Positions 1-64,000 of a stretch of 64,000 nt of DNA are shown piece by piece. Origin of the DNA: Tetmemena sp. SeJ-2015. Lineage: Eukaryota > Ciliophora > Spirotrichea > Sporadotrichida > Oxytrichidae. The notes under the pieces are model-generated. The model made no database searches. It worked only from the letters and a program-made list of their open reading frames with translations, and was not told where the DNA came from. The position numbers were made by a program, and so were the translations under genes. The stretch's first letter is position 1. Each line of letters starts with the position of its first letter. The stretch is from the NCBI GenBank assembly GCA_027382625.1, contig JAJKFJ010022304.1:1-64000 (forward strand), given 5' to 3'.

Positions 1-760
1 CTTTTGAAAAAATTATAATTTTTAAAAAAAAATGTGATTTTTATCCCATTTTATAAAATAATTTTAATTCATGCATCAGAATTTTATCACTATTTATTTT
101 AAGTTTTGTTCTTAGTTTATGCCCTAATGAATCCCTTAAGTATTCTTGTATAAGTTAAATATAATCAAAATTATTTTTTAACCACCTCATATGCCAGCAT
201 TGTATCCAGGTAAATGATGAATTTTTAACATTTTTAATATTTAAAAATTTTTCTTAAAATGTAAAAAAAAATTAATTATTTCGGGGAAAAAAAGAAAAAG
301 AAATTAATTTTTTTTTGTCCATCAAATTAAATGAAGATGATTATAATTTTAATCAATAAACAATTTTTATTGAACTTCAACTATATTAATTTAAATTAGA
401 AGAAGAAATTAGTAAAATTATCTATTATCTATTACATAAATGTCAAAAATTAAAATTTTAAAATTTTATAGAAAATCATTATTTTTTTAAAAGTTTAAAA
501 TTAAAAAAGATAAAAAGAAAAAATTTTGAAACTTAAAAATTTTAAATTAAAAATTTTATTAAATAAATAATATTAAAGAAACTAATAAGTTTAATATGGA
601 TTTATTGATAAAATAAAGATGACAACACGTAGAGTTCGTAAATCGGTTAAATTTTACGTAACCATATACAACTAAGTTGAAGATCTTTATTTCAGATAAA
701 TGCATTCACCAATAGACAAAATTTTTTTTAAAGGTTTAAGAATTTATAGCATAATAAAGG
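1..760. other. AT-rich DNA, no gene recognised
   Basis: Very AT-rich with many A/T homopolymers. A short minus-strand open stretch around 600-690 could be coding (it reads ...RSSTQLYMVTQNLTDLRTLR with TAA/TAG as Gln), but no family is recognisable and no paralogous copy is in the window. Confidence 0.4.
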
Positions 761-764
761 AGTA

Positions 765-908
765 AACTCGTAAAACATACAAAAAATGGTATAGTCATAT
801 CTTGAGTAACCACCATTTGCATACACTTTTCAATAACATAATCAGAAGTAACACTCTGTCCCGATAAGACGGAAGAAATGAAAGTGGACTCTAGCATCCC
901 AGCACAAA
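765..908 (-). other. candidate coding segment, unrecognised
   Basis: This short GC-richer island is open on the minus strand in the ciliate code. It contains the run LESTFISSVLSGQSVTSDYV followed by a hydrophobic stretch (IPFFVCFTSLLLYYAI) that could be a membrane segment. It may be one macronuclear-destined segment of a gene lying to the left. I recognise no family, and chance open frames of this length are not rare when UGA is the only stop. Confidence 0.35.
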
Positions 909-959
909 TTGTACTCGATTAAAAAACCCTTAAATTTGATAGGAAATTTTGAATAATTT

Positions 960-1290
960 GTTAAAATTATTTTTAATTCTTAAAATGATAATTTTTTTTT
1001 GGGGACTTTTAAAAAAAATTTTTTATTTTTCATTTAATAATTTTTAAATCTAATTTTTAATAAAAATTAAATTTTCTGTTTAAATTAAATTTAAAAAAAA
1101 ATTGAAAATTTTTTGTTCTAAAAATTAATTAAATAAAAATTTTGGGTAAATTTATAAAAAAAAATTTTTTTAAAATTTTTAAATTAAATTTTTTATTTTT
1201 TAAAATTTCATTTTTTTTCAAAAAAAATTTCAAAAACTTAAAAAAGGGTTTTTAAAGCTTGAAATTGCAAAAGGAAATTCTAAAAAATAA
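960..1290. other. homopolymer-rich patch, doubtful sequence
   Basis: Consists almost entirely of runs of 4-9 A or T. It resembles patches at 25.85-26.05, 42.2-43.0, 44.25-44.65 and 48.05-48.30 kb. In the 44 and 48 kb patches the paralogous sequence shows missing and extra bases in homopolymers. Likely low-quality consensus. Confidence 0.4.
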
Positions 1291-1544
1291 TTTTGCCAAA
1301 TTTAAAACTGGTTTTTTTTTTAAAAAAACTATCTATTAAATTTTTTAAAAATACGATTCTCAGCTTTTATTATACGTTTAGCCCATATTTTTCAAAAGGT
1401 TTTGAGTTTGCTTCTGTAAAGCCTGGAAGAACGATGATGAACCTCTTTTCATCTATGCTTAAACTCTGTACTGAAAGCGCTCCTTGTCGGCTAAGTATTG
1501 CTAGAAAAATTTATAAAAAGGTAATTATGCTTATTTATTAAATC

Positions 1545-1700
1545 CCACAATTATAGGGAACGTTTTCATATGCGAATTATGGATGGATTTGAAGCTACCT
1601 CTATAAAAGTGAGTAAAAGACTAAAAACAATGGCTGCTGACAGTAAAACCTGGCTTCCTAGCCAATAGTGTAAAATCGAGGATTAATGTATTATACAACT
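1545..1700 (+). other. candidate receiver-like fragment
   Basis: The plus-strand frame contains HMRIMDGFEATSIKVSK. MDGFEAT after a M-x-I context is the signature that follows the phospho-acceptor Asp in response-regulator receiver domains (usual form MPxMDGFEA). Ciliates have many hybrid histidine kinases, so this could be one segment of such a gene. Against it: the usual Pro is Arg, the upstream Asp region is not visible in frame, and the rest of the receiver is not recognisable nearby. It may be a chance match or a decayed fragment. Confidence 0.3.
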
Positions 1701-2138
1701 CAGAATCAGTTAACAAATAACCTCTAAAAATTGTAAGAATACATACATTCCTTTCATTATTGATTTACAATATTAGAATAAAGGATTTTTTTCATAAGAA
1801 TTTCTTTATTAAAGAATAGATACATAAAGGAAATAATAAAATTAATAAAAGACGCAGGTAAAACCATTTTAGATTTAAAAACAGGAGTACTAGATAGTAT
1901 TGAAGTTAACCAAAATATCTCTCTATCATCATCTCTGCCGCTCGTATATGCAAATAAGTTATTGGAGAATGAACTATTGAGGCTTGTTTATGAGAAATAA
2001 TACGAATTACTGAATATTCCGTAATTTAGTGGCATCACTCTAGTCCAAAGTTAAAAAATAATCATCAATTTTTTGGTAAATTAAAAAATGATATCTAGTT
2101 CTTCATAATGCAAAGCGAATCCTTTTTAATAATTTTGA

Positions 2139-2146
2139 TATATATC

Positions 2147-2173
<27 letters not shown>
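2139..2173. repeat. (TA)n microsatellite
   Basis: A near-perfect AT/TA dinucleotide tract of about 35 bases with one C interruption near its left end. Confidence 0.9.
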
Positions 2174-2177
<4 letters not shown>

Positions 2178-2750
2178 TTTCTTCAGCTTCTAATATAATT
2201 ATGAGAATTAAGATGCAGAGTTCAACAATATCATCTTCACCAATGACAAAGTCTAACCTACACTTCAACCGCAGCAGAATGCCTCTCTCCTGCCGAAGTT
2301 CTCCCCTTCTTTTTGGAGGATCTGGCGGTAGTTTACTTCGCTGATCTTTCTATTATAAGTGAGAATTTATTTATTTGTGAATTGTGACGTTATTTAAAAT
2401 ACAAAGTAGATAAAGCGAGAAGTTATATTAAGTTTATTATATCTTTTCAGCCATTTATTTTCAAGTTCTATATTTATTTGATTTTCTCACTGATTATGTG
2501 GAATTCTTGTTATTTGCCTAAGCCATTCTTTTTTCTTAAGTGCTAATATATCAATAAGTAGAAAACAATAGAGAATAGTGAGTCAAAGAACTTAAAAGTA
2601 TAAGAAATATGTTTTGAGATTAAGCTTCAAAATACGTTTTTTTAAAAACTCATTTCTATTTTAATTATACTTAAATATACAATCTTCTAATAACTTAAGA
2701 TTACTTACATATCTAAGAGGATGAGATGACTTCATTAGAATAATTATTTG

Positions 2751-3170
2751 ATTATAGCTGAGAATTTAATAAAGAAGAGAATTAAATTGGATATTAAATT
2801 AAAATAGAATAGATCAGTGACAGTTGAAGTGTGTCCAAATTGAATAATAATTAGACCATTCGATTCAGCATAAAATTCTAAGAACTTTTTATCCTTGCAA
2901 CTTTTGTGTTGGAGCGCTCAGTCAAGAGTTATAAGGCATACAATATTTAACCAAGATGATGAAGAGGATGATGAAGAGTGCGTTAGTTATATCTCATTGC
3001 TGAGAGGTGCTACGAAGAAGATTAAAGAAGAAACTAATATTAATTTTTGATTCTTTATCGAACAATATACAGATCAGAGAGTGAATCTACGATTTAAACT
3101 GTTATTTATTTGCAATTTCCATTTATTATTTTAACCAAACACCGATTTTAATTAAAATTCCTACTATATT
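2751..3170 (+). repeat. dispersed repeat R1, copy 1 of about 8
   Basis: About 420 bp. It begins with TAGCTGAGAATTTAATAAA and ends near CACCGATTTTAATTAAAATT. Related copies lie at 13.64, 27.30 (reverse), 37.04, 43.23, 48.27 (reverse), 59.64 and 61.42 kb (reverse). The middle carries a GATGA-rich purine tract, then a conserved run ending TCGAACAAxxTACAGATCAG. No terminal inverted repeat and no conserved reading frame are evident. Copies sit in spacers, IESs or other elements and at different sites in the paralogous genes, so the family moved after the gene duplications. Confidence 0.8.
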
Positions 3171-3360
3171 AAAGATTTTAGTGCCAATAAGCTCTGGAAT
3201 TCATTTTATTCAAAGCAATGCTCCTCCACCGCAGCTGAGGGAATTAATTTATAATTATATAAAAGAATACCTTATATTATCTATTAAATTCCAAACTATA
3301 ATAAATGTTTAAAAGTCTTAATTATTATTCTCTAAATTATTCTGAAACACTCACACATAT

Positions 3361-3600
3361 TTTTAGCAGGAGTTCTCATGTCTAAATTGCAGGTTTTTAA
3401 ATAATTTCCTAGAAAAAGAGGGAAAGATGTGAAGAAAGCAGATAGAGAGGCTGCATTGAAGATGTCGTCGGTGTGAGTTTGTAATTGGTAATTGTGATCT
3501 TGTTCGACTCCTTTCTCTAACTTCTATTAATTTTATCAAAAACTTAAATCTAATATTTATCACTATTTTTAAACAGGACTCTCCTTGGATAAAAGTAGAT
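3361..3600 (-). other. candidate coding segment, unrecognised
   Basis: Two minus-strand frames are open here. The more protein-like one includes NYQLQTHTDDIFNAASLSAF and a hydrophobic stretch. No paralogue in the window allows a conservation test and no family is recognised. Confidence 0.3.
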
Positions 3601-4749
3601 CTATATTTCATTCTTTGATTAAAAAAGAAAAAATATCGTTATTCTTAACTAGTACGATAAGTGCTGGTTTTGAAAATGATTTATAATTTACATTCCTAAA
3701 ATTTTACTTTTACTTTACTTTCATTCTTTGTAATACCTAAAGAATCAAGATTTTAATAAGAAAGACTCTTCCTATTTGTAAAAATTATAAGAATTTATGA
3801 GAAATTAATTGCCAAAACATGAATAAATGATACGCGTTTATTACCAAACTATCGCTTGATTGCACATTTAGCCCATCATTTATATTAAGAATATGAAGAG
3901 CCTTCTCAACTGTACTTTTAAAAAAAGTGGACTAAAACATACACACTCTCCCAGCTTCGAATTAAATTCTAATCGTAGTTAATTGTGCTAATAATTCCGT
4001 TGGAAACCATGTTAGTAATGTCGACGCCACGATTGACTTAAAAATAGCTACTTTCATTTGACTTGCATTATTATAATAATTTATAATTTAATCATCAATT
4101 AGTCCAATTTTCTTATCATATTTTGGGGTCGACTAATGCATCATTTCATAATTTAAATATTGGTTTTGACAATAAATTTTTATTATAATCATTTGGAAAA
4201 GAGTAGATGAAAATGAAATTAAAATTGGTATTTTAGTTATATACTCTTTTATAATTCCGAATTAAGACAGTTTAAAATTTAAAATGCAAAAGTGTTATAA
4301 ATAAAATAATAAAAAAGTTTTAATAGAGTAAAATTTATGGATTTCCAAATTTTTGAATGTAATATAAGTTGTAAAAATAATTATTTTTCAATGCTGCTTC
4401 TTTTTAGCTATTCGCAATTAAGATTTTTAAAAGTTTATATAAAACCTAAGAATATAAAGGAAAATAATTAAAAACATTAATTATGATAAATATAATATTT
4501 TATAATGTAAGTATTGAAAGAGCGAGAACTGGCATTCTTATCTTGTTAAAAATATATAAATATTAACTAGAGGAGCTGTAAGATCAAAAGATATTAAAGA
4601 AATCTTTTTTAAAAAAATAAAACTTATACATTTATTTTGACTTAAATAATTGCTTAGAATTTATTTATATGATAAATTTTATAATTTTATTTTATAAATT
4701 TTGTTTGATTATTAATATTACTTCTAAATTAATTTGAAGTGATTCAAGT

Positions 4750-4830
4750 GATGCCAGTCGATTGAGACTAAAGTCTTAAGAGATTTGAACTCCCAACTAT
4801 TCGGAATCGCTGAGCTAAGGATTACAGCTA
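4750..4830 (-). other. tRNA-like relic
   Basis: On the minus strand a TCCTTAGCTCAG run resembles a tRNA D-arm/A box. About 20 bases on, GGGAGTTCAAATCTCTT resembles a T-arm with the invariant TTCAAAT loop. The anticodon arm is missing and the acceptor does not pair convincingly, so it is at best a truncated tRNA pseudogene or a tRNA-derived repeat head. Confidence 0.3.
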
Positions 4831-5984
4831 CGAAGGATTTATACGCTGAGATATTTAATTAAGAGATAAATACAAGCATCTTAAATCATATATAAAAATT
4901 ACTATAATATGATCATACACGTCAAATAATTTTATTTTTGAGTGGATATTATTTATACTGCGGAGGATTCATTCGTTGTTTTTAACTACAATCATATAGA
5001 TATTCTCATCTTAATATTTTACCTAGTCATAAGTTTTAATTAATTCAAAACTATATTTACGAATACCAACCCTGGATAATACCTGTTATAATAATTGAAT
5101 CCTTTTTAAAATATATTAATTTGCTTCCAATAATTATTTATAGAATAAATGCTTAATAATTATAAAAATAGAACTGCTTAGTTCTATTATAGGAAAAATA
5201 GAATTAGGGGATCGCAAAAATTTAGGTTCAAATACAGATAAAGCTTTACGAATAAGGTAGTTGGCAAGTGTTCAATGCAAGATTTCCATCTCAGCACATC
5301 TATTCTGAGAATTTAGGATTTATTATAAAACTTCAGTCTTTGACTTCTTTATATCAGCTCGCAATTTCCTTTAGAAGCATTGGATTGTAGAGGTTGTCAT
5401 AGGCTTAGCACCTTCACGACAAGTTATGAAAACAAAACAAACTTACCATATTTAGTTGTGACTCCAAGAACATTTTCTTTTTCTAATATGATAAAGATCT
5501 AACAGTAGGAAATTTTTGTCAAAATAAGCTTATGTAGTTTCAAGTTGATTTGTTCGGAAACTCAATTTAAAAAAATCAGAGTTTTAATACTGCAAATTAT
5601 GAATAGTAGACTAAAATTATGATTTAAGTCTCCTTCTAATTAATATAAATTTTTGTGATTAACTAATTCTCTCTTCCCTATAAAATAAACTTTCGAGTTT
5701 AATTATTTATTAAAAAATGCAGAAATTATATTTAAGTATGATTAAAATATTATTCAACAGTAAAAATTAAGGAGGAACTTTAAGCTGATAAACATCTGAT
5801 AATGACTTTTATAAAAAATTATTTATAAAATTATATTCTTGTTTATAAATAACTTTTAATAAATATTGAACAAATCTGTGGAAAAAATCAATAATTTCTA
5901 AATGCTTTAAATAACAGTGTATAATTTAATAGCGGCTTAATTAAAATTTGGAGCTACAGTCTATTAAAATAAATAAATAAAAAG

Positions 5985-6515
5985 ATGCGATGTTATTGAA
6001 GTGGAAATAGAAATCATGAGTGGCAACACCTTAAGGGGTCTCATTTCAAAGTATCTGTAGCAAAATTTTCTTGAAGGAATGTTGTTCTTACTGCAAATCA
6101 ATGATAGTCTTGAAATCTAACCTTGTGCTTTGATTCTCTGAAGAGCAATGGATTTATTTTAACTGGATGCTAAAGAGATCTAGAAAAGAAGTACTGCACT
6201 TAAAAATGATAAATTCTTGCGCTTTATTAGCTGGCCATCAATCATTATTGCCTTTTAAGATTGCAATTCTGGAGCTACTTCAATTGTCTCATCTCACCAA
6301 ATTTGGTGACTAGAATTAAATAACGAGATATGGCTCTGAATACTACCTTTCTAGAAATTTAGCTATGTATCACCAGAATGATACTGGTTGTGAATTGGTG
6401 AGACTCATGGTCCGAATTGGGGGAGGAGCTAAATGCGAACTTTATAAGTCCGACAAAAATGGCGCTTTTCTTAAGAGAAATCTTAAAATATAGCCAAGTG
6501 AAATACTAGTCTGAA
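5985..6515 (+). other. candidate coding island, unrecognised
   Basis: GC-richer than its surroundings. One plus frame reads ...DVIEVEIEIMSGNTLRGLIS over about 50 codons to a UGA. A second frame is open for about 100 codons and includes AILELLQLSHLTKFGDQNQ and LVRLMVRIGGGAKCELYK. A change of frame between the two is what an IES or a frameshift would give. No family is recognised. It could belong with the open stretch at 7.5-8.2 kb as one split gene. Confidence 0.35.
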
Positions 6516-7542
6516 TTAGTCTGAATGGGAAACTAGTCTGAATGGGAAAGACAAAAAATTTTTCTACAAGTTATAGCAAATTTCTATTCGCAATATATAA
6601 TAATTTAAGCAATTATTTAAGAAAGTATATTAGAGATACGATGAATTTATCTTTGATTATATATTAAAGCCTCTTTTTTGCAAATTAATAATGAGCATTT
6701 AGTATTTGTATGATAAATATGAACTATAAAAACTTAAGAGTAATTAGTCTATAGTAAAGTTATCAAATATCAATTAGGTATAATATAATGGTTGTTATTT
6801 AATAAATTCGAATTAATTGACTATTTCATTGATTTTCTCAATATCAAAATTATTTTCCTTCGTCATATTCTAATTATTCTGAAAAGACACCACCAGCCAC
6901 AAGAACATTTTATGTTTTGTACTCCATGTAACTAAGATAATAAAAATTTTAATTTTAAATTAAAATATAACTAAATAGAACGAATTTATTATATAAGGAT
7001 AATTTACTCACTCTGATTCTATGCGAGTCATTTAATTTAAATCAATTCTAGGCTCTAAGATATTAAATAATCATAGAACTTTTTAGTAATAATTAAATCC
7101 GAAATGCCTTTTTCAATAAAAAATTGAAAATGCTAAATTAATTTAAAAAGTGATAAAAATCCATTAAATTAAAAGATTTAAAATCTTAGAGTCGTGACTT
7201 GACACCACTCTTAGCTAGATTCTATAAAAAGGAATTAAACCTATAAGTCAATAATAAATTTAACATCTGATGGCAAGTTCCTCGCAGCGTAATTTAACAA
7301 AGGGAACAGATGGAACTCTCTTATTTTTCTACGAGATTTGCCAATTTACTTTAAAAATTAATTATAAGTCAAATACAAATAGTTGATCAAGAAAGAGAAA
7401 TATAATACAAATTAACAGAAGAAAATTGCAAGTAGAAATACAAACGAACGTGTTTTTTTTTTGAAATGAGAAAAGTGTATCCAGCATATAGATAGAAGTC
7501 AGTTTAGGTTTTTATTATATAAAACTTGCATGATGAAAATTA

Positions 7543-8225
7543 CTTAAACCTTTGCGCAGCCATTACCAAGTAGTGCTATCTTATTGGCTAAATCATTAAT
7601 GATTATGGTAAAGATGTATTCTTACTTTTTTTGATTAGCAGATTTTTCGCAAATGGTGAGCAAAATTTTGCATTGAGTGTTATCTAAGCTAATGCCGAAC
7701 TTCAGATAGCGGATTTTAGTTTTCATTTGTTAGCCATTTATTAATAATTTTAGAATTATCTACGTGGTCAATTAAATTCCAGCCTGTAATTCATTTTTTT
7801 AAGATAATTTGTATTTTATTTCTCTTTTTTTATCAATTATTCGTATTTGACTTAAATTAAGAGAAATAGTTGCAGTTATTGGTTTTTAAAGCGGTTCAAG
7901 ACCGAGGTTTCAAATGAAAAAATTCTTTTTTGTAGTTAAAAGAATCTTATAGTTTTTTAAAAATAAGATAGTAATCCTAAATATCATTCTCATTTCACAG
8001 AATTATCTATATAGTTTGCGCATCCCATATCCTCCTATCTATAGCTTCCCTACTGTCTTTCTTTATCCACTTCGGGTTAGTACGAAAGAGTCCTAAGACG
8101 TGACCAAGGGAACAACTCCGGCAAAAATGACATCTAACTTACAGAGGAAAGAGATAGACCGCAGGGAGGCTAGAGATGGGCGCATTGTGAAGCATAAACT
8201 AGATCTTGAGGTTTAAATAGAAAAC
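7543..8225 (+). other. candidate coding island, about 170 open codons
   Basis: A plus-strand frame is open in the ciliate code for about 170 codons (contains CYLIGQIINDYGKDVFLLFL and ANAELQIADFSFHLLAIYQQ). Around 8.03 kb it shifts to another frame continuing ...PTVFLYPLRVSTKESQDVTK to a UGA near 8.22 kb. The many in-frame TAA/TAG codons fit Gln-rich ciliate genes. No conserved domain is recognised, and length alone makes it only moderately unlikely by chance. Confidence 0.4.
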
Positions 8226-8956
8226 TGACTGGATGGAATTGTTGGATTTACTGACAATCTTCTCGTATGCTTCTTTCCATCTAACCAGTGTTCATGTGGT
8301 CAGTATTTTAATTTTAAATTACATGCTGCTGCATATTAATACTTTAAAAATTCTCATCATTAAATTATTAAAATCAGGCGAGAGAATTTAACCACACCAA
8401 GTTAATTAAATTAAACATCTCTAAATTTTGAAATTAATTCTAATTTTATAGTAATATTATTTATTTAAATTTAAAAAAGAGAATAAATTCCCATTTAAGT
8501 CCACTCCATTTGATGAGGCCAAATTCAAAATTAGTTGTTCCTGTGTTTAAATTTTTTATTTAAATTATTTTTTAAAAAATTATTAAAGAGAGATCTGAAA
8601 AATTAAATAAAATTTGAGTTTCATTTAGGGAAAAAATGAAATGGAAGTCTACTATTTATATATTTTATCTTTTAATCCGAAGTTAGGGTAAAATTAACTT
8701 AGTAAACTGTTTATAATCAGACAAAATATATAGTTTTTATTTTGAAAAAATTAAGCAAAAACTTTAATTATAAAAATATATTATATCTTTATTTATTTTA
8801 AAGTTTGGCTTTCTACTGATTGTTAGAAATTAGCTTTCTTATTAAAATATAATTTGTAAAATTTTTTATTTAATTATTAGCTACTTGAACCTTTAATATC
8901 AAAGAGTGAGATAAAGGTTAGAGGTTCTGATGAACTGAAACTTAAAGCTATCATTT

Positions 8957-9604
8957 ACCTAGAGGACAGAGCAGCACCATTTCAAAACCCCAAAATATGT
9001 TAAGAAAGATTTAATTTTAAGTTAATTAATTATTTTCTATAGGATGAATAAGAAAGGATGATCGGATTTAAGATAAAAATGAAAGAAATTTAAAAGCATA
9101 ATTTTAATTGGGACTTGAAGTTCCGAAAGCTTACTCCATTTCTTCTTTACAAGGTATTATTTTATGCATTCTGAGTCGTAAATATATTTCAGATTATTAT
9201 AATAAAATGGCTTAGTGAAGTCTATAACGCGCTTCACTCGATTCACAGTTTTGTACGTTATGCCATTTCAACGATAGATGTTTGCTACAGTCTACGGAGA
9301 GATCTTGAGATAAGGAAATTATCTATGGAAGATCTTCGCGCGCTACTCCAAACTGAAGTGCGCTTAGTGGCGAAGAGTTTGAGGATCAATCAAATAATTG
9401 ATGTGCACATCTTGAAACTTAGAAGTGCGTGAGGAACAGCTGCAACTCCTACTTTCTCATCTGCAAAGCAACTTTCAAATGCGAGAGTATAGTGTGCGCA
9501 CTCTCAACATTTTTGCGATGGAGTTGATGTTGAGACTGGTATTACTACTGATAAGGTGACTACATCCATACCTTAGAGTCAAAATGAAACTGAGATAGGA
9601 TGGA
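8957..9604 (-). other. candidate coding island, unrecognised
   Basis: The most GC-rich part of the left 10 kb apart from mobile elements. On the minus strand one frame stays open for about 215 codons with a single UGA near 9.40 kb (contains THFQVSRCAHQLFD just before it and SEIYLRLRMHKIIPCKEEME later). The plus strand also has an open stretch of about 73 codons (RKLSMEDLRALLQTEVRLVA), so strand is uncertain. No family recognised. Confidence 0.35.
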
Positions 9605-9910
9605 TCATGTAGTTATTTTTTAGTAATAAAGAAAATAATTAAATACAAATTTTCTCACTTTTTTTTTATTATCATAATATGGGTTTTTATTGTAAAATTT
9701 TAGCCATTTGAATTTCCTCATACATTTTTAATGATAACTTATATTTCGTCTCGAAATAAAAAAAAGATTATTATTATATTTAAGTCAAAAGGTAATAGAG
9801 AGCAAACTAAAATATCTGAGAATTGATGAAAAGAGAATTAAATTAATAATAAATAAAATAATAATAAAATCTGTAGCGGTTGAAGTGATACGTTTTGGCT
9901 GATTTTATTA

Positions 9911-12900
9911 TCATCGTTTAGGCATTAAATTAAAATAAACTTGCATTCTTTCGACTATTTCATAGAAGGGTGTGGAATAGTTACCACTGCCAGAAGTTTA
10001 CGAACTTGGTTAATTTCTTGGTTCAGAATATAAAATGTTAGTATCTCTTCTAAGGGACCTCATATAATGATACTAGAACATGTCATACCCAAATTAATAA
10101 GCTTTAAGCCATACCATTATTTTTAAATACAGATCTCATCTTCATTAATTATTTAAATCAATATCTAATTTCATTCTAATTTCAATTATATTTAAATGGC
10201 CAATAAAATTCAAAATTGGTTCATAAATTTTTTCTTATGTGAAAATATTATAAATTCAATCAAAGAAATGGGATATAAGTAACAAAAAATACTTTAATTC
10301 TTAAGCAGAGTTCAATATAACTAAGATATATAGTTTACACTTTAACATAAGCGTTTATTTAAAGATTTTGATGTAATAACAGAATAGCCGATACATTCTT
10401 TATTTATTTAATTAATTAATATCTTATTATATTTATATTACTTTGGAAAAATGAAAATCGTGATGAACAAAATTGTGATAATTTTTGTCTGATATTCATA
10501 ATTTTAAATGAATTATTTCTTGATATAAATATGTAAGCTAACAGCCCTATAAGCATAATCAAAAATAATTACATCAAGAGTCTTACAATGGAAAAAACAC
10601 TAAGTACCATAAAGTACGTGAAATTTGAGATCAAGGAGTGCAATTATTTTCACTATTTTTCTAATTTTTAATGCCAAAATTTCAATACTCATTATGCTGA
10701 ACTAGAAAATTATCTTCATTCAAACTCAATCCTTGAATATTTAAAATAAAAACAGTATCATTTAGCTAAATATTGTTTCAATCACTTTAATATGCTTTGA
10801 TCTGGACCAAATCTACTTTTTAAATGCATATAATGATTTATAATATAATAAAATTAAATTTTTAAATCGTTAAAAAGTTGTCTTTATTTTGAAGGGGGAT
10901 TCATCTTCCCTTTAAGATAAATATTCAAAAAAAATTATCCAAAGTAAAATAATTATAATGAAGATTTATGAAATTCTCTTCAAATATATAATGAGTCCAA
11001 TTTACCTATAAAAATTATCATAATATAGTGGTAAAGGATAAATTAAGAATGACAATTGATGACTCTAAAGTATTTCTAAATGTGAACTTTTTTTTAAGAG
11101 ACTACTCAAACTTATTACAATCTTAACTCGAATATATTTATTTTTTATATAAATAAATCTAGCAGAATTAATAAAAGAAGAGATAATTTATCTTTAATCT
11201 TTGATGCGGCGTGGGTTCAAAAATATTTTAGAAAAACGTCGCAATTATATTCACTAATTTTTACCTCTAGAATAAAAGTCATATTTAAAATATAAGACCT
11301 TAGCAGTCTATCTAGGTAAATGATTTCGATGAGGCACTCGCTTTTAATAACTGGTGAAAATAGAAAAGTTCAAACAGTGTCTAAGTTATTAGAGAAAGAA
11401 AAAAATCATTTCATGAATTTACTTTATAAATTACAAATATATCATATCCATAAAATTTTTAATTTAACCCTCTAACAAATTTAAAATCCAAATTTCTTAA
11501 TTTTTTTCTCGTCATTTTAAGCTGAGTTTTTAGAAAATAAGATCATAAAAATTGAAAGGTGTACCTCCGTTCTCCTCGCCTCTATTTTACTTTAATCTAC
11601 GAAAAAAATTATTAAAGTTATATTTTAATTTATAATTAATCTCATAATCTAATTAATAATATTATTTTGAGATAAATAACCGCAAAATACACCCTTAAAA
11701 TGCTTTGTAAATCTTATAAAATAAATTTTTATAACTTTAATTAAAGAAATAAGTATAAGTTTCAACGATTGATAGAGTGGAAGTTAAATTTTAAAAGTTA
11801 AAAACTTTAAAGGGGTTTAATTTTTGAAAATTTTTATTAAAATTAAGTAATTACATATCCCTTAATAAACTAGATATTAAAGAAACAGTTTTAAATGCTA
11901 TTAAAGTTAATTTCAAACAAATATTTGGGCCCTGAGTCCCCCACCGCACGTGCGGTACCAGCACCGCACGAGAACCCGGGACCGCACATACTTTAAAAAT
12001 TTTGTGGTGTTGCATTAGCTTGCACCGCCATGTTTCAAATGAGCTTCAAAGCTTAAACAGCTTTAAATATTCTGGCCCAAAAATTAATAATAAGCAAAAT
12101 ACACTATGATGGAAAGCTTATATCTTAGACTTGTGACAAGGTACCAAATTCGGCTTGGGATGATTTGGGAAGAGTAGGTGACTAATACTTAAAACCCGTG
12201 CCAAGTTTAATTTATCACTTAGAGATGATAAATTATATTAACCCGAGAGAAGTTAGTTGTGGGGCTTATTGTGCAGAAAACTCTGAAGTTTTGCTATTTA
12301 AACTTATCTTCAAGTTTTATTTTATATAATTGAGGAGTCATAAAAGATCTCTTAACATTATTTGAAAAGAAAGTATTTTTTTAAAAATTTAAAAATTTAA
12401 AGTAGCATCCGACTCGCACTAGGCACCGGTCGCCCATTCCTTCAAGGCTCTCAGATTTGGTACTTCGTTGGCTAGAAAAAGAGTGCTTAAATGAGGCAAG
12501 ATATTAAGGAAGCCTAAGCCCTGGGGAGAATGTGGTCGCAGTAGCTCATTTGAGAGTTAATGAAAGTTGAGTAGTCTCCCATTCATCCTCCTGACCCTTA
12601 TAGGCATGGATAGATATAATCTATGGGCAGACACTAAGTCATGCAGCTGGACAGAGTCAGGCTCTCGGATCGACGCTACTCTATTTTATTTTTGAACCTT
12701 TTATGTTTTTTTTGAAGATACGCCTTCTGCGCAGAGTGTGATGTAGCGGAGGTGCCTTATGATTAGTTCCCTATTCGGCTGGTAGACAAAGACGCAAAGG
12801 CCTTGGCTGTTGCGTCTTTGTATATCTTATATATTCCGGGAGCCCTTTATTTCCCTTTAGACTACAAAGAGCAATCATAAGATATAAAATCTAAAATTAA

Positions 12901-15900
12901 ACGCAGAGGGTAAAACAAGGGATTATTATTTGGTACAAATTAATCATATCTTTAGGTATAAATCTTTTATTAATAAGGACGTATATGACTCTACGCCCTA
13001 GCATTTGAATTTATAATAAAATACTGTAGTATTCAATCCCTCACAATATTTTTTTTTATCAGTTATGACTCAGAAACTTATTGATTGATGTTTTGAGTAT
13101 AAAAAAATAATGAAGAACTAATCTCTTAATTTTAGAGAGATAAACTAAATAAGTAACTTAAAGCATTGTAAACAAAATTCCGAGGAATAATAGACGTTAG
13201 GATTTATAGTATTTAAATTTGATTAACTATAGCAATTCTGCTTTAACTCTCTCTTTTTTTTTAAATATGGACATCATGTTTTATAATTTTTTTTTTTTCT
13301 CTTTTTTTTTTTTCCAAAAATTGTAATTCTATAAAAAATCAACCCTTAAATGGAAGGCCTACTTAATAATGGCTACAAATCGAATCAACACTAGCAAAGG
13401 TTTTTGGCATTTATATCAGTGAAAGAGTTTGTGAGTTAGCTGGCTTTTTTAAAATAAGTTTAAAATTATACTCACAATATGGGTTTTTTTTTGGAACGTG
13501 GGAAAGCAAAAGTGAATTTATGCTCTATGTTTTTGCTATTCAATTCTCAAAAGTTATTCTACTTTACCTTCCCTTTTTATTATTTAATTAAGTACTAAAA
13601 AAATCTTAATTTATGATTGTTTTATTTAAAAAAAGGTATAACTGAGAATTTAATAAAAAAAAGAATGAAAAAAGTTTTTATAATAGAATAAAGTAGTAAC
13701 TGTTTAAGTGTCTGGTATTCGATTCCTAAAAAACAAAAATTTTCATCCTTTTATTTTTTGGGAGAATGTTAAATACAGAGTAATAAGTGACACAAGATGT
13801 TGCAAAAGGCGAATCGTGATATGAAGAGTTTGAGTTAATCAGATCTCTCCGCTAATGTGTGCTGTTGAGATGATGAAAGAAGAAACTCATATTAATTTTC
13901 GATGAGCTATCGAACAAGCTACAAATCAGGGATTGAATCTATGATTTCAATTGCCACAAAGTTGCATCTCTTCATTTATTATTATAATCAATCACCGATT
14001 TTAATTTAATCCTCAACCATATTTAAATGTGAAACACTTAAATAATGGCTTTAAATATCAGATTGAGTAGAGTTATGCGACTATCATAAGTTATTAGCAT
14101 ATATATAATTTGAATTATTAAAAAGGTAACATAGTTAATTGCATAAATAATTTCTATCAAGAAGATCAACATCACAAATTTCTATATCAATTCTCCTATA
14201 CAGATTGACTTTTGGCTTTTTATGAATTTTAGAATTTAAACGGATTTAATGAGAGACCCCGAAAGGATCTGGAACTTTAAAACCTCTCCTAGTGAAAACG
14301 GACCTAGTCCTCCTAGTATATATCCTGAAACTCTTAGATGCTAGGTAACATCGGAATAATACAAGTGGTCAATCACAAAATACTATCAAAGAGACAAAAA
14401 ATAGCATTTAAAAAAAAAATAATGATAATTTAAAATAAATTTTTTGGTAAGTTTAAATTTTTGGATTTTTTTAAATTTTTCTTCTCATACTCCTTCTTAA
14501 TTACAAAAAAACCCATTTTTCCCTTTAATATAGTAATTTCACTTTCTAAGCCGAAATTTCTATAATATATAGACTCCCTTTGGATTTAAACCCAAAGTTT
14601 GAATATTTATAAATGCTATGATCTCCTCCACCAAGCCGAATTTGGTACCTTGTCACAAGTCTAAGATATAAGCTTTCCATCATAGTGTATTTTGCTTATT
14701 ATTAATTTTTGGGCCAGAATATTTAAGGCTGCTTAAGCTTTGAAGCTCATTTGAAACATGGCGGTGCAAGCTAATGCAATACCACAAAATTTTTAAAGTA
14801 TGTGCGGTCCCGGGTTCTCGTGCGGTGCTGGTACCGTACGTGCGGTTCTGGTCCCGCACGTGCGGTCAGGCACCGCACGTGCGGTGGGGGACTCAGGGCC
14901 CAAATATTTTAATGAAATACTTTAATTTGTTTGAAAATATTTAATTCATAATTTAGATTTTTTATTTTTATCCTATAATCATATCAAAGTCTTTGCTTGC
15001 CATTACTTCTATTAAAGTAAGCAGTAAGCTAACTATAGGAGATCTTAATTGTTAATCAATTGGTTAGTGCTCTGATAGGATGCGTTTATGATGAGTCCCA
15101 AAGCAATTTGAGAGAAGAAAAAAAAACTGTTTCTAATTAGTAAAACAATCGCATTATATATTTTAGAGCACCTTCTCCTTGGATTCAGGGCCCATAATTA
15201 TAAAATATAGCAGCTGTTAAAATAGCTAATAGTTTCCTTAGTTAAATATAAGACTATAGTACTGCCTAAACTAGTAGGTGGCTCTTATGTGGAAGTATTT
15301 TTAGGACTTGACAACGAGCTACTTTTAGCATCTTGATACTTGATGATGACACCTAACACTATGAGGCTAAAAAATTTGGTCAGGTGGCCTCGTTTATTTA
15401 TTCACTCTAACGAGATTAATTTTTCTATCCAGCAAATGGAAAAGATTGAGAGTGAGATAAAAGGGAGTTTTATATGTTCAAGTCCACTTCTCACTTTTGT
15501 TTTCCTTAAACAAATGCAAAAATTAAGGCTGCTTAGCGATCTTCAAAGCGAAATTATGGGCTAAAATGCCAATTATAATTATTAAGAAGAGGTTAATTTT
15601 AATTAAGTTTTCGCCTAAATTAATAGTAGACTGCTTGAGAATCTGAATACGAAAAAACAACTTAATCTTGAGTAGTTTTTCTACTTATGACCTGGATATC
15701 TTAGATTTTCCCACAACAAAGGGCAGTTTTAATGGCTTTTGAGATTGAAACATCGGCAACTGTCTTTTCCAGCTTGAGAATGAAAGGCCACTGTTCGGTT
15801 GTCTGTACACTTGAATGGAACTGTTTATAGTTAGTCATTCCTGCAACCACAATGCTTTAATCATTTAACCAGGTTGACACAGATATCGTAAAGTTATAAG

Positions 15901-16054
15901 GAGAAGGAGCTGCGTATACTCTTGGAAATGGCTCAGTTTAACACTGTCCGCTAACCACCGTTAAAGCTAGTGCCCATAAAATATTTATACTAATCTAAAT
16001 TTAAATCAGAGCAAGAAGTGATTGCATTCTAGTGAAATAAAGGATAATCTTCAT
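9911..16054 (-). CDS. surface-protein gene copy 0 (divergent, segmented)
   Basis: This is the leftmost and most divergent member of the tandem family. The start at 16054 opens a continuous frame with a signal peptide ending in TVVSGQC, a propeller-like repeat (SIVVAGMTNYKQFHSSVQ, then QWPFILKLE) and ALCCGKIQDIQVISRKTTQD. These align with copy 2. Farther left, 11.55-11.62 kb reads ENGGTPFNFYDLI, matching NGGGTPSDTGELYELL of copy 1. About 10.5-10.66 kb encodes a hydrophobic helix (LFLIMLIGLLAYIFISRN), and 9911-10130 a polar tail ending VERMQVYFNLMPKR before TGA at 9913-9911. A 3-kb element interrupts it at 11.93-14.90 kb. Unlike copies 1 and 2 it has no IES after the first codons. Segments downstream of 15.57 kb are assigned by weak similarity and order. 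Confidence 0.55.
12405..12885 (-). CDS. putative ORF of the 3-kb inverted-repeat element
   Basis: Minus-strand, GC-richer than its surroundings. From an ATG near 12885 a frame reads MIALCSLKGNKGLPEYIRYT and continues through a basic stretch. An overlapping second frame (12682-12405) is open throughout with two TAR codons and includes LLRPHSPQGLGFLNILPHLS and LANEVPNLRALKEWATGAQ. It is probably the element's own gene, now frameshifted. I recognise no transposase motif. Confidence 0.4.
13637..14010 (+). repeat. R1 copy nested in the 3-kb element
   Basis: Begins ACTGAGAATTTAATAAA, continues with TCGAACAAGCTACAAATCAG near 13.91 kb and ends near ATCACCGATTTTAATTTAA. It lies between the two long terminal repeats, so it entered the larger element or was carried by it. 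Confidence 0.7.
15570..16054 (-). CDS. copy 0 N-terminal segment (signal peptide + repeat)
   Basis: Continuous frame from ATG at 16054-16052: MKIILYFTRMQ, a hydrophobic core around ILWALALTVV and a cleavage-like SGQC. The first repeat follows with VVAGMTN, PFILKLE and TALCCGKIQDIQ, then QDQVVFSYSDSQAVYYQ. Each element aligns with copy 2 (VVAGMTN, PFILKLD, PALCCGTIKDIQ, QDQIVLSYT). It contains in-frame TAA and TAG read as Gln. Confidence 0.8.
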
Positions 16055-16525
16055 TTCTATAGACATTGGATACTTTACTAAATTCGAATCTTAAATTCAG
16101 AAATCAATTTCCTATTAATTATAGAGTGTCCCGGACCGATAAGTTATAATCCCTATATTAAATCAAAATATTCAAATTCCCATATTGAAAGGCTAATATA
16201 TTACAAAATTAATTTTTATTTTAAAATGAAAAAAAATAAAAATTGGATATAGATTAAATTATAATTCAAAGAGTATTTTTGCTCTGATTTTTTTATTATT
16301 GTGCAATAATAAAAGCAAGATATCACAATTACAATTTAATGGGTTGATTAAAGACTCTATTTCATTTATTATAGAAAATATTTATTGTATATCTTTTTGA
16401 ATTTAAGTAATATAAATGGGGAGATACTTTTTTAAATAAAATTTTTTTTCTCTCCATTCCTTAGAGCATTAAATTTATTTTTAAAAAGTTTCAATTTTTT
16501 AAAAAATTAGAGTGAAATCTCTGTT

Positions 16526-16916
16526 TATAGGTAAAAGCAAATAAGTAAATTGGATCGTGGGTTGAAGAAATAAGATTTCTCTTAATTAAAAGGCTAAAAA
16601 CATCATCTAGAAGAACATTGTCAGACTTTAAAGAAAAACTGGGGAGATTATAATATTATTAAATAGGAAAAGATTAGGCACTAATTAAATAATGGCACTG
16701 GTTTATCACAGATCTCAATAGAGTAATCCAATTAAACATTAGCTTTTTAATTCTATCTCTAAGAATTAAATTAAACACCAATCAATATTATTTTTAATCT
16801 CTATTATCCAATCATTAATCTCTAATCATTAAAGCCTCAATTACATCTAATTAAGAATTGGGGTTTGAACTTATTTTTACAACCCACCATCCAATTCACT
16901 TATTTGATTTTATAAG
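16526..16916. repeat. imperfect inverted repeat, MITE-like
   Basis: AAATAAGTAAATTGGATCGT at about 16538 and its imperfect reverse complement at 16881-16907 (ending ACCCACCATCCAATTCACTT) bracket about 390 bp of AT-rich spacer between copies 0 and 1. No target duplication is clear. Confidence 0.5.
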
Positions 16917-17375
16917 CGAATGAAAGTTAATTATCAGAAATATAGAAGGAGAGTATAAGTAAAGGTATCATTTATCACGACTGAGCAGTTCGTAGCTTTG
17001 ATTAAAATAAAATTATACATTCTAATTTATCCACTTACTATAAAATAAACTAATTATCTAGCAAAACGTTAAACTTTAATAACTTACGAAAAATTTTATA
17101 CAGCCGATACTAAATATTATTTTAATTAAATAATCAACTTTAATTTTCTTGTTTAAAATAATTATTTGGTGCATTTACAACTATTATAAATCTTATGCAA
17201 ATAAAAAAATTGAGTGGATCTTAAAATTATGGGACTACCTAGAAAATAAAGATACCTTAGAATAATTTGTAAATTAGAGTATCTAAAATTAACTTCTAAT
17301 TTAAAATTTTGAATGGGATTATCTAATGCATTAATGAGTCCATTTCTTGATATAATTTACCACTGTCTTGACTTA

Positions 17376-20300
17376 TCAAAATCCATGTGTTGTTCTTTGC
17401 GATTTAAGAAATTATTTTTTCTTAATATTCTAAAAAACAAATTAAATTTGAATTTTTGGGGGGGACGGAAGTGCACCTCCCCCCTTTTTATGGTCAAAAT
17501 CGCCCAAAAATCGTCCATTTAGGCCGAAATCGGCCAAAAATGCCAAAAAATTAAGAGTTTTTGGTCTTCTAAATTTCCTTGAGGGTCAAATTTCATGATT
17601 TCAATTTTTCCAAAAATTCATCAAAAATGTTTTAAGTCAAATTTACCATTAAACAATAGTTTTTAATTAATATAGGGCAAATTTAGGCAGATACTTGATA
17701 GTATCAGCAAGATCTAAAATATTTGCTACAGGTCGAGGCTAGGCTATAAGTTAAATCAGCCCTCAGTATTTATAAATATTATAATTATTTGACGTCCTTA
17801 CAGCATAGAGAAATCTTTCCTCGAATTTATTTACTTAAGAAAAATATGGCAAGTTAATTTCAAATTCAAGATAATTTCATCTTTTACAATATTTGGTCTT
17901 ATATTGTGGCTTTAACAAAGAGAAGGGCTCATTTATACTGTTTTATAAAAGATATCATGCTTTATTTTCTATTTTGACAATAGCATTTAAACTTCTTGGA
18001 AATTAATTGCAGAACTTCTCACACCTATTTTTGATAATCATCTTAGGCTCACTATTTTGAAGAAGAATATATATAGAAGTTAAAATGTGACTCAGTCATT
18101 AAAAGGTAATGAAGCCCTAAAAACAAGAAAGTATTCATCAAAATAAGACTTAAAAACAAAAAAATAGAGAATTTTAGGAAAAAATTGAAATCATGAAATT
18201 TGACCCTAAAGGAAATTTAGAAGGCCAAAAACTCTTAATTTTTTGGCATTTTTGGCCGATTTAGGCCTAAATCGACGATTTTTGGGCGATTTTGACAATA
18301 AAAAGGGGGGGTGCACTTCCATCCCCCCCGAATTTTTAATTTATTTAAAAAATATTACATTTATATAAATCTTTATCTATTTAAATGGATAACAATTTCA
18401 ATAAATGTTTTTTTTTATAAGGTATTCATTCGATGTGAAATAATTATTTTATAATTATGAATAAAAAATATTCAATGAATATTATGTTTCTGTTCTTCTT
18501 TAGTCTTTTCAAAAGCACTAAGTAGATCTACTTAGGTTTAATTTGACTCTTTTTACCCTTTTAATGTATGTTGTTAAGCTATTAGTTGAGATAGGTGTCT
18601 TAAAACGTAAAAATATTCTTGCTTTGAATTCATAGCAATTCTCCAATTCTTTTAATGGACTAGTGGTTTAATTTAATTACCAAATTAATATAATTGTGGT
18701 TTGTTTTGTATCTTTGAAGCAAAGTTAAAAGCCATAGAGTTTAAAGTCTTTGCCTCTAACGTATCTGGGTTGGTACTCTTTTGTGGAGCCCCAGTTGATT
18801 CGTCAGCTTCGATAGAATAAAACGACTCTATTGGCAGAGGTTGCATCGCTATCATTTTATTTATTTAATCCGCTTTTTCTTTTTTGTTCTTTCTTTCCTT
18901 GAAGGGTTGACTGTCGCTAAAGATTTAAATAAAAATACTTTGTAAATATTTATAAAATTAAATAAATAAGATTCTGATGAACCTCGTGATGACATTTTGC
19001 CTGTAAAGTTTAAACCTGAAGTAAACTCTTTTGAGATATTCAAACAAATTTCTAAATAGAGTTAAACAAGAAATAATTATTACATTAGCATCTAACTCAT
19101 CAAGATCAGCAAGTTAGTTCCAATTAAAAAGAACAATACTCCGATCACAGACCACCCTGCTTATTCAAAACATATTTAATAATTCAGAATAACTTATATT
19201 TATTATTTTGTAAATAAGTTTGGAAATTGTTGTCTAGGAAATCATTTTGGAAGATGAAGAAGTGGTAAATTATAATGAGAATGCACACTTCGTTAATTTA
19301 TTTATTAAAGATCTCCATCCCATTCATGAACTCACTCTCAAAGGGCCGCACTTAAATTTAATAGATCGTATAAAACAATATATAGTAATAATTAAGAACA
19401 GAAAATTCAAAGGCACTTATTAATACTAAATATCATATATATCTCACTTCCATTATAAATTTAATAAAATATTAGTTTATTTAAATGATGTAGAAGAGGT
19501 AAATAAGTTGTTAGGAAATGAGATATATTAAGTGATAGACTCTTGGACAGTCAGCCAGAAATACAGCAACTGCTGCCAGTGATATTCTTCTAACGAAGAA
19601 TATTCCAATGTAAATTTGAGCGAGGACCTTCCTAACATCAATTCCTTCGTAAAGAGTACCAATCATTCCTTCAACTCTTCTGCTCTTCAATTTAAGAGAA
19701 AAGTGTCGAATTAAGAACAGGCCTCCAATTGGAGCAAAAGAACACAACACCATAAAGAATAATGCCAACAAAGAAGAAACTGAGTCAGTGAAAGTCACAA
19801 ATTGCAACTATGTTTAATAAACTATAAAATAAAACAGGAAATCAGTATGATTATTCATCAATTTTTTATTACAAAAATAATTCTGAATGAAAGTAGAATA
19901 ATTAAATAAATTAAATTTTTTAATTGTTATAAACGCAACGCTCAATTTTTTTATTTTTACCGATTACGAAATTGCTCAACTATATAATCACAACAAAAAG
20001 CTTATTTATCTCCAACTTAAATATAAAAATAAAGTTGCTTATATAATATATGCGAGAATTTAATTGGTTACTAAAATGTAATACAACTTCTCCTTGCTCG
20101 CTGATGTGAACTACCTTAATTTAAACTTAATTATTTTCGTTAATATTTAAAAGAATGTCTGCCGATGACGCCGGCCTCCCCGATCTACAAAAAAAAAACG
20201 CACTTTGCTCAAGCTAGCACGGGAGGTCGACCCAGCCGGTTTGGCCACGGTGACTCCAGCCTACGCAGCGGCACTCACCCGCCCCCCGCCACCAGCCTCC

Positions 20301-23300
20301 AGGTCGCCGGCGACTCGGCCCTTTCACTGACCTTGGGTGAGGTCTCTCGGACTTGCCGAGGTGAGAGCTAAAGATGGCCGAGGATCCTTGGAGCGGCAGC
20401 TCCCTCGCCGGCGACCTGGAGGCTGGTGGCGGGGGGCGGGTGAGTGCCGCTGCGTAGGCTGGAGTCACCGTGGCCAAACCGGCTGGGTCGACCTCCCGTG
20501 CTAGCTTGAGCAAAGTGCGTTTTTTTTTTTAGATCGGGGGGGCCCGGCGTCATCGGCAGAATTCTTTTAAATATTAACGAAAATAATTAAGTTTAAATTA
20601 AGGTAGTTCACATCAGCGAGCAAGGAGAAGTTGTATTACATTTTAGTAACCAATTAAATTCTCGCATATAATGCAGTAATATATCAAATCTACAAAACAT
20701 GCATCTTGGATATTTCAATACCTTGTTTTAACTTATCATAAAACATTTTTTCAGCAAAAAGTTTTTATCTTTTATATTTAAATTTTACTACTATGTATAA
20801 GTTAAAAGACCGAGCAGCATACATTTAAAGAATTGAGGAGAGTAGTGAGAAACATTTCTAAGTAGCCCTCAATAAGGAATTTAATTAAATCTTAACACTC
20901 CATTAAACTTAACTAAATTTAATAAAAATTATAAAGAATTAAGTTTGGTTTAAAGAAGAGAAGAGCGGCCAGTTTTGAATAGATGTATCTCAATCTGAAA
21001 GTATTAAACAGTAATGTGAGTGCTTACATATTTGACCTTGACTTAATTACCCTAATGGTAAGAGCAAATAAAAATACTATTTTTAAGCAATTGGAGTTAG
21101 GACAACAAACACAACAATGTAGAAATCATTTGATCCTAGACTTTGAAGCACAGACTATGACTAATAGCGTAATTGAGTTAAATTTGTGACATGCAGATAG
21201 ATAAGAATCTTAAAAGATATCAAGGTTGTTGAATCTGTCGTTAAAAGGCTGCTCATTTTAAAAGTCAAAGAAAGTGTCAAGGATTTACTGAGAAGGGAAG
21301 AAATCGAAAGTGACTATGTCTATCAATTTCTAAAAAATGTCCTGTGCATTGGTTGGGAAGTTTATATCGAGCAGAGGCATATGGATCACAAACTACAGTG
21401 CATTCAAAAGTCCCCATAAGAATTGAAGCGATGTCGCCCTAAATCATAATGACCAATCGAACTGTCTTACATTATTAAATTACATTCTCATTTATATTTA
21501 AACTTAAACCTATCATAAATTTAATTCTGTGCGAGAATATTGTATTAAAAGCTAATGTATTATATTCTTATTAAATTTAGAAATAATTTTCTACTTATAA
21601 TTCATGATCTATTGTTATGAGGATATATAATAAAAATTTAATCTTTGAGTCTCCAAATATGAAATCTCAAACACTAAATTCAAAGAGAAAACTAAAGTTC
21701 AATGAATTTGATCCCAAGCAGAGCTCTCTTCTAGCTTCACCATCTCCTCGAAACTACATTCCCGACATCAACCTCATTCCTTTTATTGAGAGTCGGCTCC
21801 CTCAATTGAAAACTAAAGCTATAAAAAAGAGAAAGATGTTCAAGATGAGAGTAAGGAATTTGATATCTTATGATTAACAACTCTCTGCGATATTCCTCTG
21901 ATTTGGAACTCTTCATTCCGATACCAATCCATAACTTACTTACCCTGAGGTAGCACATATTCTTGGATTAAGAGTTGGCACGGTCAGCATGATAATTCAT
22001 CGTTGGCGCCGCAACTGCTTCGTTGTAACATAAAACAAGGGCAAGCGAGGGAGGAAGCGTCTCCTAACGGAGGATACAGAGAAAAGGATTACTTCTATGA
22101 AGGCACTATATGAAACTGCTCATCTTAGTCTTGAACAGCGGTGCCACTTTTTGCACCATCAATACGGAATTCCATTGCTATCTACATTTGCACTAAGGAA
22201 GATTTATATTCGCAATGGCGTTAGGTATCGGGCTGCAGGCTACTCTTATCGCAGGAGAGAGGACAAGGAGCAAGAAGCACAGAGTAGATAGCAGGAATTT
22301 TCAAAGCACCTTGTTAGATGGATTCACGAGGGACGCCAAATAGTATACATAGACGAATCATCATTCAACGTCTGGCAATCGCCCAAGAAAATCTGGCTAA
22401 AGGATGGAATGAAAATGCAGATCGCAAGCACACGAGGGAAATCTATCACAGTTATCGGAGCCATCAGTGAAGTAGAAGGCCTTATACTTGCCAAAACAAT
22501 TACTAGCAGTAATAATATCGAACAATTCAAGGCCTTCCTTCTTGAATTAGGCCCTCATCTTTCCAGAGGAAGCATATTACTAATGGATAATCTCTCGATT
22601 CACAAGAGCCTGAAGCTACTTGAAGCCATCCTGAACGGCTGCTACATTGAGTTTTTTTCTACATACAGCTGTGCCCTCAATCCAATCGAGAACTCTGGGC
22701 TTTAATCAAGAAGGAATGGCGTGGCGTGACTGTATCATAGCTACTCAAAGATAACAAAGCAACCCCACCCGAGTACTTATTAAAGGATATAATTAATAGA
22801 CTTAAGAATTAATAAGTTAAGTGAATCGCTCGTTCCCACTATAAGACTTTGATCTCTTCTCTGCGTGGCCATTCTGTTTGAGTCATTCTACTGCCTTGCC
22901 TTTGATTGGGGTTCTTTGTTTAGATTGAAGACTTGTCAACAGTTACTACTGTTGATACTGATATTGATTTGATGCTACTTTCGACTTGCTTGCCTTTCGT
23001 TCCTCCATATCCAATTTCTCTGTTTCAATTTTATTCTCTAAATTGGCGCGTATCTCTTTTAGTCTCATGTATTTGAGCGTTGCCCTACCATTACTGGCAA
23101 AGCTCAACCTTACCTACTTTCCTTTCTTCTGCGATGAGGGCAATCCTTCGAGAAAGTTGGGAGCCAAATCATAGTTCTGTACATCGTATTACTAGCTTTC
23201 CAGCAAGGTGGAACGTAATCCTTTAGAAATATGTCTTCTTTTGGAGAGAGAGTTGAAAGTACAGCCAAAATCCACCTTAAATCAGGAATATGCTGTTTAT

Positions 23301-26300
23301 CAATGCCAAGGTTCTTTCCATTCTTCTCGGCGACAGACTTCAGCTTATTAAGGAGAACACTGACAGTAGGAGGCCTGGGACAAGGCAATAACCTAATTTC
23401 TTTATAATGCGGACACCAAAGAGAGCTTTCGATAACATTCATTATGTATTCTTTACATAGGTTTTAAAAGTACGAAATTTTTAAACTTACTTTTGTGCTG
23501 GTTTTTTTTTAAATTTATTATTTAAATTATTTTCCCAAAATTTTACTTTACTTTACTTTACTACATTATGTATTCTTCAGTAACAACTTTGGACTTGATT
23601 GAAGGCAAGAAGAACTAGTTTCTAACAGCGGCCTCATATAAATCTCTTTTAGAGTTTATGCACTTGGCGAGCTGGTCAACAGTTGACTTAGAATCTGCCA
23701 TTTAACTAATAATATATTATAAGGTGATATATAATAACATCATAAAAATTATCAACATTCCTTTCCTAATTTCAACACTTAAAATTGAATTTAATTAAGT
23801 TATATTAACATTATGGTATTGAGGCTTGCGTTAATTTAATTTTTAAATTTCTATATTTTTAAATTAAAAAAGAGTTAATATTTACCGATTTAAATCGAAT
23901 CTAAAATTGTTTTCAAGTATTGAGGTGTTTTTATATATCAAAATCATACATATATTTAAGAAATTATTTGAAGCAATTTATTATTTATTAGCAGATCATA
24001 AAAATTATTTTTATGACTATTAAATTTAAAACTTATTTTTAATACTAAAATCTCACAGTGAATTGTTATTTTTTAAAGCTCGGTGGCATTTGATGAGCAA
24101 TTTTTAAATACTTTTAACAATAATCAGATATTTTTAAACATATATTAATTTGAAATATTTTTGCTTATTTTAAACCCTACTCCGTAAGAGAGCAGAATTA
24201 CTTTATTTCAGACACATAATTAACATAATATAAGAAATCAATTTAAAATTTTCTTTAGTTTAGTCTAACCAACGCTCCGAGTTATTTTTGTTAGTTTTTC
24301 TGCAAATAAATTTTATATAATAGTTAGGGAATTAAGAACCCCAAACGGGCTTATAATACTTAATCGATTTAAAGTAATTCACAGGCGTAACTCCTTGATC
24401 AGTTGTGCCACGTCACCGCGAAAGCCCACCGTCGCAAATAAATTTAAAAATTAATTGTGTGAGAAAACAAAATAAAACTGAGCAAATCTTTTTACACTTG
24501 CTTTATAAAATTCGGCATGTCTATTCGAATGTCGAGGGTAGCTATCATTTACACAATAGGTCTTAAATGTTTCTTCTTGTATTTTATGATTTAAAAATTG
24601 TCATATTTTATTCTCTGCGGTAATATTTATAATTCAGCAAATATTCTAAATTTTATATTGGTGAGTGATAATGATAAGATTTCTAACGTAGCTCGTGGTT
24701 GAGTCAACTTCATCAGGTATAGTTGCTGTTAGAGTAATCTTTAACTTATAATTTAACTTACTATTTGAAATTTTTTTTGGGGATAATTTAATTTGGTTGT
24801 GTAAAAAATACTCCACTGGGAGGTTTGTTTTTTTGCCATAAAGTAAAAAAATTCATCATTCACAAAAACAAAAAAATTTATTAGAGGAGGAATAATTTTA
24901 TAATTATTCCTAATTTGTTTTAAAATTAAAGACTATTGTATTTTGCAAAAATATCAATAAAGTAGGGGGGAAAATTATCCTCATCTCGAGGAAATTTCAA
25001 TAGTCAAACCCAATACGGAAAGGGAAAATATATTTCTTTTTGGGAAAAAAGAACGAGTTTATTATAAAAATATGGGAGAAAAAAGGGAAAAGTTTTAAAT
25101 TTACCTTTAATTGTTAGAGTGTCTGGATCTGACCAATTTTAACCCTTTGGGACCAACATTCTCCTGGACTGAAAATTGACGATCTTGAATTTTTAGTAAA
25201 CATAGTTTTCATCTTCATCTCCAGAGAGTGCTAAAATATATTTATGCCAAAGTACGAATATCCTTAGAAACCTTTTTAACTGCGAAAGTCAGAGCCACAT
25301 TGTTCAAAGCAGAGTAAGAAGCTGGAACTTATTTTTATTTTTAAAACAGCGATAAAAAATAAATATCCTTCCCAAACTCAACAGTTACTCTCCCAAACAT
25401 GTCTATTCTAAATAATATCTTAATAGAGAAATTAGTAAAATTATTAAGGCAAATATTTGAAAATTATTATGTAATTCTTGATATCCAAGGCTTGAATTTA
25501 GGATCATAAGCTTATTATTATTTAAATATTAAAATTAAAAGTTATAACGTCTCTATATTCCTTCTTAATTAAGCTTGGAGCTATATGTTGAATTTAGCAG
25601 GCGATTGCTTGAGTCTAATAATAGAGACCTATTCAAAAGAAGTTTAGTTTTGGTAGTTCTTCAGAAAGTGATGATAAAATTTAAATAATTGGCGGTTAGA
25701 AGTGATGTGAACTAAATTCATAAGTGAAAAAAATATCCCCAAGATTTACTCAATTTGGCTGGATAAGCTTCTTTCGAAACATTTCTACTCTGCATTTTCT
25801 TTCTTTAATTTTAAAAGAGGTCACTATCTACATATATTTAAGGCTAAATTTTTTTTTTTTTAATAATAATAATAATTTAAAATAAAAAATAATTAAAAAA
25901 TAAAATTTTAAAATTTTTTAAAATTAAATCCCTTTCCCATAAATTACTTAATCCGAAAATAATTAAACTAATTTTTATAAATTTCCCCCAAGGGACCTAT
26001 TTTAATTAAAATTTTTTTTTTTCAAAAAAGGGGATTAAATTTTTTAAAATTTTTTAATTTTTTAAATATTGTATTTGTGAAGCATCTCTTATGATGAGTT
26101 TCATAAATCGGCTGCTCAAGGCAAAAGCAAAGTTACTGAGAATGATGTTTTAAAAGTCTTCAAGTTATTACTCTGTGATCTTCAAGTCAATTATTTGATA
26201 AATTTGGTCAACCACTGTTTCATTCAGAGTTCCCAAGTACGTCAATCCCTAAGAAGCACTGATTCAATTAAATTAGTTTTATTCACATTTACATACTTGA

Positions 26301-29300
26301 AATTAAATTATACTGATGACATCAATTGCACTATTGAGTAGATTTACAAAGTAGCTAATTAAATTATAAAATATCTAACAGGTCTGCCTTCATTCTTGGT
26401 ATAGTTCCAGTCTGGATAATAAATAAATGATTGACATTTGAGTAGGCTATTTAATCCTGAGTAGACTAAGAAGGAGGAAGAACGAACAAATAGTAAATGT
26501 AGTCAGTTCTCCTACTGGGATCGTACAAGTCAATCAAGGACACAACAACTGGGTGGATTCCTATCTGTTCCACTTAGGTTGGATAAAATGCGAAGTTGTA
26601 AAGTGTGGGTATATACTAAATGAATTATAAAATATATTCTTCAATACTAACACATGTATATATTTTAAATGAACTGAGAATCCGCTTGATTTGGAAGGCT
26701 CAAACCTAAATAAATTAAAGTTTGATCCAATTTATTTTGTCTTTTTTACTTTCCCATAAAAATATAAATATATAATTAAGATTGGCTCAAATAAATAATC
26801 ACTAGAACTTAGAATGGGTGATTATTTGGATTGATGATAGAAGGAATGTATTTGAGATAAAATATAACCCAAATTATAATAAATTTACTAAATTAAATTA
26901 ATAGTAGCTTCCAAAGGTACCAAAAACCATAGTGAAATTATCTAATCTACGATCAAAGTGTGGTCTTTAATCTGGGGGAAGAGTCGCAGCTGAAGTTCTA
27001 GGAGCTTGAGTAGTAGTAATTATTTTGGTAGTAGGTGCTGGAGTCGTTGTTTTTGTTGTTTTAGTGGTAGTGGTTTTTGAAGTAGTTCTGGTTGTTGAGA
27101 TAGTTTAAGAAGTTGTAGTAGTAGTTGAAGTTGTAGTAATAGTTGATGTTGTCGATGTTGTTGTGAATGGGTTTATTTAAAATTATACTATTTTATTTTC
27201 AAAGAATATTCATCAAAATTCAATTTATATTATTTTGATAAATTAAAATACAATATAAATTAATAAATAGAGTTTGGTATTTTTTCCTTTATAGTAGAAA
27301 TTTTGATTAAAATCGGTGATTGATTAAAATAATATATGGAGAGTTGCAACTTCGTGTCAGTTAAAATTATAGATTCACCCTCTGATCTGTTGCTTCTTCG
27401 ATAGAGAATAAAATATTAAAATGAGTTTCTTCTTTAGTCATCTTCACAGCACCACTCAGTAGCGATATATGAAGCGAGCATGAATTTTATTTTCGGACAT
27501 CAACTTCTACTTAACTTGTGCCTCTTATAATTCTTTATTGAGCACTCCCACACAAATATTGCAAGGATGAAAAGTTCTTAGAATTTCGTGCTGAATCGAA
27601 TGGTCTAATCATTATTCAAAATGGACACACTTCAGTAATCACTGATTTATTCCATTTTAATTTAATTTAATGGCTTATTAAATTCTCTTTTTTATTAAAT
27701 TCTCAGCTATATTATTTGAAATGTATGTTTACTATGATAATAGTGAAGTACTTGATATCTTAAATGAAATAAATAAATAAATAATTGAAATCATTAATTT
27801 TATTATTATACAAGAAAGATGCTTAAATATAATTTTCGTTTTATTATTAAATTAGAAATTTACAATCGAGGGCAGTTGACATTAAGGTCTTCTTGGCCAT
27901 TGGTAGTGAGATTGTCCGGTAGTAATTGAATGAATTTCTTCAGCGCTTTCATTCTCCGATATTTGAACTTTTTTAAGGTGGTGATATTAAAATCGTAATA
28001 GATGAGCACTATACCTTAAGATAGATCCACTTCTCTTCATATATTAGGGTCTGCAAGAATAAATTAGCTTTTATGAAATGACCAATTCAGATTAAGATGA
28101 TAAAGCTTATTGTTTGAAATTTATTTGGAGTACTCTTTTGGAGATAGCATTTCAGGCGAAAATGTCATATGAAGGTATCACCTAAAACTAGGAATGTCTT
28201 TGATCTATCAAGGATCTAGGCCTTTTTTTACCTTCAACTCTACACTAACAAATGAACAAATTATTTTTAGCTATGTGATATAAAGTCATAGTCAGGAGCT
28301 CGTAGAGCTCACCTGTGTCAGATGGTGTGCCACCACCATTTGTGACGCGATGAGTTGGAATACGTCTCATTTTTTGGTTATTCTAGTCCTTACTTTATTT
28401 CGTTTAATTCTTAAATTTTATATATTTAGATAAATCATTTTTTAATCTATGTTATTACAAATAAATAAAGGGAAATAGATAAATTGACTTCTTTTGTCCT
28501 TCTAAATATTTTTAAAGGATATTTTAAAGAAATTTATTTCGCATATAAACTTTCATAACATTTTTAACTTAAAATAAATCATTTTATAAATTTACTTAGT
28601 AAAATTATCTTATTTTTAAATAAGATTAATTTTTGTATTAAAAAGAACTTCACACATTCAAGAAATTAACTTATTAAATATATATTTTGAATTATTCAAT
28701 ATCGTTTAAAGCGAATTAATTTTTATTGATTTTATTTCGAACATAATTTAGAAATAACTAAATAAATTGAGTTAAAAAAAAACTTATTAATTTTAAAGCT
28801 TGGAAATATTTTTATATTTAAAATGATCATAATAAAATCTTGGAATCCTAAAATTTCTCTCACTTAGGTTAGATAATAGGTGTCATCTTATTGATCAAAA
28901 TAAATTAAAAATATTAATTAATTTTATAATTTAAACAACATTCATGCAAGCATCATAAATGAGGATTCTGAACCCTTTAACATCTTTTTAGTGAATAAAA
29001 TGACAGTTTAAGCTATAATTAAAACAAAATACAGAAAATGCAAGATAAAAGTTAAAAATTATATTTAACAAATCAAATTATTCTAATATATTTTGGTAAA
29101 TTTTAAGTCTTTATTTAATTTTATAAGAGTTGGTTTTATAGTAAACTTAGTCTTATCGGCATCCATTGTCATAATTACAATTTATTTATATAATTTAAAT
29201 ATAATTAACTCCTTTTATATTATGAATTAATTTAAAGTCATAAACTTTGGGAGTCCATTAGTTACAGTTGCATTTGTATTGCTTTTATTAAATATTGTTT

Positions 29301-32300
29301 TATTTGTAAAAATAACTATGAAACCTAAATTTCTCTTTAAAGATTTTTAAAATATTGAATATGTTTTAAGAATAAACTGATTTAAAGAATAATTGAAGTG
29401 TAACTCATAGAATCTATTGTAGGAGTACCACACTTCGAAGACAAGGGACCGAAAATTATGTCCGCAAATTACTCAGCATACACTGTAGTGGTCTAATTCT
29501 AGGACACTTAATCACTGATTTATAAGATATTCAATTATAAAAATACCATTTTTAAATTATAGTAGGCGCATCTTTTTAAAATTTAAATTGCTACAAATTT
29601 AAAATTATAATATTTGCTTTAAGACATTTTTTATATAAACATCAAAATTAAATTCGAATTCCCATACTCTAAATAAAAGTAATTCAAATTAGATTTTAAA
29701 TAATTAGTTGCAATAAGGAATATAATTTATTATCTGCATTCTTACTTAAAAATTATTATAAAAATATAGTTAATTTATTTTTGCACCAACTATTGTCATG
29801 CATTTTAGGATCTCCTCCTAAATCAACAGTTGAAATAGTGGGCTTTAAAATATCAATGTGCGCACAATAATTTCCAGATATTGTGTCCGTGTTCTATGCA
29901 GGTGCGCTACAATAATAGTAATTGACTATAAATATATTTTAAAAATTATTATAAGATGATAAATTAGTTTTATTCTGTAATAATCTTAATTATTTTGCCT
30001 ATCTATTATAAATCAAGGTCTTACAACTTTTTCTCTCACAAAATAATTGATTTCAATATACTAAAACAATAGAAAGAAAAAATAAACGAATACTATATAG
30101 CTTAGGCATTTTGTAAAACTAATTTTCTTTAATTCTTTTTAAATTCTTTTAGTAAAGTAAATTATTTTATTCATAAAAGAATAAATTGAGTACGAAATTT
30201 GAATCATATAACATAGCATTTGTGTGTTATCTTATTTATCTCTATGAAAATAGAGAATATTTTATTTTTTTAATTTATTTAATAGTAAATTGTGTATAAT
30301 TTTTAATAGGAGAACTAGCCATCTACGTATTTATCTACCGAATCTTTATAAGATATGATTGATTTTAATCATCGATTGAGAGTAGATTCCATATAACTGC
30401 ATTCTAAGTGACTATATCAAACCCTGTCTCAAGATTATAAGTAGAAATCTATATAATTTTAATAAATCATGAAAGCTTTCTACCCGCTGCCACTAAAAGC
30501 TGCATTTCCTCCAGGGAAACTATACGAAGAACTAGCAAACAAATATTACTAAAATTAAATAATCATCAATTATTTATCACTTAAAACAAAATATTCTTCA
30601 AGATTTTTTTAAAGAGTTTGAGCAAAATATTCTAATATAAGAAGTTTAAAACGTTTGATATGTTAAAATGATTAAATAAGAGGTTAAAACAATAATTTAA
30701 GAACTTGTATGGGAATTGATTAATTTTTTTAATAGTTTTTATCGGAATTTATATTTTATCACTGTAAAAATAAAATGTTCTAAATTTTTATATGAGAATA
30801 AGCTTTGCCATCTGCTGGCACATATATCGGATTTTAAGCGATAGTTACTGGACTAAGAAGAATGTTTTGCTACGAAATTAATAAAATAAATATTTTTAAA
30901 CCACTTGATAAGTTGACCCTGATTATTTTATGATAGCACATCTAAACTAAAGATTAAATAATTAATATTAAATTAAATATGAATAATCTAAAATAAATAA
31001 GACTTATCATTTTTAAACTCATAAATTAAGTTTTAAATTAAAGAGGACAAGACGAAGTACAGTGGGATTGGTGAAATCCTAAGATGTCATGTAAAGTTTA
31101 TAAGAGCCTGCATAGAACAAATCAAGACACTCCCCTATTTAAACAATTTTTATTAACTGTAATTTAATTATAAATCTAAGATAAAATAGCTTAAATAAGT
31201 GGAATGAGATGAGATTTAGGATGGGAATTAAATTAGTTGAAGGATGAACTCTGCATTATAAAGCGAGTTTGGAAATAATGCAGTGAATATTAACTCAATT
31301 AGCATAATTATTAATGATGTGGCTGATGCTTGAATGCATGAGGAAGTTTGAGAGAGTGCTATATATATAATATTTTTTTGTTTATTATTGAATACGCCCT
31401 CTGGCCCCTATTAGAGGGATCTTGGTCCAATATGGAATCGCAGACTCTTTGAAGCCTTAGCCATGAGCTGCTGCCAAAGTGAGGACTAATGCTATGAATC
31501 ACTATTGTTAAGCAAATCTTAACTCCAAATTGAAATGAATACTTCGTTAAAGAATTAAATTTTAAGGGAATATAATTTTGGATCTCAAATTCTTCTTTTT
31601 TTTAATAACAATCAATTTTGTATTTATAATCTAAAATTTATTAGGAATAGATTACTATTAAAAAAAATCCTCTATAAGGCTTTCTTTAGTATAATAAGAA
31701 TTTTTATAAAGAATCACATATAATAGCATTAAAATAAATATAGTAAAAAATTGAAGTCAATTAAAAAATTGAAGCAAAAATTCAAATCCGAAACAGAAAA
31801 AAGTTCTGCTAATTAGAAAAAAAATTATTAAAAAATGTTAATTATTCTTGCTTTATGCTAATAATTTTGAGGAATAAAATTTTTAAGTAAGTGAGGGAAG
31901 CTTAATTTCTCTCTATAAATAGAGAGGCGTTTCAACTTTCACCTTTTTAATTTATCCGATTATTTTTTACTCTCCAGATATAAGTTGATTAACGAATTGT
32001 TATTATAATCTTATAAAATCTTTATTATAGGATGAATACGAATGCTTTATCGTGAATTGTTTTTCCTTTTAATAACAGTCAATTATTACATCTTACTTTA
32101 ATTGGGGTTTGATAGTTTAATTTGCGAATTTAGGGAAAACATACTTTTTGTACATAGCAGTATTACTAGTTTATCTCTTAACACTCCCTTGTGCTCGAGT
32201 TGTTTTATCCTCTAGTGTGGTATTCTGGATGCTCAAAGCTCAAGCCATACTGCTTTAAATTCATGCTCTGCCTTGTTGCACTTTGCCTTCCAGCACTAAA

Positions 32301-35300
32301 CTTTTATGGCTCTCTCGACTTAACGAAGCATTCTGAGGGTAAGGCATAGCTAATATTTCAGTTGATCCTGCTTCCCTTACTTTCTCTGCACTGAGCCTTA
32401 AGCTATAGGCACATTTAGTTAAGCTAGCAAATGAAGAATGGGGTAAATGGAGGAATGAAATCATATTAGAAATTTAAACCCCGCCAATTCGCACCACCAA
32501 CCACCCCGCCAATTCACACCAAGGAATTCACTAAAGCATACTGATGAACTTACCTCAGGAGAACGTTTGCCAATGACCTTCTAATCTTATTTGGCTCGTG
32601 ATATTATCCTTCGAATCGGCTGCTTTCTAATGAGTTAGAAGCTCTTGCAACCAAGATCCATCGAGTTACAATTTCAATATCTAGCATCCCTTTAAGCTGC
32701 AGTTTTTAATAGAAGACTCGACTCCTGCTCTTCTAGGCCTCTCAAGTCATCTCACTAAAATGCCATTTCAGTTGCCAGCTTCTTCATTTCGCTTGAATCG
32801 ATCTTTGTACAGCTCTCGAGTGTGGCAGCTTTCCATAATTGTTCTCAAATGAAAGAGTAGCATCTCCTCTTAAAAAAGATCTCTGAGGAGTCGAAGGTGG
32901 TTTCAGGAGACTGTGACTATGAGGAGTAGTAGATGCTAGTCTTGCGTTGCGAAATCATTGGGTAAATAAGTCCTTCCATTTTAAAATTATAAGATGAAAC
33001 CCCAAATATAATTAAAGAACTCCTAATTAATCAGTCGTTATTTTAGAGAAAAAATAATTCACGATAAAGCATTCGTATTCATCCTATAATTTAAGGTTTT
33101 ATTTCTGGCATTGGGTAGTTTTGCTTATATTTTAAGGTTGGAGGATTGGTCGCGAAATCAGAAAGCCAAAATATTTACCTTTGCTAAACTAAACCTCCTG
33201 TGCAGGCAAATAACTCCCTCGAGGTTCCAGAAAGATAAGTTGTAACTTTCTAGAAATAGTAGCCGGACCCAGTTACAGATGAGAATTCTCTGCTCCAAAG
33301 TTAAAAAAAAATTCTAAAGGGCTCAATTTATTTTAAACAAGTTTTGGGATTTAGAGCATCGGCGACTTAACCTAATCAAAAATAAAATCAACTAAGGCTT
33401 GCTTAAGATTGAATGCTATTAATTAATTAATTTCTAAGATTAATCTAAATTTAAAGATAAAGAATAAAATTAAAATAAAATATCACTCACTTTAACTCTA
33501 TATTTAAATTATAATTATATCAAGTTTGATTTGGTAAATAATAAAAAGAGAATTTTTGATAAATGCTAAAAGATTTTCGAATCAGTTAAAATGCTTTAAT
33601 ATAAATTCAAATTTATACTTTAGAATTCAAGCCAAATTATTTATTTATAAATTTAAAAATAACTATTTTTGTGGGTAAAAGTTATCAAATTTGAAATATT
33701 TATATAAAACTATCGATATTAACTCTGTAATTTTATTCTTATCTATAAAAAAATAAGCTGCAGTTCTTATGGCCAATTCTTAATGGGGAGAGGGACTGAA
33801 TTGCATACCCATTATAATCAAAATATATTTAAAAAATGTTTATAAGTACCAAAGTTATCTAAAAATGTAAAAAATTTAGTAATTTTGGCCTTTAAATTTC
33901 CAAAGAGTGATATTTTATTATATCAGATCATTTTTAGATGATATTTTTGTAGATATCCCATGAATTAAATAAATTTTTGTTGCTATTTTTATCTTTAAAT
34001 AATTAAGTTTCAGTTGTTCGACTCTTTTTTCTCCTGCTTCTTGTCATGAGTTTTCGATAAAAATTATGTACCTATGTACTTATTTTTATATAGATAAATT
34101 GGTATCTTATTTTCTCTACGAATTTTTATAATTATTCTTGAAAATTAAATAAATTTGCAAAATTTTAATAATAAATTTATTAGAATTTATCAGAGAGTTC
34201 TCTTAAGAAATTATATACGATTTTTGATAAAATTAGTGATTCACTTAAACTTTTCAGATTCTTAAATAAACAATATTCGATTCAACAGAGTATTTAAAAT
34301 TATTATTTAATTTTGTAACTTAATTTGTATTTTAAAACTCAAATTTATTTAAAGACGATTGTATAAAAAAAAAAAAGCTCTTAATTAATCTAAAAGACTT
34401 TTCATAAAATTTGAAATGATCAAAATTGACTCTGGAAGAAAAAATTTAATAAAAAGATTTCTTCATTTTTTGACATTTTTGCTGATATTTACCTTAATCT
34501 ACTATTTTTAAAATAAGATTATAAAAAGTTGGAAGGTTGTAAGCTTAAGTCCTCCCTAAATTCTTTTGTATACTTTCTAATTTTAATAAAATAAAATATT
34601 GCTAAAAGTACAGGATAAGTATTAATTGATCCTACTAATCCTCCTCCTCCTCCTCCGGTCCCAAAAATTGCTCGTCTACCTGAACTTTAATAAAATGCAA
34701 AACATTTATTAAATATTCAATTCTATTTTAAATTTCATTAAAATATATATATATATAAATATTAGGATCTTATTACAAATTTATTTCATTTTCTGTTTTA
34801 AAATGGCGAATTCTAATATATTTCTAATAATACCGCCTTGCTCTGGTCTCTACTTTTTATTTTAATTCTTATTCTTTTCTTATTCATTTCAGTTATTTGG
34901 CTCTCATTTGAGTTAACTTTCTAAAATTCTCTTAGTCATCAGCTCAGTTTCTCTTGATCCTTGCAGTAGATTATTTCTCTGCGTCATTGAGATTTCCATC
35001 CTTCACTTGCTTTGATTGAAAATCAAGTCTCCTCGGTTAAAAATTGAGATGAAAGAGTAGCTTTTTTTCATTCCGGAAATATATTTTAAGATAGTCGATT
35101 CGAAATTTATATCTTTTAAATTCTCATTAATTTCAATTTATAGAAACTTGTGAAAGATTTAGAAATAAGGTGGGAGCACGTATCTCGAAAACTCCTAAAA
35201 ATCATTCGATCTCGACTATTCTAGGCCCATCCATCTTTAAGTGAATAACAAAAAAAATGAGTTATTGAGTAAAATTCGAAACCCTTCTTCTGGCTAAAAC

Positions 35301-38300
35301 TTTTATGATAAATCCGAAATTTTCATTTTTAAATATTATATTATATGTAGAAATGCTCATAATCATGAAATAATTCTTTCTTATAGTATGATATCCCTTT
35401 GGCTTTTTGGGTTTTCAAAATTAATTAGGCCAAATCTATGAGATAATCTTAAACAAATTAGTCTTTATCTTCCAAAGAAGATAGAACATAGTAAAATGTA
35501 ATACTCGTAATAATTTTTTGGACGATAGTTATTTACAGAATAATTACTCATGCCATCATTCTAAAACTTTAATTATATAGGTAACCATCAATTAAAAGTC
35601 TTAGGTTGACTTAGTTAAGCCTTAGAATTAAAGGGGGGGCCTATCCTCGTCATCCACTTTTTTCATGAAAATATTTTAAATCTTAATTCAGCCAAAAATC
35701 AGCCAAAAACAATAATTTTTTAGTCCAAATTCAAATTCAAAGGGTCAATCCAGGATATATTCTTTATTTTAGAAAAGTAGCTTTAATTTTTTTAAATAAA
35801 AGTCTCTAGATTATCTTTCGGAAAATTTTATTAAAAACTAGCTATATTTTATAAACAAAGTATAGAATACAAAGAAAAGAAATTTTAATAAAATTATTTA
35901 GATTTATATAAAATAATAGTTTGTGTTTTATTGGGTTGTTTAAATATAATGAAGATCCTAATAGTTTATGTTTTAATTGAGAGATCTCTGAGCTTCTGAA
36001 ATATTTTTCTTAAATATATAATATTATAAATTTTTTATATAATAAATTTTGCAATTTGATATTTTTACAAAATATATATTCATTCAAAGATCTTTTTAAA
36101 ATACTAAAATAAGGAATATGGCTTAGATGGACCCTTTGAATTTGAATTTGGATTAAAAAATTAGTATTTTTGGCTGATTTTTGGCTTGGTCATGATTTTT
36201 CATATTTTCATGTAAAAAAATTGGATGACGAGGAAAGGCCCCCCCCCCGAATTAAAGAATCTTGCATTTGACTATCTTCTTTGGAAGATAAAGACTAATT
36301 TGTTTAAGATTATCTCATAGATTTGGCCTAATTAATTTTGAAAACCCAAAAAGCCAAAGGGATATCATACTATAAGAAAGAATTATTTCATGATTATGAG
36401 CATTTCTACATATAATATAATATTTAAAAATGAAAATTTCGGATTTATCATAAAAGTTTTAGCCAGAAGAAGGGTTTCGAATTTTACTCAATAACTCATT
36501 TTTTTTGTTATTCACTTAAAGATGGATGGGCCTGGAATAGTCGAGATCGAATGATTTTTAGGAGTTTTCGAGATACGTGCTCGCCCCCAAAATAATATTT
36601 CTATTGTTAAAATTTAAGAAAAAGATATTGAGATTTGCTTTAGGATATTTTACAAAATCTTTTAACTATATTTTTTTAAAAAGATTATTTATTTAAAAAT
36701 CCTGTTAGAGTTACTGTGCCTCCACCTATCATTACAAAATTCTAGTTTTCAAATGGATCATAACTTAGAGATAAATAATTATATCATTATTATAATGTAT
36801 ATATAGCATCATTTACTATGTAAAATTTTTAATTAATATAAAATACCTTGGCTGACTATATTTTATTGAGTATTTTTTATATTCGTTTTCGCCTAATTTT
36901 AAAGTATGAATATAGGTAAGAATTTAATGGGGGAAAAAAGGTACATTATCATCTTTTAACTAGGTCATTTTAAAGAATTTAAACAGACACTTATTAGAAT
37001 CAGTTTTTTTTAAAAAACTCATTCTTTTAAAAAATATAATGTTTATAGCAGAGAATAAAATAAAAAGAGATTTAAATTAGATATTAAAATAAAATCAAAT
37101 AAATCAGTGACAGGGTGGAGTGTGTCTAATTTAAATAATTATTAGACCATTCGATTCAGCATCAAAATTTAATAACTTTTTTATCATTGTAACTTTTGTG
37201 TGGGAGTGCTCAGTAAAGAGTTATAAGCGACACAAGTTGCGATGAAGATGATGATGAGGATGAGGAAGAATGCGTGAGTCATATCTCATTGCTGAGAGGT
37301 GCTACGAAGATGATTAAAGAAGAAATTCATATTAATTTTTAATAAGCTATCGAACAAGCTACAGATCGGGTGGTTATTCTGCGATTTGAACTCTCACCAT
37401 TTTGCAACTCTCCCAATTATTATTTTAACCAATAATCGATTTTAATTAAAATTCCTACTATATTACAAGAGTTGATCAGGCTGGGAGTCATTCCCAGGTT
37501 TTTAAATTTATAAAAAGATTAAGCCAGTTAAAAATTATTTAATGAAATGCTGAATAAAGCTCTTTTCGAATAATTGCTATAAATTAATACAGCGAAGCGT
37601 TATGTAGTATTAAGTTTTTAATAAAGTTATAATTATTAATTTAAAGATGCTTGACGCATCATATAGCGGTCAAGGGTGCAATCTCTGAAACTTATTGCTC
37701 ACTCTTTACTTGCTGCTGTATTGTGATAAGTAAGTTGTTGCCATTTCCCTGAGCCCAGGTGATAACTCCGAGATATCATGCTGTGACTCTCGGTACTCAA
37801 TCTTGGTGTCTTTCGCTAAATTTTATTTACGATTCCCTGGTCAGCCTGGTTGAGAATTTCTAGCACAAGTGCAGCTGCCTGAAATATGTCTTTTTCTAAA
37901 ATCAGATGATCTTCATGGGTCTCGCACTTGCTAAAGGAAAAAGATTATGGATATTGTATTTGTGGAGCCTTACTGCTACACTCAAGTTGCTTTGTGGGAG
38001 TTTATTGCTTTCAGAGGCTCATCATTTTTGGATTCCTACTGCTAAAAAAGGAAAAAAGTAATGGGATTAAGAGACAACATATTAGCAAGGTTGTTTCTTG
38101 GAATTATAGGAAGGCATGAGGGCAGCGAAATATTTCTGAATTGCTTCAAGTGCAGATCATGGAAGCGACATCAAGTAAGTGATTCAATTTCTGCAGTCGG
38201 TAGATTAGCTTGAATGCGAGTTCACACTCTAGTGTAATATGAGGAGCTTGCTCTCTTATCCTTTGGTTTGATGTAAAGAGTGCATCTCATTCCCCATGAA

Positions 38301-41300
38301 ACCCTCGCAGGATTTGAGGACTTTTGAAAATAGTGAATGCTCCATCGGCTGTGTGGACACTACCATTTTTTTCATTTGCTTCGGAGATTTCACTTTGTGG
38401 TAGAGTATCAATCCTGTTTTCAAAAGGGAGATTGACTGAGCATCTAAGCTATGGGTAAAGACAACAGTTAATTCACGAAATGTGGTTTAGATGAACACTC
38501 CTTCGAGGCAACTATTATGAGTCCTTGATACAGTTTTGACTCAATTTTCAGACTCAAAGGTTGTTTAGCCTAGTCTTAGATTCTTTGAACATGTTAATAT
38601 ATGTAGATTTGAAAAACAACTTGTATATTTATGCGTAGAAATTTATGAAAGCAATATAATCTCAACTCAAACTCTACTAAATTACTTAAATATTGAACCT
38701 TTAGCCAATTATAAAGGATTATTAATTTAATAATTTGCAAAATAAATGATAATTTAATAATAATATTAGAGAATAAATCTTCATTCTGGTGTTCAAGAAG
38801 AAAAGGCCCATATCTTGAACAGGAATCCCACTGTTTATTTTCATTAATAAAAGTTTAGATTAGTAGATATAGACAAAATCTAATAAGAGTTTGTTGGCAG
38901 GTCAAAGAGAGAAACAAATGTCAGAGGCTAGTTTATTCCTAGAGTAAATGCTATTAGTTTATTAGCCTGAAGAAGATCAGGGCCAAAGTAAAATTTGGCA
39001 CACTTAATTTAAGATATTATAATTGTTTTTTGTTTTTTTTTGTTTTTAAATAAAAATAATAAAATGTAAAATTACTTCAGGATCTGAAAACACTAAAATT
39101 AATTATATAAATTAAATTCTTAGCTTTTATATTTAAACAGTAAAATCATAATCTTAAATATTTTAATGGTAAAGCTCTAATTAAAATGGAAATATTTAGA
39201 AATTCTTATGAAAATTAACATTTATAATAGCAGTCATAGATTATAATAAATATTAATAAAGCAAAAATATTTTTATTAAAATATTTTTTAAATTTATTAT
39301 AAACTTACATTCCCTCAAATGCCTTGTAAAGTTTATTTAAGGAAAGCTAAATTATTTAATATTTAGCTTTATTTTACGTTTCTATTACCTAGAATGTTGA
39401 ATTATTTTTAATTAATTTGAAACAGAAAAAACTTTGGGGATTCTTAAAATTAATTTTAAAATAAATTAAAAATTTAATTTTATAACCTATCAATCTAGAT
39501 ATTGCTAAAATAATCTTATTTAATTTAATCCTAAAAATTTTATTCTTTATAAAATTACAGAAATTCCAGAATTTTAATTTCGAGAAATAAGTTTTTTTAA
39601 AAAGCTTTTCATATTGAAATAATTATTAAACTTTGAGTTTTATTATGATCAGGAAAAAGGTATATATTTGAAGTAATTTGCTATGCTATTTATGGAAAGA
39701 ATGAAAGAATATATATATTGAGGACTAATACACATGAGCTTATAAGCTTTCTTATTTCATGATTTATAGCATAATTAATTATACCCTAATAAGATATAAA
39801 TGACACTTTTCATTTTCTTCACATCCTTTTATAAAAATTTTGATTTAAAAAAACATAATCATGATTAATTATTCATTTAAATAGGATAGATCTTCTTTAA
39901 AAATATAATTAGAATAATTTATAGTGACACGTTGAACAATTTTCAATTATTTTGAGTAATTTGGTAAAATATAACTAAAATTATATTTAATAAGAAAGCA
40001 TAAAAAATTCATATAAACGAATAGTAGACAGATTGAGTATCAGTCAAACCCATAATATGATAAGAAAGTGAGAATAAGTTATGTATAATTAATTAATTTG
40101 TTTATTATGGGCTGGATAAAATTATAAGATTGAAGACTAAAAATTGTTTCAATACAAATTAGTCGCCTTTTAAGCTGTCGCACTTAAGTAAAATGAAGTA
40201 TATCCAATTCTTAATGTCTCAAATAATTTATTGCACTTGTTCAAATTCTCCTTCTCTCAATTTTATTAAAAATTTTATCTAGAAGAAATTAAAAAAGACC
40301 TCTAAAAGTTTCACTTTTGTCTTAAACGAATAGGATGAGTCATGCAGATGAAGACTGAAAATTTTCCCTACTGTTTTGATCAAGAAAAATTTGCACTTCA
40401 AGTACTCTAGTGTCCCTAATTATTTCTATTATTTTACTTTAGTATCCAAGTATAGCATAATAATTAGACTAAAATTTATGATTAACTCAAAAATAATTTT
40501 TACAATGCTTATATATAATTAAGTATATTTTCCAGGCTCTATTTTGATAATCTAAAATCAATAGCTATCAAGCAGTTTAATTAGCTTGGAATTTCAAATT
40601 ATTTTCTCAAATATTAAAAAGTTATTTAATTCTATTTTGCCCACAATAAATATAATCGTGCTAAATTTTAACCTTAAATAGCTTATCTAAAATCTTCTAG
40701 GAAGGTGACCTTGAATTCAGTCTCTTTTTGTCTGATTTTTATTATTGATTTCTCTATCATAGATACTGACCGTTAAGTTTCATAGGAAGCTTGATTATTA
40801 CCTCTAAGATTAAATGTTTTTATATCCTCACAATCCTAAGATGTCTTATTAAGATTCCTCAATCTTAATGTTTGCAGTCTCAGTTTTCTCTGTTTTAAAT
40901 AAATGTTTACTTATCTTTAATTGATCTAATAATTGTAATTGCATTTGGAGATTAAGTGTCTTTATCGGGGGAAGCATTTCTTTTAAAATAAATATTTTAT
41001 TTTTCCAAAAAAACATTTATTTTAGAAAAAAATCTTTTTATTCGTCTAATTTGAGAATGAAAGGCCACATTTCGTTAGTTTGCACGTTTGGGTGTAGCTG
41101 TTTGTTATTTGTCATTCCTGCCACCACAAAGTATCCATCTTTAGACTGAGCTGAAGTTGTTATGATAAAGTCATCTGGAGTCGAAGCCAGATAACTTTAG
41201 GGAACGGCTAAGGGGAGCAATCCCTTTAACACCAATCAGGGTTAGAGCACACAAAATTATGTATTTATACTGTTTATAAATTAGACTAAGTAGAATTTTG

Positions 41301-41763
41301 GTGTCTTTAAACTTAAAGATGCAATTATAAATGCTTCTGCATTCTATATAAATTATAATTTAATTTAAGAATAATCAAAATCAATTTATTAAAAGAGCAA
41401 ATTTATTTTGAATCATATAAAATTATATCTCTCTCCCTTATAAAAAAATATTCGAATATAGCAATTTCTAAAAATTTTGGGTTCCGTTCATGCATTAAAG
41501 AAATATTATGCTAATTAATAAATATTTTAATGTTAAAATAAAATATCACAAACTTATCTTATATGTCTTCTGACAAAAATTACTTTTAATTAATATACGG
41601 TTTAACAGATTTTGATATGAAAAAATAAGAAAAATATCTCTATCTAAGAAAATTTTTTAATTAATTTTACGAATATAATTCTTCTTGAATGTTTTATAAT
41701 TTAACTTTAAAAGTAATTAATTTCCTAATTAAATTTAAACTATTCTATAAAGATGGTGTTCAT
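17376..41763 (-). CDS. surface-protein gene copy 1, IES-interrupted
   Basis: Full-length germline locus of a large ciliate membrane protein, about 24 kb because of IESs and insertions. It starts at ATG 41763-41761 in a tiny first segment and ends at TGA 17378-17376. Order on the minus strand: signal peptide and propeller-like repeat (41.3-41.0 kb), further repeats (40.9-33.1), cadherin-like ectodomain (31.1-26.0), Thr-rich stalk (27.18-26.9), membrane-proximal helices (26.0-23.8), multi-TM domain with the ciliate-typical IHMPLLDxNFPxNA motif (21.5-19.5), basic and polar tail (19.2-17.4). Segment order is collinear, so not scrambled. The repeat after the N-terminus (about 40.9-41.0 kb) is decayed, and the segment at 38.8 kb has extra bases plus UGA, so this copy may be a pseudogene. 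Family assignment rests on motif memory. Confidence 0.8.
17430..18483. other. IES near the C-terminus, copy 1 (pointer AATATT)
   Basis: AATATT occurs at 17424-17429 and 18478-18483. Removing one repeat plus the interval joins ...EEQKHNI to KKKQFLKSQRTTHGF and TGA, which aligns with copy 3. The 1054 bp equal the 173-bp IES of copy 3 plus an 872-bp foldback element and its 8-bp duplication. Confidence 0.85.
17458..18329. mobile_element. G-tract foldback MITE with 8-bp TSD
   Basis: 872 bp bounded by GGGGGGG/CCCCCCC, with inverted arms of about 150 bp (GGAAGTGCACC..., then ...GCCAAAAATGCC). It is flanked by an identical GAATTTTT at 17450-17457 and 18330-18337. It is absent from copies 2 and 3 at this site. 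No coding capacity seen, so it is a non-autonomous element sharing end style with the one at 35.63 kb. Confidence 0.9.
18478..19170 (-). CDS. copy 1 last TM helix and cytoplasmic tail
   Basis: From 19.17 kb downward: GWSVIGVLFFLIGTNLLILM (membrane helix), then FTSGLNFTGKMSSRGSSESY, a Lys/Arg-rich run (RKERTKKKKRIK), then a second conserved block IAMQPLPIESFYSIEADEST, and finally YVLRHLSQLIAQQHTLKGQK and SAFEKTKEEQKHNI. The blocks are conserved in copies 2 and 3. A frame change near 18860 between the basic run and IAMQPLP suggests a further tiny IES that I could not place. Confidence 0.75.
19511..19807 (-). CDS. copy 1 C-terminal TM segment
   Basis: 98 codons even in the standard code: a helix (SSLLALFFMVLCSFAPIGGL), RHFSLKLKSRR, then GTLYEGIDVRKVLAQIY, FFVRRISLAAVAVFL and DCPRVYHL. 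The pattern LYEG...FFxxRR...D.P is typical of the last cytoplasmic/TM part of large ciliate membrane proteins. Copy 3 has the same segment (63033-63329) with four differences. Copy 2 has it with many homopolymer indels (44.64-44.95 kb). The ATG here is internal, not the gene start. Confidence 0.85.
   Translation of the reverse strand: MQFVTFTDSVSSLLALFFMVLCSFAPIGGLFLIRHFSLKLKSRRVEGMIGTLYEGIDVRKVLAQIYIGIFFVRRISLAAVAVFLADCPRVYHLIYLIS
20047..20670. repeat. 624-bp near-perfect palindrome with GC-rich core
   Basis: Arms 20047-20312 and 20406-20670 with a 93-bp loop. The outer parts are AT-rich (ATATGCGAGAATTTAATTGG), while about 20163-20556 is strongly GC-rich (GACGCCGGCCTCC, CCCCCCGCCACC, GTCGCCGGCG), unlike anything else in the window except the inverted-repeat ends at 11.9 and 14.8 kb. 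Copies 2 and 3 lack it at this site, where their sequences continue directly. It sits in an IES or spacer between TM segments. The open frames inside are palindrome-derived shadows. It could be a foldback element. Confidence 0.85.
20830..21480 (-). CDS. copy 1 TM domain segments (IHMPLLDINFPTN-type)
   Basis: Three joined pieces. First, 21480-21225 encodes SLQFLWGLLNAL, HMPLLDINFPTN, a phenylalanine-rich FDFFPSQQILDTFFDF and FNDRFNNLDIF. Then 21190-20950 encodes SVLQSLGSNDFYIVVFVVLT, and after a 23-bp IES ALTIRVIKSRSNM and RLRYIYSKLAALLFFK. Finally 20900-20830 encodes FLIEGYLEMFLTTLLNSLNV. The succession HMPLL..NFP.N, LGS.FY, KL..LFF and EGYLE is the C-terminal membrane domain I know from large ciliate surface proteins. 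The plus-strand open frame here is a shadow. Confidence 0.85.
21068..21090. other. 23-bp IES, copy 1 (pointer AGCAA)
   Basis: AGCAA occurs at 21063-21067 and 21086-21090. Excision joins ...VVLTPIA to LTIRVIK in frame. The same site has 22 bp in copy 2 and 25 bp in copy 3. Confidence 0.9.
21617..22824 (+). pseudogene. Tc1/mariner-IS630 family DDE transposase, broken
   Basis: Would cut and join element ends. Read with TAR = Gln, one frame runs from ATG 21617 for about 358 codons. An N-terminal helix-turn-helix (TYPEVAHILGLRVGTVSMII, then RGRKRLLTED) precedes the catalytic core: YIDESSFNVW with Asp246, LLMDNLSIH with Asp324 and NPIEN with Glu358, so the last two are about 33 residues apart (DD34E-type). 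In-frame TAA at 21875 and TAG at 22289 are read through, supporting the ciliate code. Breaks: TGA at residue 95 (21899-21901) and a one-base loss after NPIEN near 22691. Beyond that the frame continues WALIKKEWRGVTVS to TGA 22822. IARSHYKTLISSLRGHS follows that TGA in frame, so the true end may have been farther on. Confidence 0.88.
22883..23442 (-). CDS. second ORF of the transposon, unknown function
   Basis: Convergent with the transposase. It starts MNVIESSLWCPHYKEIRLLP and includes IPDLRWILAVLSTLSPKEDI and a Cys/Trp-containing VPPCWKAS. After HRRRKESR the frame changes near 23110 (TAA, then TGA in frame), and a different frame continues KYMRLKEIRANLENKIETEK, a probable coiled coil, to TGA at 22885-22883. 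This is either a frameshifted single gene or two overlapping ones. I recognise no family. Confidence 0.55.
23790..25315 (-). CDS. copy 1 membrane-proximal segments
   Basis: Conserved with copy 2 at 46.1-48.0 kb. From 25315 down: CFEQCGSDFRSQKGFQGYSY then GINIFQHSLEMKMK and SSIFSPGECW. From 24.90: NYICIVNDERILYG, KRHKPPSGVP. Near 24.75-24.66: NTLTATIPDEVDQTTSYV. Near 23.97-23.80: NASLNTIMLIQLN. Frames change between the pieces, as expected for IESs that I did not resolve. Function is unknown beyond lying between stalk and TM domain. Homopolymer expansions at 24.77-25.08 kb relative to copy 2 suggest sequence errors. Confidence 0.55.
24314..24445. mobile_element. tRNA/SINE-like insertion with 12-bp TSD
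   Basis: A 132-bp insertion in copy 1 flanked by a perfect GCAAATAAATTT repeat (24302-24313, 24434-24445). Copy 2 has a single related CAAATAATATTTAA at the site. The minus strand holds TGGCACAACTGATCAAGG, like a pol III A box, and about 60 bases on GGGGTTCTTAATTCCC, like a degenerate B box/T-arm. The long direct repeat fits target-primed or RNA-mediated insertion. Confidence 0.65.
25620..26625 (-). CDS. copy 1 ectodomain end and juxtamembrane helices
   Basis: 26625-26378: QVEQIGIHPVVVSLIDLYDP, RRTDYIYYLFVLPPSQ and IIQTGTIPRMKADLL. 26275-26070: LNETVVDQIYQIIDLKITEQ, LEDFQNIILSNFAFALSSRF, IRDASQIQ. 25800-25620: KCFERSLSSQIEQILGIFF, then LVHITSNRQLFKFYHHFLK. All are conserved in copy 2 (48.67-49.52 kb) in the same order. 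DLYDPxxxTDYIYYLFVLPP looks like the end of a cadherin-like beta-sandwich. The rest is helical. 25.85-26.05 kb between them is homopolymer-rich. Confidence 0.7.
26905..27178 (-). CDS. copy 1 Thr-rich (mucin-like) stalk
   Basis: Minus strand: about 60 residues dominated by Thr with Ser, Lys and Pro (TTTSTTSTITTTSTTTTTS, later KTTTPAPTT), then QAPRTSAATLPPDQRPHF and LDNFTMVFGTFGSYY. A Thr/Ser-rich stretch like this is a typical O-glycosylated stalk of a surface protein. Copy 2 has a shorter version with the same flanks. Confidence 0.8.
27301..27714 (-). repeat. R1 copy in a copy-1 IES
   Basis: Reverse orientation: AAAATCGGTGATTGATTAAA at the left and TTATTAAATTCTCAGCTATA at the right. Copy 2 has no R1 at this position; its nearest R1 is at 48.27 kb. 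Confidence 0.8.
27850..28385 (-). CDS. copy 1 ectodomain segments
   Basis: 28385-28265 reads RIPTHRVTNGGGTPSDTGEL and YELLTMTLYHIA. 28200-27850 reads TFSPEMLSPKEYSKQISNNK, YHLNLNWSFHKSQFILADPN, then after a UGA SQGIVLIYYDFNITTLKKFK and LLPDNLTTNGQEDLNVNCP. Copy 2 matches (51.74-51.61 and 50.91-50.57 kb) but carries UGA codons and an extra ~75-bp stretch. The UGA near 28.05 kb is present in both copies, so an unresolved IES probably lies there. Confidence 0.6.
28840..29923 (-). CDS. copy 1 cadherin-like ectodomain segments
   Basis: Five collinear blocks. 29923-29778 NYYYCSAPAQNTDTISGNYC and TVDLGGDPKMHDNSWCK. 29577-29375 QTTTVYAEQFADIIFGPLSS then KCGTPTIDSMSYTSIILQI. 29292-29225 SNTNATVTNGLPKFMTLNQ. 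29170-29085 MTMDADKTKFTIKPTLIK. 28908-28840 LIYFDQQDDTYYLTQVREIL. GLPKFMTLN followed by KFTIKPT and DTYYLTQV is the rhythm of CADG/Ig-like cadherin folds. Pointers at five junctions (listed separately) join the blocks in frame. Paired Cys residues suggest an extracellular location. Confidence 0.8.
28909..29118. other. IES, copy 1 (pointer TTAA)
   Basis: TTAA at 28905-28908 and 29115-29118. Excision joins TIKPTLIK to LIYFDQQDDTYYL in frame. Not cleanly reproduced in copy 2, which has lost a base nearby. Confidence 0.6.
29539..29560. other. 22-bp IES, copy 1 (pointer AATTAT)
   Basis: AATTAT at 29533-29538 and 29555-29560. Copy 2 has 21 bp at the same place with pointer TTAT. Both excisions give one frame, MRLLQ(L/V)N...QISDQVSQNQTTT. 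Confidence 0.85.
29578..29782. other. IES, copy 1 (pointer TTTTT)
   Basis: TTTTT at 29573-29577 and 29778-29782. Excision joins HDNSWCK to KMRLLQLN in frame. A homopolymer pointer is weak on its own; the restored frame supports it. Confidence 0.65.
29924..30301. other. IES, copy 1 (pointer TAATT)
   Basis: TAATT at 29919-29923 and 30297-30301. Excision joins QMASSPIK to NYYYCSAPAQ in frame. The orthologous site in copy 2 has 315 bp and pointer TAAT. Confidence 0.88.
30297..30873 (-). CDS. copy 1 ectodomain segments with two mapped IESs
   Basis: 30873-30797 reads NILLSPVTIAQNPIYVPADG and KAY. 30545-30464 reads LFASSSYSFPGGNAAFSGSG and KAFM. 30449-30297 reads ISTYNLETGFDIVTQNAVIW and QINTQMASSP. 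The TAA in TIAQNP is CAA in copy 2. Joining at the pointers AATA and AAATC gives one continuous frame. Extracellular, probably beta-rich. Confidence 0.88.
30445..30463. other. 19-bp IES, copy 1 (pointer AAATC)
   Basis: AAATC at 30445-30449 and 30464-30468. Excision gives KAFM-ISTYNLETG in frame. Copy 2 has 17 bp here with pointer AATC and the same product. Two lengths that differ by 2 and restore one frame argue strongly for excision. Confidence 0.93.
30546..30800. other. IES, copy 1 (pointer AATA)
   Basis: AATA at 30542-30545 and 30797-30800. Excision gives ADGKAY-LFASSSYS in frame. The copy 2 equivalent is 222 bp. Confidence 0.88.
31040..31145 (-). CDS. copy 1 ectodomain segment
   Basis: Reads IGECLDLFYAGSYKLYMTSQ then DFTNPTVLRLVLFN. 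Copy 2 (54.54-54.65 kb) has the same with only conservative changes. The junction to the next segment (QQNILLSP) was not resolved. Confidence 0.8.
31150..32029. other. AT-rich IES content, no gene seen
   Basis: Part of the large IES between the 33.1 and 31.1 kb segments. Contains a short GC-richer patch at 31.40-31.50 kb without a convincing frame. Confidence 0.4.
32030..33084. mobile_element. 1.06-kb TA-flanked inverted-repeat element
   Basis: Terminal inverted repeats of about 37 bp starting GGATGAATACGAATGCTTTA (left 32030-32066, right end 33084), flanked by TA on both sides. It is absent from copy 2 at this site, where the corresponding IES is about 1 kb shorter. The minus strand carries open frames (PHSHSLLKPPSTPQRSFLRG, DDLRGLEEQESSLLLKTAAQ, then an ATG ORF 32464-32261 starting MISFLHLPHSSFASLTKCAY) interrupted by UGA. 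No transposase motif. A shorter relative lies at 50.92 kb. Confidence 0.82.
33105..33425 (-). CDS. copy 1 propeller-like repeat segment
   Basis: Reads IAFNLKQALVDFIFDQVKSP, then SREFSSVTGSGYYFQKVTTY, SGTSRELFACTGGLVQQRQ, FWLSDFATNPPTLKYKQNY. Copy 2 (55.67-55.98 kb) is collinear. At one codon copy 1 has TAA where copy 2 has CAA. The alternation of hydrophobic strands with ACTGG...FWLSDF resembles a beta-propeller blade, as in the N-terminal repeat. Confidence 0.85.
34620..34690 (-). CDS. copy 1 Gly-rich segment
   Basis: Reads AIFGTGGGGGLVGSINTYPV. Copy 2 has GGxGG..GGTNTY at 56.43-56.47 kb with an indel. A short Gly-rich linker is likely; the frame is uncertain. Confidence 0.5.
35174..36582. 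repeat. 1.4-kb outer foldback with nested G-tract MITE
   Basis: Outer inverted arms start GAGCACGTATCTCGAAAACT (35174) and end with its complement (36582), each about 300 bp and nearly identical. The spacer between them holds about 170 bp of unique DNA and a nested 616-bp element. Copy 2 has only about 0.2 kb between the matching coding segments, so the whole palindrome is a copy-1 insertion in an IES. Confidence 0.8.
35633..36248. mobile_element. nested G-tract foldback MITE with 8-bp TSD
   Basis: Begins GGGGGGGCCTATCCTCGTCA and ends with the inverted equivalent (CCCCCCCC). Flanked by GAATTAAA at 35625-35632 and 36249-36256. Inner arms share GCCAAAAATCAGCCAAAAAC, similar in style to the element at 17458-18329. 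Confidence 0.87.
36712..36775 (-). CDS. copy 1 short segment
   Basis: Reads LSLSYDPFENQNFVMIGGGT. Copy 2 (56.67-56.74 kb) reads SLSYDPFGNQNFVMLAGG. The shared TAG/TAA codon before NF is read as Gln in both. Confidence 0.75.
37043..37465 (+). repeat. R1 copy in a copy-1 IES
   Basis: One of the best-preserved copies: TTTATAGCAGAGAATAAAA at the left, a GATGATGATGAGGATGAGG tract, TCGAACAAGCTACAGATCGG, and an end at AATTCCTACTATATTAC. Copy 2 lacks it here. Confidence 0.85.
37705..38560 (-). CDS. unrecognised gene cargo inside a copy-1 IES
   Basis: A GC-richer island of nearly 1 kb between two copy-1 segments; copy 2 has only about 0.39 kb in the whole interval. On the minus strand a frame of about 125 codons (38560-38190) includes SCLEGVFIQTTFRELTVVFT and ISLLKTGLILYHKVKSPKQM. 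Later frames include LEAIQKYFAALMPSYNSKKQ and, at 37930-37705, HLILEKDIFQAAALVLEILN and TESHSMISRSYHLGSGKWQQ before TGA. The plus strand has a competing frame from 37946 (MDIVFVEPYCYTQVALWEF). UGA codons break each. It could be transposon cargo or a captured gene fragment; no family recognised. Confidence 0.45.
38785..39003 (-). CDS. copy 1 repeat segment (KCAKFYFGPD)
   Basis: Reads KCAKFYFGPDLLQANKLIAF, TLGINQPLTFVSLFDLPTNS, ILSISTNLN, then frame changes and UGA appear where copy 2 stays open. The in-frame TAG after GIN is TAA in copy 2. A 4-base excess near 38820 relative to copy 2 breaks the frame, unless it is part of a small IES. Confidence 0.75.
39010..40690. other. AT-rich IES DNA with one short conserved block
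   Basis: Mostly unconserved A/T-rich sequence. Only 40.02-40.09 kb matches copy 2 (58.30-58.36 kb); there the minus strand reads DTQSVYYS in both, resembling SDSQAVYYQ of the copy 0 repeat, so it is probably a small coding segment. Confidence 0.5.
41040..41320 (-). CDS. copy 1 N-terminal segment (signal peptide)
   Basis: Reads KDTKILLSLIYKQYKYIILC, ALTLIGV, a gap, then TPDDFIITTSAQSKDGYFVV, AGMTNNKQLHPNVQTNE and WPFILKLD. The part between signal peptide and TPDD is damaged relative to copy 2, and the downstream CCG.I.DIQ stretch is missing. Confidence 0.8.
41321..41754. other. first IES, copy 1 (pointer TAAAGAT)
   Basis: TAAAGAT at 41314-41320 and 41748-41754. Excision of 434 bp joins ATG AAC ACC ATC TTT A to the signal-peptide segment: MNTIFKFKDTKILL. 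Copy 2 shows the same with an 8-bp pointer and 248 bp. Confidence 0.92.
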
Positions 41764-41880
41764 ATTAATTTTGGATATGAGTTTTATTAGTTTTATTAAA
41801 GTGTATAAAACCCTAAAAAAACCTAAAAGTTACATTTTTCATTAAAATATATAGAACCTTTTCTCACACTTTATTTAATA
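41764..41880 (-). promoter_or_regulatory. conserved 5' flank of copy 1
   Basis: Immediately upstream of the start codon, ACTCATATCCAAAATTAA, a TACACTTTA motif and GTGTGAGAAAAGGTT are shared with copy 2 (59327-59435) in the same order and spacing while neighbouring DNA diverges. Probably 5' UTR/promoter. No TATA box position can be set. Confidence 0.55.
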
Positions 41881-41884
41881 TTAT

Positions 41885-43015
41885 TTAAAAGCCTTAGATA
41901 TAAATATTAAATGCCTTGTATTTCTATTAACCTTAAATCTGGAGTAAATATAAACTCATTTTATATTAAGGTTGCTAATATTTTCAAATGAGTTGAATAA
42001 GTAAAGAATAGAATTGAATTTGCTAATTAAATAAAGAACAATAATTTTTCAATTTTTATAGAAATCAGGCTTAATTAATTTATGATTTTAGTGCAGTTAG
42101 TAAATATAATATACTAATTAAATATTATAAATCAATTTCTAAATATTTTTAACAAAATATTTCTAAAAAAGGGAATAAATTTAAAAATTTTGAATATAAA
42201 ATTTTTATTCGCATATTTACCTTTCAATTTCATGTGGAATTTATATTTTAAAATTTTTATTTTTTTAAAAAAAAAATTAAATAAAAATTTAAAAGGTTTT
42301 TTAAAAATGATTTAACAGTTGTTTATTCTTTCACTAATAATTTCTATATTTTGAAATAGGATTTCTTTAAAGCTCATCATTATTTTCTAAAATAACAAAA
42401 TTTTCTTTTTCTATGCAAAAAATTACAATTCTATAAGCTAAATTAAGGGTATTTATTTTCATAATTAAATTGGCTGAAAAAGAAAAGGCCCCTTATCTAT
42501 TTTGTAACAAAATATAATTAAGAAAGTATAAGTCTCAACGATTGATTGAGTGGAAATTTAATCTTTTTAAAAAAGACACTTAAAATATTTGAGTGAGTTC
42601 TCTGCTTTAGTTATGAGCTAATAAATGCTAAGGTCCATAAATATTGATGCTGAGCAAGATTAAAGGTATCATTTTTAATAAATAAAGAGTGCTGAGGCGA
42701 TTATTAATATAAGCATTATATTTTTCCATTTGCTATAAAATAAACAGATTATCTATAAATAAATTTAAGTTTCACAGCTGTTGTTGTAATATTTTACAGC
42801 TGATGATTATAATCTATATTTTTCTCGTTTAAAATAATCATTTGTTCTTCTAATAAATTAAAAGAAATAAATTTAAATTAAAGGGGAAATTTAAAATTTA
42901 CTAATTTCAAATAAAAAAAAATTAAAAAATTATTTGTAAATTTGAATAATAAAATTAAAAAAATTTTTTAAATTTTTGTTGAAAACGGGCTTTTTTTTGA
43001 TAAAGATACTTTCCC
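41885..43015. other. spacer between copies 2 and 1
   Basis: AT-rich, no gene seen. 42.75-42.86 kb resembles 17.09-17.17 kb and 60.43-60.49 kb (shared spacer: AAATAATCATTTGTTxxTT). 42.2-42.3 and 42.9-43.0 kb are homopolymer-rich. Confidence 0.5.
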
Positions 43016-43019
43016 AAAT

Positions 43020-46000
43020 AATTATTTCAAAATCCATGTCTGTTCTTTACGACTTAAGAAATTATTTTTTCTTAATATATTAAAGCAAAATATAATTTTA
43101 GCTTTTGTTTAAAGTATAAAAGATTTGAAAGAATATATTACAATCCCTCTTTTCTATCTATTAAATTATATATATAATTCATATGAATTTCTCTTTCACT
43201 AAATCTTAATTAGAAGTAAATAAATATTATAGGTGAGAATTAACTGAAAATTTAATTAAATTTTTATTTAAATTAAAATGGAACTATTTCGTGAGTTGAA
43301 GTGTGACCGCTTTGAATAAGTTTTAAAATTTTTGATAAAATTCAAGTTTGAACCGTTCGCCATTAAAAAAGATGCCCAAAAGATTAATGAAAAAGATATT
43401 AAGTTTAAAATGGAATCATTTCCACGAAATGCTACAAAGATATTAAAGAAGTAACCATATTTATTTTCAATGAGTATCGAACAACCCCCCTATTGACGAC
43501 AAAATTTTACATTTTAACGAAAAATTACAATTCTTTATTTATTTTTTTAATTAATTCCCATTTTTTTAATTTTTTAAATATAAAAATTCTATACTTTTAA
43601 TTTAGAATATTTTTTTCTTTCTTCTATAGTTTTTCAAAAGCGCTTAGTAGATCTAACTTAGGATTTTATAATTGACTCTTTTTGCCCTTTTAATGTATGT
43701 TGTTAAGCTATTAGTTGAGATAGGTGTCTTAAAACGTAAAAATATTCTTGCTTTGAATTCATAGCAATTCTCCAATTCTTTTAATGGACTAGTGGTTTAA
43801 TTTAATAGCAAATTAATATAATTGTGGTTTGTTTTGTATCTTTGAAGCAAAGTTAAAGGCCATAGAATTTAAAGTCTTTGCCTCTAACGTATCTGGGTTG
43901 GTACTCTTTTGCGGAGCACCAGTTGATTCGTCAGCTTCAACAGAATAAAACGACTCTATTGGCAGAGGTTGCATCGCTATCATTTTATTTATTTAATCCG
44001 CTTTTTCTTTTTTGTTCTTTCTTTGCTTGAATGGTTGACTGTCACTAAAGATCGTAATTAAAAAAATACTTTGAAAACATTTCTAAAATTAAATAAATAA
44101 GATTCTGATGAACCTCGTGATGACATTTTGTCTGTAAAGTTTAAATCTGAAGTAAACTCTTTTGAGATATTCAAACAAATTTCTAAATAGAGTTAAACAA
44201 GAAAAAATTTTACATTTGCATCTAACTCATAAGATTAGCAAGTTATTCCAAATTTAAAAAAACAATACTCCCATCACGACCACCCCGTTATTTAAAACAT
44301 TTTTAAACTTTATGTGATGCAGAAAAATATTTTTTAAATAAGTTTGGAAATTGTTGTCTAGGAAATCATTTTGGAAGATGAAGAATGGTAAATTATAATG
44401 AGAAGCACACTTTGTTAATTTATTTATTTAAAAATCTCCATCCCATTCATGAACTCACTCTCAAAGGGCCGCACTTAAATTTAAAATAAATACAACTTTT
44501 AAATTAAAAATATTTTTAGCTAAAAAAAATATAGCATTAAATTTTTAAAAAAAAAATGATATATTTAGAAAGGGAAAAAAATTTTTAAACTTTGTTAAAT
44601 AAGCAAAAATTTTAAGATCTTATTTAAAAGATGTAGAAGAGGTAAATAAGTTTTTAGGAAATGAATACATTAAGTGATAGATTTTGGACAATCAGCTAAA
44701 AATACTGCAACTGCTGCAGGAAAAATTTTTCTAACGAAAAATATTCCAAAGTAAATTTGAGCGAGCACCCTTCCTAAAATCAATTCCTTCTAAGAGTCCC
44801 AATCATTCCCCCAATTTCTTCTGCTTTTCAATTTAAGAAAAAGTGTCGAATTAAGAAAAGGCCTCCAATTGGAAAAAGAACACAACCATAAAGAATAATG
44901 CCAACAAAGAAGAAACTGAGTCAGTGAAAGTCACAAATTCAATATGTTTAATAAACTATAAAATTAACAGGAATTCAATATGATTATTTAACGGTTTTTA
45001 TTATAAAAATAATCCTGAATTAAAGTAGAATAATTAAATAGTTTAATATTTATTTAATTTTCATAAACGCAACGCGCAACTTTTTTATTTTTACCGATTA
45101 CGAAATTGCTCAACTATATAATCACAACAAAAAGCTTATTTTTGTCCAGATAAGAAATAAGGTTTCTACTATAATAATGCAGAAATATAATCAATATAAA
45201 AATCTTATATCTTGGATATTTCAGTACCTTTTTTTACTAATCAAAAAGCATTTTTTCAGTAAAACTTTTTCATTTATGAGAAATATTTTTTTCCTTTTAT
45301 ATTTAAAATTTTGTTACTATGTATAAGTTAAAAGACTGAGGAGCATACATTGAAAGAATTGAGGAGAGTAGTGAGAAACATTTCCAAGTAGCCCTCAATG
45401 AGGAATTTAATTTAATCTTATCACTCCGTTAAACTTAACTAATTTTAATTAACAATTTTAAAATATAATCTGAGTTTAAAGAAGAGAAGAGCGGCCAGTT
45501 TTGAATAGATGTATCTCAATCTGGAAATATTGAACAGTAATGAGAGTGCTTACATATTTGACCTTGCCTTAATTACCCTAATGGTAAGAGCAATTAAAAA
45601 ATAATGCTTTAGCAATTGGAGTTAGGACAACAAACACAACAATGTAGAAATCATTTGATCCTAGACTTTATAGCACAGACTATGACTAATAGCGTAGTTG
45701 AGTTAATTTGAGACATGTAGATAGGAATCTTAAAAGATATCAAGGTTGTTGAATCTGTCGTTAAAAGGCTGCTCATTTGAAAAGTCAAAGAAAGTGTCAA
45801 GGATTTACTGAGAAGGGAAGAAATCGAAAGTGACTATGTCAATAAGTTTCTAAAAAATGTCCTGAGCATTGGTTGGGAAATTTATATCCAGCAGAGGCAT
45901 GTGGATCACAAACTACAATGCATTCAAAAGTCCCCATAAGAATTGAAGCGATGTCGCCCTAAAGCATAATGACCAATCGAACTGTCTTACATTATAAAAT

Positions 46001-49000
46001 TACACTCTCATTTACATTTATAATTTAAATGTATTATATTCTTGTTAAATTTGAAACAAATTACTACTTTGATATAAATTATAAATCATAAAAAATTATT
46101 AATATTCCTTTCCTAATATCAACACTTAAAATTGAATTTAACTCAATCATATTAACATTATGGTATTGAGGCTTGCGTTAATTTAATTTTTAAATTTCCA
46201 AATGTTTTATATTAAAAAAGAGTTAATATTTACCGATTTAAATCGAATCTAAAATTGTTTTCAAGATATTGAGGTGTTTTTATAAATCAAAATCATGCAT
46301 ATATTTAAGAAATGATTCGAGACAATTATTTATTTTGTTGAGCAGATCATACTAAATAATTTATGATTTTGAATTTCAAATTTATTTTTACTACTAAAAT
46401 CTCACAGTGAATTATTATTTTTGAAAGCTCAGTGCCATTTGAAGAGTAATTCATTTAAGAAATTTTAAAATAATCATCAAAAATAAACATTTATAATTTG
46501 AAATAGTTGAAGTTATTTTAAACCTTATGCCTTAAGAGAGCAGAATTACTTTATGTCAGACTCATAATGAGCAAGATATAAGAAATCAATTTAAAATATT
46601 CTTTGGTATAGTATAACCAACGATGCGAGTTTTTTTGTCAGTTTTTCCTCAAATAATATTTAAAAATTAGTTGTTTGAGAAAACAAAATAAGACTGAGCG
46701 ATTTCTTTTACCTCTGCTTTTATAAATTGCGAAAGGACAAGCCAAATATATCAGGAAATATAAATTTCATAATTAGTCTTAAATATTTCTAATAGTGTTT
46801 TATAAGTTACAGATGGTCATATTTTCCTCTCTAGGTTAATTTATATTAATTCAGCAAATATTCTAAATTTAATATTAGTGAGTGATAATGATAAGATTTC
46901 TAACATAGCTCGTGGTTTAGTCAACTTCATCAGGTATAGTAGCTGTAAGAGTATTCTTTAACTTATAATTTAACTTACTATTTGAAATTTATTTAGGAAT
47001 AAGTTATTTGGTTGTGTATAGGTACTCCACTGGGAGGTTTGTGTCTTTTGCCATAAAGTATCCGTTCATCATTCACAATACAAATATAATTCAGTAGAGA
47101 GAGGAATTATTCTAATAATCAAGGAGATAGTCTAAATTTAATCTAAACTCTATTCTGTGTGAAATTGATTCCATGTCTGTTTCTTTAAATAATTAAGATA
47201 TTTTAAATTTTAATGGATGAGAAATCCACCTTCAGAGACACCAAGTACATCATCGAACTTCTCAAGGAGAACCTGTCACACTCACTGCCTCCCTCCACTT
47301 GTAAATTCTCTTTGCAGTTTTCTTTTTAATCTTGCATTCGAAACTGCAAGCTCCTAAACAATAGTTATAATATTTCATAAATCTGTTTGACATCAATTCT
47401 CAATGAACTTACTTTCATTTTAAATCTGGAGCTAGAGAACTTACAAGTGGAGGGAGGCAGTGAGTGTGGCAGGTTCTCCTTGAGAAGTTCGATGATGTAC
47501 TTGGTGTCTCTGAAGGTGGATTTCTCATCCATTAAAATTTAAAATATCTCAATTATTTAAAGAAACAGACATGGAATCAATTTCACACAGAATAGAGTTT
47601 AGATTAAATTTAGACTATCTCCTTGATTATTAGAATAATGAAATTATTCCTAATTTGTATAATAGACAATTGTATTTTGCAAAAATTTCAATAAAGTAGT
47701 TGGGATTATCCTCATCTCGAGTAATAAAATTAAACAATATGGATAAGGCAAATATAATTTATATTTGTAAAGAACGCTTATTATATAAATATAGGAGAAA
47801 TAAGGAAGTTTTGATTTACCTATTAATTGTTGAGAGTGTCTGGGTCTGACCAAGTAACCTTGACCAACATTCTCCTGGACTGAAAATTGACGATCTTGAA
47901 TTTTTAGTAAACATAGTTTTCATCTTCATCTCCAGAGAGTGCTAAAATATATTTATGCCAAAGTACGAATATCCTTAGAAACCTTTTTAACTGCGAAGGT
48001 CAGAGCCACATTGTTCAAAGCAGATAAGAATAACTTATTTTTTTTTTTTAAAACACAAAAAAATAAATATCCCCAAATAACATTACTTCCCAAACATTTT
48101 TTTCTAAAAATATTTAAAAGAAATTGTAAAAGAATTATTTAAAAATTGAAAATTTTTTTTTTGAACCAAGGTTTTTGGGACAAACTTTTTTTTTTAAAAA
48201 AAATTAAAAAGTTTAATCCATTTTTTTAATTTTGGGCAATTTTGAATTTACACACTTATTAAATAATTAAAATTTTTTTGATGTTTTAAAAAATAAATGG
48301 AGATTGCCTTCGGTCAATTGAAATGCAGATTCACCCCTTATCTGTAACTTGTTCGATGTTTAAAAAAATTAATATGAGTTTCTTCTTTAATCATCTTCGT
48401 AGCATCTCTCAGCAATGAGATATGACTCACGCATTCTTCTTCTTCCTCGTCCTCATCTTCTTTTAAAAGTGTGTCGCTTATAACTCTGTACTGAGCGCTC
48501 CCACACCAAAGTTGCAAGGATCAAAAGTTATTAGAATTTGAAGCTAAATCGAGTGGTGTAGTTATTATTTAAATTGGACACACTCCAACTGTCACTGATT
48601 TATTCCATTTTATTTTAATATCAAATTTTTAAATTCTCTTTTTTATAAAATTCTTAGTATAATTGAGATTCATTCGAAAGACGTTTAATTTTTGTAGTTC
48701 CTCAGAAAGTGATGACAAATGTATATAATAAACGAGTAGATAGTGGTGTGAACTAAAGTCGCAGAGAGAAAAAATATCCCAAAGTTTTACTCAATTTGGC
48801 TTTGCAAAGCACCCTTCTTCAAACAGTTCAACTCTGATTTTCTTTCTATATAAAAACAGAGATGAGTAGATACAATTTCTTACTTAGTTGAAATGAATTT
48901 CTATTTAAATACTTTCGCCTATGTCTCAAGTGATTATTTATTCCTCATTTGTTCTAAATTTGTAAATATTGTATTTGTGAAGCATCTCTTATGATGAGTT

Positions 49001-52000
49001 TCATAAATCGGCTACTCAAGGCAAAAGCGAAATTACTGAGAATGATGTTTTAAAAGTCTTCAAGTTATTACTCTGTGATCTTCAAGTCAATTATTTGTTA
49101 AATTTGGTCAACTACAGTTTCATTCAGAGTTCCCAAGTACGTCAATCCCTAAGAAGCACTGATTTAATTTAATTCTTTTTATTTACATTTACATACTTGA
49201 AATTAAATTAAACTGATGACATCAATTGCACTATTGAGAAGATTCACAAAGTAGCTAATTAAATTATAAAATATATAACAGGTCTGCCTTCATTCTTGGT
49301 ATAGTTCCAGTCTGGATAATAAAATAAGTGATTGACATTTGAGTAGGCAATTTAATCCTGAGTAGACTAAGAAGGAGGAAGAACGAACAAGTAGTAAATG
49401 TAGTCAGTTCTCCTAGAGGGATCGTACAAGTCAATCAAGGACACTACGACTGGGTGGATTCCTATCTGTTCCACTTTAGTTGGGTAAAATGCGAAGTTGT
49501 AAAGAGTCGGTATATACTAAATGAAATAATAAATATATTATAAAACACTAACACATCTATATATTTTAAATGAACTGAGAATCCTATTGATTTGGAAGGC
49601 TCAAAACTAAATAATTAAAAGTTTAATACAATCTATTTTGTCTTTTTAACCTTTCCTATATAAATGTAAATATATTATTAAGGTTGGCTCAAAATAATAA
49701 TCACTAGAACTTAGAATGGGCGGTTATTTGGATTGATGATAGAAGGTATGTATTTTAAATAAAATATAACTAGTTGTATAATTAATTGATCAGATTTAAT
49801 AAATAGTAGCTTCCAAAGGTACCAAAGACCATAGTGAAATTATCTAATCTACGATCAAAGTGTGGTCTTTAATCGGGGGGAAGAGTTGCAGCTGAAGTTC
49901 TAGGGGCTTGAGTAGTAGTAATGATTTTGGTAGTAGGCGCTGGTGTGGTTGTTTTTGTAGTAGTTGTTGTGGTTTTTGTGGTAGTCCTAGTTGTTGTCGT
50001 AGTTGTAGTTGTGAATGGGTTTATAAATATTATGCTATTAGTGTATAAAGAATATTATCTGTTCAGCCCCAATTTTTCACTCCTGGCTAGGAAGACAGCT
50101 TTAGAATAAGTAGCCATAGTTTTAGTCTTTTTACTGAACTTTAGAAAAGCAGCTTTGGAAACATCCATGATTGTTATATTGCTTAAACGTTTCCTATAAT
50201 TGTGCGATTAAATAAATCAGTAAAATTACCTTTTTTTAAAATTTTTGTAGCAATACTCGGAGAAAGAGTAGTACAAGTTTTACACTACCAAGTACTTGTC
50301 CTGTCATCACCTTAAAGAACTAAAGTTTTGAAAAAGGACATATAATTATTTCTTAATTAAATTATATTTTTTAAAATTAAAATCTAATAATGATAGAAAT
50401 GTTAATTTTTATTCTTTTTAAAATTAGTTACTAGAAATAGTGAAGTACTTGATATCTTAAATTAAATAAATCAATAAATTATAAAAATAAATTTCTTTTA
50501 TTTTATATAAGAAAAAAGCTGAATTAATTTCCGTTTGATTATTAAATTAGAAATTTTCAATCAAGGGCAGTTGACTTGACATTTAGGTCTAATTGTAAAA
50601 ATAGGTTGTGAGATTGCCAGGTGATAATCGAATGAATTTACTTAGCGCTCTCATCCTCTTTAAGGCAAACTATTTTAGTAATCCATTGAAGACTACTATA
50701 TAGATATTTATTGAGGATTACTAAGTTGATGAGCATGAAATCGTAAGAGATAAGCATCTATACCTCAAGATGGATCTAGTCTCTTCATATATTAGTGCAT
50801 TCAAGAATAAATTAGCTTTTTTGAAATGACCTATTCAGAGTATGATGCTAAAGTTCATTGTTTGAAATTAATTTGCAGTTTTCTTTTGGAGATAATATTT
50901 CAGGCTGATATTATAGGTTGAATACGAATTCTTCATCGAAGGCGATTGTTTTCAAAAAATAAACGGATAAATAAAAAGATTTTCCTAATTAGTAATTAAA
51001 ATGAAATAGAAAAAAGGAATGAAAAATTTTCAAAAGAATCAAGTCCAACTATATTGTTTTAGAATTTTAAAGTTCATATTTTATTGGGCTGCACAACAAT
51101 ACCTTTAAAATCTGAATAAGCAGTTCTGGTAATGTATAATATATACTAACATTAAATTTTAGAGAGAGAGAGAGAGAGTGAAGAAGACAGCTAAAAAATG
51201 CACAAAATTTTATCAATGCAGATAAAATATTTGTTATTAGAGTAAGCAGAATAAGAATCTCACTTTGAAACATCAGGACTACTAAAACTTTAAGATTCAC
51301 ATTATAATTTTTGATACTTAAGAAGAGGAGGTCAAGAAATAGTAGAATACGAAATACTTCACACTACTACAATGCTAAACTATCGCAATTACACTTTTCT
51401 CTATTTCTTTTATTGTCTATGAAAGTGCCCTTCTGAATCATTGTTTTTAAAATTCTTTATTTCTGAAAACATTCGCCTTCGTGAAGAATTCTTATTCAAC
51501 CTACATTCTTCACAATGTGATTTGAAGATAACACCTATAAACTTAGAGTGTCCCTACAAGAACAGCCTATGTCAATGGTTTCAATTCTAATATTAACCAA
51601 CAACAAAGATTATTTGTGGCTTTGATATGTCAAATCATAGTCATGAGCTCTTAGAGCTTGCTTATGTTAGATGGTATACCACCTTCGTTTGATATGCGAT
51701 GAGTTGAAATGCTTCAAAATTTTAGGTTATTCCTTCCTTAATTAATTTTGTTTAATTATCAAGTTTTATATTTTAAATAAATCTAAGATAATATTTTTTT
51801 ATGATAAATAAACAACTGTAAATATATTTTTTCAATTTTTTTGGCCTTCTGATTATTTTTTTTGCAGCAAAAATTAAAATTTTTTAATTTATAACAGAAT
51901 TTAACTAAAATCTTGATTTTATAATTTATTGAATAAAATTATCTTATTTGAAAGTCTATTCACATTTTTATTTAAGAAAAATTTCTCATAAATTAACTTA

Positions 52001-55000
52001 TAAAATAAAGATTTATCAATTGTTCAATCTCATTTTCAGTCAACTAATTTTTAATTATTTTTCCTCGAGTTTAAAGATAGAAATAAGTGAATCAATTAAA
52101 AAACTCTTTTTCATTTTAAGCCTGGAAATATTTTTTTCGTTTTAAAAATGATTTTAATTATAAAATCTTGGAATCCTAAAATTTCTCTCACTTAGGTTAG
52201 GTAATAAGTGTCTGCTTGTTTAGCAAGATAAATTAAAAATAATAATTAATTTACAATTTAAGTATAATCTGATTCATTAACCTTTGGCGCTCATGCCTTC
52301 TATAACATCTTTTCACTGAATAAAATAGCAGTATAAGCCATATTTATTAAGAAAAAGAATAGTAAATTAAAGAAAGAAAATACAAATTATCTTTCACAAA
52401 TCAAATTGATTCAAATATATTTTGGTGGATTTTAAGTCATTATTTAATTTATAAGAGTTGGTTTTATAGTAAACTTAGTCTTATCAGCATCCATTGTCAT
52501 ATCAATTATAATTTATAAGAATTATTTTTATATAATTTAAATATTATTAACTCCTTTTAAATTATTAATTTATTTAAAGTCATAAACTTTGGAAGTCCAT
52601 TAGTTACAGTTGCATTTGTATTGCTTTTATAAAAAAAGTAATTAGTTTATTTAAATAAATCCATATGAAAATCTTGATTAATCAAATTATATATCTAAAT
52701 AAATGATATTTATCAAAGCTCATATAAATTTATTTAATTTTAAAGCCAAATCTTTGATTAAAAGCATAAAAATAATTAAATTTTTATTTTACCACAATTT
52801 ATTCTTTATTAATTTTTAAAATATTGAATATTTTTTAATGAATAAACTGATTTAAAGAATAATTGAAGTGTAACTCATAGAAACTATTGTAGGGGTACCA
52901 CATTTTGATGTCAAGGGGCCAAAAATTATGTCCGTAAATTATGATATGTAAACAGTGGTTGTCTGATTCTATGAAACTTAGTCACTGATTTATAAGTTAT
53001 TCACTTATAAAAATAGGATATTTAATTATAGTAGGCGCATCTTTTAATTTTTATTGTTTATATTTTGAAAAATAAAAAATATCATATATCTAATGAGCAT
53101 TTATTAATTATGATTAATGGAAATTTACAAATCTTATTCTAAATTTTATCCATAAAAATTAAATTTTCAGTAAAATTGGATGCAATAATTAATTTTACTC
53201 AATTATATTAACTTAATAAAATATGGAGTGTATGATGTTAATTTAAAGTAAGTTAAATGTTTTAAAAATAATTTAGAATAAAAGGGATAATTAATTTTCA
53301 ATTATTATTTGAAATATTTTATTATTTATTGCACCAACTAGTGTCATGCATTTTTGGATCTCCTCCTAAATCAACTGTAGAGACAGTGGGCTTAAAAACA
53401 TCTATGTGAGAACAATAGTTTCCTGAAATTGCATCCGCATTCGATGCAGGCGCAGCGCAAGGATAGTAATAAATATATATTTCTTAGTTTAAGGAGCCTC
53501 TTTAATGAATATGATTTTAAATACTTTTGATTAATTTTGGCAATAAATTTTTACAAAAATAAAAATATCTAGCTTCATCTCTATGCAAGCTAAAGTAAAA
53601 TAATTATCTTGTACACTTTTTAAAATTCTATTAGTTTATGAATTAAATAAGAGTAATGAATATAAATATCCTAATAATATGGTTGGATATTTAAAATTGA
53701 GAAGATTTATATATATAGTAATCATATCCTTTTCATTTAAGTGTATTTGAGATAAAAATTTGAAATTATGAGATTCGTATATAATTTATAGTCGAATTGG
53801 CCATCTATGTATTGATCTACAGAATAAGTATAATATATATTTTTTAATCAGTAATTTGAAGAAGATTCATCATCTCTGGATTTAAAGTTGCTATATCAAA
53901 TCCAGATTCTAGATTATACGTAGAAATCTCTATAATTAAATAATCATGAAAGCTTTCATTCCACTACCACTAAAAGCTGCATTTCCTCCGGCGAAAGAAT
54001 ACTTAGAAGAGGCAAACAAATATTACTTAAACCCATCTATTTTTCTTATATAAAAAATGATTTTATTTATTTTATTTAAAATCTATGTATTATAATTATA
54101 AATACTTTTAAAAGTCACTAATAAACAATATAAGGGAATTAAGCTTTCTCTTTGAGAACCTTTAGATTATTATTTGTAAGTTTGGTAATTATATTTCTTA
54201 TATGATAATATCGTAAGTTATTATATAATTTTAATTTAAGAATAAGCTTTGCTGTCTGCTGGAACATAAATGGGCCTTTGAGCAATAGTTACTGGACTCA
54301 AAAGGATATTTTGCTAAGAAATATTCATAAATTAGTTATTAATCACCTACTAAGTTGTCTATGATTATTTTATGAGAGCACATCGATGTTAAAGATAAAC
54401 TTTAATACATAATTTATATTCAAGAAATTATAGGAGCAAAATATATATATAAAATTTTTCAATAATTTAATTCTTTAAATGTATGATTGTTTGCCATCAG
54501 TTTAATTTTAGAAATAAATTAATTTAATTTTTGATGTTAAAGACTACAAGACGAAGTATAGTGGGATTGGTGAAATCCTAAGATGTCATGTAAAGTTTAT
54601 AAGAGCCAGCATAGAACAAATCTAAGCACTCCCCTATTCAAACAATTTTTATTAACGCTAATTTAATTTAATATGAAATTAATAAGTAGAAAACAAATTT
54701 ATCTCATATTTAAAGAAAAAATCTGAAAATATTTTATAAACAATTTATAATGGCTATATTTAATTAAGTATAAGTTAATCTAGAATGGAAAATTGAGATA
54801 TTGATTCTCTTTATCGAGCCCATAAATTGAGTTATATTTTAATTCTTATTTTAAATATAATGAGTTTGCTATGAAAATTGTGAATACTTCATGTCTTCAG
54901 GAGTAAATTAACATTATTCCATCTGTTATTTCGATTGAAATCGAAAAATAATTCTCAAGTATTCTTTCTTTATTTTTTTATCAATAACATTCTACAGTGA

Positions 55001-58000
55001 TAAATTATATATCCACTCTTTGTTCTCCTCATTTCCTACTTTTAAACTTATGCAACTATAATTTAAGGTGAGTAACTATGAATTTTCGATTAATATTTTA
55101 ATCAAGAAAGAATTACTTTAGATACATTAAGCTACTTCTGGTTACATCCATTTTATTTCGTGCAAATACTGAAATATTTAAAAGCATTTTTTCATTAAAT
55201 CTTACTTTCTTAATTATAAAGTAGTTCGTGAAATCTCTTGACTAATTATTTCTGAACTATAATACCTTTTTTATTATTTCAATTTAAAGACTCAGTTGAC
55301 TAAGTTAAATTATTAAATAAAATATGGGTCAAGATTAAAGACTATGAGCGAATTTAATTGCGAGGAAAAATTAATTCATGATGAGTACATTTTATTTCAA
55401 CTAGATAAACTAATTCCTCTTTAACATTATATTAGCTATGCTTAAATTAGCTTCTACTTTAAATTATATTTGTATTTTAATTTGATCCGTTATGGACTTC
55501 AATATAATTCCATTAAATGTCCAAAAATTAATTAATTTGTAAAATAATCATTTGCTTGATGAGTGCTTTGGTTTATATAAAATAATTTTTATCATATTAA
55601 AAATTTTCCTCTTTATAATTTGGATAGCTCTTTTATAAATACGGGATTTGATTTATGACATGGAGTATGCTTTCTTATACTTGAGAGTTGGAGGACTGGT
55701 AGCAAAATTAGAGAGCCAAAATATTTGCCTTTGCTAAATTAGACCCCCTGTGCAAGCAAATAGTTCCCTAGAGGAGCCAGAGAGATAAGTAGTAACTCGC
55801 TAGAAATAGTAACTGCCCATAGTACTTCCAGTTGTAGCTGTAAATAGCCTACTCCAAAGTTTCATTTAAATAATTTTAAAAAAATAAAAGTTATTTTGAT
55901 CAAGTTTTGGAATTTTTAGTGTAGGAGATTTAACCTAATCAAAATATAAATCGACTAAAGCTTGCTAGAGATTGAATGCTACAAATTAATTTTACAAATA
56001 AAAGTCTATAAAAATTATAAAACTAGAAGATAATTTAAAAAATTCATTTGGAAATACCAACATAAACACAGTTAAAATAATAGATTTGATCTTAAATTAT
56101 AATATAGATCGATCACTTATTAAAATTTAAGATGAGAGTTCTTCTATAACTTTATTCATTTTGTCCGCAATAAAAAAGGAGAATGTAATAATTCTTCTGA
56201 TTATAATTCTATTATTCTTAGTTTTTTTTGGCTCTTCTTAATTTTGAACATAAAATCTCTAACTGTTGTAATTTAAGAAATTATCAAATATAAGAATTAT
56301 TTATTTAGCAAACTGCTAATGTTTGAGGGGGGTTAATTTTCTTCACAAATTTAAATGCATTAATTTAACCTTCACAGTTTATAATTTATATTTATGCTAT
56401 ATAAATTAAAATTTAGACTACGAATCCAGGCTAATAAGTATTTGTTCCACCTGGACTCCTCCACCTCCTTTTTTATTTAATTAACAATCTAATATTTTGA
56501 TAGATTTATTTCGTTTTAATTGAATAATATATCTAATTTTGACATATTATTTTTAATTTTATAATGATTGCTTAGAAAATGAATGAAACAGATTAATAAG
56601 AAAAATATTTATAGACTTATTTATAGCCTTACTTTTAAAACATTCTACAAAATTATTAATTATTTTTAAAACCTTATGAAATTGGGAAGCATCCTCCAGC
56701 TAACATTACAAAATTTTAGTTTCCAAATGGATCATAACTTAGAGAACTTAAAATTTTAATAAGAATTTAACGAAAATAAGATTTTCTTTTTAATTTACTA
56801 AAATATGTCAAAGTTTGACTATATTTGATCAAGTTTAATAATGATCCAATATTTTACTTTTTCTAAAATGCTAAAAGTATTTTCTTCATAAGTCTGAATA
56901 TAATAATTGCATTTTCTCTCTTATAGAATTATTTTAATAAACACATAACTATCTTTGTTGCTGTATTTGAGAATATAGTTTGCGAATTATAATCTATATA
57001 TTTAGTTATTTTAGCTTTCCTTTAAATTATATAAATTAATTTTTAAGAATATTTTAATAATGAAGATTAAATGAATTTTAGTTCCTATAAAATATAAAGG
57101 ATATATTTATTTGTGAGAGAATAAAGCTTCATCATCCTATTCCATTTGGTGAGGCCCATTTCTTGAACTGGGATTCCACTGTTATTTTATATGTTTGTTT
57201 AGCCTAGTCGATATAACTAATATCTAATCTGAATTTGTGGGGAGGTTGAAGAGCGAAATAAATGTAAGAGGTTAGTTCACTCCCAGAGTAAAGGCGATCA
57301 ATTGACTAGCCTGAAGAGTATCAGGACCCGTGTAAAATTTGGCCCACTTAATTATTATAACAGAATTATCAAATAGAAAGAGAAATTGAATTTATATAAT
57401 TAATCTTTCCTAATAAAGAAAAAACGAGTTATTAAAATTATTCTCATTTATATTCAACTTTTATCAGTTTTTATTTAAACCATTGTCTTATAGCAAAATA
57501 ACTCAGCTTATTGTGCAGGAAAGAAAATACCCAGAATAAAAATAAAATCTAACAGCAGTTGAAAAAATGAAAATTAGTAAATACTAAATTTAATAAAGGA
57601 TATTTTTTTAAAAAAAACTATGACGATATCCACCCCTAAATGCTTTGTAAAACTTTTGTAAAAAAGGCAAAATATTTTATCTATTATTTTATTTTAAGAT
57701 TCTGAGACCACTAGAGTTGAATTATTTTTATTTGAAACAGAAAAAATGAAAAGGTACTTAAAATTTTACAAAACTAATTAGAATACCTAATTTTATCGCC
57801 CTTTTAAACTAGGTAAAATTGAATAGTTTAATTAAAAATAATTTTTCCAATTAAATTATTCAAAATAAAGACTTTATTAAAATAAATTTTAAGTGGCCAA
57901 AAAAATTTTAATTTTATTATATTAAGGGGTATAAATTTTATTAAATCAATCTCCTTTGCTAGAATTTAATAATATCTCATGGATTACAAGGTATTCAAAG

Positions 58001-59326
58001 TTCGAAAAGAAAAAATATTTAAAAAATGTAAAAGAAAAGATTTTAGCAAGAAAAAGATAATTATCTTCTCTTAGTTAAATTCTAAATTTCAACTAATGAG
58101 AAATGATATTTAAAATTAAAAGATTAAGAATTCCTTATATCTAATAAGATAATTTGACATTACTAACAAAAATAAAGGAAAAATCTTATCAAAATCTTAA
58201 TTAGTTTTAAATTTCTCTGAAGAAATATTTAAATGAATAAAAGTTAAATTTAAATTTAAAAAGTAAATTAAATATCAATATAATATTTTTATTAAAGAAT
58301 AGTAGACAGACTGAGTATCAATTAAAACCCAAAGATATAAAAAGTAAGGATAAGTAGTGAATAATTATTTTTTAATTAATAAATATAATCATGCTAAATT
58401 TTAACTTTTTACATGCAATCTAAAGACTGTGACCTTGACATCTGTCTCATATCTTCTGAATTTTATACCTGGTTCCTCCATATCAGATAACTGAGTGTTA
58501 GGTTTCATATGTTGCTTGATTATTGTTTCTCACTTTATCAAAGGTTCTGATACCTTTTGTCTCTCTTGCAATGTATTCATTTTGACCATAGTAGTATTTA
58601 TAAGAATAAAATAAATAAATCACTTAATCTTTAAATGATAAAAATTTCTAATCGTATTTAGAGTTTGAGTGTAAGAAAGTACGATTTGGTCTTGGGAGGC
58701 ATTTCTGTCGATAAACTAAATATCTTTGATGGTTCCGCAACAGAGAGCAGGTCTTATGGCTTATGAGAGAGAGACATCGGCGTTCTGTTAATCTAATTTA
58801 AGAATGAAAGGCCACATTTCATTAGTAAGGACCTTAGGGTGTAGCTGCTTGTTATTTGTCATTCCTGCAACCACAAAGTATCCATCCTTTGACTGAGCCG
58901 AAGTTGTTATCATAAAGTCATCTGGAGTCGAAGGAAGATATACTTTTGGAAAGGGCTGAGGGGCGCAATCTCCGTTAGCACCCCTCAAAGTAAGGACACA
59001 CAAAATTAAATATGTTTTAAGTTTATTAATCAGACCAAGCAGAATTTTGGTGTCTTTACACATAAAGATTATTAATTACACTTCTCAAAATCTATAGATT
59101 TAGAATGAAATTTAAATAATTTCATATAAGTATAATGATTATTGTTTATTTAGTAGTAAAATAAATATTCTTATAAACTTAATGATATTTTTTATTTAGC
59201 AGACACAAAATTTCATTTCATTCCACTAAAGTTTGAGAAATAGTTAAAAATAAAAATCTTTGATTTATCATATAAAAGAGGTCAAAGATTTCTAAATTTA
59301 AATTATTTTATAAAGATGGTGTTCAT
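43020..59326 (-). CDS. surface-protein gene copy 2, IES-interrupted
   Basis: The most informative copy. It starts at ATG 59326-59324 and has the same block order as copy 1: signal peptide and repeat (59.07-58.65), repeats (58.6-55.7), cadherin-like ectodomain (54.6-50.6), Thr stalk (50.02-49.80), juxtamembrane (49.5-46.1), TM domain (45.99-45.35), tail (44.95-43.03). The N-terminal half is clean apart from an extra T near 58480. The C-terminal part (44.2-44.95 kb) has many small indels in homopolymers, and the final segment has lost two bases, so the conserved THGF-stop is out of frame. That damage may be sequence error, since copies 1 and 3 are intact there. Likely a glycosylated cell-surface protein; ligand unknown. 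Confidence 0.8.
43079..43610. other. C-terminal IES, copy 2 (pointer AATAT), with R1 inside
   Basis: AATAT at 43074-43078 and 43606-43610. Excision of 532 bp joins AFEKLQKKEKNI to KKKQFLKSQRT in frame. The excess over the 173-bp IES of copy 3 equals the R1 copy at 43229-43596. Confidence 0.82.
43229..43596 (+). repeat. degenerate R1 copy
   Basis: AGGTGAGAATTAACTGAAAATT at the left and ...ATCGAACAA near 43.48 kb identify it. The right part is corrupted by homopolymers. Confidence 0.65.
43611..44945 (-). CDS. copy 2 C-terminal TM and tail (damaged)
   Basis: Matches 18.48-19.81 kb of copy 1. The blocks IAMQPLPIESFYSVEADEST and the SSRGSSESYLF region are recognisable. 44.64-44.95 kb aligns to the 98-codon segment of copies 1 and 3 but lacks many single bases (for example in the TTGGAGCAAAAGAAC and ACACCATAAAG regions), so no frame survives. 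Confidence 0.7.
45350..45985 (-). CDS. copy 2 TM domain segments
   Basis: 45985-45730 reads SLQFLWGLLNAL, HMPLLDINFPTNAQDIFQKL, FDFFPSQQILDTFFDF, FNDRFNNLDIF. 45720-45500 reads SVLQSLGSNDFYIVVFVVLT, then after a 22-bp IES ALTIRVIKARSNM. 45430-45350 gives the IEGYLEMFLTTLLNS block. Nearly identical to copy 1. Confidence 0.85.
45596..45617. other. 22-bp IES, copy 2 (pointer AGCAATT)
   Basis: AGCAATT at 45589-45595 and 45611-45617. Excision restores VVLTPIA-LTIRVIKARS. Confidence 0.92.
46090..47100 (-). CDS. copy 2 membrane-proximal segments
   Basis: Matches 23.76-24.90 kb of copy 1. Includes CIVNDERILYGKRHKPPSGV (about 47.08-47.00 kb), NTLTATIPDEVDQTTSYVRN (about 46.97-46.89) and the ASLNTIMLIQLN region near 46.17. 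Junctions not resolved. Confidence 0.55.
47106..47639. repeat. 206-bp-arm hairpin carrying a coding-like segment
   Basis: Arms 47106-47311 and 47434-47639 are reverse complements with only three mismatches; the loop is 122 bp. Each arm contains, read outward-in, an AT-rich leader and then ATG followed by MDEKSTFRDTKYIIELLK, ENL(S/P)HSLPPSTCKFS in GC-richer codons. It is inserted in copy 2 between segments where copy 1 (near 24.90 kb) has none. Either a foldback element or a captured gene end duplicated head-to-head. Transcribed, it would form a long dsRNA. Confidence 0.88.
47830..48025 (-). CDS. copy 2 Cys-containing segment
   Basis: Reads CFEQCGSDLRSQKGFQGYSY, GINIFQHSLEMKMK, then SSIFSPGECWSRLLGQTQTL. 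Almost identical to 25.13-25.31 kb in copy 1. Because few substitutions exist, the frame choice rests on the conserved Cys pattern and is not certain. Confidence 0.5.
48271..48664 (-). repeat. R1 copy in copy 2
   Basis: Reverse orientation; core CTTGTTCGATG...CTTCTTTAATCATCTTCG and the right end TAAAATTCTTAGTATAATTG. The left end is homopolymer-corrupted. Absent from copy 1 at this site. Confidence 0.75.
48672..49515 (-). CDS. copy 2 ectodomain end and juxtamembrane helices
   Basis: 49515-49275 matches the PVVVSLIDLYDPSRRT region of copy 1. 49165-48965 reads LNETVVDQIYQIIDLKITEQ-like sequence. 48850-48672 reads NCLKKGALQSQIEQNFGIFF and HHFLRNYKNQTSFE. Same order as 26.63-25.62 kb. Confidence 0.7.
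49804..50020 (-). CDS. copy 2 Thr-rich stalk
   Basis: About 35 Thr-dominated residues (TTTTTTTRTTTKTTTTT-like, then TTPAPTTKIITTT), followed by QAPRTSAATLPPDQRPHF and FTMVFGTFGSYY identical to copy 1. The Val-rich plus-strand frame here is the antisense shadow. Confidence 0.8.
50030..50560. other. IES DNA, no gene seen
   Basis: AT-rich sequence between the Thr stalk and the 50.57-50.91 kb segment. It does not match the corresponding copy 1 interval, which holds an R1 copy. Confidence 0.4.
50916..51501. mobile_element. 586-bp TA-flanked inverted-repeat element
   Basis: Left end GGTTGAATACGAATTCTTCA after TA (50914-50915); right end is the complement, TTCTTATTCAACC, followed by TA (51502-51503). 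Arms of about 40 bp are related to the element at 32030. Contains an (AG)n tract near 51166 and no supported gene. Absent from copy 1 at this site (near 28.16 kb). Confidence 0.82.
52160..53470 (-). CDS. copy 2 cadherin-like ectodomain segments
   Basis: Collinear with copy 1 at 28.84-29.92 kb: ASNADAISGNYCSHIDVF and TVDLGGDPKMHDTSWC (53470-53335), NQTTTVYISQFTDIIFGPLT and SKCGTPTIVSMSYTSIIL (53045-52840), NATVTNGLPKFMTLN (52632-52570), MDADKTKFTIKPTLI (52500-52435), LAKQADTYYLTQVREILGFQ (52235-52160). Changes between copies are mainly synonymous or conservative, so the protein sequence has been under selection. Confidence 0.8.
53009..53029. other. 21-bp IES, copy 2 (pointer TTAT)
   Basis: TTAT at 53005-53008 and 53026-53029. 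Excision gives MRLLQVNNLQISDQ in frame, as the 22-bp IES does in copy 1. Confidence 0.85.
53471..53785. other. IES, copy 2 (pointer TAAT)
   Basis: TAAT at 53467-53470 and 53782-53785. Excision joins QMANSTI to NYYPCAAPAS in frame. Confidence 0.86.
53782..54645 (-). CDS. copy 2 ectodomain segments with mapped IESs
   Basis: 54645-54535 IGECLDLFYAGSYKLYMTSQ and FTNPTILRLVVFN. 54312-54241 NILLSPVTIAQRPIYVPADS. 54022-53942 LFASSKYSFAGGNAAFSGSG. 53928-53782 ISTYNLESGFDIATLNPEMM and LQINTQMANS. Spliced at the pointers AATA, AATC and TAAT these give one frame into the next segment. Confidence 0.87.
53925..53941. other. 17-bp IES, copy 2 (pointer AATC)
   Basis: AATC at 53925-53928 and 53942-53945. 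Excision gives KAFM-ISTYNLESG. One of the shortest IESs here. Confidence 0.93.
54023..54244. other. IES, copy 2 (pointer AATA)
   Basis: AATA at 54019-54022 and 54241-54244. Excision gives DSKAY-LFASSKYS in frame. Confidence 0.87.
54660..55655. other. long IES, no gene seen
   Basis: About 1 kb of AT-rich DNA between coding segments of copy 2. It corresponds to the interval holding the 1.06-kb element in copy 1; apart from that element the two are of similar length but little conserved. Confidence 0.5.
55665..55985 (-). CDS. copy 2 propeller-like repeat segment
   Basis: VAFNLQQALVDLYFDQVKSP, TATTGSTMGSYYFQRVTTYL, SGSSRELFACTGGLIQQRQ, FWLSNFATSPPTLKYKKAY. Continuous in one frame with three TAG codons read as Gln. 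Partner of 33.11-33.43 kb. Confidence 0.85.
56432..56743 (-). CDS. copy 2 two short segments
   Basis: 56743-56674 reads SLSYDPFGNQNFVMLAGG; 56470-56432 is Gly-rich (GGGG, then GTNTY after an indel). Between them about 0.2 kb of AT-rich IES DNA, where copy 1 has the 1.4-kb palindrome. Confidence 0.6.
57131..57350 (-). CDS. copy 2 repeat segment (KWAKFYTGPD)
   Basis: 73 codons open in the ciliate code: KWAKFYTGPDTLQASQLIAF, TLGVNQPLTFISLFNLPTNS, ILVISTRLNKHIKQQWNPS, RNGPHQMEQDDE. It has five in-frame TAA/TAG codons, so in the standard code it would be shredded. Homologous to 38.79-39.00 kb. Confidence 0.85.
57360..58290. other. IES DNA, no gene seen
   Basis: AT-rich, unconserved with copy 1 (39.0-40.0 kb). 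Confidence 0.5.
58295..58610 (-). CDS. copy 2 repeat segments after the N-terminus
   Basis: 58600-58420 reads YGQNEYIARETKGIRTFDKV, NNNQATYETQ, then after an extra T (near 58480) SDMEEPGIKFRRYETDVKVT. Copy 1 reads NNQASYETQRSVSMIEKS and KETEFKVT without the frameshift. 58355-58295 gives DTQSVYYS, conserved in copy 1. Confidence 0.65.
58640..59069 (-). CDS. copy 2 N-terminal segment: signal peptide and first repeat
   Basis: MCKDTKILLGLINKLKTYLI then LCVLTLRGANGDC (hydrophobic core and likely cleavage before DC). Then YLPSTPDDFMITTSAQSKDG, YFVVAGMTNNKQLHPKV, WPFILKLDQQNADVSLSQAI, ALCCGTIKDIQFIDRNASQD, QIVLSYT. DGYFVVAGMTN...FILKLD is the repeat typical of ciliate propeller-like surface proteins. 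The first ATG here (59063) is internal; the true start lies upstream of the IES at 59070-59317. Confidence 0.87.
59070..59317. other. first IES, copy 2 (8-bp pointer ATAAAGAT)
   Basis: ATAAAGAT at 59062-59069 and 59310-59317. Excision of 248 bp joins ATG AAC ACC ATC TTT AT to G TGT AAA GAC: MNTIFMCKDTKILL. Longest pointer found here. Confidence 0.93.
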
Positions 59327-59435
59327 CTTAATTTTGGATATGAGTTTTATTAATTTCAAATAAAGTGTACAAAGGTTTAAAATCCTAAATCTAACTTTTC
59401 TTATTAATAAAATAAACCTTTTCTCACACTATTTT
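59327..59435 (-). promoter_or_regulatory. conserved 5' flank of copy 2
   Basis: Shares AATAAAACTCATATCCAAAA, GTACACTTTA and GTGTGAGAAAAGGTT with copy 1 immediately upstream of the start codon. Confidence 0.55.
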
Positions 59436-59639
59436 ATTCGTAGTCAGAGTTATAATTATTCTATGCCTTTGATTTTCTATTTAACTTAAATCTAAGCAAA
59501 CGTAAAATAACTTTTTATGTAATTATACAAATTAGAAAATAAAATGAAAAAATTTAATTTATAAAAGATTTTAATTAAAAAAAAGCAGAATAATTTTAAA
59601 TTAATAATTGTTTTGATTATAACTTTTGTAACTATAATG

Positions 59640-60020
59640 TTTTAGATAGTTGAACAAAGAGATATTAAATTAGCAATTAAATTAAAATGGATTAAATGAT
59701 AGGGAATTGAAGTTTGCCTATTTACATTTTGATTCATAATGACATTCTAAGAAGTGCATATCCTTGCAATTTTTGTATTGTCACTCTGTCAATAGTATAA
59801 GCGGGTACAATCTTTGAAGAAAATGATAATCTAGATATTGATAAATGCGCTCTTCGCATTTTGCTATTGAAAGGTACCGAATAATGAGAAGAAACTCTTA
59901 TTTTATATTTGAGTGGCCTTTAAAGAACAAGTTTCCAGATAGTGGGTGGATCAGCCATTTCAATTGCAATGAAGGTGCAACCTCTCATTTTTTATTTAAA
60001 TTAATTCTCAACTTTAATTT
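59640..60020 (+). repeat. degenerate R1 copy in the copy 3/2 spacer
   Basis: Recognised by AAATTAAAATGGATTAAATGA, the GAAGAAACTCTTATTTTATA region and the right end CAACCTCTCATTTTTTATTT. More diverged than the others. Confidence 0.5.
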
Positions 60021-60714
60021 TTAAATATTTTAATAGATAAAAATATGTTTTTAGCTAATATTATAACCCTCTCTATTTAAATTTTAGAATTAAGTAGGTT
60101 AAATATTTTAACTAAATATTTATAGAGAGGGGATGAGGAAAAATATGAAAATACAATATCAAAGATTTAGATAATAAAAATCATAAAATTTAAATCACAG
60201 CAATTTTTAGAGTATCAAATTCTTGTGTGAATAGCTGAGATTACTCAAATTTTCTTTTATTGTTGAAAGACAAATTTAAATTAAATGAGTGAATTTATAA
60301 TAAGCTCCAATTTAATCATAAATTATTTTATAACAGCTCGTTATTAAAATTTAAACTTTTCATACTTATTAATTTCGATTAATGCATGTAAGGAGTAATT
60401 ATCAGTCATGATCGTAAAGTGAATGACAAGAATATAAAATTAAATTATCATCTAAAATTTCTTGTTTCAAATAATCATTTGTTGCATTTACAACTGTTCT
60501 AAGAGTTATGAAAATAAAATAAATAATTTGAGAGCATCTTAAAATTATGGGACTACCTCAATATTTAAACTAGATATTATCAAATTAAGATAGAATAGAA
60601 TTATTTGTAAATTAGAATATCTGAAATTAACTTCTTTTTTTTTTAATTTTGAAGGTGATTTTCTAATGCAAGAACAATTCCATTTATTGATACAATTTAC
60701 TGCTGTCTTGACTA

Positions 60715-63700
60715 TCAAAATCCATGTGGTGATCTTTCTGATTTAAGACATTGTTTTTTATTAATATAAGCAAATTAAAATTTAGCTTATATTAATTAAA
60801 GATTATAAAAGAAATATTTGATAAAATATTAGTTACTAAAAAGTGTAATTCATATGAATTTCTCTTTTATTAAGTATTCATTATTGGACTTGAAATTATT
60901 CTTATTTTAAAATTATTTATAAAATCTATTCGATGAATATTATGTTTCTGTTCTTCTATAGTCTTTTCAAAAGCGCTTAGTAGATCTAACTTAGGATTTT
61001 ATAAATGGCTTTTTTTGCCCTTTTAATGTATGTTGTTAAGCTATTAGTTGAGATAGTTCTCTAAATAAATAAAAAATATACCCTTGCTTTGAATTCATAG
61101 CAATTCTCCAATTCTTTTAATGGACTAGTGGTTTGTTTAAAATAATGATCCAAATTAATTGAAAAGGTTTTATTGGCGTTCTTGTAGCAAAATTAAAGGC
61201 ATAGAGTTTAAAGACTTTGCCTCTAACGTATCTGGGTTGGTATTCTTTTGTGGAGCCCCAGTTGATTCTTCAGCTTCAACAGAATAAAAGGAATCTTGTG
61301 GAAGAGGCTGCATCGCTATCATTTTATTTATTTAGTCATTTTTATCTTTTTATATTTTGTTCTTTCGTAGCTTAAAGAGTTGACTATCACTAAAGATAAA
61401 AATTAAATTTATTAGCAATATAGTAAGAATTTTAATTAAAATCTGTGATTGGTTAAAATAATAAATGGAGAGTTGCAACTTATAGTGCATGATCGAATAC
61501 AATGAAGGGTTAATCTTATTCAATTAAACTTTAATTCTACAAATTTATGATAATGGAGCCTAATACAACTTGAACTTTGAGAAAAATAATGCGATCAGTT
61601 CCAGAGCTCTCTACTTACTTCGCCATTGAAAGGTTGCTTTATTTCAGATTTGATATATTTTCTTAGATCCAGGGAAGGATGACTCAATTAAGACTTAAGC
61701 CATTGGGAAGAGAAAGCCTTGCAGTTGAGAAAACTCATGGGATATCTTAAGAGCATCAACCACCGATTTAGAACTGACCATCATATGCTTATCGAAGAGT
61801 CATATATCTCGCAGTGATGGACAATTGAGTAGGCACAGCCAAATTAATAGTTCAGAATTGGGTCAGCAACTACCTCAATAGTCAGATTTAAAAAAAGCAA
61901 GAAACAAAAGAACCTACTTCAGACAGCAGATACTGAGATGAACAACTACTACACCGCTATTTCAATTAGTCAGCAAATATATTCAAAGCTTGTATCTGAA
62001 TTATTCACTTCCACCATTGTATTCTATCATGCACTCTTATTGTCAGTTAAAATCATTTATTCACCCCCTGGTCTGTAGCTTGTTCGATAGCTTATCAAAA
62101 ATTAATATGAGTTTCTTCTTTAATCATCTCAGCAACACCTCATTGAATCGAGATATGACTCACACACTCTTCATCATCCACTTCATCATCATCGTCTGAA
62201 AATGTGTCAGTTGTAACTTTAACTAGTATCCCACGCAAAAGTTGCAAGGATAAAAAGTTCTTAGAATTTGATGCTGAATCAAATGGTTTATAAATTATTC
62301 AAATTGGACACACTTCAACAGTCACGATTTTATTCCATTTTAATTTAATATCTAATTTAATTATTTTTTTATTAAATTCTAGGTTATACTATGTAAGCGT
62401 TTCAAAATTAATGAGTATTATTATAAAATAGGAATTAAATAAGATTTTGATGAACTTGCTTATGACATTTTGTCTGTAAAGTTTAAACCTGAAGTAAACC
62501 CTTTTCATATAATCAAAAAGATTTCTAAATACAGTTAAGGCATGAGAAAAAATTATTACATAAGCATCATACTCATCAAGATTAGCAAGTTAGTTCCAAT
62601 CAAAAAGAATAATATTCCGATCACTGACCACCCTGCTTATTCAAAACATATTTAATAATTCAGTATAACTTCTATTTATTAATTTGTAAATAAGTTTTGA
62701 AATTGTTGTCTAGGAAATCATTTTGGAAGATGAAGAAGTGGTAAATTATAATGAGAATGCACACTTCGTTAATTTTATTTTTAAAGATCTCCATCCCATT
62801 CATGAATTCACTCTAAAATGGCTACACTTAAATTAAATTCGCCATATTTAAATAATAAATTTTTAAAAGCAAGAATTTTAATCAATTTTTAAATTAATAA
62901 ACTTAAAAATGACTTTACAAATATTATTTTAAAGCAAAGTCTAATTTGAAATTTATTTTTCAAATTTTAAAAAAATAGACAATTATTTTGTTCTGAGAAT
63001 ATTTAAATGATGTAGAAAAGGTAAATAATCTGTTAGGAAATGAGGTACATTAAGTGATAGACTCTTGGACAATCAGCTAGAAATACTGCAACTGCTGCCA
63101 GTGAAATTCTTCTAACGAAAAATATTCCAATGTAAATTTGAGCGAGCACCTTCCTAACATCAATTCCTTCGTAGAGAGTGCCAATCATTCCTTCAATTCT
63201 TCTGCTTTTCAATTTACGAGAAAAGTGTCTAATTAAGAACAGGCCTCCAATTGGAGCAAAAGAACACAACACCATAAAGAATAATGCCAACAAAGAAGAA
63301 ACTGAGTCAGTGAAAGTCACAAATTGCAACTATGTTTAAATAAATTATGTAGGAAATCTCGTATAACAATTTCTTTTTTAAACAGATCAACTATCTTATT
63401 ACAAAGAATACTAATTTACCATATACAATTATTATCACACAAGATTGGTTCTCTTAAACTTAATGATAAAAAAATAAGTTTTCTTACCTCCATGCAGTAA
63501 TATAAAATCTACTAATTCTGTATCTTGAATATTTCAATGGCTCGAGTTTATTTTTCTTATTGCAAATTTATAAAATTCATTTTTTAGAGCAAAAAACAGT
63601 ATTAATTTGATCAAGTATTTTAATTCAATATTTAAATTCTTTACTATGTATAAGTTAAAAACATGAGTAAAATACATTGAAAGAATTGAGGAGAGTAGTG

Positions 63701-64000
63701 AGAAACATTTCCAAGTAGCCCTCAATGAGGAATTTAATTTAATCTTAACACTCCATTAAACTTAACTAATTTTAATTGGGACTTTAAGAAAGTAATCTAA
63801 GTTTAAAGAAGAGAAGAGCGGCCAGTTTTGAATAGATGTATCTCAATCTGAAAATATTGAACAGTAATGAGAGTGCTTACATATTTGATCTTGACTTTAT
63901 TATCCTAATGGTAAGAGCAAATAAAAAAATACTATTTTTAAGCAATTGGAGTTAACACAACAAACACAACAATGTAGAAATCATTTGATCCTAGACTTTA
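60715..64000 (-). CDS. surface-protein gene copy 3, C-terminal part (cut by window edge)
   Basis: Only the TM domain and tail are in the window; the rest lies beyond 64000. Segments: 64000-63830 (LGSNDFYI region, 25-bp IES, ALTIRIIKSRSNM and RLRYIYSKLAALLFF), 63740-63660 (IEGYLEMFLTTLLNS), 63329-63033 (98-codon TM segment), 62.63-62.45 (last helix and tail), 61.33-60.94 (QPLPQ.. and SAFEKTIEEQKHNI), ending after an IES with NKKQCLKSERSPHGF and TGA at 60717-60715. The sequence is clean, so this copy is probably functional. Confidence 0.8.
60768..60940. other. 173-bp C-terminal IES, copy 3 (pointer AATAT)
   Basis: AATAT at 60763-60767 and 60936-60940. Excision joins QKHNI to NKKQCLKSERSPHGF-stop. 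This is the empty version of the IES that carries insertions in copies 1 and 2. Confidence 0.88.
61420..62390 (-). repeat. R1 copy split by a nested element
   Basis: 61420-61483 (AAATCTGTGATTGGTTAAAA...GAGAGTTGCAACTTAT) and 62041-62390 (GTCAGTTAAAATCATTTATT...TAGGTTATA) are the two parts of one R1 copy. Confidence 0.85.
61484..62035. mobile_element. 552-bp element with 5-bp TSD nested in R1
   Basis: Inverted ends AGTGCATGATCGAATACAAT (left) and its near-complement ending ATCATGCACT (right), flanked by CTTAT at 61479-61483 and 62036-62040. The interior is GC-richer and the plus strand from about 61690 is open (LQLRKLMGYLKSINHRFRTD; after one UGA, FRIGSATTSIVRFKKSKKQK and MNNYYTAISISQQIYSKLVS). 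It may be the element's gene or cargo; no family recognised. Confidence 0.82.
63033..63329 (-). CDS. copy 3 C-terminal TM segment
   Basis: Same 98-codon block as 19511-19807 with few substitutions (for example RHFSRKLKSRRIEG against RHFSLKLKSRRVEG). Helices SSLLALFFMVLCSFAPIGGL and FFVRRISLAAVAVFL flank the GTLYEGIDVRKV loop. Confidence 0.87.
   Translation of the reverse strand: MQFVTFTDSVSSLLALFFMVLCSFAPIGGLFLIRHFSRKLKSRRIEGMIGTLYEGIDVRKVLAQIYIGIFFVRRISLAAVAVFLADCPRVYHLMYLIS
63660..64000 (-). CDS. copy 3 TM domain segments, cut at edge
   Basis: 64000-63830: SNDFYIVVFV, then across the IES ALTIRIIKSRSNM, ALSLLFNIFRLRYIYSKLAA. 63740-63660: FLIEGYLEMFLTTLLNSL. The listed 63-codon frame starting MRATWKCFS in this stretch is a shadow. 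Confidence 0.82.
63921..63945. other. 25-bp IES, copy 3 (pointer AGCAA)
   Basis: AGCAA at 63916-63920 and 63941-63945. Excision restores TPIA-LTIRIIKS, as in copies 1 (23 bp) and 2 (22 bp). Confidence 0.9.

Follow-up and report, generated by a model that had tools for sequence, protein, structure and literature searches.

A ciliate germline locus of probable spirotrich type: a tandem gene family cut by candidate IESs that can be read from its paralogues

Results

The window, by which we mean the whole stretch of 64,000 nucleotides that was analysed, is very probably a micronuclear locus of spirotrich type, in which the array of a gene family is cut by pointer-flanked IESs predicted to leave at the DNA level. 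On its minus strand, to which all coordinates below refer, lies a tandem array of copies of one long gene family, split into pieces by AT-rich inserts with tiny flanking repeats. The genes are segmented, taking the inserts out restores the frame, paralogues agree with each other, some of them have empty sites, and most of the junctions tested lack GT-AG borders.

Copies 2 and 3 have protein and DNA blocks in common. Copy 2 (18400..41763) begins with a start codon at 41763 and copy 3 (43600..59326) with one at 59326, their far ends being approximate. Copy 1 (1..16054, extent approximate) has its N-terminal block at 15638-16054 and runs toward the window start. The C-terminal part of a fourth copy occupies 60849..64000; this copy begins beyond the window, and the contig goes on to 99119. 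Copy 2 may be decaying, because its N-terminal block contains single-base frame breaks and it lacks one piece present in copies 1 and 3. For comparison with other family members, 59 assembly loci of 2.1-3.4 kb each were read (8 of 19, 8 of 21, 12 of 32, 30 of 60 and 1 of 1 matches in successive searches), many of them overlapping or inside the window itself; they cover part of the assembly.

Family members read through both TAA and TAG, which are read as glutamine (genetic code 6), and TGA is present in 5 of the 32 and 12 of the 60 match rows. An assembly search detected G4T4 arrays on 3 contigs, and C4A2 arrays, searched alongside, were not found. The reversed G4T4 pattern (28 matches) is of no use as a negative control, since reversal only shifts the phase of the tandem repeat. 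Taken together, the code, the G4T4 arrays and the variety of repeats are consistent with a spirotrich outside Euplotes, an assignment based on these features and not on a tree.

The C-terminal blocks may resemble a multi-pass membrane tail of ciliate proteins. Block 20747-21500 is also open on the plus strand, but that reading was dropped because translation of the minus strand yields a membrane stretch, DFYIVVFVVLTPIA, that recurs in loci L005-L008. Neither the N-terminal block nor the one at 33088-33312 had a Pfam match, and the joined peptide had none either. A protein database search with the transposase left 2 of 376 candidates, both without a name.

At the start codon, removal of 434 bp in copy 2 (41322..41755, repeat CATCTTTA) and of 248 bp in copy 3 (59070..59317, repeat ATCTTTAT) yields MNTIF..KDTKILL in both cases. 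A third copy, L018, has 383 bp at this place and identical first residues. An alternative 8-bp candidate exists in copy 2 (428 bp), giving a different peptide. Among 200 simulated upstream pairs, none combined identical residues 1 to 5 with repeats of at least 5 bp, whereas in 4 pairs each member contained an 8-bp repeat.

Twelve junctions of copies 2 and 3 were tested for frame-restoring, repeat-bounded joins. Left unspliced, 19 of the 24 reads were out of frame or hit TGA, and 5 remained open and in frame. Eight junctions were accepted as repeat-bounded inserts, for one a GT-AG intron is the best reading, and three are unsettled (M8>M8b, M11>M12 and M16>M17). For M16>M17, the top-ranked join (TACAA, 143/271 bp) would delete a stretch conserved between the copies. 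Frame restoration upon removal of the segment and one repeat was thus found at 8 of the 12 junctions, and at the start codon in three copies.

The first pair of inserts measures 20 bp in copy 2 (38838..38857, repeat TAAAC), where L019 and L020 are uninterrupted by eye, and 16 bp in copy 3 (57184..57199, AACA). Next come 41 bp at 33303..33343 (AACTT) and 45 bp at 55863..55907 (AAACTT), then 231 bp at 30554..30784 (TTTAG) and 198 bp at 54026..54223 (TAATA), both of the latter being second-ranked solutions, the first of which keeps conserved codons. Removing 19 bp at 30450..30468 (GATTT) and 17 bp at 53929..53945 (GATT) fuses KAFMI with STYNLE in both copies. Inserts of 391 bp (29919..30309, CTATTA) and 325 bp (53468..53792, ACTAT) follow, and further on ones of 196 bp (29585..29780, AAAT by score, with GCAA as a second possibility read by hand) and 275 bp (53057..53331, CAATAAA). 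Removal of 22 bp at 29540..29561 (TATAATT) and of 21 bp at 53010..53030 (TATAA) fuses MRLLQ with [L/V]N[I/N]LQISDQ. The last pair has 69 bp (29175..29243, TTATGAC) and 83 bp (52502..52584, TATGAC).

In the block with the membrane stretch, an IES of 23 bp in copy 2 (21068..21090) has counterparts of 22 bp in copy 3 (45594..45615) and 25 bp in the fourth copy (63921..63945). Outside the window, 26 bp (L004), 17 bp (L006) and 17 bp (L008) are found at the same codon, these lengths being measured by hand; six of the 8 aligned loci were read, L005 and L007 being wrongly oriented.

These observations confirm the claim of a preliminary description, that frame-restoring, repeat-bounded segments can be read from paralogues of this locus. 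The sites it named were recovered with agreeing peptides: 19 versus 17 bp (given as 30445 and 53925), 22 versus 21 bp (29539 and 53009), 23/22/25 bp in the three window copies (21068, 45596 and 63921), and 434 versus 248 bp at the start codon, where the third copy now adds 383 bp. Of its about nine sites, these four sets came with coordinates or lengths, and they are the ones that were matched. Beyond them, the 20/16, 41/45 and 69/83 bp sites act alike.

Empty-site paralogues are the best test of these junctions, being independent of repeats. L030 and L031, two paralogues located elsewhere in the genome, carry uninterrupted sequence at the 33303/55863 site, and the breakpoint falls on the predicted AACTT and AAACTT. 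In the N-terminal block, 12 loci were read. At a first point, 8 were uninterrupted, 3 had an insert of 392-405 bp and 1 had 555 bp nearby; at a second point, 3 had 617-1371 bp and 8 were uninterrupted. Breakpoints fixed by homology had, overall, pointer-like repeats (AACTT, AAACTT, TAATGATTTCA, ACT and ACT), with the exceptions of two occupied copies, L032 with no strict repeat and L023 with a single T. For L025-L027, three close relatives, the fit leaves T or TA as the only repeat.

Random junctions in the window have a mean repeat of 0.90 bp, and 1.5% of them reach at least 5 bp. The longest in-frame repeat taken from a single copy averaged 5.67, versus 5.35 in mismatched controls (p=0.19). 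When two paralogues had to agree, repeats were weakly above controls, with p=0.038 when summed and p=0.008 for the shorter. Because single-copy lengths are no greater than in mismatched controls, repeats alone are weak evidence, and pointer length fails as a stand-alone proof; the case is carried by paralogue agreement and empty sites. Repeat lengths span 1 to 11 bp, a wider range than the 4-8 bp AT-rich pointers of the preliminary description. GC content is 5-20% in the segments versus 27-43% in the coding blocks compared. Sequence identity did not separate the two (gapped alignment, 0.787 versus 0.830 pooled); base composition alone did.

At one junction the best reading is a GT-AG intron, of 35 nt in copy 2 (30870..30904) and 33 nt in copy 3 (54314..54346), and L032 has identical borders. 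A repeat-bounded solution is also admitted there (CAA, 38 bp, and CTTAG, 36 bp); GT-AG was preferred, as it is obtained in both copies and the resulting peptides match.

Discussion

The window is best understood as germline DNA of a ciliate that carries IES-like segments, given TAA and TAG read as glutamine, the very AT-rich segments, the mostly absent GT-AG solutions and the empty-site paralogues, whose junction is the predicted one. The tandem gene family would be cut into MDSs by AT-rich IESs of 16 bp to more than 1 kb, most of them with a short pointer repeat at either end. During development of the somatic nucleus, each IES and one repeat copy would leave the DNA, giving back a single reading frame, and the GT-AG intron of the same gene would leave later, from RNA. 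That this organism removes the segments from its DNA is what we infer from the sequence. Between paralogues, an IES can hold its position with a different length and another repeat; some paralogues lack a given IES or show one at a novel position.

Could the segments instead be very short spliceosomal introns, removed from RNA? Short introns do occur in the gene, as the 35/33 nt junction indicates, and AT-rich inserts whose length varies while their position is constant would fit introns too. An in-frame GT-AG solution agreeing in both copies was found, however, at 2 of the 12 junctions, and one of these is not credible, as it would delete conserved codons; the other 10 had none, and at the 21068 site no GT-AG option was seen by eye in any of the three copies within the window. 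Taken over the 12 junctions, GT-AG borders at a frame-restoring cut in both copies are not the pattern, which upholds the earlier statement that they are not the rule, apart from the one segment best read as an intron. We consider the spliceosomal reading very unlikely. Retention of the segments in somatic DNA, with repeat-guided, non-GT-AG splicing removing pieces down to 16 nt from RNA alongside an ordinary GT-AG intron of this gene, appears highly improbable.

IESs bounded by TA, as in Paramecium or Euplotes, would suit L025-L027, where TA or T is the only repeat that fits at one point. Against this, many junctions have other repeats (such as AACTT, CATCTTTA and TAATGATTTCA), and segments of 16-25 bp fall below the 26 bp under which, in the available text of PMC3464196, essentially no Paramecium IES is found. 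The Paramecium pattern (TA at both ends, at least 26 bp) was not found here, nor the Euplotes one, with TA repeats and UGA as cysteine (PMC9797194, in the part available): TAA and TAG are read through as glutamine, and repeats vary. This possibility seems extremely unlikely to us, and the earlier preference for a spirotrich over a strictly TA-bounded system fits the varied repeats, the code and the G4T4 arrays. Equally hard to credit is that repeats and frame restoration reflect chance and assembly indels in decaying copies. The single-copy repeat control was not significant, copy 2 has frame breaks, and repeats are frequent in DNA this AT-rich; yet three copies agree at the start codon, a result never produced by the 200 simulations, empty-site paralogues match the predicted joint, and random junctions have repeats averaging 0.90 bp.

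The likeness to spirotrichs extends to several features. According to the available text of PMC9797194, PMC10901763 and PMC2394655, Oxytricha trifallax, Tetmemena, Halteria and Stylonychia have AT-rich segments between varied short direct repeats, with pointers down to 2 bp, IES positions common to paralogues, pointers that differ at a conserved position, and some IESs shorter than 26-27 nt. Paramecium IESs, as far as PMC3464196 describes them in its available part, are likewise precise, frame-restoring, many per gene, and gained or lost between paralogues, but are TA-bounded. Euplotes, with its TA-bounded IESs and Tec elements, is itself a spirotrich with precise removal, as is predicted for the locus here. 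Introns and IESs are both AT-rich, and an exchange between them has been proposed for spirotrichs (PMC1805493, in its available part); the gene studied here has one GT-AG segment of the short ciliate intron kind, and none of the eight repeat-bounded junctions accepted in it is taken as GT-AG.

The system of IESs, pointers and MDSs is long known in such ciliates, and the locus adds to it an unusually readable example, not a new principle. In one genome with many gene copies, the same point of the coding sequence either has no insert or has one of 16 to more than 1000 bp, with differing repeats. How eliminated DNA is gained, is lost and drifts can thus be read without the somatic genome, and the GT-AG intron of the same gene offers a built-in comparison of RNA-level with DNA-level removal.

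Gene Copies in the Window

One gene family, recognised from its protein blocks, lies on the minus strand, and self-comparison of the window revealed long similar tandem units. Copy 1 runs from near 16054 towards the start of the window (protein blocks), copy 2 spans 41763 to roughly 18400 and copy 3 spans 59326 to roughly 43600 (protein blocks and self-comparison), and the end only of a fourth copy is found from 64000 to about 60849, the far limits being approximate in all cases. The conserved blocks make good sense when TAA and TAG are translated as glutamine; both codons are read through in family members across the assembly, and among the match rows TGA is present in 5 of 32 in one set and in 12 of 60 in another. 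The block at 20747-21500 is readable on both strands, the minus reading being a membrane stretch also found at four loci (L005-L008). The contig is 99,119 bases long, and the window covers its first 64 kb, with a GC content of 22-37% in 2-kb steps; the assembly as a whole comprises 5213 contigs and 146 Mb. Under table 11 the window has no ORF reaching 150 aa, ARAGORN found no tRNA in it, and nothing in it matched Rfam at the gathering score.

Single-base frame breaks were seen in the N-terminal block of copy 2 (41041-41222), and the piece following this block in copies 1 and 3 (NADVSLSQAIRP..) is missing from copy 2. This copy may be decaying, or the missing piece may be located elsewhere. Contig C4324 (loci L034, L038, L042 and L048) may be an alternative haplotype or a duplicate of copy 2, as their match scores are the same at several blocks.

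Several other elements were recorded. Copy 2 contains an insertion of about 2.1 kb (about 21.6-23.7 kb), not present in copy 3, in which a plus-strand frame of 275 residues (21902-22729, code 6) matches the DDE transposase PF13358 (E 5e-16). At about 20047-20670 lies a long palindrome, nearly perfect and with its core rich in GC; of the aligned copies only copy 2 has it, and it is either a hairpin element or an assembly or amplification artefact. Three inverted-repeat pairs (35169-36587, 11943-14846 and 47106-47639), with arms of 206-316 bp that are 98-99% complementary, are possibly young mobile elements of the hairpin type. Finally, self-comparison detected a dispersed repeat of about 400 bp, in both orientations, at 2749-3178, 13740-14026, 27290-27711, 37040-37473, 48264-48663 and 62041-62392.

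Paralogues with and without the Segments

Paralogues that lack a segment are stronger evidence than repeat length. At the IPKL/WSR junction, loci L030 and L031 of contig C2340 are uninterrupted, and when breakpoints were fitted to L030, they fell on AACTT in copy 2 and AAACTT in copy 3, the repeats already identified there. In L032, another copy with an insert (39 bp), the fit gives no strict repeat, AACT lying next to a mismatch. L030 and L031 are themselves near-identical versions of a single block, placed in opposite orientations (1739+ and 14447-), through either an inverted duplication or a misassembly.

Twelve loci were read across the N-terminal block, and 8 of them are uninterrupted at each of two points. 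Inserts at the first point measure 403, 405 and 392 bp (L025, L026 and L027, TA or T as the repeat), and close to this point L028 has 555 bp bounded by a repeat of 11 bp. At the second, 617 bp (L023, T), 1371 bp (L024, ACT) and 1064 bp (L028, ACT) were found; the corresponding stretch was not found in copy 2 (L022). Not all of these inserts are independent events: L025-L027 are closely related to one another, and one repeat is common to L024 and L028. By eye, L019 and L020 are uninterrupted at the point occupied by 20 and 16 bp in copies 2 and 3, and carry a separate insert some tens of bases further upstream. Random junctions in the window have a mean repeat of 0.90 bp, with at least 5 bp in 1.5%.

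The preliminary description had recognised in the window a ciliate germline locus with frame-restoring junctions, and all four sets of sites for which it gave coordinates or lengths were recovered. At the start codon, removal of 434 bp from copy 2 (41322..41755, minus strand) and of 248 bp from copy 3 (59070..59317, minus strand) makes both begin MNTIF..KDTKILL; L018 (contig C2340) has the same first residues once 383 bp are removed. The longest repeat is 8 bp in copies 2 and 3 alike; a second 8-bp candidate, giving a different peptide, exists in copy 2. With simulated upstream DNA, none of 200 pairs combined common first five residues with repeats of at least 5 bp, and 4 of 200 had an 8-bp repeat in both members. 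At the 21068 site, the segments are 23, 22 and 25 bp long in the window copies, and 26, 17 and 17 bp in L004, L006 and L008 outside it (lengths by hand from an alignment whose two further, wrongly oriented loci were left out of the reading).

Repeat-Bounded Joins and Introns

Twelve junctions between in-frame anchors were tested, each in both copy 2 and copy 3. With the segments left in place, 19 of the 24 reads go out of frame or hit TGA, and 5 stay open. Eight junctions were accepted as repeat-bounded joins, one was read as an intron and three were left undecided. Among the accepted joins, the 231/198-bp pair is second by score and was preferred because it keeps conserved codons, and two repeats are possible for the 196-bp join of copy 2.

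DNA this AT-rich yields short repeats cheaply. When right-hand flanks were swapped between junctions as a control, the longest in-frame repeat in a single copy averaged 5.67, barely more than the 5.35 of the control (p=0.19). With agreement between paralogues included, there is a modest excess over the control, with p=0.038 on the sum and p=0.008 on the shorter repeat.

The segments compared have 5-20% GC, versus 27-43% for coding blocks. The claim that GT-AG borders are not the rule held for the 12 junctions, with an agreeing in-frame GT-AG solution in both copies at 2, one of them convincing; nevertheless, for at least one frame-restoring segment of the gene the best reading is a short intron of the ordinary kind. 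It spans 30904-30870 in copy 2 (35 nt) and 54346-54314 in copy 3 (33 nt), on the minus strand, with GT...TAG borders that recur in L032. A repeat-only search at this junction lists another solution, of 38/36 bp. The second GT-AG pair (273/240 nt) was rejected, as conserved codons would be lost.

Clade and Comparison with Known Loci

G4T4 arrays gave 21 matches on three contigs, and the C4A2 pattern was found on no contig. Together with TAA and TAG as glutamine and the varied repeats, the arrays fit spirotrichs other than Euplotes. Those of L012 (contig C2828, about 3860-4156) are long, irregular and telomere-like. The sole match to the conserved small-subunit rRNA start, L059 (contig C2882, from 10796), begins normally and presumably, judging by eye, diverges from ordinary small-subunit rRNA after about the first hundred bases; it had no Rfam match at gathering score, and is possibly a germline copy of rRNA that has decayed or been rearranged.

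Knowledge of such loci goes back to the 1980s and 1990s. As far as the cited passages describe them, the features seen here fall within their range (PMC9797194, PMC10901763, PMC1805493, PMC3464196, PMC2394655); the same set puts the median IES of Oxytricha at 73 bp. In the passages concerned, pointers can be as short as 2 bp and keep their positions while sequences change, conserved IESs are mostly shared between paralogues within one species, and IESs below 26-27 nt occur in Stylonychia and Oxytricha (PMC9797194, PMC10901763, PMC2394655). Paramecium-type IESs, as outlined there, differ from the present segments in border and size (PMC3464196), and introns and IESs possibly exchange (PMC1805493).

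With the anatomy of the locus established, the level and timing of removal can be proposed because such loci behave in this way: the segments would most likely leave the DNA during development of the somatic nucleus, with one copy of the repeat retained, and the GT-AG intron would most likely be removed later, from RNA.
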